A stretch of DNA of 64,000 nt from NCBI GenBank assembly GCA_947650365.1, contig OX393551.1:95454697-95518696 (forward strand), read 5' to 3'. Below, piece after piece: positions 1 to 64,000 of this stretch. Every line of letters starts with the position of its first letter. Position 1 is the stretch's first letter. The translations under genes were made by a program, and so were the position numbers. The notes beneath the pieces were generated by a model, which did not search any database, had not been told where the DNA came from, and worked only from the letters and a program-made list of their open reading frames with translations. This stretch comes from Chamaelirium japonicum. Lineage: Eukaryota > Streptophyta > Magnoliopsida > Liliales > Melanthiaceae.

Positions 1-3000
1 CGCAAGAAAACAGAAACAGAAACGAAGACAGAAGTGGAGTTTTGGAATTTAAATTCCTTCTTACTTCACACATATACCTGTAGCCAATTAACTAGAGCAG
101 GACTTTTTCACTCTTCTCTCTTCGTTTATCTCTCCATTCTCTTTTCTCTTCTTCTCTTACTTCTGTCTACTTTTCTTTATCCGTTTATTTACAGAAGAAG
201 GGGACTTTAACGAAGACAGAAGAGAGATAAGAAGCGAGAATAGAATAGAGAGATAAATAAAGAGAAAATAAAGAACTTCACACCTATACTAGTGGCCAAT
301 GGAATGGAGCAGGACTTCTTCTCTCTTTGTTTATCTCTCCATTTTCTTCTCTCTTTTTCTTTCTCTTTTGTCTTTGTTTCTCTATCCATTAATATAGAGA
401 AGAAGTGGAGTTTAATGAAGACAAAAGAGATATAAGAAGCGAGAAGCAAACAGAGAGATAAATGAAGAGAGAAGAGAGAAGATGTCCTACTCCAGTACAT
501 TAGCCACCGGTATAAATATGGATTAAGAAGGAATATAAATACCAAAACTCCACTTCTATCTTCATTTCTCTTACTATTTTCTTGCGACTGGTCAGCTAGG
601 CTCGATATATTCGTAGTGATAATATGCTGTGAGGTGGGAGAAAGAGAGAGCCGTCAAATGTGCCCCACCCTAAAGGTGTCGTATATTATTTATAGAAAAA
701 GCTTACTTAGGGCCTAAGCAATCTATGAGAAACCCTAATCCATAGACAAAGAGAAAAAAGAACGAAGGGATTTAATTATATTATTGAGAAGTGGAGTTTT
801 GGAATTTCGAATCTTTCTTAATTCACACCTATACCTGTGGAAAATGGACTGGAACAGGACTTCTTCTCTCTTCTCTCTTTGTTATTTGTCTCTCTGTTCT
901 CTTCTCTCTTCTCACAATACATTATCAACATGAACATGTCGAACCTAACCGACCAGTCATAAGAAAACAGAGAGAGAAAAGATGAAAGAAGAGAAAGAAG
1001 ATAACAGAGAGATAAACAAAGAGAGAAGATATAAGAAGTCCTGCTCCAGTCCATTGGCTACGCGTATAGCTGTAAAGTAATAAAGAATCTAAATTTCAAA
1101 ACTCCATATAAGAGAAATAAGAAGAGAGAATAGAATGGAGAGATAAATAAAGAGAGAAGAAGTCCTACTCTAGTCCATTGGCCACGGGTATAGGTGTGAC
1201 ATAAGAAGGAATATAAATTCCTAAACTCCACTTTTGTCTTTGTTTCTCTCTCCGTTTTCTTGTGACTGGTTGGCTGGGCTCGATATGTTCATACTGATAA
1301 CTTATTATAAGATGGGAAAAAGAGAGAGCCGTCAAACGTGCCCCACCCTAAAAGGGTCATATATTATTTATAAGGTAAGATTACTTGGAGCAATCTATAG
1401 GAAATCCTAATCCATGGGAGAGATTCGACGGTGGCCCTAATTAAGCTTACCCTACAAATAATATATGACCTCTTTAGGGAGAGGCACATTTGATGGCTCT
1501 CTCTTTCTCATATCTCATAACACATTATCAGCACAAAAATATCGAGCCCAACCGACCAGTTACAAGAAAATGGAGAGAGAAATGAAGATAGAAATGGAGT
1601 TTTGGAATTTAGATTCCTTCTTACTTCATACCTATACCCATGGCCAATGGACTGGAGTAGGACTTCTTTTATATTCTAACTTCATTTATCTCTCCGTTCT
1701 CTCCTCTTTTCTTCTCTCTTCTTTGGAGTTTCAGAATTTAGATTCATTCTTACTTCACACCTATACCCATAGCTAATGGACTGGAGTAGGACTTCTTCTC
1801 TCTTCTCTCTTCGTTTATCTTTCCGTTCTCTTATCTCTTCTTCTCTCACTTCTGTCATTGTTTCTCTCTTCGTTTTCTTATGACTGGTCGGCTGGGCTTG
1901 ACATGTTTGTGCTAATAATATGTTACGACAAGTGAGAAGAGAACAAAGAGATAAATGAAGAGAGAAGAGAGAAGAAGTCCTGCTTCAGTCTATTCGCCAC
2001 AGGTATAGGTGTGAAGTAAGAAGAAATCTAAATTCCAAAACTCCACTTCTCAATAATATAATTAAATCTCTCCTTTCTCTTCTTTCTTCTCCCATGGATT
2101 AGGGTTTCTCATAGATTGCTTAGGCCCTAAGTAAGCTTACCCTATAAATAATATACGACCCCTTTAGGGTAGGGCAAGTTTGATGACTCTCTCTTTATCC
2201 CATCTCATAATATGTTATCAGCACGAACATATCGAGCCCAACCGACCAGTCACAAGAAAATGAAGAGAGAAATGAATACAAAAGAGAGAGAAGAAGAAAG
2301 AAAATAACGGAGAAATAAACAAAGATAGAAGAGACAAGAAGTCCTGCTCCAGTCCATTGGCCACGGGTATAGATTTGAAGTAAGAATGAATCTAAATTCA
2401 AAAACACCACTTCTTAATATTTAAATGACCCCTTTATGGTGGGGCACGTTTGACGGCTCTCTTTCTCCCATCTCATAACACGTTATCTATATGAACATAT
2501 CGAGCCCAGCGGACTAGTCACAAGAAAAAGGAGAGAGAAACGAAGATAGAAGAGAGAGAAGAAAAGAGAAGAGAACAGAGAGATAAATGAAGAGAGAAGA
2601 AGTTCTGCTCCAGTACATTAGCCATGGGTATAGGTTTGAAGTAAGAAGGAATCTGAATTCCAAAACTCCACTCCTTAATAATATAATTAAAAATCTTCGT
2701 TCTCTTTTCTCTTCTCCTATGGATTAGGATTTCCCATACATTGCTTAGGCTCTAAGTAAGCATACCCTATAAATAATACATGACCCCTTTAGGGTAGGGC
2801 ATATTTGACGGCTCTATCTCTTTCTCCCAAATCACAATACGTTATCAGCACAAACATGTCAAGCCCAGCCGACCAGTCGCAAGAAAATGGAGAGAAAAAT
2901 GAAGACAGGAGAGAAAGAAGAAGAGAGAAGAGAACGGAGAGATAAATGAAGAGAGAAGAAGTAATGCTCCAGTCCATTGGCCACGGGTATAGGTGTAAAG

Positions 3001-4014
3001 TAAGGTAGAATCCAAATTCCAAAACTCCACTTCTGTCTTTGTTTCTCTCTCTGTTTTCTTGCAACTGGTCGACTGGGCTCGATATGTTCGTGCTGATAAC
3101 ATATCTGGTTTAATTAAGAAGGAATCTAAATTCCAAAACTTTACTTCTCAATAATATAATTAAATTTCTCTGTTCTCTTCTCTCTTTTCCCATGGATTAG
3201 GGTTTCCCATAGAATTCTTAGGCCCTAAGTAAGCTTACCCTATAAATAATATTCGACCCCTTTAGGGTAGGGCACGTTTGATAGCTCTCTTTTTCTCCCA
3301 CCTCATACTACTTACCCTATAAATAATATACGACTCCTTTAGGGTAGGGCATATTTGACGGCTCTCTCTTTCTCCCATCTTATAACACGTTATCTTTTGT
3401 TTCTCTCCCCGTTTTCTTTATTTCTCTCTCTTTCTCTTATAATATAAAATAAAATAAATAAGTATTGATAGAAAAGAGATAGACAATCATATTAAACTAG
3501 AAAGAGCAGGACTTTTTCTTTCTTCTCTCTTCTCTCTTCGTTTATCTCTTTACTCTCTTCTTTCTTTCTCCCATCTCTTAGCATGTTATCAGCATGAACA
3601 TATCGAGCCTAGCCGACCAATCGTAAGAAAATAGAGAGAGAATAAAATATAGAAGTAGAGGTTTTGAATTTAAATTTTTTCTTACTTCATACTTATACCC
3701 ATGGCTAATGGACTAGAGCGGGACTTCTTCTCTCTTCTATCTTCATTTATCTCTCCGTTATCTTCTATATTCGTCTCTCTCTTCTGTCTTCGTTTCTCTT
3801 TCCATTTTTTTGCGACTGGTCGGCTGGGCTCTATATGTTCGTGCTTATAACGTATGTAAGATGGGAGAAAAATAGGGCCGTCAAGCGTGCCCCACCCTAA
3901 AAGTGTCGTATATTATTTATAAGGTAAGCTTACTTAGGGCCTAAGCAATCTACGACAAACCCTAATCCATGGGAGAGGTTCGACTATGGACAGCCATCCG
4001 ATCGAATGATCTTA

Positions 4015-4335
4015 CAACAATTGTAATATTTTATATTTTTTTAAAGAAAAATGTAAAATATTTTTAAAGTAAAAAATTCGAGTGTGCTTCATCTTCTTTC
4101 TTTACTTCCTATTATTTAATTAATTTGATTATTTAATAAATTAAATAGTTAAATAATTAAATAATTAATTAAATATTTAATTATCTTCTCTCTTCTCACT
4201 TTATTTTATTACTATGATAATTAAGTGGAGTGTTGCTACTATAATTTTTTAATTAAATTAATCATTTAATTAAAATAAAGAGAGAAGAGAATTTACTATT
4301 ATAATCATAGTAACGTTGAGATGATACTATTGAGA
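4015..4335 (+). repeat. AT-rich tail block (short form)
   Basis: AT-rich tail following a minus-type leader and the GCCATCCGATCGAA segment. It ends in the boundary motif GTTGAGATGATACTATTGAG. Its inverted partner is at about 53260-53600. Only TA-rich low-complexity sequence lies inside. Confidence 0.7.
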
Positions 4336-4434
4336 AGTGAAGTTTTAGAATTTAGATTCCTTTTTACTTCGCACCTATACCCATGGTGAATGGACTGGAG
4401 TAAGACTTCTTCTCTCTTCTCTCTTATTTATCTT

Positions 4435-4575
4435 CGTTTAAATTATTTAATAATTTAAAAAATTTATAAATTAAGTTTTTAGTAGAATAATTAATTTAAA
4501 TAAACAAATTTTTTACATGAAAAATATTTAATATTTTTTTTTAAAAAAAATTAAAACATTACAACTGTTATGAGA
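4435..4575 (-). repeat. AT-rich tail block
   Basis: TA-rich segment leading, in the opposite orientation to the block at 4015, into the GATCGTTCAATCGGATGG segment and a plus-type leader near 4600-4680. Nothing gene-like is present. Confidence 0.6.
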
Positions 4576-6503
4576 TCGTTCAATCGGATGGCTACCTACC
4601 ATCGGATCTCTCCCGTAGATTAGGGTTTCCCATACATTGCTTAGGCCCTAAGTAAGCTTACCCTATAAATAATATACGACCCTTTAAGGGTGGGGCACAT
4701 TTGACGGCTCTCTCTTTCTCCCATCTCACAACACATTATTATCATGAATATATCGAGCCCCATGGAATCTAATTAAATAAATATTTAATTAATTATATAA
4801 CTTCTTCTCTCTTCAATATGTTCGTACTGATAACGTGTTTTGAGATGGGAGAAAAGAGCCGTCAAACGTGCCCTATCCTAAAGGGGTCGTATATTCTTCA
4901 AAGAAGAGAGAAGAGAACGAAGAGATAAACAAAGAGAGAAGAGAGAAGAACTCCTACTCTAGTCCATTCACCACGGGTATATTTATGAAGTAAGAAAGAA
5001 ACTAAATTCCAAAACTCCACTTCTTAATATTTATACGACCCATCAGATCTCTACCATCTTATTATTTATTATACTTATTTAATCTCACAACACGTTATCA
5101 GCACGAACATATCGAGCCCAGCTGACCAGTCACAAGAAAATAGAGAAAGAAACAAAGACAGAAGAAAGAAAAGAAGAGAGAAGATAACGGAGAGATAAAC
5201 GAAGAGAAAAGAAAGAAGAAGTCATGCTCCAGTCCATTATCCACGGGTATATATATGAAGTAAGAAAGAATATAAATTCCAAAACTCCACTTCTGTCTTT
5301 ATTTCTCTCTCCATTTTCTTAGGACTGGTCGGCTCAGCTCGACATGTTTATGCTGATAACAAGTTGCGAGATGGGAGAAAGGAAGAGCTATCAAATATGC
5401 CTACCCTAAATGAGTCGTATAAATATTAAGAAGTGAAGTTTTGGAATTTACATTCCTTTTTACTTTACACCTATACCCGTGGCCAATGGACTGGAGAGGT
5501 CACAGGTATATTATTTATTAGATAAGATTACTTAGGGCCTAAGCAATCTATGATAAATCCTAATCCATGGGAGATTACTTAGGGCCTAAGCAGGACTTCT
5601 TCTTACTTCTCTCCTTGTTTATCTCTTTGTTCTTTTCTCTCTTTCGCCCATCTCACAACACGTTATCAGTACGAACATATCGAGCCCAGCCGACCAGTCG
5701 CAAGAAAACGAAGAGAGAAGAGAAGATAAAAGAGAGAGAAGAAGAGAGAAGAGAATGGAAAGATTTAATTATATTATTGAGAACTGGAGTTTTGGAATTT
5801 AGATTCCTTTTTACTTCACACCTATACCCGTGGCGAATGGACTGGAGCAGGACTTCTTCTCTCTTCTCTCTTCATTTATCTCTCTGTTCTCTTCTCTCTT
5901 CTTCTCTCTCTTCTGTTTTCGTTTCTCTCTTCGTTTTTTTATGATTGAACAGCTGGGCTCGACATGTTCGTGCTGAATGGGAGAGATTATTTAACTAATA
6001 TTATTTTTAGTCCTACTCCTTATTTAATCTCTCTTCTTCTCTCTCTTCTGTGGAGATTTAGAATTTAGATTCCTTCTTACTTCACACTTATACCCGTGGC
6101 CAATGGACTGGAGCAGGACTTCTTCTCTTTTCTCTCTTCATTTATCTCTTCGTTATCTTCTCTCTTCTTCTCTCTCTTCTTTGGAGTTTTGGAATTTAGA
6201 TTCCTTCTTACTTCACACCAATACCCATGGCCAATGAACTAGAGTAGGACTTCTTTTCTCTTCCCTCTTTATTTATCTCTCTGTTCTTTTCTCTCTTCTT
6301 CTCTCTCTCTTCCATCTTCATTTCTTTCTCTATTTTCTTGCGACTGGTCGGCTGGGCTTGATATGTTCATACTGATAACGTGTTGTGAAATGGGTGAAAG
6401 AAAGAGCCGTCAAACGTGCTCCACCCTAAAGGGATAATTTATTATTTATAGGGTAAGCTTACTTAAGGCCTAAGTAATCTATGGGAATCCCTAATCTATA
6501 GGA

Positions 6504-7819
6504 GAGATCCGACGGTGGACAGTCATTATTCTTACTTCATACCTATACCCATGGTGAATGGACTGGAGCTGGACTTATTCTCTCTTCTATGTTCTTCTCT
6601 TTCTAATTATCGGATAACTGTCTACAATCGGATCTTTCCCATGGATTAGGGTTTCGCATAGATTGCTTAGGCCCTAAGTAAGAAGAAGTCATGCTCTAGT
6701 CCATTGGCCACGGGTATAGGTATGAAGTAAGAAGGAATCTAAATTCAAAAACTCCACTTCTCAATAGTATCTTCTCAACGTTATTATGATTATCATATTA
6801 ATGATACTATAAATTTTTAAATTAAATTAAAATTTTATTTAATTATTAATTAATTTAAATAATTTAATAATTAAGTTTTTATTAAAATAATTAATTTATT
6901 TAATTATCTAATTATTTAATTAAATTTATTATTTTATTTATTATTATTATTTTATTATTAAATAATTAAATTAGATAACTATTTAATTATTTAAATAATT
7001 AAATAAAGAAAAAATGATTTAATTATATAATTAATTTATTAATTTATTTTATTAGTTATTTCTTTAATTATTATCTTATTTTTAAATAATTAAATAATTA
7101 GTTAATTATTTAAACGAAGTAAGAGAACGTAGAGATAAATAATAGTGCCCCACCCTAAAGAATATTTATAAAAACATTGATTATTTCAAGTTTATAATTA
7201 AAAAAGAGAGAGCCGTCAAACGTGCCTCACCCTAAAGGGGTCCTATATTATTTATTGAGAAGTTGAGTTTTGTAATTTAGACTCCTTCTTACTTCACACT
7301 ACTTCACACCTATGCCCGTGGCTAATGGATTGGAGCAGAACTTCTTCTCTCTTCTCTTTTTGTTTTTCTATCTGTTTTCTAGTGTCTAGTCAGCTAGCCT
7401 CAACATATTCGTGCTGATAACGTGTTGTGAGATGGGAGCAAGACTTCTTCTTTCTCCTCTCTTCATTTATCTCTCTATTCTCTTCTCTCTTCTTCTCTCT
7501 ATTCTGAGGAGTTTTAGAATTTAGATTCCTTCTTACTTCACACCTATACCCATAACTAATGAACTGAAGCAGGACTTCTTCTTTCTTCATTTATCTCTTC
7601 GTTTTCTTATCTCTTCTTCTCGCTCTTCTGTCTTCGTTTCTCTCTCCGTTTTCTTGCGACTGGTCAATTGGGCTCGATATGTTCATGCTGATAACGTATT
7701 ATGATGTGGGAGAAAGAGAGAGCCATCAAACGTGCCCCACTCTAAAACGATAATATATTATTTAGAGGGTAAGCTTACTTAGGGCCTAAACAATCTATGG
7801 GAAAATCTAATCCATGTGA
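6504..7819 (+). repeat. Tandem duplication in left arm, copy 1
   Basis: A stretch starting GAGATCC at 6504, with a core fragment and TCTAATTATCGGAT and followed by an AT-rich block (about 6768-7140), recurs starting GAGATCC at 7820, an offset of 1316 bp. The AT-rich parts (6780-7080 and 7980-8270) align over most of their length. The right inverted arm has only one copy of this arrangement. Confidence 0.65.
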
Positions 7820-8865
7820 GAGATCCAACGGTGGATAGCCATCTTTCTTACTTCACACCTATACCCGTGGTGAATGGACTAGCATAGGACGTCTTCTCTC
7901 TTCTCTCTTCTTCTCTCTCTAATTATCAGATCGCTATCCACCGTCGAATCTCTCCCATTAATTAAGGCTGACCAGTCATCTTTACGTTTTTATGATTATC
8001 AAAGTAATGTTACTATATTTTTTTAATTAAATTAATTATTTATTTAATTTTTAATATTTAAATTAATTTAATAATTTAAATAATTAAGTTTTTAGTAAAA
8101 TAATAAATTTATTTAATTATTAAATTATCTAGTTATTAAATTAAATTTATTATATTATTTATTTATTATTATTATATTATTAAATAATTCAATTAGGTAA
8201 CTATTTAATTGTTTTAATTATTAAATAAAAAAATAATGATTTAATTATATAATTAATTTATTAATTAATTTTATTAATTATTATTTATTTTTAATTATTT
8301 AAATAATAAGTTAATTATTTAAATATTTAAATATTTATTTAGTGAAGAAATATATTAAATAGATTATTTAGTTATTGAATAACTAATTTGTTAATAAATT
8401 GAATAAATATTTAAATAAATAAGTAATTAAAGAAATAATGATTATTATAGTAATGTTACTATAATTTAATAAAATTAAACTATAATAATTTAATAAATAG
8501 GGTTTCTATAATATTTCTTCGTATATGATTTAAATTAATCATCTATTTAATATTAAATAAATTATTTATTTTACTAAACTTAATAATTAAATTATTTAAT
8601 TATTTAATAAAAAATTAAATAAATAATTTAATTAAAAAAATTATAGTAACATTACTATGATAATCATAATAACGTTGAGATGATACTTTTTTAATTAAAT
8701 TATAAATGAAGAGAGAAGATAGGAGAAGTCATGCTCCAGTCTATTTATAGGATAAGCTTACTAATTGAGAGAATTAATTATATAATTTTATTTAGAAAAT
8801 ATTAATTAAAATAAATAAAATAACTAAAATAAATATGTAACCTCCTATCTCACAATACGTTATCA
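7820..8865 (+). repeat. Tandem duplication in left arm, copy 2, with long AT-rich tail
   Basis: Second copy of the 1.3-kb segment. Its AT-rich tail spans about 7978-8840 and contains a distinctive stretch near 8470-8540 (TTTCTATAATATTTCTTCGT). The reverse complement of that stretch is at about 50105-50160 in the right arm. Homology to the right arm ends near 8640. Confidence 0.65.
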
Positions 8866-11261
8866 GTACGAACTTGTCGAGCCCAGCCAACTAGTCACAA
8901 GAAAAAGAAGAGAGAAACATAGACAGAAGAGATAAAAGAAGAGAGAATAGAACGGAGAGATAAACGAAGAGAGAAGAAAGAAGAAGATCTGCTCCAGTCC
9001 ATTGGCCACGGGTATAGGTGTGAAGTAAGAAGGAATCTAAATTCCAAAACTCCACTTCTTAATAGTATCATCTCAACGTTATTATGATTATCATATTAAA
9101 TTCTCTTCTCTCTTTGTTTTAATATAATGATTAATTTAATTAAAAAAATTATAGTAGCATTATTATGATATATGATTATTTAACTAATTATAACATTGAG
9201 GTGAACGAACAGAAATGGAAGAAAAAAGACCTATATTTAATTGATTACAGGTAGGAGAGATTTAAATATGGATTAGGTATGAACGTTATTTATAAGAGAG
9301 ATTTAAATTTCGATTAATTGATTACAGGACTTCTTCTCTCTTCTCTCTTCTCTCTTCGACATGTTCGTGCTGATGACGTATTATAAGATAATTTAACATT
9401 TAACAATTCTCTTTATGTTTATATCTCCGTTCTTTTCTCGCTTCCTCCCACCTCACAACACGTTATTAGCACGAATATGTCGAGCCCAACCTACCAGTCA
9501 CAAGAAAACAGAAAGAGAAACGAAGACAAAGGGAGAGAAGAAGAGAGAAGAGAACGGAGAGATAAACGAAGACAGAAAAGAGAGAAGAAGATAGAAAAGA
9601 ACAGAGAGATAAACAAAGATAGAAGAGAGAAGAAGTCTTACACCAGTCCATTCGCCACAAGTATAGGTATGAAGTAAGAAAGATGGCTATCCACCGTCGA
9701 ATCTCTCTTATGGATTAGGGTTTTCTATAGATTGCTTAGGCCCTAAGTAATCTTACCCTATAAATAATATATGACTCCTTTAGTGTGGGGCATGTTTGAT
9801 AGCCCTCTCGTTCTCCCATCTCATAATACGTTATCAGCACGAACATGTTGAGCCGAGTCGACTAGTCAAAAGAAAACAGGGAAAGAAACAAAGACAGAAG
9901 TAGAGTTTTGGAATTTATATTCTTTCTTACTTCACACCTAAACTTATGGAGAATGGACTCGAACAGGACTTCTTCTCTCTTCTATCTTCGATTATCTCTC
10001 CGTTCTCTTCTCTCTTCTTTTCTCTCTTCTACCTTCGTTTCTCTCTCTGTTTTCTTGTAACTGGTCGGCTGGGCTCGACATGTTCATGCTGATAATGTAT
10101 TGTGAGAAGAGAGAAGAAGAGAGAAGTAAGAAGGAATCTAAATTCCAAAACTCCACTCCTCAGTATTTATATGTCCCCTTTATAGTGGCACACGTTTGAC
10201 GGCTCACTCTTTCTCACATCTCACAACACGTTTTCAGTACTAACATATCAAGCCTAGCCAACTAGTCACAAGAAAACAGAGAGAGAAATGAAGACAGAAG
10301 TGGAATTTTGGAATTTAAATTCCTTCTTACTTCACACCTATACTTCATACGGATATAGGTATGAAGTAAGAAGGAATCTAAATTCCAAAACTCCACAGAA
10401 GAGAGAGAAGAAGAGAGAAGAGAGAATGGAGAGAAACAAAGACAGAAAAGAGAAAAGAAAAAAGAAAAGAACCAAGAGATAAACGAAGATAGAAGAGAGA
10501 AGAAGTCCTATTCTATTCCATTGGCCACGGGTATAGGTATGAAGTAAAAAGGAATCTAAATTCCAAAAGTCCATTTATGTCTTCATTTCTCTCTCTGTTT
10601 TCTTACGACTGGTCAGTTGGGCTCGACATATTCGTGTTGTTAACGTGTTATGAGATGAAAAAAAAAAGAGAAGAGAACGAAGACATAAATATGCCAAGCT
10701 TAAATTAAATGAAATTTATTAAACACGTTATTAATAATTTAATTTAATAAATAATATAAGAGATTTTTAAATAATTTGAATTTATTTCAAAAAGTAATCA
10801 ACTAGTTATTTAATTATTTTTTTAGAATTAATAATATAAAGTAAACTAATTAAATAAATATTGAGAGAGAAGAGAGAAGAAGTCCTGCTCCAGTCTATTC
10901 GCCACGGGTGTAGGCATGAAGTAAGAAGGAGTCTAAATTCCAAACCTCCACAGAAGAGAGAGAAGAAGAGAGAAGAGACTAGAGAGATAAATAAAGAGAA
11001 AATAGAGAAGAAGTCTTGCTATAGTCAATTGGCCACATGTATAGGTATGAAGTAGGAAGGAATCCAAATTCCAAAAGTCCACAGAAGAGAAAGAAGAAGA
11101 AAAAAAAAAACAAAGAGAGAAATGAAGACAGAAGAGAGAGAAGAAGAGAGAAGAGAATGGACAAATAAATGAAGAGAGAAGAAGTCATGCTCTTGTCCAT
11201 TGGTCACGGGTATAGGTGTGAAGTAAGAAGGAATCTAAATTCCAAAACTTCACTTCGCAAT
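8641..11261. repeat. Array segment between the left arm and the first X block
   Basis: Mixed plus- and minus-type units. It includes a boundary-motif AT segment at about 9063-9205, a stretch at 9215-9330 in which AATTGATTACAGG and AGAGATTTAAAT each occur twice, and an AT-rich tail at about 10690-10862. Several core-only units occur between 10380 and 11090. No gene is seen. Confidence 0.7.
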
Positions 11262-13353
11262 AGTATCATCTCAACATTATTATGATTATCATAGTAATAT
11301 TACAATAATTTTTTTTAATTAAATTAAATATTTATTTAATTATTAAATATTTTAAATAATTTAATAATTAAGTTTTTAGTAAAATTATTAATTAAATATA
11401 TTTATTATAGTATAAATAGTTATTGAATTATCTAAATAAAATAAACTATTGTTAAAGTTGAGTTTTTGAAATTTACATTCCTTCTTACTTCATACCTATA
11501 CCCGTGGTCAATGGACCGGAGCATGACTTCTTCTTTCTTCATTTATCCCTTTGTTCTCTTCTCTCTTCTTTTCTATTTTCTGTGGAGTTTTGGAATTTAG
11601 ATTCCTACTTACTTCATACCTATACCCGTGGCGAATGGACTGGAGCAGGATTTCTTCTATCTTCTTTCTCAATATTTATTTAATTAGTATACTTTATATT
11701 ATTAATATTAAAAAAATAATTAAATAACTAGATAATTAAATAATTAAATTAATTAATTATTTTACTAAAAACTTAAATATTTAAATTATATAATTATTAA
11801 ATTATATAAGTATTAAATTATTTAATAATTAAATAAATAATTATAGTAACATTACTATGATAATCATAATAACGTTGAGATGATACTATTGAGAAGTGGA
11901 GTTTTGTAATTTAGATTCTTTCTTACTTCACACCTATACCCGTGGCGAATGGACTAGAGCAAGACTTCTTTTCTCTTCTCTCTTCGTTTATCTCTTCGTT
12001 CTCTTCTCTCCTCTTCTTTCTCTTCTATCTTCGTTTCTCTCTATGTTTTCTTCTCTCTTCTATCTTTGTTTCTCTTTCTCATAGATTGTTTAGGCCCTAA
12101 GTTAGCTTACGCTATAAATAATATACAACCCCTTTAGAATAGGGCACTTTTGATGGCTCTTTCTTTCTCCCATCTCAAAATACTTTATCAATATGAACAT
12201 ATCAAGCCCACCCGACCAGTCATAAGAAAACAGAGAGAGAAACAAAGATAGAAGAGAGGGAAGAAGAGAGAAGAGAACAAAGAGAGGAGACAGAAGAAGA
12301 TAGAAGAGAACAGAGAGATAAATAAAGAGAGAAAAGAGAAGAAGTCCTGCTCCAATCCATTGGCCACGGGTATAGGTGTGAAATAAGAAGAAATCTAAAT
12401 TCCAAAACTCTACTTCTATATATTTATACGACCCCTTTAGGGTAAGGCTCGTTTGACGGCTATCTCTTTCTCCCATCTCATAACACGTTATCAGTACGAA
12501 CATATTGAGCCCAGCCGACCAGTCATAAGAAAACGGAAAGAGAAACGAAGACAGAAGTGGAGTTTTGGAATTTAAATTTCTTCTTACTTCACACCTATAC
12601 TCGTGGTTAATGGACTGGAGTAAGACTTCATCTCTCTTCTTTCTTCCTTTATCTCTCTATTCTCTTTTCTCTTTTTCTCTCTTCTGTCTTTGTTTCTATC
12701 TCCGTTTTCTTATGACTGGTCGGTTGGGCTCAACATATTCATGCTGATAGTATGTTGTGAGATGGAAGAAAAAGAGAGTCGTCTAATATGCCCCACTCTA
12801 AAGGTGTCATATATTATTTATATGATAAGTATTATGAGATGGGAGAATAAGAGAGCCGTCAAACCTGCCCCACCCTAAAGAGGTCGCATGAATATTGAGA
12901 AGTAGAGATTTAGAATTTAGATTCCTTCTTACTTTACACCTATACCTATGGCCAATGGACTGGAGCAGGACTTCTTCTCTCTTCTCTTTTCGTTTATCTC
13001 TCTGTTATCTTCTCTCTTTTTCTCTTTCTTCTGTCTTAATTTCTCTCTCTGTTTTTTTCACAATCATATATTAGTTAAATAACATAGAGCAGGACTTTTT
13101 CTCTCTTCTCTCTTTGTTTATCTCTTTATTCCCTTCTCTCGTCTCATAACACGATATCAATACGAACATATCGAGCCTAGCTGACCAGTCACAAGGAAAC
13201 AGAGACAAAAACAAAGACAGAAGAGAGAGAAGAATAGAAAAGAGAATAAAGAGTTAAACGAAGAGATAAGAGAGAAGAAGTCCTATTCCAGTCCATTGGC
13301 CATGGGTATAGCTGTGATGTAAGAAGGAATCTAAATTCCAAAACTCCACTTTT
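11262..13353 (+). repeat. X block, copy 1 of the higher-order repeat
   Basis: It opens with an AT-rich segment bounded by inverted motifs (AGTATCATCTCAAC at 11268; GTTGAGATGATACT at about 11874) with a minus-type core in the middle (about 11455-11680). The same order of private junctions occurs at 31307-33445: a leader variant reading CCTAAGTTAG, a truncated head joint at about 12830, and TATTAGTTAAATAACATAGA at about 13070 and about 33152. Confidence 0.75.
12424..12812. repeat. Example of an inverted head-core-head foldback
   Basis: A plus-type head (about 12424-12555) is joined at GACAGAAGTGGAG to a minus-type core, followed by a minus-type head (about 12681-12812). The two heads are inverted copies of about 130 bp separated by about 125 bp, so a single strand could fold. 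The same joint recurs at about 30, 1590, 9900, 10290, 32630, 52290, 54540 and 56350. Confidence 0.7.
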
Positions 13354-15929
13354 CAATATTTATACGACCCTTTTAGGGTAAGGCATATTTGATGGCTTTC
13401 TCTCTCTCCCATCTCACAACACGTTATCAGCACGAACATATCGATCCCAACCGACCAGTCACAAGAAAACGAAGAGAGAAACAAAGACAGAATAGAGAAG
13501 AAGAAAGAAGAGAACGAAGAAATAAACAAAGATAGAAGTGAGAAGAATTCCTGCTCCAGTCCAAAACTATATAGAAGAGAAAAAAAGAAAAAGAAAAGAG
13601 AACAGAGAGATAAATAAAGAGAGAAGAAATCCTACACCAGTCCATTGGCCACATGTATAGGTGTGAAATCTAAATTCAAAAACTCTACTTCTGTCTTCAT
13701 TTCTCTCTCCGTTTTCTTGGGACTGGTCAGATGGGCTCGACATGTTCATGCCGATAATCTGTTGTGAGATAGGACAAAGAGAGACCCGCCAAATGTGCCC
13801 CACCATAAAGGAGTCGTATAAATATTAAGAAGTGGAGTTTTAGAATTTAGATTCCTACTTACTTCACACCTATACTCGTAGCCAATGGACTGGAGTATGG
13901 CTTCTTCTCTCTTCTCTCTTTATTTACCTTACCATTCTCTTCTCTTTTCTTCTCCCTCTTCTTCTCTGTTCTGTCTTTGTTTCTTTCTCTGTTTTCTTGC
14001 GACTGGTCGGTTGGGCTCGATATGTTCGTGCTGATAATGTGTTGTGAGAAGAGATAAGAAGAGAGAAGAGAACGGAGAGATAAACGAAGAGAGAATAGAG
14101 AAGAAGTCATGCTCTAGTCCATTCGTCATGGGTATAGGTATGAAGTAAGAAGGAATCTAAATTCCAAAACTCCATTTCTCAATATTATAATTAAATCTCC
14201 ATGTTCTCTTCTTTCTTCTCCCATGGATTAGGATTTCCCATAGATTGCTTAGGCCCTAAGTAAGCTTACCTTATAAATAATATACGACCCCTTTAGGGTG
14301 GGGCTTATTTGATGGCTCTCTCTTTCTCCTATCTCATAACACGTTATCAGCACGAATATATCGAGCCGAGCCGATCAGTCGTAAGAAAACGGAGAGAGAA
14401 ACGAAGACAGAGGAGAGAATAAGAGAGAAGAGAACGGAGATTTAAACGAAGATAGAAGAGAGAAGAAGTCCTGCTCAAGTCCATTGACCACGGGTATAGG
14501 TGTGAAATAAGAAGGAATCAAAATTCCAAAACTCTACTTCTCAATAAAGTAATTAAATCTTTCTATTTTCTTCTCTCTTCTCCCATAGATTAGGGTTTCT
14601 CATAGATTACTTAGGCCCTAAGCAAGTGTACCTTATAAATAATATACGACCCCTTTAGGGTGGGGCATATTTGAGGGCGCTCACTTTCTCCTATCTCATA
14701 ATACATTATCAGCACGAACATGTCGAGCCCAACCGACCAATTACAAGAAAACGGAGAGAGAAATGAAAACAAAAAAGAGAGAAGAAAAGAGAAGAGAATG
14801 AAGAGATAAACAAAGAGAGAAGAGATAAGAAGTCCTGCTCCAGTCCATTGGCCACAAGTATAGGTGTGAAGTAAGAAGGAATCTTAATTCCAAAACTCCA
14901 CAAAAGAGACAGAAGAGAATAGAGAGATAAATAAAGAGAGAATAGAGAAGAAGTCCTGCTCCAGTTCATTAGCCACGGGTATAGGTGTGAAGTAAGAAGG
15001 AATATAAATTTAAAAACTCCACTTCTGTCTTCGTTTCTCTCTCCATTTTCTTACGACTGGTCGGATGGGCTCGACATGTTCGTGCTGATAACGTGTTATA
15101 AGATGGGAGAAAGAGAAAGTGTCAAACGTGCCCTACCTTAAAGGGGTCATATATTATTTATAGGGTAAGCTTACTTAGGGCCTAAGCAATCTATGAGAAA
15201 CCCAAATCCATGGGAGAAGATAGAAAAGAACGGAGAAATAAAAGAAAATAGAAGAGAGAAGAAGTCCTGCTCTAATCAATTGGCCACGAGTATAGGTGTA
15301 AAGTTAGAAAGAATCTAAATTCCAAAACTCCACTTATGTCTTCATTTTCTCTCTGTTTTTTTGTGACTGGTCGGCTGGGCTTGACATGTTCGTGCTGATA
15401 TTGTCTTGTAAGATGGGAGAAAGAGAGAGTCAAACGTTCCCCATCCTAAGGGGGTCGTATATTATTTATAAGGTAAGATTACTTAGGGCCTAAGCAATCT
15501 ATTGGAAACCCTAATCCATATGAGAGATAAAGAAAAGAATGGAGAGATTTAATTATATTATTGAGAAATAAAATTTTGGAATTTAGGTTCCTTCTTACTT
15601 CATACCTATATCCGTGGTAAATGGACATAAGCATGACTTCTTCTCTCTTATCTCTTCGTTTATCTTTCTGTTTTCTTCTCTCTTCTTCTCTTTTCTCACA
15701 ACACGTTATCAGCATGAACATATCGACCCTAACCGACCAATCGTAAAAAATCGAAGAGATAAACGAAGATCGAAGAGAGAGAAGAAGAGAGAAAAGAACG
15801 GAAAGATAAATGAAGAGAGAAGAGAGAAGAAGACTTGCTCCAGTGTATTGGCCACGGGTATAGCTAGTGTATTGGCCACGGGTATAGGTGTGATGTAAGA
15901 ATGAATCTAAAATCCAAAACTCCACTTCT
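13354..15929 (+). repeat. Y block, copy 1 of the 3.75-kb higher-order repeat
   Basis: Starts at CAATATTTATACGACC (13354). It shares with 17099-19597 the private truncated-core joint CCAGTCCAAAAC (13555 and about 17292) and the same succession of units through to the joint at 15930, where the head variant reads CCTTTAAGGT (also at about 19611). The start-to-start distance to the next copy is 3745 bp. Confidence 0.8.
14180..14540 (+). repeat. Representative full 360-bp unit (leader-head-core)
   Basis: Leader about 14180-14284 (GTAAGCTTAC palindrome near 14260, TATAAATAATATACG at about 14272), head about 14285-14400 (ACGTTATCAGCACGAA at 14341), core about 14401-14540. The leader's telo-box is degenerate here. 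The next unit follows directly in the same orientation. Confidence 0.75.
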
Positions 15930-17098
15930 CAATATTTATACGACCCCTTTAAGGTAGGGCACGTTTGACGGCTCTATCTTTGTCTCATCTCACAATACAT
16001 TACCAGCACGAATATTTCGAGCTTAACCAACCAGTCACAAGAAAACGGAAAGATAAACAAAGATAAAAGAGATAGAAAAAGAAAGAAGAGACCAGAGAGA
16101 TAAACAAAGAGAGAAAAAAGAAGAAGTCCAGCTCTATTCCATTGGCCACGGTATAGGTGTGAAGTAAGAAAGAATCTGATAATGTGTTATAAGATGGGAG
16201 AAAGAGAGAGCCGTCAAACGTGCCCCATCCAAAATGGGTCGTATATTATTTGTGGTGTAAGCTTACTTAGGGCCTAAGCAATCTATAGAAAACCCTAATA
16301 CATGGAAGAAGAGAGAAGAGCATGGAGAGATTATAATTATATTATTAAGAAGTAGAGTTTTGGAATTTAGATTCCTTCTTACTTCACACCTAAACCCATG
16401 GCAAATGGATTAGAGCAGGACTTTTTCTCTCTTCTCTCTTCGTTTATCTCTCTGTTCTCTTCTCTCTTCTTCTCTCTTCTCACAACACGTTATCAGCACG
16501 AATATGTCGAGCCCAGCCGACCAGTCATAAAAAAACAAAGAAAAAATGAAGATAGAAGTAAGAGAGAAATAAAGATAGAAGAGAAAGAAGAAGAGGGAAA
16601 AGAATTGAGAGATAAATGAAGAGAGAAGAAAGAAGAAGTCCTGCTCTAGTCTATTGGCCACGGGTATAGGTGTGAAGTAGGAAGGAATCTAAATTCCAAA
16701 ACTCCACAGAAGATTGTGAAGAAGAAAGAAGAAAAATGAGATAAATAAAGAGAGAAGAAGTCTTACTCTAGTTCATTATCCACCGTCGGATCTCTCCCTT
16801 GGAATAGGGTTTCCCATAGATTGTTGAGGCCCTAAGTAAGCTTACCCTATAAATAATATAAAGGGTAGGGCATATTTGACGGCTCTCCCTTTCTCCCATC
16901 TTACAACACGTTATCAGTATAAACATATCGAGTCTAACCGTTAAATAATTCATTTATCTCTCCCTTCTCTTCTCTCTTCTCTCTTCTCATAACACGTTAT
17001 CAGCATGAACATGTCAAGCCCAGTCGACCAGTCACAAGAAAACAAAGAAAGTATAGCTGTGAAGTAAAAAGGAATCAAAATTTCAAAACTCCACTACT
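15930..17098 (+). repeat. Z block, copy 1 of the higher-order repeat
   Basis: Shares with 28513-29707 the joint AAGAATCTGATAATGTG (about 16168; TTCGATAACGTG at about 28690), the leader variant TCTCCCTTGGAATAGGG (about 16791 and 29311) and the short joint TTAAATAATTCATTTATCTC (about 16941; near-identical at 29459 and 39588). Confidence 0.8.
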
Positions 17099-19659
17099 CA
17101 ATATTTATACGACCCCTTTAGGGTGGGGCATATTTGACGGCTCTCGCTCTCTCTTATCTCACAACACGTTATCAGTATGAACATATCGATCCCAGCCGGC
17201 TAGTCATAAGAAAATAGAGAGAGAAACAAAGACAAAAGAGAGAAGAGAACAGAGAGATAAACAAAGATAGAAGGGAGAAGAAGTCCTGCTCCAGTCCAAA
17301 ACACCATAGAAGAGAGAGAAGAAAAGAAAAGAAAACAGAGAGATAAATAAAGAGAGAATAGAGAAGAAGTCCTGCTCTAGTCCATTGGCTCGGGTATAGG
17401 TGTGAAGTAGAAGAAATCTAAAATCAAAAACTCCACTTCTGTCTTTGTTTCTCTCTTCGTTTTCTTGTGACTGGTCAGTTGGGCTCGACATGTTCGTGCT
17501 AATAACGTGTTGTGAGATAGGACAAAGGGAGACCCGTCAAACGTGCCCCACCATAAAGGGGTCATATGAATATTAAGAAGTAGAGTTTTAGAATTTAGAT
17601 TCCTTGTTACTTCACACCTATAACCACCGCCAATGGACTAGAGCAGGGGTTCTTCTCCTTTTATTTATCTCTCCATTCTCTTCTCTTTTATTCTGTCTTC
17701 TATCTTTGTTTCTCTCTCCGTTTTCTTGCGATTGGTCGGCTGGGCTCGACACGTTCGTGCTAATAATGTGTTGTGAGAAGAGAAAAGAAGAAAGAAGAGA
17801 ATGAAGATATAAACAAAGAGAGAATAAAGAAGAAGACCTGCTCCAGTCCATTCGTCACGGCTATAGGTATGAAGTAAGAAGAAATCTAAGTTCCAAAACT
17901 CCACTTCTCAATAATATAATTAAATCTCCCCGTTCTCCTCTCTCTTCTCTCATGGATTAAGGTTTCCATAGATTTCTTAGGCCCTAAGTAAGCTTACCCT
18001 ATAAATAATATATGACCCCTTTAGGGTGGGGCACGTTTGACGGCTCTCTCTTTCTCCTATCTTATAATACGTTATCAGTATGAACAAGTCGAGCCCAGCC
18101 GACCAGTCGTAAGAAAACGGAGAAAGAAACGAAAACAAAGGAGAGAGAAGAAGAGAGAAGAGAACGGAGATATAAATGAAGATAGAAGATAGAAGAAGAC
18201 CCGCTTCAGTCCATTGGCCACGGGTATAGGTGTGAAGTAAGAAGGAATCTAAATTCCAAAACTCCAGTTCTCAATAATATAATTAAATCTCTCCATTCTT
18301 TTCTCTCTTCTCCTATGGATTTGGGTTTCCTATAGATTCCTTAGGCCCTAAGTAAGCTTACCATATAAATAATAAATGACCCCTTTAGGGTAGGGCACGT
18401 TTGACGGTGCTTACTTTCTTCTATCTTATAATACGTTATCAGTATGAACATGTCGAGCCCAACCGACCAATTATAAGAAAACGGAGAGAGAAGAAAAGAG
18501 AAAAGAACAAATAGATAAACAAAGAAAAGAGAAAAGAAGTCCTGCTCTAGTCCATTGGCCACAAGTATAGATGTGAAGTAAGAAGGAATCTAAATTTCAA
18601 AACTCCACAGAAGAAGAGAGAAAAGAATAGAGAGATAAATAAAGAGAGAAAAGAGAAAAAGTCCTACTCCAGTCCATTGGCCATGGGTATATGTGTGAAG
18701 TAAAAAGGAATCTAAATTCCAAAACTTCACTTCTGTCTTCGTTTCTCTTTCCGTTTTTATACGACTGGTCGGATGGGCTCAATATTTTCCTACTGATAAC
18801 GTGTTTTGAGATAGGAGAAAGAGAAAGCCGTCAAACATGCCCCAACTTAAAGGAGTCGTATATTATTTATAGAGTAAGCTTACTTAGGGTCTAAGCAATC
18901 TATGAGAAACCCTAATCTATGAGAGAAGATAGAAGAGAATAGAGAAATAAATGAAGAGAGAAGAAGTCCTGCTCCAGTCCATTGGCCACGGGTATAGGTG
19001 TAAAGTTAGAAGGAATCTAAATTTTAAAACTCCACTTCTGTCTTTATTTCTCTCTCCGTTTTCTTGTGACTGGTCGGCTGGGCTCGACATGTTCGTGCTG
19101 ATAATGTGTTGTGAGATGGGAGAAAGAGAGAGCCGTCAAACTTTCCCCACCCTAAGGGGGTCATAATTTATTTATAAGGTTTGCTTACTTAGGGCCTAAG
19201 CAATCTAAAAGAAACACTAATCCATATGAGAGATCAAGAAGATAACGGAGAGATTTAATTATATTATTGAGAAATAGAGTTTTGGAATTTTGGTTCCTTC
19301 TTACTTCAAACCTATACCCATGGTAAATGGACATGAGCAAGACTTCTTCTCTTTTCGTTTATCTCTCCATTCTCTTCTCTCTTCTTCTCTCTTCTCACAA
19401 TACGTTTTCAGCATAAACACGTCGATCCCAACCGACCAGTCGCAAAAAAATGAAGAGAAACAAATACAGAAAAGGGAAAAGAAGAGAAAAAAGAATAGAG
19501 AGATAAATGAAAAGAGAAGAGAGAAGAAGACCTCATCAGTGCATTGGCCACAGGTATAGGTGTGAAGTAAGAAGGAATCTAAAATCCAAAACTTCACTTT
19601 AAATGACCCCTTTAAGGTGGGGCACATTTGACGGCTCTTTCTTTCTCCCATCTCACAAC
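17099..19659 (+). repeat. Y block, copy 2, ending at the copia insertion
   Basis: Direct copy of 13354-15929 (to about 19597), plus the first 62 bp of the next Z block. The Z block is then split by the copia element and resumes at 28513. Removing the element and one TSD copy gives 3756 bp to the next Y start at 29708. Confidence 0.8.
19655..19659 (+). other. 5' target-site duplication ACAAC
   Basis: ACAAC immediately precedes TGTTGAGTAAG and is repeated at 28508-28512. The target was the head motif CTCACAAC/ACGTTATCAGC, which is restored exactly when the element and one TSD copy are removed. Confidence 0.9.
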
Positions 19660-20345
19660 TGTTGAGTAAGATATGGTCTAGGGCTTGTAAAAACCATGGT
19701 TGATTAATAAATGAGTTGATATTTATATTAGAATAGCTTAATTGGTGCGTATTCTACGTGTTCTATATATTGAACTGATAAGAGCCATGGCTGTATAGTG
19801 GTTCATCTGAGTGGGAGACTCAGTTGATTAGTACTATTAGCCTAAATTGTCCACAGTTCTGATTAGGGTTGGTCGCCCTATCAGGTTAAGCTGTTGGAAT
19901 GAAAGAGCATGGGTTTCTCCACTATGGTCATTGCCAAGCACAGTGTCTGTGGCTGAACAGAACCAACACGGTGCACAGATCGGTGAGCAGACACCGATGC
20001 ACATAGCCGTGTTTCTGCTTAGGGTAATAGGTCCTAAACCCTGAGGAACCATGACCGGTGGACTAACCAGTTTGGGTAACTTTGGTTCACCAACGTGTGA
20101 GGGATCTAACCATGACCCAAAACCACGGTGCGCTGGGTTGCTGAGCTGGCGTTGCATCGACATGTCACTCCTGCAGGCTATTCACATCCCCATTGGGAGG
20201 TGCGTTCCTTGGTCTGACATACACCGTACTAAAACCAGGCCTGGTGGTTAACAGTTGAGCTGTTAGACCGAATCCGGTTGTTTGGCCAAAATGATCGGAA
20301 GTACGATGTGTTAATCAACCTGGAAGGAACCTAGTCATATGGTCA
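19660..20345 (+). repeat. 5' LTR fragment of the copia element
   Basis: Aligns without length change to 26293-26978, the first 686 bp of the 3' LTR. About nine substitutions are visible by eye (roughly 98.7% identity), for example near 19714, 19850, 20000 and 20113. Homology stops abruptly after GGTCA at 20345. The remaining 1.53 kb of the LTR is missing. Confidence 0.9.
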
Positions 20346-22750
20346 TCATACTGAAGCCATGGATATTCTCACAGCGATCTGATGGAGACTGTACAGCTAG
20401 TTTGGAGGCCTATCTGAAGAACAACGTTGGAAAATGGATAACTGCGATGATTCGGACGAGAGAAGAATTCAACAAGCTGTTGCAGTACCGGACTCGAACC
20501 AGAAGATGAATGCATGAATACAAAGGAGCGACGATGGATTTGATGATGAATTTGGATGATGGTGACCGAGCTTCCCACGTGACCCCATTGCGCTTGAACC
20601 CATTATCCAACCCGAGTCGCCCATAAACCCGTCATGGCCAAGACTTTGATCGAATCTCACAAACCCGATTCGCTCTCATGACCTCTTCTCTTCCTTCTAA
20701 ATCAAAGTCGCACATTCCCATAGGTCTTTAAGTGTCAAACCCGGCTCGGTGTTGCACCCAACCCCTTAGCCACGGAACATTACCCATGCACGTTCATTCC
20801 ATCAAACCCCAACCATCCGATCAAAAATCCATGCATCCCCTTGATCTTCCCTATCTCTAAAATCTGATTTGCAGCCACACATCACAGCCGTCCTTACAAA
20901 TCAGAATCCATGCATTTAGCATGCATTGCAGACCATTCGATCTATTAACCAAACTCATGCAGCCATCACCTGAAGCCACCAACCCAAAGAGATTGCAGCC
21001 GTCCGATTGTCCATCTTTCCATGCAATAGCAATGCATGCATGTAAACCGATCAGAGCTGAGCTCCGGATCCTCTCTTCCCCACTGAATCACAGCCACCCG
21101 ATGCACCCAAGTCTGCCGTGCACCATCAGCTTCGGTTCTCTCTCTCTATTTCCACGTGATCACAACCCAGCACTCCACCATCCCGTGCATCAGCATACCC
21201 CGATCCCACTTAATGCATGCAGCGGTCAGCACTCCAACACTCACAACCGACCATCTCACCGTCCCATCTAACCCAACCACCTGATCTCTTCAAAACCCAT
21301 GCAGCCGTCCGATGCCATGCACCCTTTAAAACCGGAACCGATCGAGACCCAACAGCTCACGTACCGAACCACCCAGACATGCGAGCCCGATCTCCTCTCT
21401 CTCCGCCTGGTTTCTCTCTCTCTCTCAGCAACCGCGCGTCTCTCTCTTCTCCCGTTTCTTTCTCTCCTCTCTTTCTAAAACCGGAACCATGCAAGCCCGA
21501 TACTCTCTCTCTCCGGGATACTCTCTCTCTCTAAATCTAAACCCCACCGAACTTCCTTCTCTCCATCTTTCCTTATCTATCTAACCCGACCCAGCCGGCC
21601 TTTTGTTTTCCTTTTCTACCCAAAACCGAACCTCTCTCTGATCTCTCTCTATCCTATATAGAGGGGGGTGGAGGACGAACCTAGGGGGCTCGGACAACCA
21701 TAAACCATCACCATCTTCACCAACCCGCGGCCATCTACGTTGACCACCAACCATCTTCCACCATCTTCCATCTTCATTACCACCGAGGGCTGCCATCTAA
21801 CCATAGACCCGGCCATTACACATCCCACCATATCTTCATCACCCTTGAGGCTTCTACGGCATCATCTCCATCTTCACGTACCATCTCCGAGCCACGTCCA
21901 CCGCTCTCGAAGCCGCACGTCGCCATCATCGCCGGTTTCGCCATCATCAAGAAAGAAGCATCCGCTATCAGCGCACGCATGGCCATCCGAGGCTAACCAC
22001 CCTATTCTAAGACCTGGATGAAGCTCTGTAGTCAGATCTAAACTCTGTTTTTATGTGTTATTTTCATATTTCTGTTCGTTCAATGAAATAATGTGATCTT
22101 ATTTATGTCATGAAAGCTTGATAGGAATTGCATGCAACAAGTTCCATTTATGCTCCGTTATTATCAGGGTTTTACAGAAGTCGATTTCAGAGTTTTATTC
22201 TTCGTTATTACGGAAAGTTTTACGGGGAATCATTACATAGTCTTGGCTTTTGTTATCACTACGAATTTTACGGAGAATTACTCCATCTTATTCCTATGAA
22301 GCGAGAAAGATCGCTACATTAGTTCGTCCTAATAATGCTCTATTGAATATCATGTGCGGAGAGAGATTGACTTCGCATCTCCGTGAGGATCTTGGAAATC
22401 ATATAAAAATATGGTTTAGATCGCTACTTGTGCGGATTCTAGGGCTTAGAATATCGCATCCATATCTGAACTTCCACACTGCACCGCACTACCTTAATTA
22501 GTTAATCTGCATGTTTTAATCTTGATTAGTTTACTTTTTCACAATCTCATAGAACCAAATCAACAATATTGCTCATTAAGTAACTTAGGTAGATAGATTA
22601 ATAACCTTAGATTAGATAGTTTCCTCATTAGCAATCCCTGTGGGATCGACCTCGTAATACGTACCGCTCCTACAAAGCGATTCGTGCACTTGCGAGTTAT
22701 AATTTAGATCAAATTAAAGCCTTAATTTAGGATTAGTTTAGATCGCATCA
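20346..22750 (+). mobile_element. Nested LTR fragment related to the solo LTR at 36154-38440
   Basis: This stretch is unrelated to the copia LTR but follows 36467-38440 closely in order. Shared landmarks are ATGGATATTCTCAC (20359), GACCCCATTGCGCTTGAACC (20581), GTCATGGCCAAGACTT, a CT-rich region with a TATA-like site, the segment from TAAGACCTGGATGAAGC (22008), the TTTTACAGAAGTCGATTTC stretch, and the terminal TGTGGGATCGACC ... GTGCACTTGCG. About 310 bp of the 5' end of that LTR is absent. The fragment ends in CA at 22750 directly against copia gag, with no clear target-site duplication. Confidence 0.8.
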
Positions 22751-23795
22751 GGCTACCATGAATATTGTGCTGGATAACGAGGTTATGACTGATATCTTCC
22801 TTGCGTCCCTGTCTGGAGCCTTTGAAGGCTTTGTCACTAACTTCAACCTTAATAAGTTGGAGATGACAAATGCAGAGCTTCTTGGAGCTCTCCAGGCAGC
22901 AGAAGACGGGTTCAAGGTTAAAGGTGAGGCATTAAGTGCTAAGCGCAGGGCTGCTCTGAAGGCTAAGAAGCCTATGAGCAAGAAGCCTAAGAACAAGAAG
23001 CTGAAGGCAGGGCCTCTGCAGAGCCATATGGGGACCTCTAAGTCAAGAGAGATGAAGTCACCAAGCATGAAGTGCTTCAGATGTGGCGAAAAGGGCCATT
23101 GGAAAAAGGACTGCACAAAGCCTCAGGGTGCTGGGACAGGTAATTCTCAGCTACTAGTAGTTGAGTCACTTCTTTCAAGTAGCAGTTCTTTTGCATCTTG
23201 GATTATGGATTCTGGTTCCACTGACCATGCCTGTAACTCTTTACAGGGGTTCTAGGTAAGCAAAAGGCTACTTGATGAGGAAGTGGTCCTGAGCATGGGG
23301 ACTGATGCTGTTGCAATCGCAGAAGCAGTTGGAGATGTTTATTTATCTTTTTCTAATGAAAAGAATTTGATTTTAAGAGACGTATTATATGTACCGTCTT
23401 TGAGACGTAATCTAATTTCTGTTTCTTCTATGGTGAATGATGGTTATTCAGTTCTTTTTGATACATCTGGTGTGTCTATTAGAATGAATGGAACCTTCAT
23501 TATTAGAGGAATAGTTCAAAACAGTCTCTATATTCTAAGTCCTAAATTAGAGAAAGAAAACATAACATCTTTGAATATTAACTCATCTAAACGTAAGAAA
23601 CCTTCAGAAAATCTAACTCTATTGTGGCATCTAAGACTTGGGCATATTGCCTTAGATAGAATTCATAGGTTGGTCAAGGCCGAGCTTCTGGAAACAGATC
23701 CCTTGGAGATCCTTCCAACCTGTGAGTTTTGTCTGGAGGGCAAAATGACAAGAGGGCTTTTAAAGCCAAAGGGAATAGGGCCACAGAGATATTAG
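22751..23795 (+). pseudogene. gag-pol (5' part): Copia gag (start missing), protease and integrase N-terminus
   Basis: Remnant of the 5' half of a Ty1/copia polyprotein: capsid/nucleocapsid, aspartic protease, and the start of integrase. The reading frame is open from the junction at 22751 (ATMNIVLDNEV), so the first roughly 100 or more residues of gag are gone. Visible motifs are a zinc knuckle C-x2-C-x4-H-x4-C (23073-23114), a protease DSGS core in WIMDSGSTDHAC (23208-23219), and the integrase HHCC finger (His codons 23628 and 23643; Cys codons 23721 and 23730). An in-frame TAG interrupts protease at 23253-23255, in a place where a sense codon precedes VSKRL. Near 23749 one base appears to be missing (GGCAAAATGACAAGAGG), so homology passes into the frame of the next entry. 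Confidence 0.88.
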
Positions 23796-26278
23796 AGTTA
23801 GTTCATTCTGATGTATGTAGACCCATGAGCGTCCAGGCGATAGGAGGCCATGAGTACTTCATCATGTTTACTGATGATTACTCAAGATATGGCTATATCT
23901 ACCTAATGCATCGAAAGTCTGAGTCCTTTGACAAGTTCAAAGAATTTAGAGCCGAAGTTGAAAAGCAGACTGGTAGATATGTGAAAGCCCTTCGATCTAA
24001 TCAAGGAGGTGAGTACCTATCGGACGAGTTTCTTGGGTATCTTAGAGACAGTGGGATTGTATCCCAGTTGACTGCTCCAGGTACACCACAACAGAATGGA
24101 GTTTCTGAGAGAAGGAATCAGACTTTGTTGGACATGGTCCGTAGTATGATGAGTTATGCTAGTTTACCGATCACATTTTGGGGATATGCCCTATTAACAG
24201 CAGCTTATATCTTAAACCATGTGTCATCTAAATCAGTGCCTCTAACTCCTAGAGAACTGTGGTCAAAGCGAAAGCCTACACTGTAGCATTTCCAAATATG
24301 GGGATGTCCTGCACATGTGCGAAAGGACAAGAGGGATAAGATGGAGACTAAGTCTAAGGTATGTTTGTTTATAGGCTATCCTAAAGAAACAAAAGGTGGT
24401 ATATTCTATGATCCTGAGGATAAGAAGGTACTCGTTTCTACGAATGCCATCTACCTAGAGCAGGACTATATTATGGACCACAAGCCAACCAGTAAGGTAG
24501 TTCTGGAAGAGCTACTGGGTACTGATGGAGGTAGCACATCCGGTAACATAGAGGGAAGAGGTAACATTGAAACTAGTATACCAGAGACTGTAGAAACGAA
24601 TCGCTCAGTACCACCATTACCTCGTCGCAGTGGGAGACAAATCAGAGCTCCTGAAAGATACTATGGAGAGACTTTATTAGTCGATCCAGAGATTCAGGAG
24701 GATGATCCCTTGAGCTATGATGAGGCGATGAAATCTTCTGACAGTTCTGCTTGGCAAAAAGCCATGGAGGCAGAAATTGCATCTATGTCCCAAAATAATG
24801 TCTGGACACTTATTGCACCATCACCCAATATTAAACCTATTTGGTGTAAGTGGGTGTACAAGAAGAAAAGAGGACCCGATGGTTCCATTGAGACTTATAA
24901 AGCTAGATTAGTTGCCAAGGGTTTTACCCAACGAGAAGGGATCGATTATGACGAGACCTTCTCACCGGTAGCTATGCTTAAGTCTATTCGAATCCTCTTA
25001 TCCATTGCAGCCCACTATGATTGGGAGATCTGGCAGATGGATGTCAAGACAGCTTTCCTCAATTGGGATTTAGAGGAAGACATATATATGATGCAGCCTC
25101 CAGGTTTTGAGTCAGTAGGTCAGGAAGATCTGGTTTGCAAACTTCAGAGGTCCATCTATGGACTGAAACAAGCATCCAGAAGTTGGAATATCCATTTTGA
25201 TCAGACAATTCGCTCATACAGATTTGATCAAAATGAGGATGAACATTGTGTGTACAAAAGGAGTGATTATACAACAGTGGTATATTTAATACTTTATGTA
25301 GATAATATACTACTGATTGGAAATGACGTAGGAACATTATCTACGGTAAAAGTTTGGTTATCCTCGCAATTCGACATGAAAGACCTAGGTGAGGCGAGTT
25401 ATGTTCTGGGGATTAAGGTAACTCAAGATCGCCAGAACAAGATTCTCTCGCTCTCACAAACTACTTATATAGATAAGATACTGGCCAGATTCAGCATGCA
25501 GGACTCCAAGAAGGGTTTCTTGCCATTCAGATATGGCTTGAAATTGTCTAAGGATCAATATCCTAAGACACCTGAGGAGAAGGCAGAAATGCAAAAGATA
25601 CCTTATGCTTCAGCAGTGGGTAGTCTAATGTATGCCATGCAGTGCACGAGGCCAGATATCTGTTTTGCAGTAGATATGATGGGTCGGTTTCAGTCGAATC
25701 CGGGTCCAGCACATTGGACTGCTGTAAAGAGTATACTCAAGTACCTTCGTCGTACGAGGGATTATGAGTTAGTCTACACTTCACAGGACTTGACGCCGAT
25801 TGGATACACGGATGCTGACTTTATATCAGATGTGGAATCTAGAAAATCGACTTCAGGTTATGTTTTCATTTTAGGAGGAGGAGTAGTAAGTTGGCGGAGT
25901 GTGAAGCAAGGTTGCATCGCAGACTCCACCACTGAAGCTGAGTACGTCGCAGCGTGCGAGGCTGGAAAAGAAGCGGTGTGGCTCAAAAAGTTCTTATTGG
26001 ACTTAGGGTGCGTACCAGAGGCTCATTCACCTATTGTCCTTTATTGTGATAATAGTGGAGCGATAGCACAGGCCAAGGAGCCAAGACACCACCAGAAGGG
26101 GAACCATATCGAACGCAAGTTCCACTTGATTCGGCAGTTTCAGAAGGAAGGACAAGTAGCGGTGACAAAGATAGCATCTGCAGACAATGTTGCTGATCCC
26201 TTTACAAAGGCGATTCCAGCAAAGGCGTTTGAGCAGCATGTAGATGCTATGGGAGTCAGAACCGTTTTTCCTCGCTAG
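23729..26278 (+). pseudogene. pol (3' part): Copia integrase, reverse transcriptase and RNase H, inactivated
   Basis: Continues the polyprotein after the frameshift. The integrase core has the first Asp in LVHSDV (23810) and the Glu in NGVSERRN (24107). The position 35 residues before that Glu, normally Asp in a D-x35-E triad, is Asn (RSNQGGEY, codon 23999-24001). A TAG at 24284-24286 interrupts integrase before HFQIWGCPAHV. The reverse transcriptase has WKWVYKKK-type, DETFSPV and QMDVKTAFLN motifs. The catalytic box that is normally YVDD reads YVDN (25295-25306), and the usual Gly after AFLN is Trp (25064). RNase H motifs follow (GYTDADF, STTEAEY, LYCDNSGAI) to the end at VFPR. The gene is dead in at least four independent ways, though the long frame from 24317 remains open. 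Confidence 0.92.
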
Positions 26279-26280
26279 AC

Positions 26281-26292
26281 CAAGTGGGAGAT
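26281..26292 (+). other. Polypurine tract (plus-strand primer)
   Basis: CAAGTGGGAGAT lies three bases after the pol stop and abuts the TGTTGAG start of the 3' LTR. It is the typical copia polypurine tract position and sequence. Confidence 0.85.
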
Positions 26293-28507
26293 TGTTGAGT
26301 AAGATATGGTCTAGGGCTTGTAAAAACCATGGTTGATTAATAAATGCGTTGATATTTATATTAGAATAGCTTAATTGGTGCGTATTCTACGTGTTCTATA
26401 TATTGAACTGATAAGAGCCATGGCTGTATAGTGGTTCATCTGAGTGGGAGACTCAGTTGATTAGTACTATTAGCCTAAATTGTTCACAGTTCTGATTAGG
26501 GTTGGTTGCCCTATCAGGTTAAGCTGTTGGAATGACAGAGCATGGGTTTCTCCACTATGGTCATTGCCAAGCACAGTGTCTATGGCTGAACAGAACCAAC
26601 ACGGTGCACAGATCGGTGAGCAGACACCGGTGCACATAGCCGTGTTTCTGCTTAGGGTAATAGGTCCTAAACCCTGAGGAACCATGACCGGTGGACTAAC
26701 CAGTTTGGGTAACTTTGGTTCACCAACGTGTGAGGGATCTAACCACGGCCCAAAACCACGGTGCGCTGGGTTGCTGAGCTGGCGTTGCATCGGCATGTCA
26801 CTCCTGCAGGCTATTCACATCCCCATTGGGAGGTGCGTTCCTTGGTCTGACATACACCGTACTAAAACCAGGCCTGGTGGTTAACAGTTGAGCTGTTAGA
26901 CCGAATCCGGTTGTTTGGCCAAAATGATCGGAAGTACGATGTGTTAATCAACCTGGAAGGAACCTAGTCATATGGTCACTTGAGTCTGACGGTGCTCTCC
27001 ACCGCTCAAGTTGACACATGGCACCGAGTGAAGGGACATCTAATTACCTATCTAAGCGGAGAGCAGGGGTATGCGAGAGAGCTTAGTAAGTCAAGGAGAA
27101 TTGGAGTGCAGCTTGCGTCGCACTCTGGGTGGCCACGCAGGTTAACTGGGACCTAGAGGGTTGACAGGGACACTTGGATAGTGTGTCGATCGGGTCTGGT
27201 TGGAAGCCATGAATCCTAGTCCCTGAAGGTTCCACCTTATCCACGATCGTTACGGATCATAACTTTCTCCTTGTCTCACTGTACAATACGAGTTGAAGAA
27301 ATAATGCATTAATCGTCCTGTTTTCCATAAGTGCATTGCACTAGGGCATGGTGGATGCACAGGACTAAATGTGTTCACTAGGGGGCAACCCCAGAGTAGT
27401 GTAGAGACACACGATGTTGCCATAATGCCATAAGGAGTTCATTCCGTGTGTGCGTGTCGCACTAGAGCACGGTCTGTGTATTTAGTGATTTTTACTATAG
27501 GGGCACCCCATGTTTTACTGAGGGCACCCCAGTAAATAGTAAAAACACTATTCAAAACTCTATGGTATGTTAAATAGGTATGGATGAGGTTCTCTAAGTG
27601 TTAGAGTACTTTATCATGCACTGAGGTGGAGCATATATGCTCCGGTATGAGGTGGATGGCCACTAGATGCATGGGGGGCATTTTGGTCATTTCAAAATGT
27701 CCCGCATGCCCTAATGGCCGACCCCCCCATTAGGAAAAATATGCATGGCCATCAAATCCATATTTAAAAGGTTTAATTCAGATTTGAAATGATTTGAATC
27801 TATTCCCTTTAATTGCAAAACCAAATATGGCAACTATACAATAGTGGACATTTATTTTTGAGGATTAATGAGAGAGAGAGAAGGGGGAACGGTTCATATG
27901 GACAAGGGGAAAGAGGGGCATGGTTTTCAAGACATATTAGGCAAGGAAAACCGAGCCTCATTCAGATTTTGAAGAGAAAGACCGATCGCCTCTCCCTTGT
28001 GTTCGGTTTTGGCCTCCCTCTCTCTCTCGGGCACTCATCTCTCTCATTCTTTGGGTTTGACCTAAGGTGTGAAGATAAAATCTTCATCATCTCATCATCT
28101 TCTCCTCATAGAGTGGGTGTGATAAAGAAGAAGAGAAAGCTTGCACTCCGAAGCACTTAGAGATTGGAGTGCAAGGATCCGGGTCGATTCGCGAGATCGG
28201 GTGTACCCGAAGAAGAACGAGGCTTCTCCCACGCACGTGGATACTTCCGTCATCATCAAATTGGAAGATTAACATCACGGTGTTAAATCCCACACGGAGG
28301 TATAATAAACAAAACCCTAGATCTATTGAATTGCATGTATAACATTTATGGTGTGTTTCGATAGATGACCAATGGGGGTTCATTTGCATTTCATTTTAAT
28401 CTTGCGCATATGATTGTTTCTTAAGAAATTTTTAAAAATATATCGCACACCGTATCGATCCTAAGATCGAGTCCGGCTTCTGTTGCGCCTCTGATTTATT
28501 TCCAACA
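26293..28507 (+). repeat. Complete 3' LTR of the copia element
   Basis: 2215 bp, beginning TGTTGAG and ending CCAACA directly before the TSD copy ACAAC. A TATA-like TATTTAAAAGG lies near 27763. Short internal repeats surround 27340-27540 (two GGGGCACCCC-like boxes, and GCACTAGRGCA twice). Its first 686 bp match the 5' LTR fragment. The rest has no counterpart in this window. Confidence 0.9.
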
Positions 28508-28512
28508 ACAAC
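28508..28512 (+). other. 3' target-site duplication ACAAC
   Basis: Second copy of the 5-bp duplication, followed directly by ACGTTATCAGC, the continuation of the interrupted head module. Confidence 0.9.
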
Positions 28513-29707
28513 ACGTTATCAGCACGAATATTTCAAGCCCAACCGACCAGTCACAAGAAAACGGAGAGATAAATAATGACAGAAGAGATAGAAGAAGAAA
28601 GAAGAGACCGAAAAGATAAACGAAGAGAGAAGAGAGAAGAAGTCCTGCTCTATTCCATTGGCCACGGGTATAGGTGAGATGTAAGAAAGAATTCGATAAC
28701 GTGTTGTAAGATCGAAAAAAATTGGAGCCATCAAACATGCCCTATCATAAAGGGGTCATATATTATTTATGGTGTAAGCTTTTAGGGCCTAGGCAATCTA
28801 TGGAAAACCCTAATCCATGGGAGAAGAGAGAAGAGAACGAAGAAATTATAGTTATATTATTGAGAAGTGGAGTTTTGGAATTTATATTCCTTCTTACTTC
28901 ACACCTATATCATTAGGGAATGGATTAGAGCAGGACTTCTTCTCTATTCTCTCTTTGTTTATCTCTCCGTTCTCTTATCTCTTCTTCTTTCTTCTCACAA
29001 CACATTATCAGCATGAAGATGTCAAGCCTATCCAACCAGTCATAAGAAAACGAAGAGAGAAACGAAGATAAAAGAGAGAGAGAAACAAAGACATAAGAAA
29101 GAGAAGAAGAGAGAAGAGAATAGAGAGATAAATAAAAGAAAAAGAGAAAAAAATTTCTTCTCCAGTCCATTGGCCATGGGTATAGGTGTGAAGTAAGAAG
29201 GAATTTAAATTCCAAAACTCTACAGAAGATTGAGAAGAAGAAAGAAGAGAACATAGAGATAAATGATGAGAGAAGAAGTCCTACTCTAGTTCATTATCCA
29301 CCATAGGATCTCTCCCTTGGAATAGGGATTTCCATAGATTGCTTAGGCCCTAAGTAAGCTTACCCTATAAAAAATATAATGGGTGGGGCAAATTTAACAG
29401 CTCTCTCTTTCTCCTATCTTACAACACGTTATCAGCACGAATATATCAAGCCCAGCCATTAAATAATTCGTTTATCTCTCCGTTCTCTTCTCTCTTCACT
29501 CTTCTTACAACACGTTATCAGCACGAACATGTCGAGCCCAGCAGACCAGTCATAAAAAAACAGAGAGAAAAATAAAGACAAAAGAGAAAGAAGAAGAAGA
29601 AAGAGAACAAAGAGATAAACAAAGAGAGAAGAAGTCCTACTCCAGGCCATTGGCCACAGGTATAGCAGTGAAGTAAGAAGGAATCTAAATTCCAAAACTC
29701 TACTTCT
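28513..29707 (+). repeat. Z block, copy 2 (continued after the copia insertion)
   Basis: Direct counterpart of about 15990-17098, with the GATAACGTGTTGTAAGATC joint near 28690, the leader variant TCTCCCTTGGAATAGGG (about 29311) and the TTAAATAATTCGTTTATCTC joint (29459). Confidence 0.8.
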
Positions 29708-31306
29708 TAATATTTATATGACCCCTTTAGGGTGGGGCATGTTTGATAGCTCTCTCTTTCTTCCATCTCACATCACGTTATCAGCACGAACATGTCGAGC
29801 CCAGTCGACCAGTCACAAGAAAATGGAGAGAGAAACGAAGATAGAAGAAAGAGAAGAAGAGAGAAGATAACAGAGAGTTAAACGAAGATAGAATATAGAA
29901 AAAGTCCTGCTCTAGTCCATTGGCCAAGTGTATAAGAGTGCAGTAAGAAGGAATCTAAATTTCAAAACTCCACAGAAGAGAGAGAAGAAGAGAGATAAGA
30001 ACGGTGAGAGAAATAAAAAGTAAAGAGAGAAGAAGTCCTGCTCTAGTCCATTGACCACGAGTATATGTGTGAAGTAAGAAAGAATCTAAAATCCAAAACT
30101 CCACTTCTGTCTTCCTTTCTCTCTTTGTTTTCTTCCGACTGGTCGGCTGGGCTTGACATGTTCGTGACGATAACGTGTTATAAGATGGGAGAAAGAGAGA
30201 GATGTCAAACGTGCCCCACCATAAAGGGGTTATATAAATATTGAGAAGTAGAGTTTTGAAATTTAGATTCCTTCTTACTTTACACCTATACCCATGGCCA
30301 ATGCACTGGAGCAAGGATTCTTCTCTCTTCTCTTTTTATTTAGCTCTTAGTTCTTTTTTCTCTTCTTCTCCCTCTTTTGTGTTCATTTCTCTCTTCGTTT
30401 TCTTGTGATTGGTCGGCTGGGCTGGACATGTTCATACTGATAATATATTATGAGAAGAGAGAAGATAACAGGGAAATAAACAAAGAAAGAAGAGAGAAGA
30501 ATTCCTGCGCCAGTCCATTCGACAGGGGTATAGGTGTGAAGTAAGAAGGAATCTAAATTCCAAAACCCCACTTCTTAATAATATAATTAAATCTCCCCAT
30601 TCTGTTCTCTCTTCTCCTATGGATTAAGGTTTTCCATAGATTGCTTAGGCCCTAAGTAAGCTTAACCTATAAATAATATATGACCCTTTTAGGGTGGGGC
30701 ATATTTGACGGCTCTCTCTTTCTTCCATCCCATAACATGTTATCAGTACGAATATATCGAGCCCAGCCGACCAATCGCAAGAAAACAGAGAGAGAGATGA
30801 AGACAGAGAAGAGAAAAGAAGAGGAAAGAGAATGGAGAAATAAACGAAGTTAGAAAAGAGAAGAAATCCTGCTCCAGTCCATTGGCCACGGATATAGGTA
30901 TGAAGTAAGAAAGAATCTAAATTCCAAAACTCCACTTCTCAATAATATAATTAAATCTCTGTATTCTCTTCTCTATTCACCCATGGATTTGGGTTTCCTA
31001 TATATTACTTAGGCCCTAAATAAGCTAATCCTATAAATAATATACGACCCTTTTAGGGTAGGGCACATTTGACGGCTCTTACTTTCTCCCTTCTCACAAC
31101 ACGTTATCAGCACGAACATGCCAAGGCCAACCGACCTGTTACAAGAAAACGGAGAGAGAAATAAAGACAAAAGAGAGAAAAGAAGAAAGAAAAGAATGGA
31201 GAAATAAACGAAGTGAGAAGAGAGAAGAAGTCCTGTTATAGTCCATTGGCCACGAGTATAAGTGTGAAGTAAGAAGGAATCTAAATTTTAAAACACCACT
31301 TCGCAA
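29708..31306 (+). repeat. Y block, copy 3 (front part)
   Basis: Follows the Y order (head, core, inverted core and head, leader units near 30580 and 30945, the second with ATGGATTTGGGTTTCC as in copy 2 at about 18314). It gives way to an X block at about 31307 instead of continuing to the Y tail. Confidence 0.7.
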
Positions 31307-33445
31307 TAGTATTATCTCAACATTATTATGATTATCATAGTAATGTTATTATAAATATTTTAATTAAATTAATTATTTATTTAATTATTATATAATTTAT
31401 TAATTTAAAAAATTTAATAATTAAGTTTTTAGTAAAATAATTAATTAAATATAATTATTATAGTATAAATAGATATTGAATTATTTAAATAAAATGAACT
31501 ATTGTGAAGTGGAGTTTTTGGAATTTAGATTCCTTCTTACTTCACACATATACCCGTGGCCAATAGACTGGAGCAGGACTTCTTCTCTTTTCATTTATCT
31601 CTCTGTTCTATTCTCTCTTATTCTTTCTCTTCCGTGGAGTTTCAAAATTTAGATTCCTTCTTACTTCATACCTATACCCGTGACGAATGGACTGGAGCAC
31701 GACTTCTTCTCTCTTCTTTCTCAATATTTATTTAATTAGTTTACTTTTTATTATTATATTAAAAAAATAATTAAATAACTAGATAATTAAATAATTTAAT
31801 TAATTAATTATTTTACTAAATACTTAATTAATAAACTATTTAAATTAATAAATTATTTAAAAATTAAATAAATGATTATAGTAACATTACTATGATAATC
31901 AAAATAATGTTAAGATGATACTATTGAGAAGAGGAGGTTTGGAATTTATATTTCTTCTTACTTCACAGCTATACCCATGGAGAATTGATTGGAGCAGGAC
32001 TTCTTCTCTCTTCATTTATCTCTCCGTTCTCTTCTCTCTTCTTCTTTATCTTCTATTTACGTTTCTCTCTCTGTTTTCTTCTATTTTCTTCTCCCTTCTA
32101 TCTTCGTTTCTGTTTCCCATAGATTATTTAGGCCCTAAGTTAGTTTACGCTATAAATAATATATAACATTTTTTAGTGTGGGGCATGTTTGATGGCTCTC
32201 TATTTCTCCCATCTCAAAATATGTTATCAGCACGAACATATCGAGCCCAGCTGACCAGTAATAAGAAAACGGAGAGAGAAATGAAGATAGAAGAGAGAGA
32301 ATAAAAGAGAAGAGAACAGAGAGATAAACGAAGAGGGAAGATAGAAGAAGAGCGAAGAGAACGGAGAAATAAACGAAAGGAGAAGAGAACGAAGAGATAA
32401 ACAAAGAGAGAAGAGAGAAGAAGTTCTGCTCCGATCCATTGGCCATGGGTATAGGTGTGAAGTAAGAAGGAATCTAAATTTCAAAACTCCAATTCTCAAT
32501 ATTTATACGTCCCCTTTAGGGTGGGGCACATTTGACATCTCTCTCTTTCTCCCATTTCACAACACATTATCAGTAAGAACATATCGAGCACAGCCGACCA
32601 ATTGCAAGAAAATGGAGAGAGAAACAAAGACAGAAGTGGAGTTTTGGAATTTATATTCTTTCTTACTTCACACCTATACCCATGGCCAATGGACTAGAGC
32701 ATGACTTCTTCTCTCTTCTATTTTTGTTATCTCTCCATTCTCTTCTCTTTCCTTCTCTCTCTTTTGTCTTCATTTCTCTCTCAGTTTTCTTATTACTGGT
32801 TGGCTGGGCTCGACATGTTCGTACTGATAATGTTTTGTGAGATGGGAGAAAGAGAGAGCTGTTTAACGTGCCCCACCCTAAAAGGGTCTTATATTATTTA
32901 TAGGGTAAGTGTTATGAGATGGGAGAAAGAGAGAGCTGTCAAACGTGTCCCACCCTAAAGGGGTCATATAAATTTTGAGAAGTGCAGATCAGTAATTTAG
33001 ATTCCTTCTTACTTCACACCTATATCTGTAGCGAATGGACTGGAGTAGGACTTCTTCGCTCTTCTCTCTTTTTGTTTATCTCTCCGTTCTCTTCTCACTT
33101 CTTCTCTCTCTTCTGTCTTCATTTCCCTCTCCGTTTTCTTTACGAACATATATTAGTTAAATAACATAGAGCAGGATTTCTTCTCTCTTATCTCTTTATT
33201 TATCTCTCTATTCTTTTCTCTCTTATTCTCTCTTCTCACAACACGTTATCAGCATGAATATGTCGAGCCCAGCTGACCAATTATAAAAAAACAGAGAGAG
33301 AAATAAAGACAGAAGAGAGAGAATAAGTAAAAAGATAATAAAGAGATAAACGAAGAGAGAAGAGAAAAGAAGTTCTGATACAGTGCATTGGCCACGGGTA
33401 TAGCTGTGGAGTAAGAAGTAATCTAAATTCCAAAACTCTACTTCT
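31307..33445 (+). repeat. X block, copy 2
   Basis: Same structure as 11262-13353: an AT-rich segment between inverted boundary motifs (31307-31927) with a minus-type core in the middle, the CCTAAGTTAG leader variant (about 32130), and TATTAGTTAAATAACATAGA (about 33152). From the Y3 start to the next Y start is 3738 bp, so X fills the slot taken by the Y tail plus Z elsewhere. Confidence 0.75.
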
Positions 33446-34601
33446 CAATATTTATACGACCCCTTTAGGGTGCGGCATGTTTGATGGCTCTCTCTTTCTC
33501 CCATCTCAAAATACGTTATCAGCACGAAGACAGAAGAGAGAAAAGAAGAAAGAAGAGAACGGAGAGATAAACAAAGATAAAAGAGAAAAGAAGTCATGCT
33601 CCAGTCCATTGGCCAAGGGTATAGGTGTAAAGTAATAAAGAATCTAAATTCTAAAACTCCACAGAAGAGAGAGAAGAAGAAAGAAGAGAACAAAAAGATA
33701 AATAAAGAGAGAAATAAAGAAGTCATGCTTCTGTCTTTGTTTTCTTGTGAGTGGTCTGGTGGGCTTGATATGTTCGTGCTGATAAAGTGTTGTGAGATGA
33801 AAGAAATAGAGTCATTAAACGTGCCCTACCAAAAAAGGGTCGTATAAATATTAAGAAGTAGAGTTTTGGAATTTAGATTCCTTCTTACTTCATACCTATA
33901 CCTGTGGCCAATGGACTAGAGCAGGGCTTCTTCTCTCTTCATTTATCTCTCTGTTCTCTCTTCGTTCTCTTCTCTTTTCTTCTCTCTCTTCTGTCTTCGT
34001 TTCTCTCTCTGTTTTCTTGCGACTGGTCGGTTGGGTTCGACATGTTCGTGCTGATAATGTGTTGTAAGAAGAGAGAAGAGAACAAAGAGATAAACAAAAA
34101 GAGAAGAGAGAAGAAGTCAAGCTCTAGTCCATTCACCATGGGTATAGGTGTGAAGTAAGAAGGAATCTAAATTCCAAAACTCTACTTCTTAATAATTTAA
34201 TTAAATCTCCCCATTCTCTTCTCTCGTCTCCTATAGATTAGGGTTTCTTATAGATTGTTTATGCCCTAAGTAAGCTTACCCTATAAATAATATATGACCC
34301 CTTTAGGGTGGGACACGTTTGACGACTTTTCCTTTCTCCTATCTCATAACACGTTATCAACACGAACATATGGAGCTCAGCCGACCAGTCATATGAAAAC
34401 GAAAAGAGAAATAAAGATAGAGAAGAGAAAATAAGAGAGAAGAGAATGAAGAGATAAACAAAGATAGAAGAGAAAAGAAGTCCTTCTCTAATCCATTAGC
34501 CACGGGTATAGGTATGAAGTAAGAAGGAATCTAAATTCCAAAACTCCACTTCTTAATAATATAATTAAATCTCTCCATTCTTTTCTCTCTTCACCCATGG
34601 A

Positions 34602-34610
34602 TTAGGGTTT
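34602..34610 (+). promoter_or_regulatory. Telo-box-like motif TTAGGGTTT in a leader module
   Basis: Exact match to the plant telo-box (AAACCCTAA on the other strand), about 35 bp before the TATA-like site. It recurs in most full leaders in both orientations. That any copy binds a telo-box protein is not shown. Confidence 0.45.
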
Positions 34611-34633
34611 TCCATAGACTGCTTAGGCCCTAA

Positions 34634-34643
34634 GTAAGCTTAC
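34634..34643. repeat. Perfect 10-bp palindrome GTAAGCTTAC
   Basis: Self-complementary and conserved in most leaders, next to the near-palindrome CTTAGGCCCTAAG. It contains a HindIII site, so most full units carry one. Confidence 0.7.
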
Positions 34644-34644
34644 C

Positions 34645-34657
34645 CTATAAATAATAT
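34645..34657 (+). promoter_or_regulatory. TATA-like site CTATAAATAATAT in a leader module
   Basis: A good match to a plant TATA box (TATAAATA), kept in most leaders and pointing toward the head and core. Because units occur in both orientations, such sites face both ways. Transcription is not demonstrated. Confidence 0.45.
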
Positions 34658-34845
34658 ACTACCCCTTTAGGGTAGGGCATGTTTGACGGCTCTTACTTTC
34701 TCCCATCTTACAATACGTTATCAATACGAACATGTCAAGCCCAACCGACCAGTCACAAGAAAACAAAGAGAGAAATAAGGGCAGAAGAGAGAAGAGAATG
34801 AAGAGATAAACAAAGAGAGATGAAGAAGTCTTGCTCCAGTCCATT

Positions 34846-35722
34846 AGCTGTGGTGCAAATTTTGGCCGAAAGCCTCACAAATAGTGGGACCCACAAGCCC
34901 TGCCTGTGGGGTCCACAAAGACGACAACGGGACCCACTAGCCCTACCTGTTGGATCCATAAGGATGATAGCGGGACCCACCAGCCCTACCTGTGGGGTCC
35001 ATCGAGGTAACGGTAGGACCCACCGGCCCTGCCTATGGGGTCCATCGAGATGATAATGGGACCCACCAGTCCTGCCTGTGGGGTCTATCGAGATGACGGT
35101 GGGACCCATCAACCCCGTCGGGATTCAGGCGACAGCTGCAAAAACTTCCCTTTACTCAGGTTTCCCTTCAAGAAAAATCTATAAATAGCAGACCCAACGA
35201 GTGTACTAGAAAAAATCGGATCTCTGATATCTGAATCAGACTTTCAAAAAACCTAGTGCTTTTACATTCTAACCCTTCGGTCTTCTTTTCAAAGATATCA
35301 GTGATACTCGGCCTATCGATGTTTCTTTGAGAAAAGTGTTAGTGAATTTAGGTTGCACCTTATAGCACGGAGACGTAGGTTTCGGCTAAACTCTAATATC
35401 ATATCTTATGTCAATCTCCTCTCTCTTCTTATTCAAAGTTTGAATTCAAAGGCACTAACAAGCAACATCCGAATCAACAATCTAGACTAAAGTTTGATCA
35501 GCCCTTCGACTCGACTTGATTGACTGGTTCTGTGGAGTCTTCGAATCTGGTGGGTCCCGCTATCATCTTTATGGACCCCACAAGCAGGGCTGGTGGGTCC
35601 CATTGTCATCTTTGTAGATCCCACAGGCAGTGCTAGTGGGTCCCACTGTCGTCTTTGTGGACCCACATGCAGGGCTGGTGGGTCCCGCTATTTGTAAGGC
35701 TTCCGGCCAAAATTTACAGCCA
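34846..35722. mobile_element. Foldback DNA element with 43-bp tandem repeats in its arms
   Basis: An 877-bp insertion in a core module (CCATT/GGCCACGG). The outer ends are inverted copies (start AGCTGTGGTGCAAATTTTGG; the end read backwards gives GGCTGTAAATTTTGGCC). Both arms hold GGGACCCAC repeats of about 43 bp: six starts on the left at 34886, 34929, 34972, 35015, 35058 and 35101, and four on the right at 35550, 35593, 35636 and 35678. CATT precedes (34842-34845) and follows (35723-35726), a possible 4-bp duplication. There is no coding capacity. It resembles a non-autonomous foldback or Mutator-like element, but the short TSD leaves the class open. Confidence 0.75.
35111..35546 (+). other. 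Central region of the foldback element, promoter-like
   Basis: About 436 bp of non-repetitive sequence between the arms, with a TATA-like CTATAAATAG at 35179-35188. No open frame of note is present. It could be a captured host or LTR promoter segment, but nothing in the window identifies a source. Confidence 0.4.
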
Positions 35723-36153
35723 CATTGGCCACGGGTATAGGTGTGAAGTAAGAAGGAATCTAAATTTCAAAACTCTACAATAAGAAGAGAAGAAGATAAA
35801 AGAGAATAGAGAGATAAATAAAGAGAGAAAAGAGAAGGAGTCCTACTGCAGTCCGTTGGCCATGGGTATAGGTGTGAAATAAGAAGGAATCTAAATTCCA
35901 AAACTCCACTTTTGTCTTCGTTTCTCTCTCTGTTTTCTTGCGACTGATCGGCTGGGCTCGACATGTTCGTGCTGATAATATGTTATAAGGTGTGAGAAAG
36001 AGAGAGCCATCAAACGTGCCCCACCCTAAAGGGGTCGTATATTATTTGTAGGGTAAGCTTACTTAGAGCCTAAACAATCTATGAGAAATCCTAATCCATG
36101 GGAGAAGAGAGAAGAGAACGGAGAGATAAACGAAGAGAGAAGAGAGAAGAAGT
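35723..36153 (+). repeat. Y block, copy 4, middle part
   Basis: The core module resumes at CATTGGCCACGGGTATAGG. It passes through a second core, a minus-type head and a leader (GTAAGCTTAC near 36055), and stops at AGAAGAAGT where the solo LTR is inserted. Confidence 0.75.
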
Positions 36154-38440
36154 TGTTGAGCGGCCAATTTGTGCTAATTATCTCATTATTCTCAAGCATA
36201 TATCGTTAGTTTGCTACGTAAAACTTTCATACTACACGTAAACTGCATAATTATCTTTGCACCACTACTTAGTAGACATTCATACAAACACAGTGATATA
36301 TTGGTTCGCCCTTATATAATGCATGCATGAAAAATATAGAGCTCGGAAGTCCAAACTACCCTTTTATCGATAATCACGTATTGGACTCTTATGGACGTCA
36401 TTTCATGTGTGATTTTCAGGGAATTGATCCGGTTATCGATGCATTCAGCTCAAGAGCATTATGATCAAGCAATGGATATTCTCACGGCAATTCAATGGAA
36501 GTTGTACAGGCCGTATGCGGACATTTCTGAAGGACCGATGATGGATTTGATGATAAATTCGGATGATGATAAATGGGTGACCAAGCCTTCCACATGACCC
36601 CATTGCGCTTGAACCCATTAACCAACCCAAGTCGCCCATTCCCTACTCTTCTTATTTCACCATCGTACCCATGGCGACCGTCTATATACAAAGTCACCCA
36701 TAAACCCGTCATGGCCAAGACTTCGATCGAATCGCACAAACCCGATTATCTCTCATGATCACCTCTTCGTCCTTCTAAATCGAAGCCGCGTATTCCCATA
36801 AGTTTTTAAGTATCAAACCCGGCTCGGTCGTGCACCCAACCTCTTAGCCACGGAACATTGCACCTGAGCCCTAGCTTCTTTAAATCTCATCCGTGCATGG
36901 GATGATCGTAGCCGTCCCTTACAATTCCTAATAGCCATGCATGCATATGCATGTGAAAAAACTGATCCTCTCCTTCAACTGAACCAATCACAGCCATCCA
37001 ATTTAACAACCTACGCATGCAGCCCTTGAATCCCGACCGGTCCCAACGTATACCCATGCATTCATCTCTCGCCGATGCAATCGCAGCCGTCTCTAGCTTC
37101 CTTCTGCATGCATACATTTACCCGACCCGGCTGACCCACCTCTCATTCCCACAATCACAGCCGTCCGATCCACTGCATGGAGCTCCTATAATCAAACCCA
37201 TGCAGGCCCTTAAAACGAAACCCAGCCGTCCCGGGCCCTTAAAACCCCATCAGAGCTCCGGATCCTCGCTCTAACCTAACCGATCTTCTCTCTCTCCTAC
37301 TCCGGACTTCTCTCTCTAAAACCCAAAACCGGAATCCAGCGGAGGACCCATCTCTATCTTCTCTCTCACCTTGATTCTCTCTCTCGGATTCTCTTTCCTT
37401 TTTCTCTCTATCCGAGACCTCCTCTCACCGAACGGCTATCTCTTTATTTCCTAACTAAGGACAGCTCCCTTGACTGGGGCTATTACCTCATACGTCCGGA
37501 CCTCTTTCTATATAATACCATCCGAAACCTAAGAACGGGGGGCTTTTTGGACCATCATCTCCATCTTCATCACCACCGAAAAGCTTAGGACGACCCGGGG
37601 GTGCTTCTACTACACCATCGCCATCTTCACCATCTCCGAGCCACGTCCATCGCTCTCGAAATCGCACGCCATCATCGCCGGGTTCGTCATCTTCGAGAAA
37701 AAAGCATCCGTCATCAGCGCTCATATGGCCATGCGAGGCTAAATCATCATTCTAAGACCTGGATGAAGCCCTGTAGTCAGATCTAAACTCTGTTTTTATG
37801 TGCTATTTCCATATTTCCGTTCGTTCAATGAAATAATGTGATCTTATTTATCTCATGAAAGCTTTATAGGAATTACATGCAGTAAGTCCAATTTATTCTC
37901 CGTTATTATCAGGGTTTTACAGAAGTCGATTTCATAGTTTTATTCTTCGTTATTACGGAAAGTTTTACGGGGAATTATTACATAGTCTTGGCTTTTGTTA
38001 TCACTACGAATTTTATGGAGGATTACTTTATCTTATTCCTATGAAGCGAGAAAGATCACTACATTAGTTTATCATAATTGTGCTTCTTGTTGAATACCTT
38101 CCGCGGGGATGGATTGACTTCGAATCTCCGTGAGCATCACGGAAATCATATAAAAATACGGTTTAGATCGCTACATGTGCGGATTCTAGGGCTTAGAATA
38201 TCCATCCATATTGATTCCAACCTCAATCTTAATTAGCTGTTAGTTTTACCTTCCATATTTCTCTTTACAAAACAATTTCACAAAAATCAATCATCATATT
38301 AAACTAAAATATAAAATTAATTAGCTTTAATTTTCTTTTAATTAGTTTTAAATCAAGTCTCTGTGGGATCGACCCGTATTTGCCATTGTCTATCAGATAG
38401 ACGCCGTGCACTTGCGGTATAACAATTTAAAATCACAACA
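36154..38440 (+). mobile_element. Solo LTR, family also nested in the copia element
   Basis: A 2287-bp insertion beginning TGTTGAGCGG and ending AATCACAACA, flanked by the 5-bp duplication GAAGT (36149-36153 and 38441-38445) inside a core module that reads GAAGAAGTCCTGCTCC when closed. TATA-like sites lie at 36313-36320 and 37508-37517. Near the end is TGTGGGATCGACC followed by GTGCACTTGCGG, a pattern I associate with some plant gypsy LTR ends (from memory, low certainty). No internal domain or second LTR is present, as expected after LTR-LTR recombination. Confidence 0.82.
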
Positions 38441-39078
38441 GAAGTCCTGCTCCAATCCATTGGCCACGGGTATAGATATGAAGTTAGAAGGAATCTAAAT
38501 TCCAAAACTCTACTTCTGTCTTCGTTTCTCTCTCCATTTTCTTGCGACTGGTCGGCTGGGCTTGACATGTTTGTGCCGATAACGTGTTGTAAGATGGGAG
38601 AAAGAAAAAACCGTCAAATGTGCCCCACCCTAAAAGGGTCGTATATTATTTATAAGGTAAGCTTACTTAGGGCCTAAGCAATCTATAGAAAATACTAATC
38701 CATAAGAGTAATCAAGAAGAGAACGGAGAGATTTAATTATATTATTGAGAAATGGAGTTTTGGAATTTAGATTCATTTTTACTTTATACCTATATCCATG
38801 GCGAATGGATTGGAGTAGGACTTTCTCTCTTCTCTCTTCGTTTATCTCTCTGTTCTTTTCTCTCTTCTTCTCTCTTCTCACAACGATGTTATCAGCATGA
38901 ACATGTCGAGCCCAACCGACTAGTCCCAAAAAAATGGAGAGGGAAACTAAGACAGAAGAGAGAGAAGAAGAGAGAAGACAACAGAGAGATAAATAAAGAA
39001 AGAAGACCTACTCCATTGCATTGACCACGGGTATAGGTGTGAAGTAAGAAGGAATCTAAATTCCAAAACTCTAGTTTT
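38441..39078 (+). repeat. Y block, copy 4, last part
   Basis: Continues from GAAGTCCTGCTCC, through an inverted core, leader, and the AAGAGAACGGAGAGATTTAA segment shared with 15530 and 19240, to the joint CAATATTTATTTGACCC at 39079. Confidence 0.75.
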
Positions 39079-39830
39079 CAATATTTATTTGACCCATTTA
39101 GGGTAGGGCATGTTTGATGGCCCTTTCTTTCTTTCATCTCATAATACGTTATTAGCACGAACATATCGAGCCCAACTGACCAGTCACAAGAAAACGGAGA
39201 GAGAAACGAAGACAGAAAAGAGAGAAGAAGAGAGAAAAGAACGAAGAGATAAACAAGAGAGAAGAAGTCATGTTCCAGTCCATTAGCCACGGGTATAGAT
39301 GTGAAGTAAGAAGGAATCTAAATTCCAAAACTCTATTGAAGAGAGAGAAGAAGAGAGAAGAGAACGGAGAGATAAATAAAGAAAGAAGAGAAAAGAAGTC
39401 ATGCTCTATTTCATTATCCACTGTCGGATTTCTTCCATGGATTAGGATTTTCCATAGATTGCTTAGGCCCTAAGTAAGCTTACCCTATAAATAATATACG
39501 ACCCCTTTAGGTTGTGGCACATTTGATGGCTCTCTCTTTCTCCCATCTTACAATACATAATCAGAATGAATAGATCGAGCACAACCGTTAAATAATTCAT
39601 TTATCTCTCTATTCTCTTCTCTCTTCTTCTCTCTTCTTACAATACGTTATCAACACGAACATGTCTAGCCCAGCCGACCAGTCACAAGAAAACATAGAGA
39701 TAAACGAAGACAGAAGAGAGAGAAAAAGAGAGAAGATAACACAGAGAAATGAAGAGAGAAGAGAGAAGAAGTCATGTTTGAGTCCATTCGCCACGGGCTT
39801 AGGTATGAAGTAAAACTCCACTTTTGTCTA
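39079..39830 (+). repeat. Z block, copy 3 (partial)
   Basis: Recognised by the joint TTAAATAATTCATTTATCTC at 39588, preceded by a leader as in copies 1 and 2. The GATAATGTG joint of the other Z copies is absent. Confidence 0.6.
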
Positions 39831-42599
39831 CGTTTCTCTCCCCATTTTCTTTTGACTAGTCGGTTAGGCTCAACATATTTGTGCTGATAACGTATTGTGA
39901 GATAGAAGAAAGAGAGAGCTGTCAAATATGCCCCACCGAAAAGGGGTCGTAAATTAATTATAGGGTAAGCTTACTTAGGGACTAAGCAATCTATGGGAAA
40001 CCTTAATCTATAGGAGAAGAGAATGAAGAGATTTAATTATATTTTTGAGAATTAGAGTTTTCGAATTTAGATTCTTTCTTACTTCACACCTATACTGCTG
40101 ATAACATGTTGTGAAATGGGAGAAGAAGAGAGAAAAGAATGGAGAGATAAACTAAGAGAAAAGAGATAAAAAGTCATGCTCCAGTCCATTGGCCACGGGT
40201 ATAGATGTGAAGTAAAATAATTAAATTAAAATAACTAATTAATTATTTAATAACTAATTAAAGCTGACTAGTATTTATTTTTTATAATCCATGGGTGAAG
40301 AGAGAAGAGAATAAAGAGATTTAATTATATTATAGAGAAGTGGAGTTTTGAAATTTAGATTCCTTCTTACTTCACACATATACCTGTGGCGAATAGACTG
40401 GAGTAGGACTTCTTCTCTCTTCTCTCTTCGTTTATCTCTTCGTTCTCTCCTCTCTTCTTCTCTTTCTTCTCTCTTCGTTTATCTCTTTGTTCTCTTTTCT
40501 CCTGCTCTAGTCCATTCGCCACGGGTATAGGTGTGAAGTAAGAAGGAATCTAAGTTCCAAAACTCTACTTTTGACTTTGTTTCTCTTACTATTTTCTTAC
40601 GACAGGTCGGCTGGCCAAGACATATTCCTGCTGATAATGTGTTTGTGAGATGGGAGAAAGAAAGAAAAGAACAGAGAGATAAACGAAGAGAGAAGAGAGA
40701 AGAGAGAAGAAGTCTTGCTCTAGTCTATTCGCCATGGGTATAGGTGTGAAGTAAAAAGAAATTTAAATTTCAAAACTCCATAGTAGAGAGAGAAGAAGAG
40801 AGAAAAGAATGGAGAGATTTAATTATATTATTAAGAAGTAAAATTTTGAAATTTAGATTCCTTCTTACTTCACACCTATACCCGTGATGAATAAATTGGA
40901 GAATGACTTCTTCTCTCTTCTCTCTTTATTTATCTCTCTGTTCTCTTCTCCCTTCTTCTCTCTTCTTATAACACGTTATCAGTACGAACATGTCGAGCCC
41001 AGTCGACCAGTCATAATAAAACAAAGAGAGAAATAAAGACAGAAGAGAGCGAAGAAGAGAGAAGAGAACAGAAAGATAACCAGTCCATTGGCCACAGGTA
41101 TAGGTGTGAAGTAAGAAGGAATCTAAATTCTAAAACTTCATAGAAGAGAGCAAAGAAGAGAACAGAGAGAAGAAGTTCTTCTCTCTCTGTTTTCTTATGA
41201 CTGGTCGGTTGGGATCGACATGCTCATGCTGATAACCTGTTGTGAGAAGAGAAAAGAAGAGAAAAGATAATAGAGAAATAAACAAAGAGAGAAGAGAGAA
41301 GAAGCCCTGCACCAGTCCATTCACCACGGGTATAGGTGTGAAGTAAGAAGGAATCTAAATTCCAAAACTCCACTTCTCAATAATGTAATTAAATCTCTCC
41401 GTTCTCTTTTTTCTTCTCCTATGGATTAGATTTCCTATAGATTGCTTAGGCCCTAAGTAAGCTTACACTATAAATTATATATGACCCTTTTAGGGTGGGG
41501 CACATTTAATGGCTCTTTCTTTCTCCCAACTCACAACACGTTATCAGTACGAATATGTCGAGCCCAGCCGATCGATCACCAAAAAACGGAGAGACAAATG
41601 AAAGCAGAAGTAAATTTTTCAAATATAGATTCCTTCTTACTTCACACCTATACCTGTAGCCTATGGATTGGAGTAGAACTTCTTCTCTCTTTATTTATCT
41701 CTCTATTCTCTTCTCTCTTTTTCTCTCTTCTGCTTTTGTTTCTCTCTCTGTTTTCTTACGACTCGTCGGCTGGGCTTGACATGCTCATGTTGTTAATGTA
41801 TTGTGAGATAGGAGAAAAAGAGAGCCGTCAAACGTGCCCCACCCTAAAGGGGTTGTATATTATTTATAGGGTAAGAATGGAAAGAGAAATGAAGATAGAA
41901 GAGTGAAGAGGAGAGAAGAGAATGAAGAGATAAATAAAGAGTGAAGAAAGAAGAAGTCCTGTTTTAGTCCATTGGACATGTTTGATGGCTCTCTCTCTTT
42001 CTCCCATCTCATAACACATTATCAGCACGAACATATCGAACCCAATCGATCAGTCACAAAAAATAGAGAGAAACAAATATAGAAGTGAAGATTTGGAATT
42101 TAGATTCCTTCTTATTTCACACCTATACCTAGTAGCGAATAGATTGGAGCAGGACTTCGTCTCTCTTCTATCTTCGTTTATATCTTTGTTATTATCTCTC
42201 TTCTTCTCTCTTCTTACAACACATTATCAGCATGAATATGTTGAGCCCAGTCAACCTGTCACAAGAAAAAAGAGGGAGAAACGAAGGCAAAAGTGGAGTT
42301 TTGGAATTTAGATAACTTCTTACTTCACAAATATACCCATGCAAATGGACTAGAGCAGATCGTCTTCTCTCTTCTCTTTTTATTTATCTTTTCGTTCTTT
42401 TCTCACTTCTTCTCTCTCTTCTATCTTTATTTCTTTCTCCGTTTTCTTGTGACTGGTCGGCCGGGCTCGACATATTCGTGCTGATAACATGTTGTGAGAT
42501 GGGAGAAAGAGAGAGCCATAAAATATGCCCCACCCTAAAGGGGTCATATATTATTTATAGGGTAAGCTTACTTAAGGCCAAAGCAATCTATATGAAACC
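39831..42599. repeat. Mixed array segment
   Basis: Units in both orientations, many truncated, with a small AT-rich patch at about 40205-40290. I see no higher-order order here and no gene. Confidence 0.6.
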
Positions 42600-43920
42600 C
42601 TTATCCATAGGAGAAGAGAGAAAAGACTGGAGAGATTTTATAATATTATTGAGAAGTGGAGTTATGGAATTTAGATTCCTTTTTACTTTACACCTATACT
42701 CATGGCGAATTAACTGGAACATGACTTCTTCTCTCTTCTCTCTTCATTTATCTCACCGTTCTCTTCTCTTTTGTTCTTTCTCTTTTGTTCTTTCTCTTCT
42801 GTGGAGTTTTAGAATTTAGATTCCTTCTTACTTCACAAGCTTACCCTATAAGTAATACGTTATCAGTATGAATATGTCAAGCCCAGCCGACCATGTCGAG
42901 CCTAGCCAACCAGTCACAAGAAAATAGAAAGATAAACGAAGATAGAAGAGAGAAAAAAAGAGAGAAGTAAACGAAGAGATAAACAAAGAGAGAAGAGAGA
43001 AGATGTCCTGCTCCAGTCCATTGGCCACGGGTATAGGTGTGAAGTAAGAATGAATCTAAATTCAAAAACTCCATAGAAGAGAGAGAAGAGAGAAGAGAAC
43101 GGAGAGATAAATAAAAAGAGAAGAGAGAAGAAGTCTTGCTCCAGTCTATTAGCCATGGATATAGGTCAGAGGTAAGAAGAAACCTAAATTCCAAAACTCC
43201 ACTTCTGTCTTTGTTTCTCTCTCTGTTTTCCTACATCTGGTCGGTTGGGCTCGATATATTCGTACTGATAATGTATAGTGAGATGGAAGAAAGAGAGAGC
43301 CGTCAAATGTTCCCCACATTAAAGGGTTCGTATAAATATTGAGAAGTGAAGTTTTGGAATTTAGATTCCTTCTTACTTTACACCTATACTCGTGGCCAAT
43401 AGATTGGAATAGGACTTTTTCTCTCTTCTCTGTTCATTTATCTCTCTGTTCTTTTCTTTCTTCTTTTGTCTTCGTTTCTCTCTTCATTTTCTTGTGACTG
43501 GTCGGCTGGGCTTAATATGTTCGTGTTGATAACGTGTTATGAGATAGGAGAAAGAGAGATCCGTCAAACATGCCCCACCCTAATGGGGTCGTATAAATAT
43601 TGAGAAGTAGAGTTTTAGAATTTAGATTCCTTCTTACTTTGTACCTATACCCGTGGTGAATGGACTAGAGCATGACTTCTTGTCTCTTCTCCCTTCTTTT
43701 ATCTCTCCGTTCTCTTCTTCCTTCTCTCTCTTCTGTCTTTGTTTCTCTCTCTCTTTTCTTATGCCTGGTCGGCTAGGCTCGACATATTCGTGCTGATAAT
43801 GTGTTGTGAGATGGGAGAAAGAGAGAGCTATCAAACGTGCCCCACCTTAAAAGGGTCGTATATTATTTATAGGGTAAACTTACTTAGGGGCTAAGCAATC
43901 TATAAGATACCCTAATCCAT
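42600..43920 (-). repeat. Second direct duplication, copy 1
   Basis: Shares with 45340-46670 the private joint CTTCACAAGCTTACCCTATA (42831; CTCACAAGTTTACCCAATAA at about 45551) and the variant TTACTTTGTACC / TTACTTTGCACC (about 43633 and 46384). The offset is about 2.72-2.75 kb. Mostly minus-type units. Confidence 0.65.
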
Positions 43921-44810
43921 GGGAGAAATCTGACGGTGGACAGCTATCCGATCGAACGATCATATAATAAGTATAATATTTTCAAGTTTTTTAAAGAAAA
44001 ATATATATTATTTTTAAAACAAAAAATTCAGGTATGCCTCATCTTCCTTCTTTACTTCCTACTATTTAATAAATTAAATAGTTAAATAGATAAATAATTA
44101 AATAAATATTTAACTATCTATATAATTAAATAATTAAATATTTAAATAATTTATATATTATGTAAATATTAAAAAACATAAATATTTATTTAATTATTTA
44201 AAAAATTTATTAAGTTATTTAAAAAAATATTTTATTATTTATACATTAAAATAATTAACTAATTATTTAAATAATAAGTAAATAGTTATTAAATTACTGT
44301 TTTACTTTTTTACTTAATTAAATAATAAGTTTTTTAATTATTTGAATTAATATTTTATAATATATTTTAATTATTTTTTATTTAACTATAAAATAATTTA
44401 ATAAATAAATTATTTATTTATTTAAGTAAATAATCTATTTAATATAATTCTTCAATAAATAATTTTTATATATTTAAATATTTATCTAATTATTTAATTA
44501 TTTCAAAATAAAATAATTATTAAATAAATAACTAATAAAATAAATTAATAAATTAATTATATAAATAAATTATTATTTTTTATTTAATAATTTAAATAAT
44601 TACCTAATTTAATTATTTAATAATATAATAATAAATAAATAAATAGAATAATAAATTTAAATAAATAAATTATTTATTTAACTAAAAACTTAATTATTAA
44701 AATATTAAATTATTTAAATTATTTAATAATTAATTAATTAATTAATTTAATTAAAAATTGTATAGTAATATTACTATGATAATCATAATAATGTTGAGAT
44801 AATACTATTA
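43921..44810 (-). repeat. Longest AT-rich tail block
   Basis: Runs from the GGACAGCTATCCGATCGAAC segment through GCCTCATCTTCCTTCTTTAC (about 44035) and about 700 bp of TA-rich sequence to the boundary motif GATAATCATAATAATGTTGA (about 44777) and a minus-type core. Its reverse complement corresponds to about 61830-61310, and in part to 48420-48600. Confidence 0.7.
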
Positions 44811-45339
44811 AGAAATAGAGTTTTGGAATATAGATTCCGTCTTACTTCACACCTATACCTGTGGCGAATAGACTGGAGCATAACTTCTTCTCTTTTCTCT
44901 ATTTGTTTATCTCTCCATTGATCTCTTATATCTTCTTCTCTCTTCTCATAACATGTTATCAGCTTGAACATGTTGAGCCCAGCCGACCAGTTACAAGAAA
45001 ACGAAGAGTGAAACAACGATAGAAGTAGAGTTTCAAAATTTAGATTCCTTCTTACTTCACACCTATACCCGTGGCCAATGGACTGGAGTAGGACTTCTTC
45101 TCTCTTATTTCTTCGTTTATCTCATCATTTTATTCTCTCTTCTTCTCTCTCTTCTGTCTTCATTTCTTTCTCCGTTTTCTTGTGACTTTTCGGCTGGGCA
45201 CGATATGTTCGTGTTGATAACGTATTGTGAGATGGGAGAATGAGAGAGCCATCAAATGTGTCCCACCCTAAAGGGGTTGTATATTATTTATAGGGTAAGC
45301 TTACTTAGGGCCTAAGCAATCTATAGGAAACCCTAATCC
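44811..45339 (-). repeat. Array segment between the duplication copies
   Basis: Minus-type core, a plus-type head fragment near 44950, an inverted joint near 45025, and a minus-type core-head-leader. No gene. Confidence 0.6.
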
Positions 45340-46670
45340 ATCGGAGAAGAGAGATAAGAATGGAGAGTATTAATAATATTAATAAGAAGTGGAGTTTAGG
45401 AATTTAGATTCTTTCTTACTTCACACCTATACCCGTGGTGAATAGACTAGAGCAGGACTTCTTCTCTCTTCACTCTTCATTTATCTCTCTGTTTTGTTCT
45501 CTCTTCTTCTCTTTCTTCTGCGGTGTTTTAGAATTTAGATTCCTTCTTACCTCACAAGTTTACCCAATAAATAATATACGATCCCTTTAGGGTGGGGCAC
45601 GTTTGACGGCTCTCTCTTTCTATCATACGTTATCAATACGAACATGTCGAGCCCAAGAAAATAGAGAGAGAAACGAAGACAGAAGAGAAAGAAGAAAAAA
45701 GAAGAGAATAAAGAGATAATAGAAAAAAGAAAAAAGAAGAAGTCCTGCTTTAGTCCATTAGCCACTGGTATAGATGTGAAGTAAGAAGGAATCTAAATTT
45801 CAAAACTCCAAAGAGAAGATAGAAAGAGAGAGAAGAGAACGGAAAGATAAATGAAGAGAGAAGAGAGAAGAAGTCATGCTCCAGTCCAATCGCCACGGGT
45901 ATAGGTGTGATGTAAGAAGGAATATAAATTCCAAAACTCCACTTCTGCTTCGTTTCTCTCTCCGTTTTCTTACGACTAGTCGACTGGGCACAACATGTTT
46001 GTGCTGATAACGTGTTGTGAGATAGGAGAAAGAGAGAGCCATCAAACGTGCCCTATAATAAAGGGGTCATATAAATATTGAGAAGTGAAGTTTTGAAATT
46101 TAGATTCCTTCTTACTTCACACCTATACCCGTGGTCAATGGACTGGAGCAATACTTCTTTTCTCTTCTCTCTTTATTTATCTCTTCGTTCTCTTCTTTCT
46201 TCTTCTTTCTCTTCTATCTTCGTTTCTTTGTCCTTTTTCTTGTGATTGGTCAGCTGGGCTCGACATGTTCATGCTAATAACGTGTTGTGAGATGGGAGAA
46301 AGAGAAAGCTGTCAAATATGCCCCACCCTAAAGGGGTCGTATAAATATTGAGAAGTAAAGTTTTAGAATTTAGATTCCTTCTTACTTTGCACCTATACCC
46401 GTGGCCAATGGACTGGAGCATGACTTCTTCTCTCTTCTCTCTTCGTTTATTTCTCCGTTATCTTCTCTCTCTTCTGTTTTTGTTTCTCTCTTTATTTTCT
46501 TGTGACTGATCGGCTGGGCTCGATATGTTCGTACTGATAACGTATTGTGAGATAGGAAAAAGAGAAAGCTTTCAAATATGCCCTACTCTAAAGGGGTGGT
46601 ATATTATTTATAGGGTAAGCTTGCTTAGGGCCTAAGCAATCTATAGGAAACCTAATCCATTGGAGAAGAG
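45340..46670 (-). repeat. Second direct duplication, copy 2
   Basis: Counterpart of 42600-43920. It is followed by more minus-type units and not by the long AT-rich tail that follows copy 1. Confidence 0.65.
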
Positions 46671-49243
46671 AAAAGAGAACAGAGAGATTTAATTATATTA
46701 TTGAGAAGTGGAGTTTTGGAATTTAGAATCTTTCTTACTTCACGCCTATACCCACGGCCAATGGACTTGAGCAGGACTTTTTCTCTCTTCTCTCTTTGTT
46801 TCTTTCTCCGTTTTCTTATAATTGGTAGGCTGGGCTCGATATGTTCGTCCTGATAATATGTTGTGAGATGGGAGAAAGAGAGAGCCGTTAAACTTGCCCC
46901 ACCCTTATTAGATTCCTTCTTACTTCACACTTATACCCGTGGCCAATGGACTAGAGCAAGACTTCTTCTCTCTTCGTTTATCTCTCTGTTCTCTTTTCTC
47001 TTCTGTATTTGTTTCTCTTTCTAATTTCTTGTGACTGGTCGGCTGGGCTCAATATATTCGTGTTGATAACATGTTGTGAGATGGGAGAAAGAAAGAGCCG
47101 TCAAATATGCCCCACCCTAAAGGTGTCGTATAAATATTAATAAGAGGAGTTTTGGAATTTAGATTCCTTATTACTTCACACCTATACCTATGGCAAATGG
47201 ATTAGAGGAGGACTTCTTCTCTCTTTGTTTACTCTCTATTCCCTTTTCCCTTCTTTTCTCTCTTCTATCATTGTTTCTCTTTCCGTTTTCTTGTGACTGG
47301 TTGGTTGGGCTCGATATGTTCGTGCTGATAACGTGTTGTATGATGGGAAAAAGAGAGAGACGTCAAACGTACCCCACCCTAAATGGGTCATATATTATTT
47401 ATAGGGTGAGCTTACTTAGGGCCTATGCAATCTATGGGAAACCCTAATCCATGGGAGGGATCTGACGGTGGCCAGCCATTCGATCGAATAATTTCATAAC
47501 ATCTGTAATATTTTATAATTAAATATTTAAATAATAATATTAAAATAATACTATTTAAATATTTAAAGGAACTATATACTTTATAATATTTAAAAAAATA
47601 TTACCTAAAATAAATAAAAATAATAAGCAATCTTCTATCTCACAACACGTTATCAGCATGAACATATCAAGCCCGGCCAACCAGTTACTAGAAAACAGAG
47701 AGAAAAACGAAGACAGAAGAGAGAGAAGAAGAAAGAAGAGAACAGAGAGATAAACGAAGAGAGAAGAGAGAAGAAGTCTTGCTCCATTCTTGCTCCAGTC
47801 CAATCGTAAGAAAATGAAGAGAGAAACGAAGATAGAAGTGGAGTTTTGAAATTTAGATTCCTTCTTACTTCACACCTATACTCGTGGCAAATGGACTAGA
47901 ACAGGACTTCTTCTCTAAGAAATCTATTGGTATAGGTGTGAAGTAAGAAGGAATCTAAATTCCAAAACTCCAATTCTCAATAATATAATTAAATCTCTCC
48001 GTTCTCTTCTCTCTTCTCCTATGGATTAGGGTTTCCCATAGATTTCTTAGAGAAGAAGTCCTGCTCTAGTCCATTTGCCACGAGTATAGGTGCGAAGTAA
48101 GAAAGAATCTAAATTCCAAAACTCTACTTCTATCTTCGTTTCTTTCTTTATTTTCTTACGACTGGTCGGCTGGGCTCGACATGTTCATGCTGATAACGTG
48201 CCATGAGATAGGAGAAAGAGAGAGCTATCAAACTTGCCCCACCCTACTTAGGGTCGTATAAATATTGAGAATTGAAGTTTCGGAATTTAGATTCCTTGTT
48301 ACTTCATACCTATATCCGTGGCCAATGGACAGGAGCATGACTTCTTCTCTCTTCTTTTATTTCCCCGTTCTCTTCTTTCTTCTTCTCTCTCTTCTGTCTT
48401 CGTTTCTCTCTCCGTTTTATTATTTATATATTCAAATAATTAACTAATTATTTAAACAATAAGTAAAAAGTTATTAGATTATTGTTTTATTTTATTACTT
48501 AATTAAATAATTAAAATTTTTATTTATTTTAATTAATATTTAATAATTTAATAAAATAATTTTTTAATTATTTAATTAAATAATAATTTATTGAAATAAA
48601 TAATATACGACCCCTTTAGGTGGGGCACATTTGATGGCTCTCTCTTTTCTTTCATCTCATAATATGTTATCTACATAAACATCTCGAGCCCAGCCGACCA
48701 GTCGCAAGAAAACAGATAAAGAAATGAAGCTTGAAGAGAGAGAAGAAGAAAGAAAAGAACGGAGAGATAAACAAAAAAAGAAGAGAGAAGAAGTCCTGAT
48801 TCAGTCCATTGGCCACGTGTATAGGTGTGAAGTAAGAAGGAATTTAAATTCCAAAACTCTACTTTTGTATTCGTTTCTCTCTCTGTTTTCTTACGACTGG
48901 TCGACTGGGCTCGATATGTTCCTGCTGCTAATGTATTGTGAGATAGGAAAAAGAGAGAGTCATCTAACATGCCCCACCCTAAAGGGGTCGTATATTATTT
49001 ATAAGATAAGCTTACTTAGGGCCTAAGCAATCTATACGAAACCCTAATCCATAGGAGAGATCAATAAGAGAACAGAGAGATTTAATTATATAATTGAGAA
49101 ATGGAGTTTTGGAATTTAGATTCCTTTTTACTTAACACCTATACCCATAGCGAATGGACTGGAACATGACTTCTCTTTTCTCTCTTCGTTTATCTTTCCA
49201 TTCTCTTTTCTTTTCTTCTCTCTTCTTACAACACGTTATCAGC
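46671..49243 (-). repeat. Mainly minus-type array up to the gypsy fragment
   Basis: Several consecutive minus-type units, with AT-rich tails at about 47500-47630 and 48415-48605. The array breaks off in a head motif at ACGTTATCAGCA (about 49239), where the gag fragment begins. Confidence 0.65.
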
Positions 49244-49939
49244 AAGGTTCATAGAGTTAAAGAGTCGGATCAAAGCCGGGGCTTAAATTGAAATCCGGTT
49301 CCAATCCCACCTCAAAACCAGAACCAATCCTTACCTTATAATCAAAACGGATACCAACCAAAAAAGCAAAATCGAGCTGACTATTTTGATTCACCCCCTG
49401 AGTCTGAAGCTGAGTTGGATGAGTCTGACATAAACTTTGAACGGGAGAACATTCAGTTCGATCATCCCCGAAACCCTATAGAGCGACATGCGCATAATCA
49501 GCACAGCATGGAAGAACGCCTTGAACGAGCCCTTGAGAGATCACAAAGTTATGGAGTACGAGTTAACATCGATGACTTTTAGGGAAGCCATGATGCTGAT
49601 GCATTGCTTGACATGATAGAAAGCATCCAGCACTTTTTTGAATGGAAAGATCTCCCTGACGATAGAAAAGTCAAACTCGTGGCAACTAAACTAAAAGGAG
49701 CCGCTTTGGTTTAGTGGAGAGAGTTGCAAGCGAATCGCCTCAGGAAAGGGAAACAAAAGGTCGCAACGTGGACCAAGATACGTGACAAGATGCAACTGAA
49801 GTACATTCCTCCTGACTATCGTACCTCTCTGTACCAGAGGTTGCTTAGCCTGAAACAAGGCAATAGAAGTGTACAGGAGTATACTAAAGAGTTTGACATC
49901 TTGACCATTCAAAACGCCATCCTGGAAGACAAAAAATAA
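49244..49939 (+). pseudogene. Ty3/gypsy gag fragment
   Basis: A decayed part of a gypsy-type gag (retrotransposon gag/capsid domain). In one frame it reads through NQNGYQPKKQ, an acidic linker (SPPESEAELDESD), a basic stretch with ERLERALERS, and the capsid-like part DADALLDMIESIQHFFEW ... KVKLVATKLKGAALV*WREL ... WTKIRDKMQLKYIPPDY ... YQRLLSLKQGNRSVQEY. Three in-frame stops lie at 49289-49291, 49580-49582 and 49712-49714; the last replaces one Trp of the usual WW pair. Protease, RT and LTRs are absent. The fragment ends against AT-rich DNA at 49980. Confidence 0.85.
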
Positions 49940-49979
49940 ATAGAAGTGTACAGGAGTATACTGAAGAGTTTGACATCTT
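49862..49979 (+). repeat. 41-bp direct duplication at the gag fragment end
   Basis: The 41 bp at 49862-49902 (AATAGAAGTGTACAGG...) recur at 49939-49979 with one mismatch, separated by 36 bp. The second copy ends exactly where the AT-rich arm sequence begins. Confidence 0.85.
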
Positions 49980-52900
49980 AAATTATTTATTTATTTATTA
50001 ATTTATTAAATAATTTTAATAATTAAATAATTTAATTATTAAGTTTTTAGTAAAATAAATAATTTATTTAATATTAAAAAGATAATTAATTTAAATCAAA
50101 TACGAAGAAATATTATAGAAACCATATTTATTAAATTATCATAGTTTAATTTTTTTAAATTATAGTAACATTACTATGATAATCATTTTTTCTTTAATTA
50201 CTTATTTATTTAAATATTTATTCAATTTATTAATAAATTAGTTATTTAATAAATAAATAATATATTTAATATATTTCTCCACTAAATAAATTTTTAAATA
50301 TTTAAATAATTAACTTATTATTTAATTAATTAAAATTAATTAATAATTAATAAAATAAATTAATAAATTAATTATATAATTAAATTATTATTTTTTTATT
50401 TAATAATTTAAATAATTAAATAATTACCTAATTGAATTATTTAATAATATAATCATAATAAATAAATAATATAATAAATTTAATTTAATAACTAGATAAT
50501 TTAATAATTAAATAAATTAAATATTTTACTAAAAACTTAATTATTTAAATTATTAAATTAATTTAAATATTTAAAAATTAAATAAATAATTAATTTAATT
50601 AAAAAAAATATAGTAACATTACTATAATAATCATAATAACGTAGAGATGACTGGTCAGCCTTAATTATTTATAGGGTAAGCTTACTTAGGGCCTAAGCAA
50701 TCTATGGGAAACCCTAATCAATGGGAGAGATTCGACGGTGGATAGCGATCCGATAATTAGAGAGAAAAGAAGAGGTAAGAAAGAAGACGTCCTACTCTAG
50801 TCCATTCACCACGGGTATAGGTGTGAAGTAAGAAAGATGGTTGTCCACCATCGGATCTCTGCCAGGGATTAGGGTTTCCCATAGATTATTTAGGCCCTAA
50901 GTAAGCTTACCCTATAAATAATATATTATCATTTTAGAGTGGGGCACGTTTGACAGCTCTCTCTTTTTCCTACATCATAACACGTTATCAGCATGAACAT
51001 GTCGAGCCCATCTGACCAGTCGCAAGAAAACGGAGAGAGAAACGAAGACAGAAGAGCAAGAAGAAGAGATAAGAGAACAGAAAGATAAATGAAGAGAGAA
51101 GAGAGAAGAAGTCCTACTTTAGTTCATTAGCTACGGGTATCGGTATGAAGTAAGAAGGAATCTAAATTCTAAAACACCTTAGAAGAGAGAGAAGAAGAAA
51201 GAAGAGAACAGAGAGATAAATGAAGAGAGGAGAAAGAAGAAGTCCTGCTCCAGTCTATAGGTGTGAAGTAAGAGAGAGAGAGAAGAAGAGATAAAAGAAT
51301 AGAGAGATAAATAAAGAGGAAAGAGAAAAGAATAGAGAGATAAATAAAGAGGAAAGAGAAAAGAAGTCCTACTCTAGTTCATTAGCCATGGGTATTGGTG
51401 TGAAGTAAGAAGGAATCTAAATTCCAAAACTCCACAGAAGAGAGAGAAGAAGAGAGAAGATAACGAAGTGATAAATGAAGAGAGAAAAGAGAAGAAGTCC
51501 TGCTCCAGTCCATTGGCCACGGGTATAAGTGTGAAGTAAGAAGGAAGCTAAATTCCAAATCTCCACAGAAGAGAGACAAAAAAAGAGATTAAATATGGAG
51601 CAGGACTAAAAATAATATTAGTTAAATAATCTCTCCCATTCAGCGAACATGTCGAGCCCAGCCGATCAATCAAAAGAAAACGGATAGAGAAACAAAGACA
51701 GAAGAGAGAGAAGAAGAGAGAAGAGAACAGAGAGACAAATGAAGAGAGAAGAGAGAAGAAGTCCTGCTCCAGTCCATTCACCACGGGTATAGGTGTGAAG
51801 TAAGAAGGAATCTAAATTCCAAAACTCCAGTTCTTAATAATATATTTAAATGTTTCCATTCTCTTCTCTCTTCTTCTCTCTTTTTTATCTTCTCTTCTCT
51901 CTTTGTTTTCTTGCGACTGGTCAACTGGGCTCTATATGTTCGTACTGATAACGTGTTGTGAGATAGGAGAAAGAGAGAAAAGAACAAAGAGATAAATAAG
52001 GAGAGAAGTGAGAAGAAGTCCTGCTTAGGCCATAGATTGCTTAGGCCCTAAGTAATCTTACCCAATAAATAATATACTAGTGGCCTCTCCAGTCCATTGG
52101 CCATTGGTATAGGTATGAAGTAAAAAGGAATATAAATTCCAAAACTCCACTTCTTAATATTTATACGACTCCTTTAGGGTGGGTGTATTTGATAGCTCTC
52201 CCTTTCTCCCATCTCGCAACATGTTATCAGCACGAAAATGTCGAGCCGAGCTGACCAATCATAAGAAAATAGAGAGAAATAAAGACAGAAGTGGAGTTTT
52301 GGAATTTATATTCTTTCTTACTTCATATATATACCCAGGGATAATGAACTGTAGCAAGACTTATTCTCTCTTTTCTCTTCGTTTATCTCTCCGTTCTCTT
52401 CTCTCTTCTTTTCTTTCTTCTATCTTTGTTTCTTTCTTTGTTTTCTTGTGACTGGTCAGCTGGGCTCGATATGTTTGTGCTGATAACGTATTGTGAGATT
52501 AAATAAGTATAATAAATAAAGAAATAGTAGAGATCTGATGGGTCCTATAAATATTAAGAAGTGGAGTTTTGGAATTTAGTTTTCTTCTTACTTTATAACT
52601 ATACCCTTGGCGAATGGACTGGAGTAGGAGTTCTTCTCTATTCTCTCTTCGTTTATCTCTCTGTTCTTTTCTCTCTACTTTGAAGAATATATGACCCCTT
52701 TAGGGTAGGGCACGTTTGACGGCTCTTTTCTCCCATCTCAAAACACGTTATCAGTACGAACATGTCGAAGAGAGAAGAAGTTCTATAATCAATTAAATAT
52801 TTATTTAATTAGATTCCATGGGGCTCGATATATTCGTGCTAATAATGTATTATGAGATAGGAGAAAGGGAGAGCCGTCAAATAGGCCCCACCCTTAAAGG

Positions 52901-53009
52901 CTTGTATATTATTTATAGGGTAAGCTTACTTAGGGCCTAAGCAATCTATGGGAAACCCTAATCCACGGGAGAGATCCAATGGTAGGCAGCCATCTGATCG
53001 AACGATCTC

Positions 53010-53155
53010 ATAACAGTTGTAATGTTTTAAATTTTTTTTTAAAAAATATATTAATTATTTTTCAAGCAAAAAATTTGTTTATTTAAATTAATTATTTTAC
53101 TAAAAACTTAATTAATAAATTTTTTAAATTATTAAATAATTTAAAAAAAGATAAA
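53010..53155 (-). repeat. AT-rich tail block in right arm
   Basis: Partner of the block at 4435-4575, following the CATCTGATCGAACGATCTCA segment. Low-complexity TA-rich sequence only. Confidence 0.6.
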
Positions 53156-53255
53156 TAAGAGAGAAGAGAAAAGAAGTCTTGCTCCAGTCCATTCACCACA
53201 GGTATAGGTGCGAAGTAAAAAGGAATCTAAATTCTAAAACTTCACTTCTCAATAG

Positions 53256-53600
53256 TATCATCTCAACGTTACTATGATTATCATAGTAAATTCTCTTCTA
53301 TCTTCGTTTTAATTAAACGATTAATTTAATTAAAAAAATTATAGTAGCAACACTCCACTTAATTATCATAGTAATAAAATAAAGTGAGAAGAGAAAAGAT
53401 AATTAAATATTTATTTGATTATTTAATTATTTAACTATTTAATTTATTAAATAATAAGAAGTAAAGAAAGAAGATGAAGTACACTCAAATTTTTTGTTTT
53501 AAAAATAATTTATATTTTTCTGTAAAAAAATATAAAACATTATAACTATTGTGAGATCATTCGATTGGATGGATGTCCACAGTCGAACCTCTCCCATGGA
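53256..53600 (+). repeat. AT-rich tail block with boundary motif, right arm
   Basis: Begins with AATAGTATCATCTCAACG and ends in the segment leading to ATTAGGGTTTCTCGTAG. It is the inverted partner of 3985-4335, sharing the variant GGTTCGAC in place of GATCCGAC. Confidence 0.7.
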
Positions 53601-56600
53601 TTAGGGTTTCTCGTAGATTGCTTAGGCCTTAAGTAAGCTTACCCTATAAATAATATACGACACCTTTAGGGTGGGGCACGCTTGACGGCCCTATTTTTCT
53701 CCCATCTTAGAATACGTTATCAGCACAAATATATCGAGCCCAGCTGACCAGTCGCAAAAAAACAAAGAGAGAAACGAAGACAGAAGAGAGAGAAGAAGAA
53801 AGAAGATAACGGAGAGATAAACAAAGATAGAAAAGAGAAGAAGAAGTCCCGCTCCAGTCCATTAGCCATGGGTATAAGTATGAAGTAAGAAAAAATCTAA
53901 AATTGAAAACTCTACTTCTATCTTCGTTTCTCTCTCTGTTTTCTTACGATTGGTCGGCTAGGCTCGATATGTTCGTGCTGATAACATGTTAAGAGATGGG
54001 AGAAAGAAAGAAGAGAATGAAGAGATAAACGAAGAGAAAAGAGAGAAGAAATCATGCTCTCTCTAGATTAAAATAATTTTCTATCTCTTGTCTATCAATA
54101 CTTATTTATTTTACTTTATACTATAAGAGAAAGAGAGAGAAATAAAGAAAACAGGGAGCGAAACTGGGAGAGAAACAAAAGATAATGTGTTATAAGATGG
54201 GCGAAAGAGAGAGCCGTCAAATATACACTACCCTAAAGGGGTCGTATATTATTTATAGGGTAAGTAGTGTGAGATGGGAGAAAGAGAGAGTCGTCAAACA
54301 TGCCCTACCCTAAAGGGATCAAATATTATTTATAGGGCAAGCTTACTGAGGGCCTAAGAATTCTATAGGAAACCCTAATCCATGGGAAAAGAGAGAAGAG
54401 AACAGAGAAATTTAATTATATTATTGAGAAGTAAAGTTTTGGAATTTAGATTCCTTCTTAATTAAACTAGATATGTTAACAGCACGAACATATCGAGCCC
54501 AGCCGACCAGTTGCAAGAAAACAGAGAGAGAAACAAAGACAGAAGTGGAGTTTTGGAATTTGGATTCTATCTTACTTTACACCTATACCCGTGGCCAATG
54601 GACTGGAGCATGACTTCTTCTCTCTTCATTTATCTCTCCGTTCTCTTCTCTCTTCTTCTCTCTCTCCTGTCTTCGTTTTTCTCTTCATTTTCTTACGACT
54701 AGTCGGCTGGACTTGACATGTTTGTGCTGATAACGTAGTGTGATTTGGGAGAAAAAGATAGAGCCATTAAATATGCCTTACCCTAAAGGGGTCATGTATT
54801 ATTTATAGGGTACGCTTACTTAGAGCCTAAGCAATCTACGGGAAATCCATATCCATAGGAGAAGAGAGAAAAGAACGGAGATATTTAATTATATTATTGA
54901 GAAGTGAAGTTTTGGAATTCAGATTCCTTCTTACTTCAAACCTATACCCATGGCCAAGGTACTGGAGTAGAACTTCTTCTCTCTTCGTTTATCTCTCTGT
55001 TCACATCTCTTTTCTTCTCTCTCTTCTATCTTCGTTTCTCTCCGTTTTCTTGTGACTAGTCCGCTGGGCTCGATATGTTCATGTAGATAACGTGTTGTGA
55101 GATGGGAGAAAGAGAGAGCCGTCAAACGTGCCCCACCATAAAGGGGTCATATAAATATTAAGAAGTGGTGTTTTGGAATTTAGATTCATTCTTACTTCAA
55201 ATCTATACCCGTGGCCAATGGATTGGAGCAGGACTTGTTTTCTTTCCTATCTTCGTTTATATCTCCGTTATTTTCTTTCTTCTGCTCTCTCTTCTGTCTT
55301 CGTTTCTCTCTCTGTTTTCTTATGATTGGTCGGTTGGGCTCGATATGTTCGTGCTGATAACGTATTATGAGATGAGATAAAGAGAGAGTGGTCAAACTTA
55401 CCCTACCCTAAAGGGGTCGTATATTATTTATAGGGTAAGCTTACTTAGGGCCTAAGCAATCTATGAGAAACCCTAATCCATGGGAGAAGAAAGAAGAGAA
55501 ATGAGAGATTTAATTATATTATTGAGAAGTGGAGTTTTGGAATTTAGATTTCTTCTTACTTCACACCTATACCGGTGGTGAATGGACTGAAGCAGGACTT
55601 CTTCTCTCTTCTCTCTTCATTTATCTCTTTGTTCTCTTCTCATTTGTCATAACATATTAGCAGCACGAACATGTCGAACCTAGACGACCAGTCATAAGAA
55701 AATGGAGAGAGAAACAAAGAAAGAAGTAAGAGAAGAAGAGATAAGAGAACGGAAAGATAAACGAAAAGAGAAGAGAGAAGAAGTCCTGCTCCAGTCCATT
55801 GGCCACGGGTATAGGTATGAAGTAAGAATGAATCTAAATTCTGAAACTCCATTAAAGAGAGAGAAAAAGAGAGAAGAGAACAGAGAGATAAATAAAGTTA
55901 GAAGAGAAAAAAAGTCCTACTCCTGTCCATTGGCCATGGGTATAGGTATGAAGTAAGAAGGAATCTAAATTCCAAAACTCTATTTCTATCTTTGTTTCTC
56001 TTTCTATTTTCTTGTGACTAGTCGGTTGGGCTCGATATTTTTGTACTGATAATGTGTTATAAGATAGGAGAAAGAAAGAGCCATCAAACGTGCCCCTCCC
56101 TAAAGGGGTCGTATATTATTTGTAAGGTAAGCTTAATTAGGGCCACCATCGAATCTCTCCCATGGATTAGGATTTCCCATAGATTACTTAGGCCCTAAGT
56201 AATCTTACCTTATAAATAATATATGACCCTTTTAGGGTAGGGCACGTTTGATGGCTCTCTCTTTCTCCCATCTCATAACAAGTTATCAGTACGAACATGT
56301 CAAGCCCAGCCGACCAGTCACAAGAAAATAGAGAGAGAAATGAAGACAGAAGTGGAGTTTAGGAATTTATATTCCTTCTTATGTCACACCTATACCCGTG
56401 GCCAATGGACTAGAGTAGGACTTCTTCTCTCTTCATTTATCCCTGTATTCTCTTCTCTCTTCTTATCTCTCTTATGTGGAGTTTTGGAATTTAGATTCCT
56501 TCTTACTTTACAGCTATACGCGTGGCCAATGGACTGGAGCAGGACTTCTTCTATCTTCTCTCTTTGTTTATCTCTCTGTTATCTTCTCTCTCTTCTATCA

Positions 56601-57578
56601 TCTTTTCTCTTTCTGTTTTCTTGTGACTGGTCGGTTAGGTTCGACATGTTCATATTGATAATGTGTTGTGAGAAGAGAGAAGAGAAGGAGAGACAAACGA
56701 AGAGAGAAGAGAGAAGAAGTCATGTTCCAGTCCATTCACCACAGGTATAGGTGTGAATTAAGAAAGATTCTAAATTCCAAAACTCCACTTCTCAATAATA
56801 TAATTAAATCTCTTCATTCTTTTTTCTCTTCGTCTATGGATTAGGGTTTCCTATAGATTGCTTAGGCCCTAAGTAAGCTTTTTCTATAAATAATATACGA
56901 CACCTTTAGGGTGGGGCATGTTTGATGGCTCTCTCTTTCTCCCATCTCACAGCATGTTATCAGTACGAATATGTCGAGCCTAGCCGACCAGTGGCAAGAA
57001 AATAGTAAGAGAAATAAAGATAGAAGTGGAGTTTTGGTATTCATATTCCTTCTTACTTCACACTTATGCCCGTGGCCAATGTACTGGAGCAGGATATCTT
57101 CTCTCTTCTCTCTTCATTTATCTCTTTGTTTGCTTCTCGCTTCTTATCTCTCTTTTGTCTTCGTTAAACTCCACTTCTTCTCTATATAAATGGATAGAGA
57201 AACGAAGACAAAAGAGAAAGAAAAAGAGAGAAGAAAATGGAGAGATAAATGAAGAGAGAAGAAGTCCTGCTCCAGTCCATTGGCCACGGGTATAGGTGTG
57301 AAGTTCTCTATTTTCTCTTTATTTATCTCTCTATTATCTTCTCGCTTCTTATCTCTCTTCTGTCTTCATTAAACTCCTCTTCTTCTCTCAATAAACGGAT
57401 AAAGAAACGTAGACAAAAGTAAGAGAAGAAGAGAAAAAAGAACGGAGAGATAAACGAAGAGAGAAGAGTGAAAAAGTCCTGCTCTAGTCTATTGGCCACA
57501 GGTATAGGTGTGAAGTAAGAAGGAATTTAAATTCCAAAACTCCACTTCTGTCTTTGTTTCTCTTTCTATTTTCTTGCG

Positions 57579-59026
57579 ACTGGTCTGCTGGGCTCGATAT
57601 ATTCGTGCTGATAAAGTGTTATGAGATGGGAGAAAGAAAGAGCCGTCAAACGTGCCCCACCCTAAAAGGGTCATATATTATTTATAGGGTAAGCTTACTT
57701 AGGTCCTAAGCAATCTATGGGAAACCCTAATCCATGGGAGAAGAGAGAAGAGAATGGAGAGATTTAATTATATTATTTAGAAGTGGAGTTTTGGAATTTA
57801 GATTCTTTCTTACTTCACACCTATACCCGTGGCGAATGGACTAGAGCAATATTTCTTCTTTCTTCGTTTATCTCTCCCTTCTCTTCTCTCTTCTTTTTTT
57901 TTCTCACAACTCGTTATCAGCATGAACATATCGAGCCTAGCTGACCAATCACAAGAAACAGGAGAGAGAAATGAAGACAGAAGAGAGGGAAGAAGAGAGA
58001 AGAAAATGGAAAGAAAAATAATTTAAATAATATATTTAAATAATTTAGTTAAATTCTAAATAGTGGTTGGCTGGGATTGATATGTTCATGCTGATAACAT
58101 ATTGCGAGTAAAGAGAAGAAGAGATAAGAGAATGAAGAGATAAATGAAGAAAGAAGAGAGAAGAAGTTCTGCTCCAGTCCATTATCCTCGGATATAGGTG
58201 TTAAGGAAGAAGAAATATAAAACTTCACTTCTCAATAATATAATTAAATCTCTCCGTTATCTTCTCTCTTCTCCCATGGATTAGGGTTTCTCATAGATTA
58301 CTTAGGCCCTAAGTAACCCTATAAATAATATACGACCCCTTTAGGGGGGGCACATTTGACGGCTCTCTTATTCTCCCATCTCATAGTATATTATCAGCAC
58401 GAATATGTCGAGCCCAGTCGACCAGTCGTAAGAAAAACAGAGAGACAAACGAAGACAAAAGAAGAGAGAAGAGAATGGAGAGATAAACGATGATAGAAGA
58501 GAGAACTTCATACCTATACCCATGGCGAATGGACTGGAGCAGGACTTCTTCTTTCTTCTCTCTTCGTTTATCTCTCCGTTCTCTTTTCTCTTCTTCTCTC
58601 TCTTTTGTCTTTATGTCTCTCTTCATTTATTGAGAAAAGAAGTAGAGTTTAACAAAAATAGAAAAGAGAGAAGAAAATAGAGAGATAAATAAAGAGAGAA
58701 GAGAGAAGAAGTCATGCTCCAGTCAATTGGCCATGGGTATAAGTGTAAAGTAAGAAGAAATCTATATTATAAAACTCTACTTCTGTCTTCGTTTTTCTGT
58801 CCATTTTCTTATGATGGGTCGGCTGGGCTTGATATGTTCGTGCTAATAACGTGTTGTGAGATGGGAGAAAGAGAGAGCCGTCAAACGTAACCCACCCTAA
58901 AGGGGTTGTATATTATTTATAAGGTAAGCTTACTTAGGGCCTAAGCAATCCATGGGAAAACATTATCCATGGGAGAAGATAGAAGAGAATGGAGAAATTT
59001 AATTCTATTATTAGATGTGGAGTTTT
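57579..59026. repeat. Array segment right of the inverted arm
   Basis: Core, head and leader units in both orientations. A GGGGGGG run replaces the usual GGGTGGGG of a head near 58345. No gene. Confidence 0.65.
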
Positions 59027-59170
59027 CTCAATAATATCATCTCAACGTTATTACGATTATTATAGTAAATTATGTTCTCTCTTCGTTTTAATCAAATGAT
59101 TAATTTAATTAAAAAAATTATAGTAACATTACTATGATAATCATAATAACGCTGAGAAGATACTATTGAG
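59027..59170. repeat. Small MITE-like element with about 42-bp inverted ends
   Basis: 144 bp from CTCAATAATATCATCTCAAC to the inverted GATACTATTGAG. The two ends are inverted over about 42 bp and surround a short AT-rich middle. The same ends bound the larger AT-rich blocks at 11262-11893 and 31307-31927. Confidence 0.6.
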
Positions 59171-60604
59171 AAGTGGTGTTTTGAAATTTAGATTCCTTCT
59201 TACTTCATACCTATACCCATGGCGTATGGACTGGAGTATGACTTCTTTTCTCTTCTATTTTCGTTTATCTTCCCATTCTCCTCTTATCTTCTCTCTCTTC
59301 TGTCTTCGTTTCTCTCTCCGTTTTCTTGTGACTGGTCAGCTGGTCTCGACATGTTCGTGCTGATAACGTGTTGTGAGATGAGAGAAAGAGAGCCATCAAA
59401 CGTGCCCCACCCTAAAAGGGACGTATATTATTTATAGGGTAAACTTACTTAGTGCCTAAGCAATCTATGAAAAACCCTAATCTATGGGAGGAGAAAAAAA
59501 AGAACGGAGAGATTTAATTATATTATTGAGAAGTGGAGTTTTGGAATTTTGATTCCTTCTTACTTTATGCCTATTCGCATGGCCAATGGACTAGAACATG
59601 ACTTCTTCTCTCTACTATCTTAGTTTATCTCTCTATTCTCTTCTTTCTTCTTCTCTCTTTTGTCTTTGTTTCTCTCTCCGTTTTCTTGCGACTGGTCGCT
59701 GGGCTCGACATGTTTGTACTGATAATGTGTTGTGAGATGGGAGAAAGAGAGAGCCATTAAACATGCCCCACCCTAAAGGGGTCGTATATTATTTATAGGG
59801 TAAGCTTACTTAGGGCCTAAGTATTCTATGGAAAACCCTAATCTATAGGAGATATCCGATAGTATATCTCTTAATATTTGAACTTAGGGCCTAAGCAATT
59901 TTGGTGTGCCACTTCTTACTATCGAGCCCAACCGACCAATCGTATCTCTCTCTTCTGTCTTTTTTTATCTCTTCGTTCTCTTCTCTCTTTTTCTGTCACT
60001 TCTATGAAGTTTTGGAATTTAAATTCCTTTTTACTTCACACCTGTACCCATGGCTAATGGATTCGAGAAGGACTTCTTTTCTCTTCTCTCTTCGGAGAGA
60101 TTTTAGAGAAGAAAAAAGAAAAGAACAGAGAGATAAATAAAGAGAGAAGAGAGAAGAGAGAAGAGAGAAGAAGTCCTACTCTAGTCCATTGACCACAGTT
60201 ATAGGTATGAAGTAAGAAGGAATCTAAATTCCAAAACTTCTCTTCTATCTTTGTCTCTCTCCATTTTCTTGCGACTGGTAGGCTGGGCTCGATATATTCG
60301 TTCTGATAATGTGTTGTGAGATGGGAGAAAGAGAGAGCCATCAAAAGTGCCTCACCCTAAAGGGGTCAAATATTATTTATAGGATAAAGTTATTAGATGA
60401 GAGAAAGAGAGAGCCATAAACGTGCCCCACCCTAAAGGGGTAGTATATTATTTATAGGGTAAGCTTACTTAGGGCCTAAGCAATCTATGAGAAACCCTAA
60501 TCCATAGGAGAAGAGAAAAGAGAACGGAGAGATTTAATTATATTATACGACCTCTTTAGGGTTGAGCAAGTTTGATGGCTCTCACTTTCTCCCATCTCAC
60601 AACA
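59171..60604. repeat. Array segment
   Basis: Mostly minus-type units with an irregular joint around 59870-59945 and an inverted core near 60120. No gene. Confidence 0.65.
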
Positions 60605-60870
60605 CATTTTAATTATTAAATTATTTAAATTAATAAATTATTTAGTAATTAAATAAATAAATAATTTATTTAAAAAAATTATAGTAATATTACTATGATA
60701 ATCATAATATCGTTGAGATGATACTATTGAGAAGTGGAGTTTTGGAATTTAGATTCCTTCTTAATTCACATCTATACCCATGGTGATAATCAATTATATA
60801 TAATTAAATACTTATAAGGTAAGCTTACTAATTAAGAGAATTAATTTAATAATTATTTAAATAAATGATT
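60605..60870. repeat. AT-rich tail blocks
   Basis: Two short AT-rich pieces around a minus-type core fragment; the first ends in GTTGAGATGATACTATTGAG (about 60712). Confidence 0.6.
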
Positions 60871-61309
60871 AATACGACCCCTTTAGGGTGGGGCATGTTC
60901 GATCGGATGGCTGTCCATCATCGGATCTCTCCCATGGATTTAGGTTTTCCATAGATTGGTTAGGCCCTAAGTAAGCTTACCCTATAAATAAAATACGTTA
61001 TCAACACGAACATGTCAAGCCCAGCCGACCAGTCATAAGAAAACAGAGAGAGAAAGGAAGATAGGATAGAGAAAAAAAGAGAAAAGAGAACAGGGAGATA
61101 AATGAAGAGAGAAGATAGAAGAAGTCCTGCTCCAACCTATTGGCCACGGGTATAGGTGTAAAGTAAGAAGAAATCTAATTAGAGTAGGGCATGTTTGATG
61201 GCTCTCTCTTTCTTCTATCTCACAACACATTATAGCACAAACATATCGAGCCCAACCGACCAGCCACAAGAAAACAGAAAGAGAAACGAATACAGAAGAG
61301 AGAAAAGAA

Positions 61310-61830
61310 GATATAGTTAAAAAAATAATAATTTTAATAAATTTATTATGTAATTAATTAATTAAATTTTTCTTATTAAATTATAAAATATTAATTAAAA
61401 TTAATTATTTAATTAAGTAATAAAATAAAATAATAATTCAATAACTATTTACTTATTATTTAAATAATAAGTTAGTTTTTTGAATATATAAATAATAAAA
61501 TATTTTTTTAAATAACTTAAATTTTTAAATAATCAAATTAATATTTATATATTTTAATATTTAAATATTAAATAAATTATATAAATAATTTAAATATTTA
61601 GTTATATAGATAATTAAATATTTATTTAATTATTTAACTATTTAATTTATTAAACTAATTAAATTAATTAAATAATAGGACGTAAAGAAGGAAGATGAGG
61701 CACACCCGAATTTTTTGCTTTAAAAATATTTAATATTTTTCTTTAAAAAATTTAAGATATTACAACTGTTATGAGATCATTCGATCGAATAGCTGTCCAC
61801 CGTCGGATCTCTCCTACGGATTAGGGTTTC
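61310..61830 (+). repeat. AT-rich tail block, inverted partner of 43921-44480
   Basis: Its reverse complement follows 43921-44480 closely in order, including GCCTCATCTTCCTTCTTTAC and ATTAAATAGTTAAATA. It leads into a plus-type leader with the telo-box-like motif at about 61820. Confidence 0.7.
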
Positions 61831-64000
61831 CCATAGATTTCTTATGCCCTAAGTAAGCTTACCCTATAAATAATATACGACCCCTTTAGGGTAGAGCACA
61901 TTTGATGGCTCTTTCTTTCTTCCATCTCACAACACATTATCAGCACGAATATATCGAGCCCAACCGACCAGTCATTAAAAAACAAAGAGAGAAAGAAGAC
62001 AAAAGAGAGAGAAGAAGAAAGAAGAGAACAGAGAGATAAATAAAGAGAGAAGAATTCCTGCTCCAGTCCATTCACCACGGGTATAAGTGTAAAGTAAGAA
62101 ATAATCTAAATTCTAAAACTCTACTTCTTAATATTTATATGGCCCCTTTAGGGTAGGGCACATTTAACGGCTCTCTTTTTTTCCATCACACAATACGTTA
62201 TCAACACGAACATGTCAAGCCCAGCCGACCAGTCATAAGAAAATAGAGAGAGAAAGGAAGATAGAAGAGAGAAAAAAAAGGAGAAGAGAATAGGGAGATA
62301 AACGAAGAGAGAAGTAGAAGAAGTCCTGCTCCAACCTATTGGCCATGGGTATAGGTGTAAAATAAGAATAAATCTAATTAGGATGGGGCATGTTTGATGG
62401 CTCTCCCTTTCTCCCATCTTACAACACGTTATCAGTACGAATATGTCGAGCCCAACCGACCAGTTATTAGAAAATAGAAAGAGAAACGAAGATAGAAGAG
62501 AGAGAAGAAGAAAGAAGAAAATAAAGAGATAAACGAATAGAGAAGAGAGTAGAAGTCCTACTCCAGTCTATTCGCCATGGGTATAGATGTGTAGTAAGAA
62601 GGAATCTAAATTATAAAACTCTACGTCTCAATAAAATAATTAAACCTCTCCGTTCTCTTCTCTCTTCTCCCATGGATTAGGGTTTACCATAGATTGCTTA
62701 GACCCTAAGTAAGTATACCCTATAAATAAAATACGACCCCTTTAGGATAGGGCATATTTGATGGGTCTCTCTTTCTTTTATCTCACAAAACATTATCAGC
62801 ACGAACATGTCTAGCCCAGCCAACCAGTCATAAGAAAACAAAAAGAGAAACAAAGACAGAAGAGAGAGAAGAAAACTGAGAATTAATTATTTAAATAGTC
62901 TCTTCTTATGCCGGTATAGGTGTGAAGTAAGAAGGGATCTATATTCCAGAACTCCACAAAAGAGAAAGAAGAAAAGAAAAGAGAACAAAGAAATAAATAA
63001 AGAGAGAAGAGAGGCGATGTCCTGCTCTAGTCCATTGGCCACGGGTATAGGTATGAAGTAAGCAAAAATCTAAATTCCAAAACTCCATTTTTCAATATTT
63101 ATACGACCCCTTTAGGATAGGGCATGTTTGACGGCTCTCTCTTTCTCCCACCTCATAATACTTTATCAGTACGAACCTGTCGAGCCCAGCCGATCAGTTA
63201 TAAGAAAATAGAGAGAGAAACGAAGACAAAAAAGAGAGAAGAAGAGAAAAGAGAACAGAGAGACCAACAATGAGAGAAGAGAGAAGAAGACCTGCTCCAG
63301 TCTATTGGCCACGAGTATAGGTGTCAAATAAGAAGGAATCTAAATTCCAAAACTCTACTTCTTAATAATATAATTAAGTATCTTCGTTCTCTTCTTTCTT
63401 CTCCCATGGATTAGGGTTTTCCATAGATAGCTTAGGCCCTAAGTAAGCCTACCCTATAAATAATATATGACCCCTTTAGATGGGGCACGTTTGACAACTC
63501 TCTTTTTCTTCCATCTTACAATACGTTATCAGCACGAATATATCGAGCCTAGTCGATCAATCACAAGAAAACTGAGAGAGAAACGAAGACAAAAGAGAGA
63601 GAAGAAGAGAGCAGAGAACAGAGATATAAACGAAGATAGAAGAGAAAATAAGTCCTACTCTAATTCATTGCCATCCGATCGAACGATCTCATAACAGTTA
63701 AATTGTTTTAAAATTTTTCAAAGAAAAATATAAATTAATTTTATTAAAAAAAATTCATTGACAACCGATTGAGAGAAGAAGAGAGAAGACAATGATGAGA
63801 TAAACGAAAAGATAAGAGAGAAGAAGTCCTACTCTAGTCCATTCGCCACAGGTATAGGTGTGAAGTAAGAAAAATCTAAATTCCAAAACTCTACTTCTCA
63901 ATAGAAAAATCCCAAAGTTATTATGATTATCATAGTAATGTTATTATAATTTTTTTAATTAAATTAATTATTTATTTAGTTATTAAATAATTTAATAATT
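61831..64000 (+). repeat. Mostly plus-type array to the window end
   Basis: Head motifs near 61938, 62195, 62427, 62789, 63162 and 63520 show the unit period. AT-rich patches lie at 63680-63765 and from 63900 to the edge, the latter starting with a boundary motif (CAATAGAAAAATC, variant). No gene. Confidence 0.7.

Follow-up and report, generated by a model that had tools for sequence, protein, structure and literature searches.

The question raised by this locus is whether the two mirror-image arms found in a 64,000-base stretch of contig C3 (the window, positions 1..64000; numbers beyond these limits lie outside it on the same scale) record a local inverted duplication or belong to something larger. 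The DNA is of satellite type: a 361-bp unit, which may carry a primer-binding-site-like stretch, occurs in both orientations, and its profile covers 42,988 of the 64,000 bases. As in subtelomeric satellites of plants, the tandem unit is a few hundred base pairs long. No RNA gene was matched at gathering score, and one exact unit pattern gave no match to viral contigs.

The inverted duplication itself, which had been proposed from the letters of the window, is real. Self-BLAST yields one unbroken antidiagonal pairing 1-6302 with 57578-51315 (6,330 columns, 91.9%), which resumes after a 1.05-kb indel at 7262-8632 against 51435-49985. Global alignment of 1-8640 with the reverse complement of 49981-57578 gives 93.0% identity over 7,501 columns. 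Wherever a 500-bp bin holds over 300 aligned columns, identity is between 91.0 and 95.4%; the bin at the indel (105 columns) stands at 84.8% and that crossing the arm end at 77.3%. The other array repeats of the window match at about 66–90%, and the claim that the arm duplication is younger than the unit-to-unit divergence holds. Only four self-matches reach both 250 bp and 88%, namely the two arms, the LTR pair of a copia element, a direct 321-column match at 60992/62192 and a pair of inserted elements, and the runner-up to the arms is a direct match of 3.85 kb at 80.8%. The private variant quoted earlier (about 3872/53675) and the one-off junctions are present in the sequence. These shared accidents speak, as claimed, for common descent of the arms beyond likeness within a repeat family. 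The arms differ by 522 mismatches. The left arm alone is changed at 152 of them and the right arm alone at 146, C>T plus G>A accounting for 186 of these 298 private changes; at 20 more both arms depart from the unit consensus, and 204 cannot be polarised.

The arms are, however, longer than the 8 kb first described. The left arm, L (1..8640, plus strand), extends out of the window, as the sequence-only reading had expected, to position -8881 (C3:95445816), which pairs with 66590, and its sequence then continues without a break. For the right arm, R (49981..64000, inverted, minus strand), the partner of 57579-64000 lies outside the window on its left side, and R itself reaches the fold-back centre at 66590. 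Thus the arms and their spacer of about 41 kb (8641..49980, unit arrays with later insertions) stand as described, whereas the arm length becomes about 17 kb once the flanks are included.

On the account first given, a stretch of about 8–17 kb was duplicated in inverted orientation at a distance of 41 kb, and the event went no further. The unbroken antidiagonal, the almost even identity and the one-off junctions common to both arms favour it, as does the look of R. An AT-rich palindromic element at 7975..8690 has both ends in L, while its copy in R (49981-50652) is without about the last 50 bp, so that the inner arm end, at about 8640/49981, falls inside this element. There R adjoins a retrotransposon gag fragment (49245..49980, plus strand; one of the two pieces searched matches Pfam Retrotrans_gag), within which about 41 bp are repeated at 49862 and 49939 in a manner resembling templated filler. 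We infer that R is a pasted copy, its inner end cut in the AT-rich element and set against the gag patch with its filler-like repeat, L continuing on both sides. A segment of about 1.05 kb at 6342..7430 of L is missing from the R of the window. The R copy of a second, larger arm described below holds 1,179 bp (81894-83074) at this place, which makes loss of the segment from the R of the window the probable cause.

The same ends bear on the idea of a giant foldback transposon with the arms as terminal repeats, or of two insertions of one large element. Long inverted arms composed of subrepeats would suit such an element. The inner arm end nevertheless falls within another element, some 50 bp from that element's end, and in R it adjoins the gag patch; no target duplication is seen by eye at 8640/49981; and at its outer end R meets a fold-back point. 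Judging from the inner ends and the outer end of R, we disfavour this idea and give it hardly any credence.

What weighs on the purely local account is an unfolded relative on contig C7. Over the 3.8-kb part of the arms left of the window, where this outside relative exists, L and R are 92.4–92.9% identical, and either arm is 92.1–92.7% identical to the relative; the two arms thus resemble it as closely as they resemble one another. Two trees of the three disagree (supports 52 and 0.194), and neither resolves them. The entire block also sits within a palindrome of 98% identity, and we regard a local duplication with nothing beyond it as quite unlikely. Of the interpretation first put forward, common descent, continuity, longer arms and relative youth hold, and the special local event does not, as far as it could be tested.

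This palindrome measures about 165,000 bases in all, and the L/R pair is its inner, older layer. Its left arm (-19306..66591) contains the whole window and its right arm spans 66730..144739; these two adjoining inverted copies, 78–86 kb long and about 98% identical, meet 2.6 kb outside the window. This second inverted duplication, both larger and younger than the first, is invisible from the window, just outside which its centre lies.

At the centre, which we call A, the arms are separated by 115 bp of filler derived from -9297..-9411, the natural outward continuation of the sequence (94.8%), and the original loop measured about 516 bp. At the turn, a 6-bp inverted homology, ATTGTT, can be read by eye; on its return strand the C7 relative has ACCGTT where L has ATTGTT, so the microhomology at the time was possibly only 3 bp. 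R stops at the turn, past which both L and the relative on C7 continue. The relative, the one unfolded copy examined, was followed over 8.3 kb and passes straight through the turning point: its positions 380-8703 (L030) are collinear with -13423..-5086 at 91.4–91.5% identity, and the fold-back points map to L030 4905/4921. The comparison with this relative indicates a fold-back with a putative loop of about 0.5 kb and 3–7 bp of microhomology.

Insertions can be placed in time relative to the fold-back. A copia-type LTR retrotransposon at 19660..28507 (plus strand; RVT_2, rve and zf-CCHC domains), whose LTRs match at 98.7% over 686 bp, is flanked by the 5-bp target duplication ACAAC. This insertion of 8,848 bp faces an intact empty site in the opposite giant arm and was therefore made after the fold-back. 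An inserted element at 34852..35727 has inverted-repeat-like ends and contains 43-bp minisatellites; both giant arms share the stretch around it, so that it probably predates the fold-back; another, TGTTG...CAACA at 36154..38440 with the target duplication GAAGT (5 bp), likewise lies in a stretch that both arms share.

Could false inverted joins or duplicated haplotypes have created the mirror image? The assembly has 3,253 contigs and the sequence is highly repetitive; moreover, a second copy on C3, 1.51 Mb away, is 99.9% identical over 5 kb and is possibly a duplicated haplotype. Against this stand arm differences of 2% in the giant pair and 7% in the older pair, with private substitutions and indels at both levels, the copia element present in one giant arm only opposite an intact empty site, and the recurrence of centre A on several contigs, at 95–97% identity outside C3. 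From these sequence comparisons, misassembly as the cause appears very unlikely.

Whole-genome searches, in which the best 40 of thousands of candidate places were scored, so that copy counts are lower bounds and divergent copies may be missed, show that the palindrome is far from unique. Of the best 40 scored places, 15 have centre A intact, with 996 or more of 1,001 bases matching. The inner junction of R was found at 40 of 40 such places at 97–100% identity, forming at least 19 pairs, each a complete palindrome, and two halves. Copies lie on two small contigs and on C2, C3, C4, C7 and C10. Tandem rows of five palindromes, spaced at 137–175 kb, occur on both C2 and C4. The palindromes in these rows are mostly joined by a second common junction, B, which is absent, however, from one of the four inter-palindrome intervals on each contig. 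B is present at full length at 8 of the best 40 scored places (four on C2, four on C4; 99–100%), and on C2 it is itself fold-back-like, with a loop of about 6.4 kb and a unit-to-unit switch in register; an unduplicated loop is thus found at this junction as well as at centre A. On the other contigs the palindromes stand apart from one another, and B was seen there in halves only among the best 40 scored places.

Copies of L on different contigs are 97.7–98.4% identical, with the exception of a C2–C4 pair at 99.10% (one copy each, support 100); the two C3 copies of L stand at 99.90%. Their tree is star-like with low support, from which the order of dispersal is not recoverable. Within one palindrome, L and L' are 97.86% identical on C3 and 98.32% on C163. 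Palindromes of the sex-chromosome type have arms that are kept alike through arm-to-arm gene conversion. That process is not supported here, because the two arms of a palindrome differ no less from each other than arms taken from separate contigs do, the C2–C4 pair apart. A grass substitution rate would turn the 2% divergence into about 0.8 million years, an age that we do not claim.

The arrays invite two further explanations. Double rolling-circle replication is a scheme that gives arrays of alternating orientation; it, or extrachromosomal amplification, could have been followed by reinsertion on several chromosomes, and inverted copies that alternate with two constant junctions and disperse nearly simultaneously speak for it. 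Arrays made by double rolling-circle replication (PMC3147054) would be among the nearest counterparts of the present ones. Here, however, the palindromes outside C2 and C4 are separated, with junction B there only in halves among the places scored. We hold this route to be a minority possibility; it concerns amplification only and is compatible with a fold-back origin. Alternatively, sister chromatids might have fused (U-type fusion) and broken, repeated cycles building the alternating array. The tandem alternation on C2 and C4 agrees with this. U-type fusion nevertheless predicts no single-copy loop, according to the part of PMC3907307 consulted, whereas one remains at centre A and at B on C2, and the centres are common to the copies found instead of being new each time. 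We consider it, too, rather improbable.

The history that we favour, with a probability of roughly 0.68, is one fold-back duplication of satellite-type DNA, followed by rapid dispersal and then tandem amplification on two contigs. L and R are two long members of the family in opposite orientation, about 41 kb apart. Later a chromosome would have broken, either where R ends on its outer side or farther out, and the broken end would have folded back on itself and been copied. The resulting structure, L..R-R'..L', is directly visible. The turn, with its shared ATTGTT, would have left a loop of about 516 bp; about 415 bp of this loop are missing, lost at that time or shortly afterwards. The palindrome would next have dispersed rapidly, reaching at least five large contigs, as is suggested by the star-like relation of the compared copies at about 98% and by own arms that are no closer than arms on different contigs. 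Junction B would have arisen thereafter, with tandem arrays forming on C2 and C4. Unequal exchange, rolling-circle replication and fusion cycles are all candidates for the process that made the arrays.

Several facts count against the fold-back. First, although one C2 block lies 0.39–1.26 Mb from the contig start and the C4 block within 1.3 Mb of the contig end, the others are not terminal (3–6 Mb on C3, 4–5 Mb on C7, 14 Mb on C10 and, for another block on C2, 11–13 Mb from the contig end), and no two-copy TTTAGGG or CCCTAAA occurs in the 264 kb read around the centre. As for the contig tips, C2:1-2000 is N, five TTTAGGG occur in the final 2 kb of C3, and the final 2 kb of C4 have no telomere repeat. 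Second, a classical duplication from a broken chromosome would have arms longer than 78–86 kb, and the account therefore needs either another break or copying of limited extent. Third, the loop lies below the published spacer range of 766–70,466 bp, which PMC3907307 gives along with 2–8 bp of microhomology or about 300 bp of repeat homology at the turn.

Set beside the fold-back inverted duplications of that report (Hermetz et al. 2014, PMC3907307), as its consulted part describes them, the present case shares the short unduplicated loop, the homology at the turn and the small insertions. It differs in that the palindrome is inherited in a plant, exists in about 20 copies over several contigs, has arms of 78–86 kb and turned on a loop of about 0.5 kb that was later shortened. 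Inverted duplication likewise underlies amplification in the tumour ERBB2 amplicons (PMC5314454, in part). Here, in contrast, the centres are common to the copies found, the genome is that of a plant and inherited, and no selected gene is apparent in the window. With the subtelomeric satellites of potato (CL14/CL34, PMC3276127) and maize (PMC10335936), in the excerpts consulted, our family shares a unit of a few hundred base pairs, many copies and some blocks near contig ends. Unlike them, it has strongly mixed orientation, blocks megabases from contig ends and, on C2 and C4, a second repeat level in which the units are palindromes. Among the matches listed, no title or abstract opening announces a palindromic array of this kind.

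The genome can be related to a plant species. Satellite arrays of 23 and 28 bp, sharing TTCGTACGA, occur in 6 of 20 sampled 1-kb stretches. In the holocentric Chionographis japonica, 23- and 28-bp forms of the centromeric satellite differ by a 5-bp deletion and one substitution (PMC10264360, PMC12722358, in part). The satellite here fits that of Chionographis japonica, judged on sequence, and a near relative could share it. The same plant has a subtelomeric, H3K9me2-marked satellite, CjSat5, as the consulted part of PMC10264360 reports; its likeness to the 361-bp unit is one of description, in what is probably the same species, and not of compared sequences. In the main text of PMC10264360, 'inverted' does not occur and 'palindrom' occurs once, of satellite monomers; in PMC12722358, supplements aside, 'palindrom', 'inverted' and 'subtelomer' are each absent.

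The locus thus provides, within one genome, a resolved large inherited palindrome with an unfolded relative, a turning point known to within a few bases, copies elsewhere among the contigs and later layers that can be dated. It also counsels caution, because mirror repeats seen in a short window may be the inner layer of a structure about ten times larger. In ordinary chromosomes, fold-back duplications lead to dicentrics and breakage. We tentatively suggest that holocentromeres may spare folded-back, doubled ends, so that the fold-back would become a tolerated, inherited and repeating way of enlarging heterochromatin, running in datable layers from centre A, formed once, through dispersal among chromosomes to centre B and tandem growth on two of these. 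If the species is the holocentric Chionographis japonica, it becomes testable whether spread-out centromeres let fold-back duplications survive and build heterochromatin.

The sequence-only reading had described two inverted arms of about 8 kb, here called L (1–8640) and R (49981 onward), around a 41-kb spacer, and self-comparison of the window bears this out. A continuous antidiagonal pairs 1–6302 with 57578–51315 (6,330 columns, 91.9% identity) and resumes past a 1.05-kb indel (7262–8632 against 51435–49985), and global pairwise alignment of the arms gave 93.0% identity over 7,501 columns. By 500-bp bins, identity was 91.0–95.4% wherever more than 300 columns aligned, 84.8% at the indel, where the bin holds 105 columns, and 77.3% in the bin over the arm end. 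The next-best self-match in the window is 3.85 kb long at 80.8%, and among self-matches 250 bp or longer just four have an identity of 88% or more, a retrotransposon LTR pair being one. The private variant and one-off junctions quoted in that reading were also found. With the flanks included, both arms extend past the window, L as far as −8881 and R as far as 66590, which gives each a length of about 17 kb (91–92%).

Read together with 100 kb on each side in the 1.52-Gb assembly (1.519 Gb, 3,253 contigs), the window (C3:95454697–95518696) proves to be part of a giant palindrome and falls wholly inside its left arm; the two giant arms (−19306 to 66591 and 144739 to 66730) align in six collinear pieces at 97.2–98.3%. 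One giant arm carries a copia element where the other has a 5-bp empty site, and the insertion is thus later than the palindrome. At the site of the 1.05-kb indel, 1,179 bp missing from the window's R are held by the other giant arm; this retention indicates that the window's R probably underwent a deletion there.

The turning point was examined against one unfolded relative on contig C7, 8.3 kb of it. Positions 380–8703 of this relative are collinear with −13423 to −5086 (91.4–91.5%) and run straight past R's turn-back point, the starts of the R arms mapping to its positions 4921 and 4905. About 124 bp separate the giant arms, of which 115 bp are R's natural outward continuation (−9297 to −9411, 94.8%), taken up past a gap of about 415 bp. 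By eye, the outward strand and the return strand of L have TATTGTT in common, and ATTGTT is kept at the observed junction; ACCGTT stands at the return point in the C7 relative, and fold-back may therefore have used a shorter homology. Human fold-back inverted duplications have been reported with a signature of this kind; the loop, about 516 bp here, lies under their published range of 766–70,466 bp (PMC3907307).

How, then, do L and R relate to each other? The C7 copy departs at −5086, outside 1–8640, which limits the three-way comparison to 3.8 kb left of the window. In this shared stretch, L–R identity (92.4–92.9%) equals that of C7–L (92.5–92.7%) and C7–R (92.1–92.6%), and two trees failed to separate the three, placing C7 differently (supports 52 and 0.194). 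Thus, as judged from these alignments, L and R look like two oppositely oriented members of a wider family. Unfolded-looking members, 92–93% identical to half of the centre probe, occur on C5, C6, C7, C12, C14, C32, C36, C77 and other contigs; several are spaced about 302–345 kb apart, a hint of a still larger repeat period.

The inner end of R, at about 49981, falls some 50 bp inside an AT-rich element that keeps both its ends in L. It adjoins a retrotransposon gag fragment (Retrotrans_gag in Pfam, matched by one of the two pieces searched), within which about 41 bp are duplicated, at 49862 and 49939, just ahead of the junction; this repeat looks like templated repair filler. Given the cut element and the filler-like repeat, L looks like the original and R like a pasted copy.

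A profile of the 361-bp satellite-type unit covers 42,988 of the 64,000 bases, in both orientations. With 44 of 324 hits removed as overlapping and joins excluded where the pieces lay over 25 bp apart, 217 joins were kept, 149 in the same orientation and 68 switching it. The switches concentrate at a few positions of the unit, which on our reading of the consensus are its purine/pyrimidine tracts. About 25 of the 149 same-orientation joins link unit position ~128 to 222, and a shortened unit of 268–270 bp recurs (2157–2680, 45948–46603 and 54895–55423). The AT-rich, internally palindromic element also recurs with a conserved end (35 bp; 11 hits at up to three mismatches, none in shuffles). Inserted elements lie at 36154–38440 (target site duplication GAAGT) and 34852–35727 (inverted-repeat-like ends), and a copia-type retrotransposon at 19660–28507 (Pfam RVT_2, rve and zinc-knuckle; LTR match 98.7% over 686 bp; target site duplication ACAAC). 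Its 5′ LTR matches the 3′ LTR only as far as 20345; part of the sequence beyond (20346–22747) resembles the 36154–38440 element (88.5%, 619 columns), and the front of the retrotransposon seems to have been replaced or invaded. Direct duplications of blocks of about 3.7 kb (81–86%; 11104–19658 and 28508–34848) form an older tandem-duplication layer within the spacer.

The structure is present in many copies. The R inner junction (97–100%) and the L inner boundary (98–100%) were each found at all 40 places scored, hence at least 40 of each, the R-junction places forming at least 19 complete pairs and two halves. At least 996 bases of the 1,001-bp centre occur at 15 of 40 scored places (seven on C2, four on C4, two on C3, one each on C7 and C163). 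Among the centre places scored, 14 of the 19 pairs have an intact centre; the five without (two on C10, one each on C4, C7 and C207) would fit palindrome centres being unstable and readily lost. A second C3 copy of the left-arm region (C3:96969550–96974549), 1,513,352–1,513,353 bp away, is identical at 4,995 of 5,000 positions, and represents either a duplicated haplotype or a duplication of very recent date.

L copies on C163, C10, C4, C7, C2 and C3 are 97.7–98.4% alike, with no clear grouping except two pairs. Arms within one palindrome (97.86% on C3, 98.32% on C163) resemble each other no more than arms from different contigs do. On this evidence, dispersal seems to have come soon after fold-back, and the arms do not seem to keep each other alike. 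A second turn-back, junction B, was read in one C2 copy, where the arm reverses via an in-register unit-to-unit switch and leaves a loop of about 6.4 kb. Of the 40 places scored, eight have it at full length (99–100%), with C2 and C4 contributing four each; elsewhere among these it is represented by single halves. Among the places scored, five palindromes stand in tandem on each of these contigs, with centres 148–175 kb (C2) and 137–163 kb (C4) apart; on each, junction B occupies three of the four intervals between palindromes and occurs once outside the row. The C2 and C4 L copies, one each compared, are sisters (99.10%, support 100).

Several palindrome blocks sit megabases from contig ends. 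As to the ends themselves, C2:1–2000 reads N, the last 2 kb of C3 contain five TTTAGGG, and the last 2 kb of C4 contain no telomere repeat. On C1 (105031018–105032961) there are interstitial plant telomere repeats, TTTAGGG then CCCTAAA within 1 kb, arranged as they would be if two chromosome ends had fused or the assembly had joined telomeres. Twenty 1-kb stretches were sampled from four contigs, and six of them are tandem arrays of a 23-bp or 28-bp satellite, which occurs in both orientations. This fits Chio1 and Chio2 of Chionographis japonica, which are 23 and 28 bp long, are set apart by a 5-bp deletion and one substitution, alternate in orientation and share TTCGTACGA (PMC10264360, PMC12722358). 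The published primary assembly of that species comprises 1.526 Gb in 3,786 contigs, including 12 chromosome scaffolds, the species is holocentric, and its subtelomeric satellite CjSat5 carries H3K9me2 (PMC10264360). We hypothesize that holocentricity may be linked to the survival of fold-back products.
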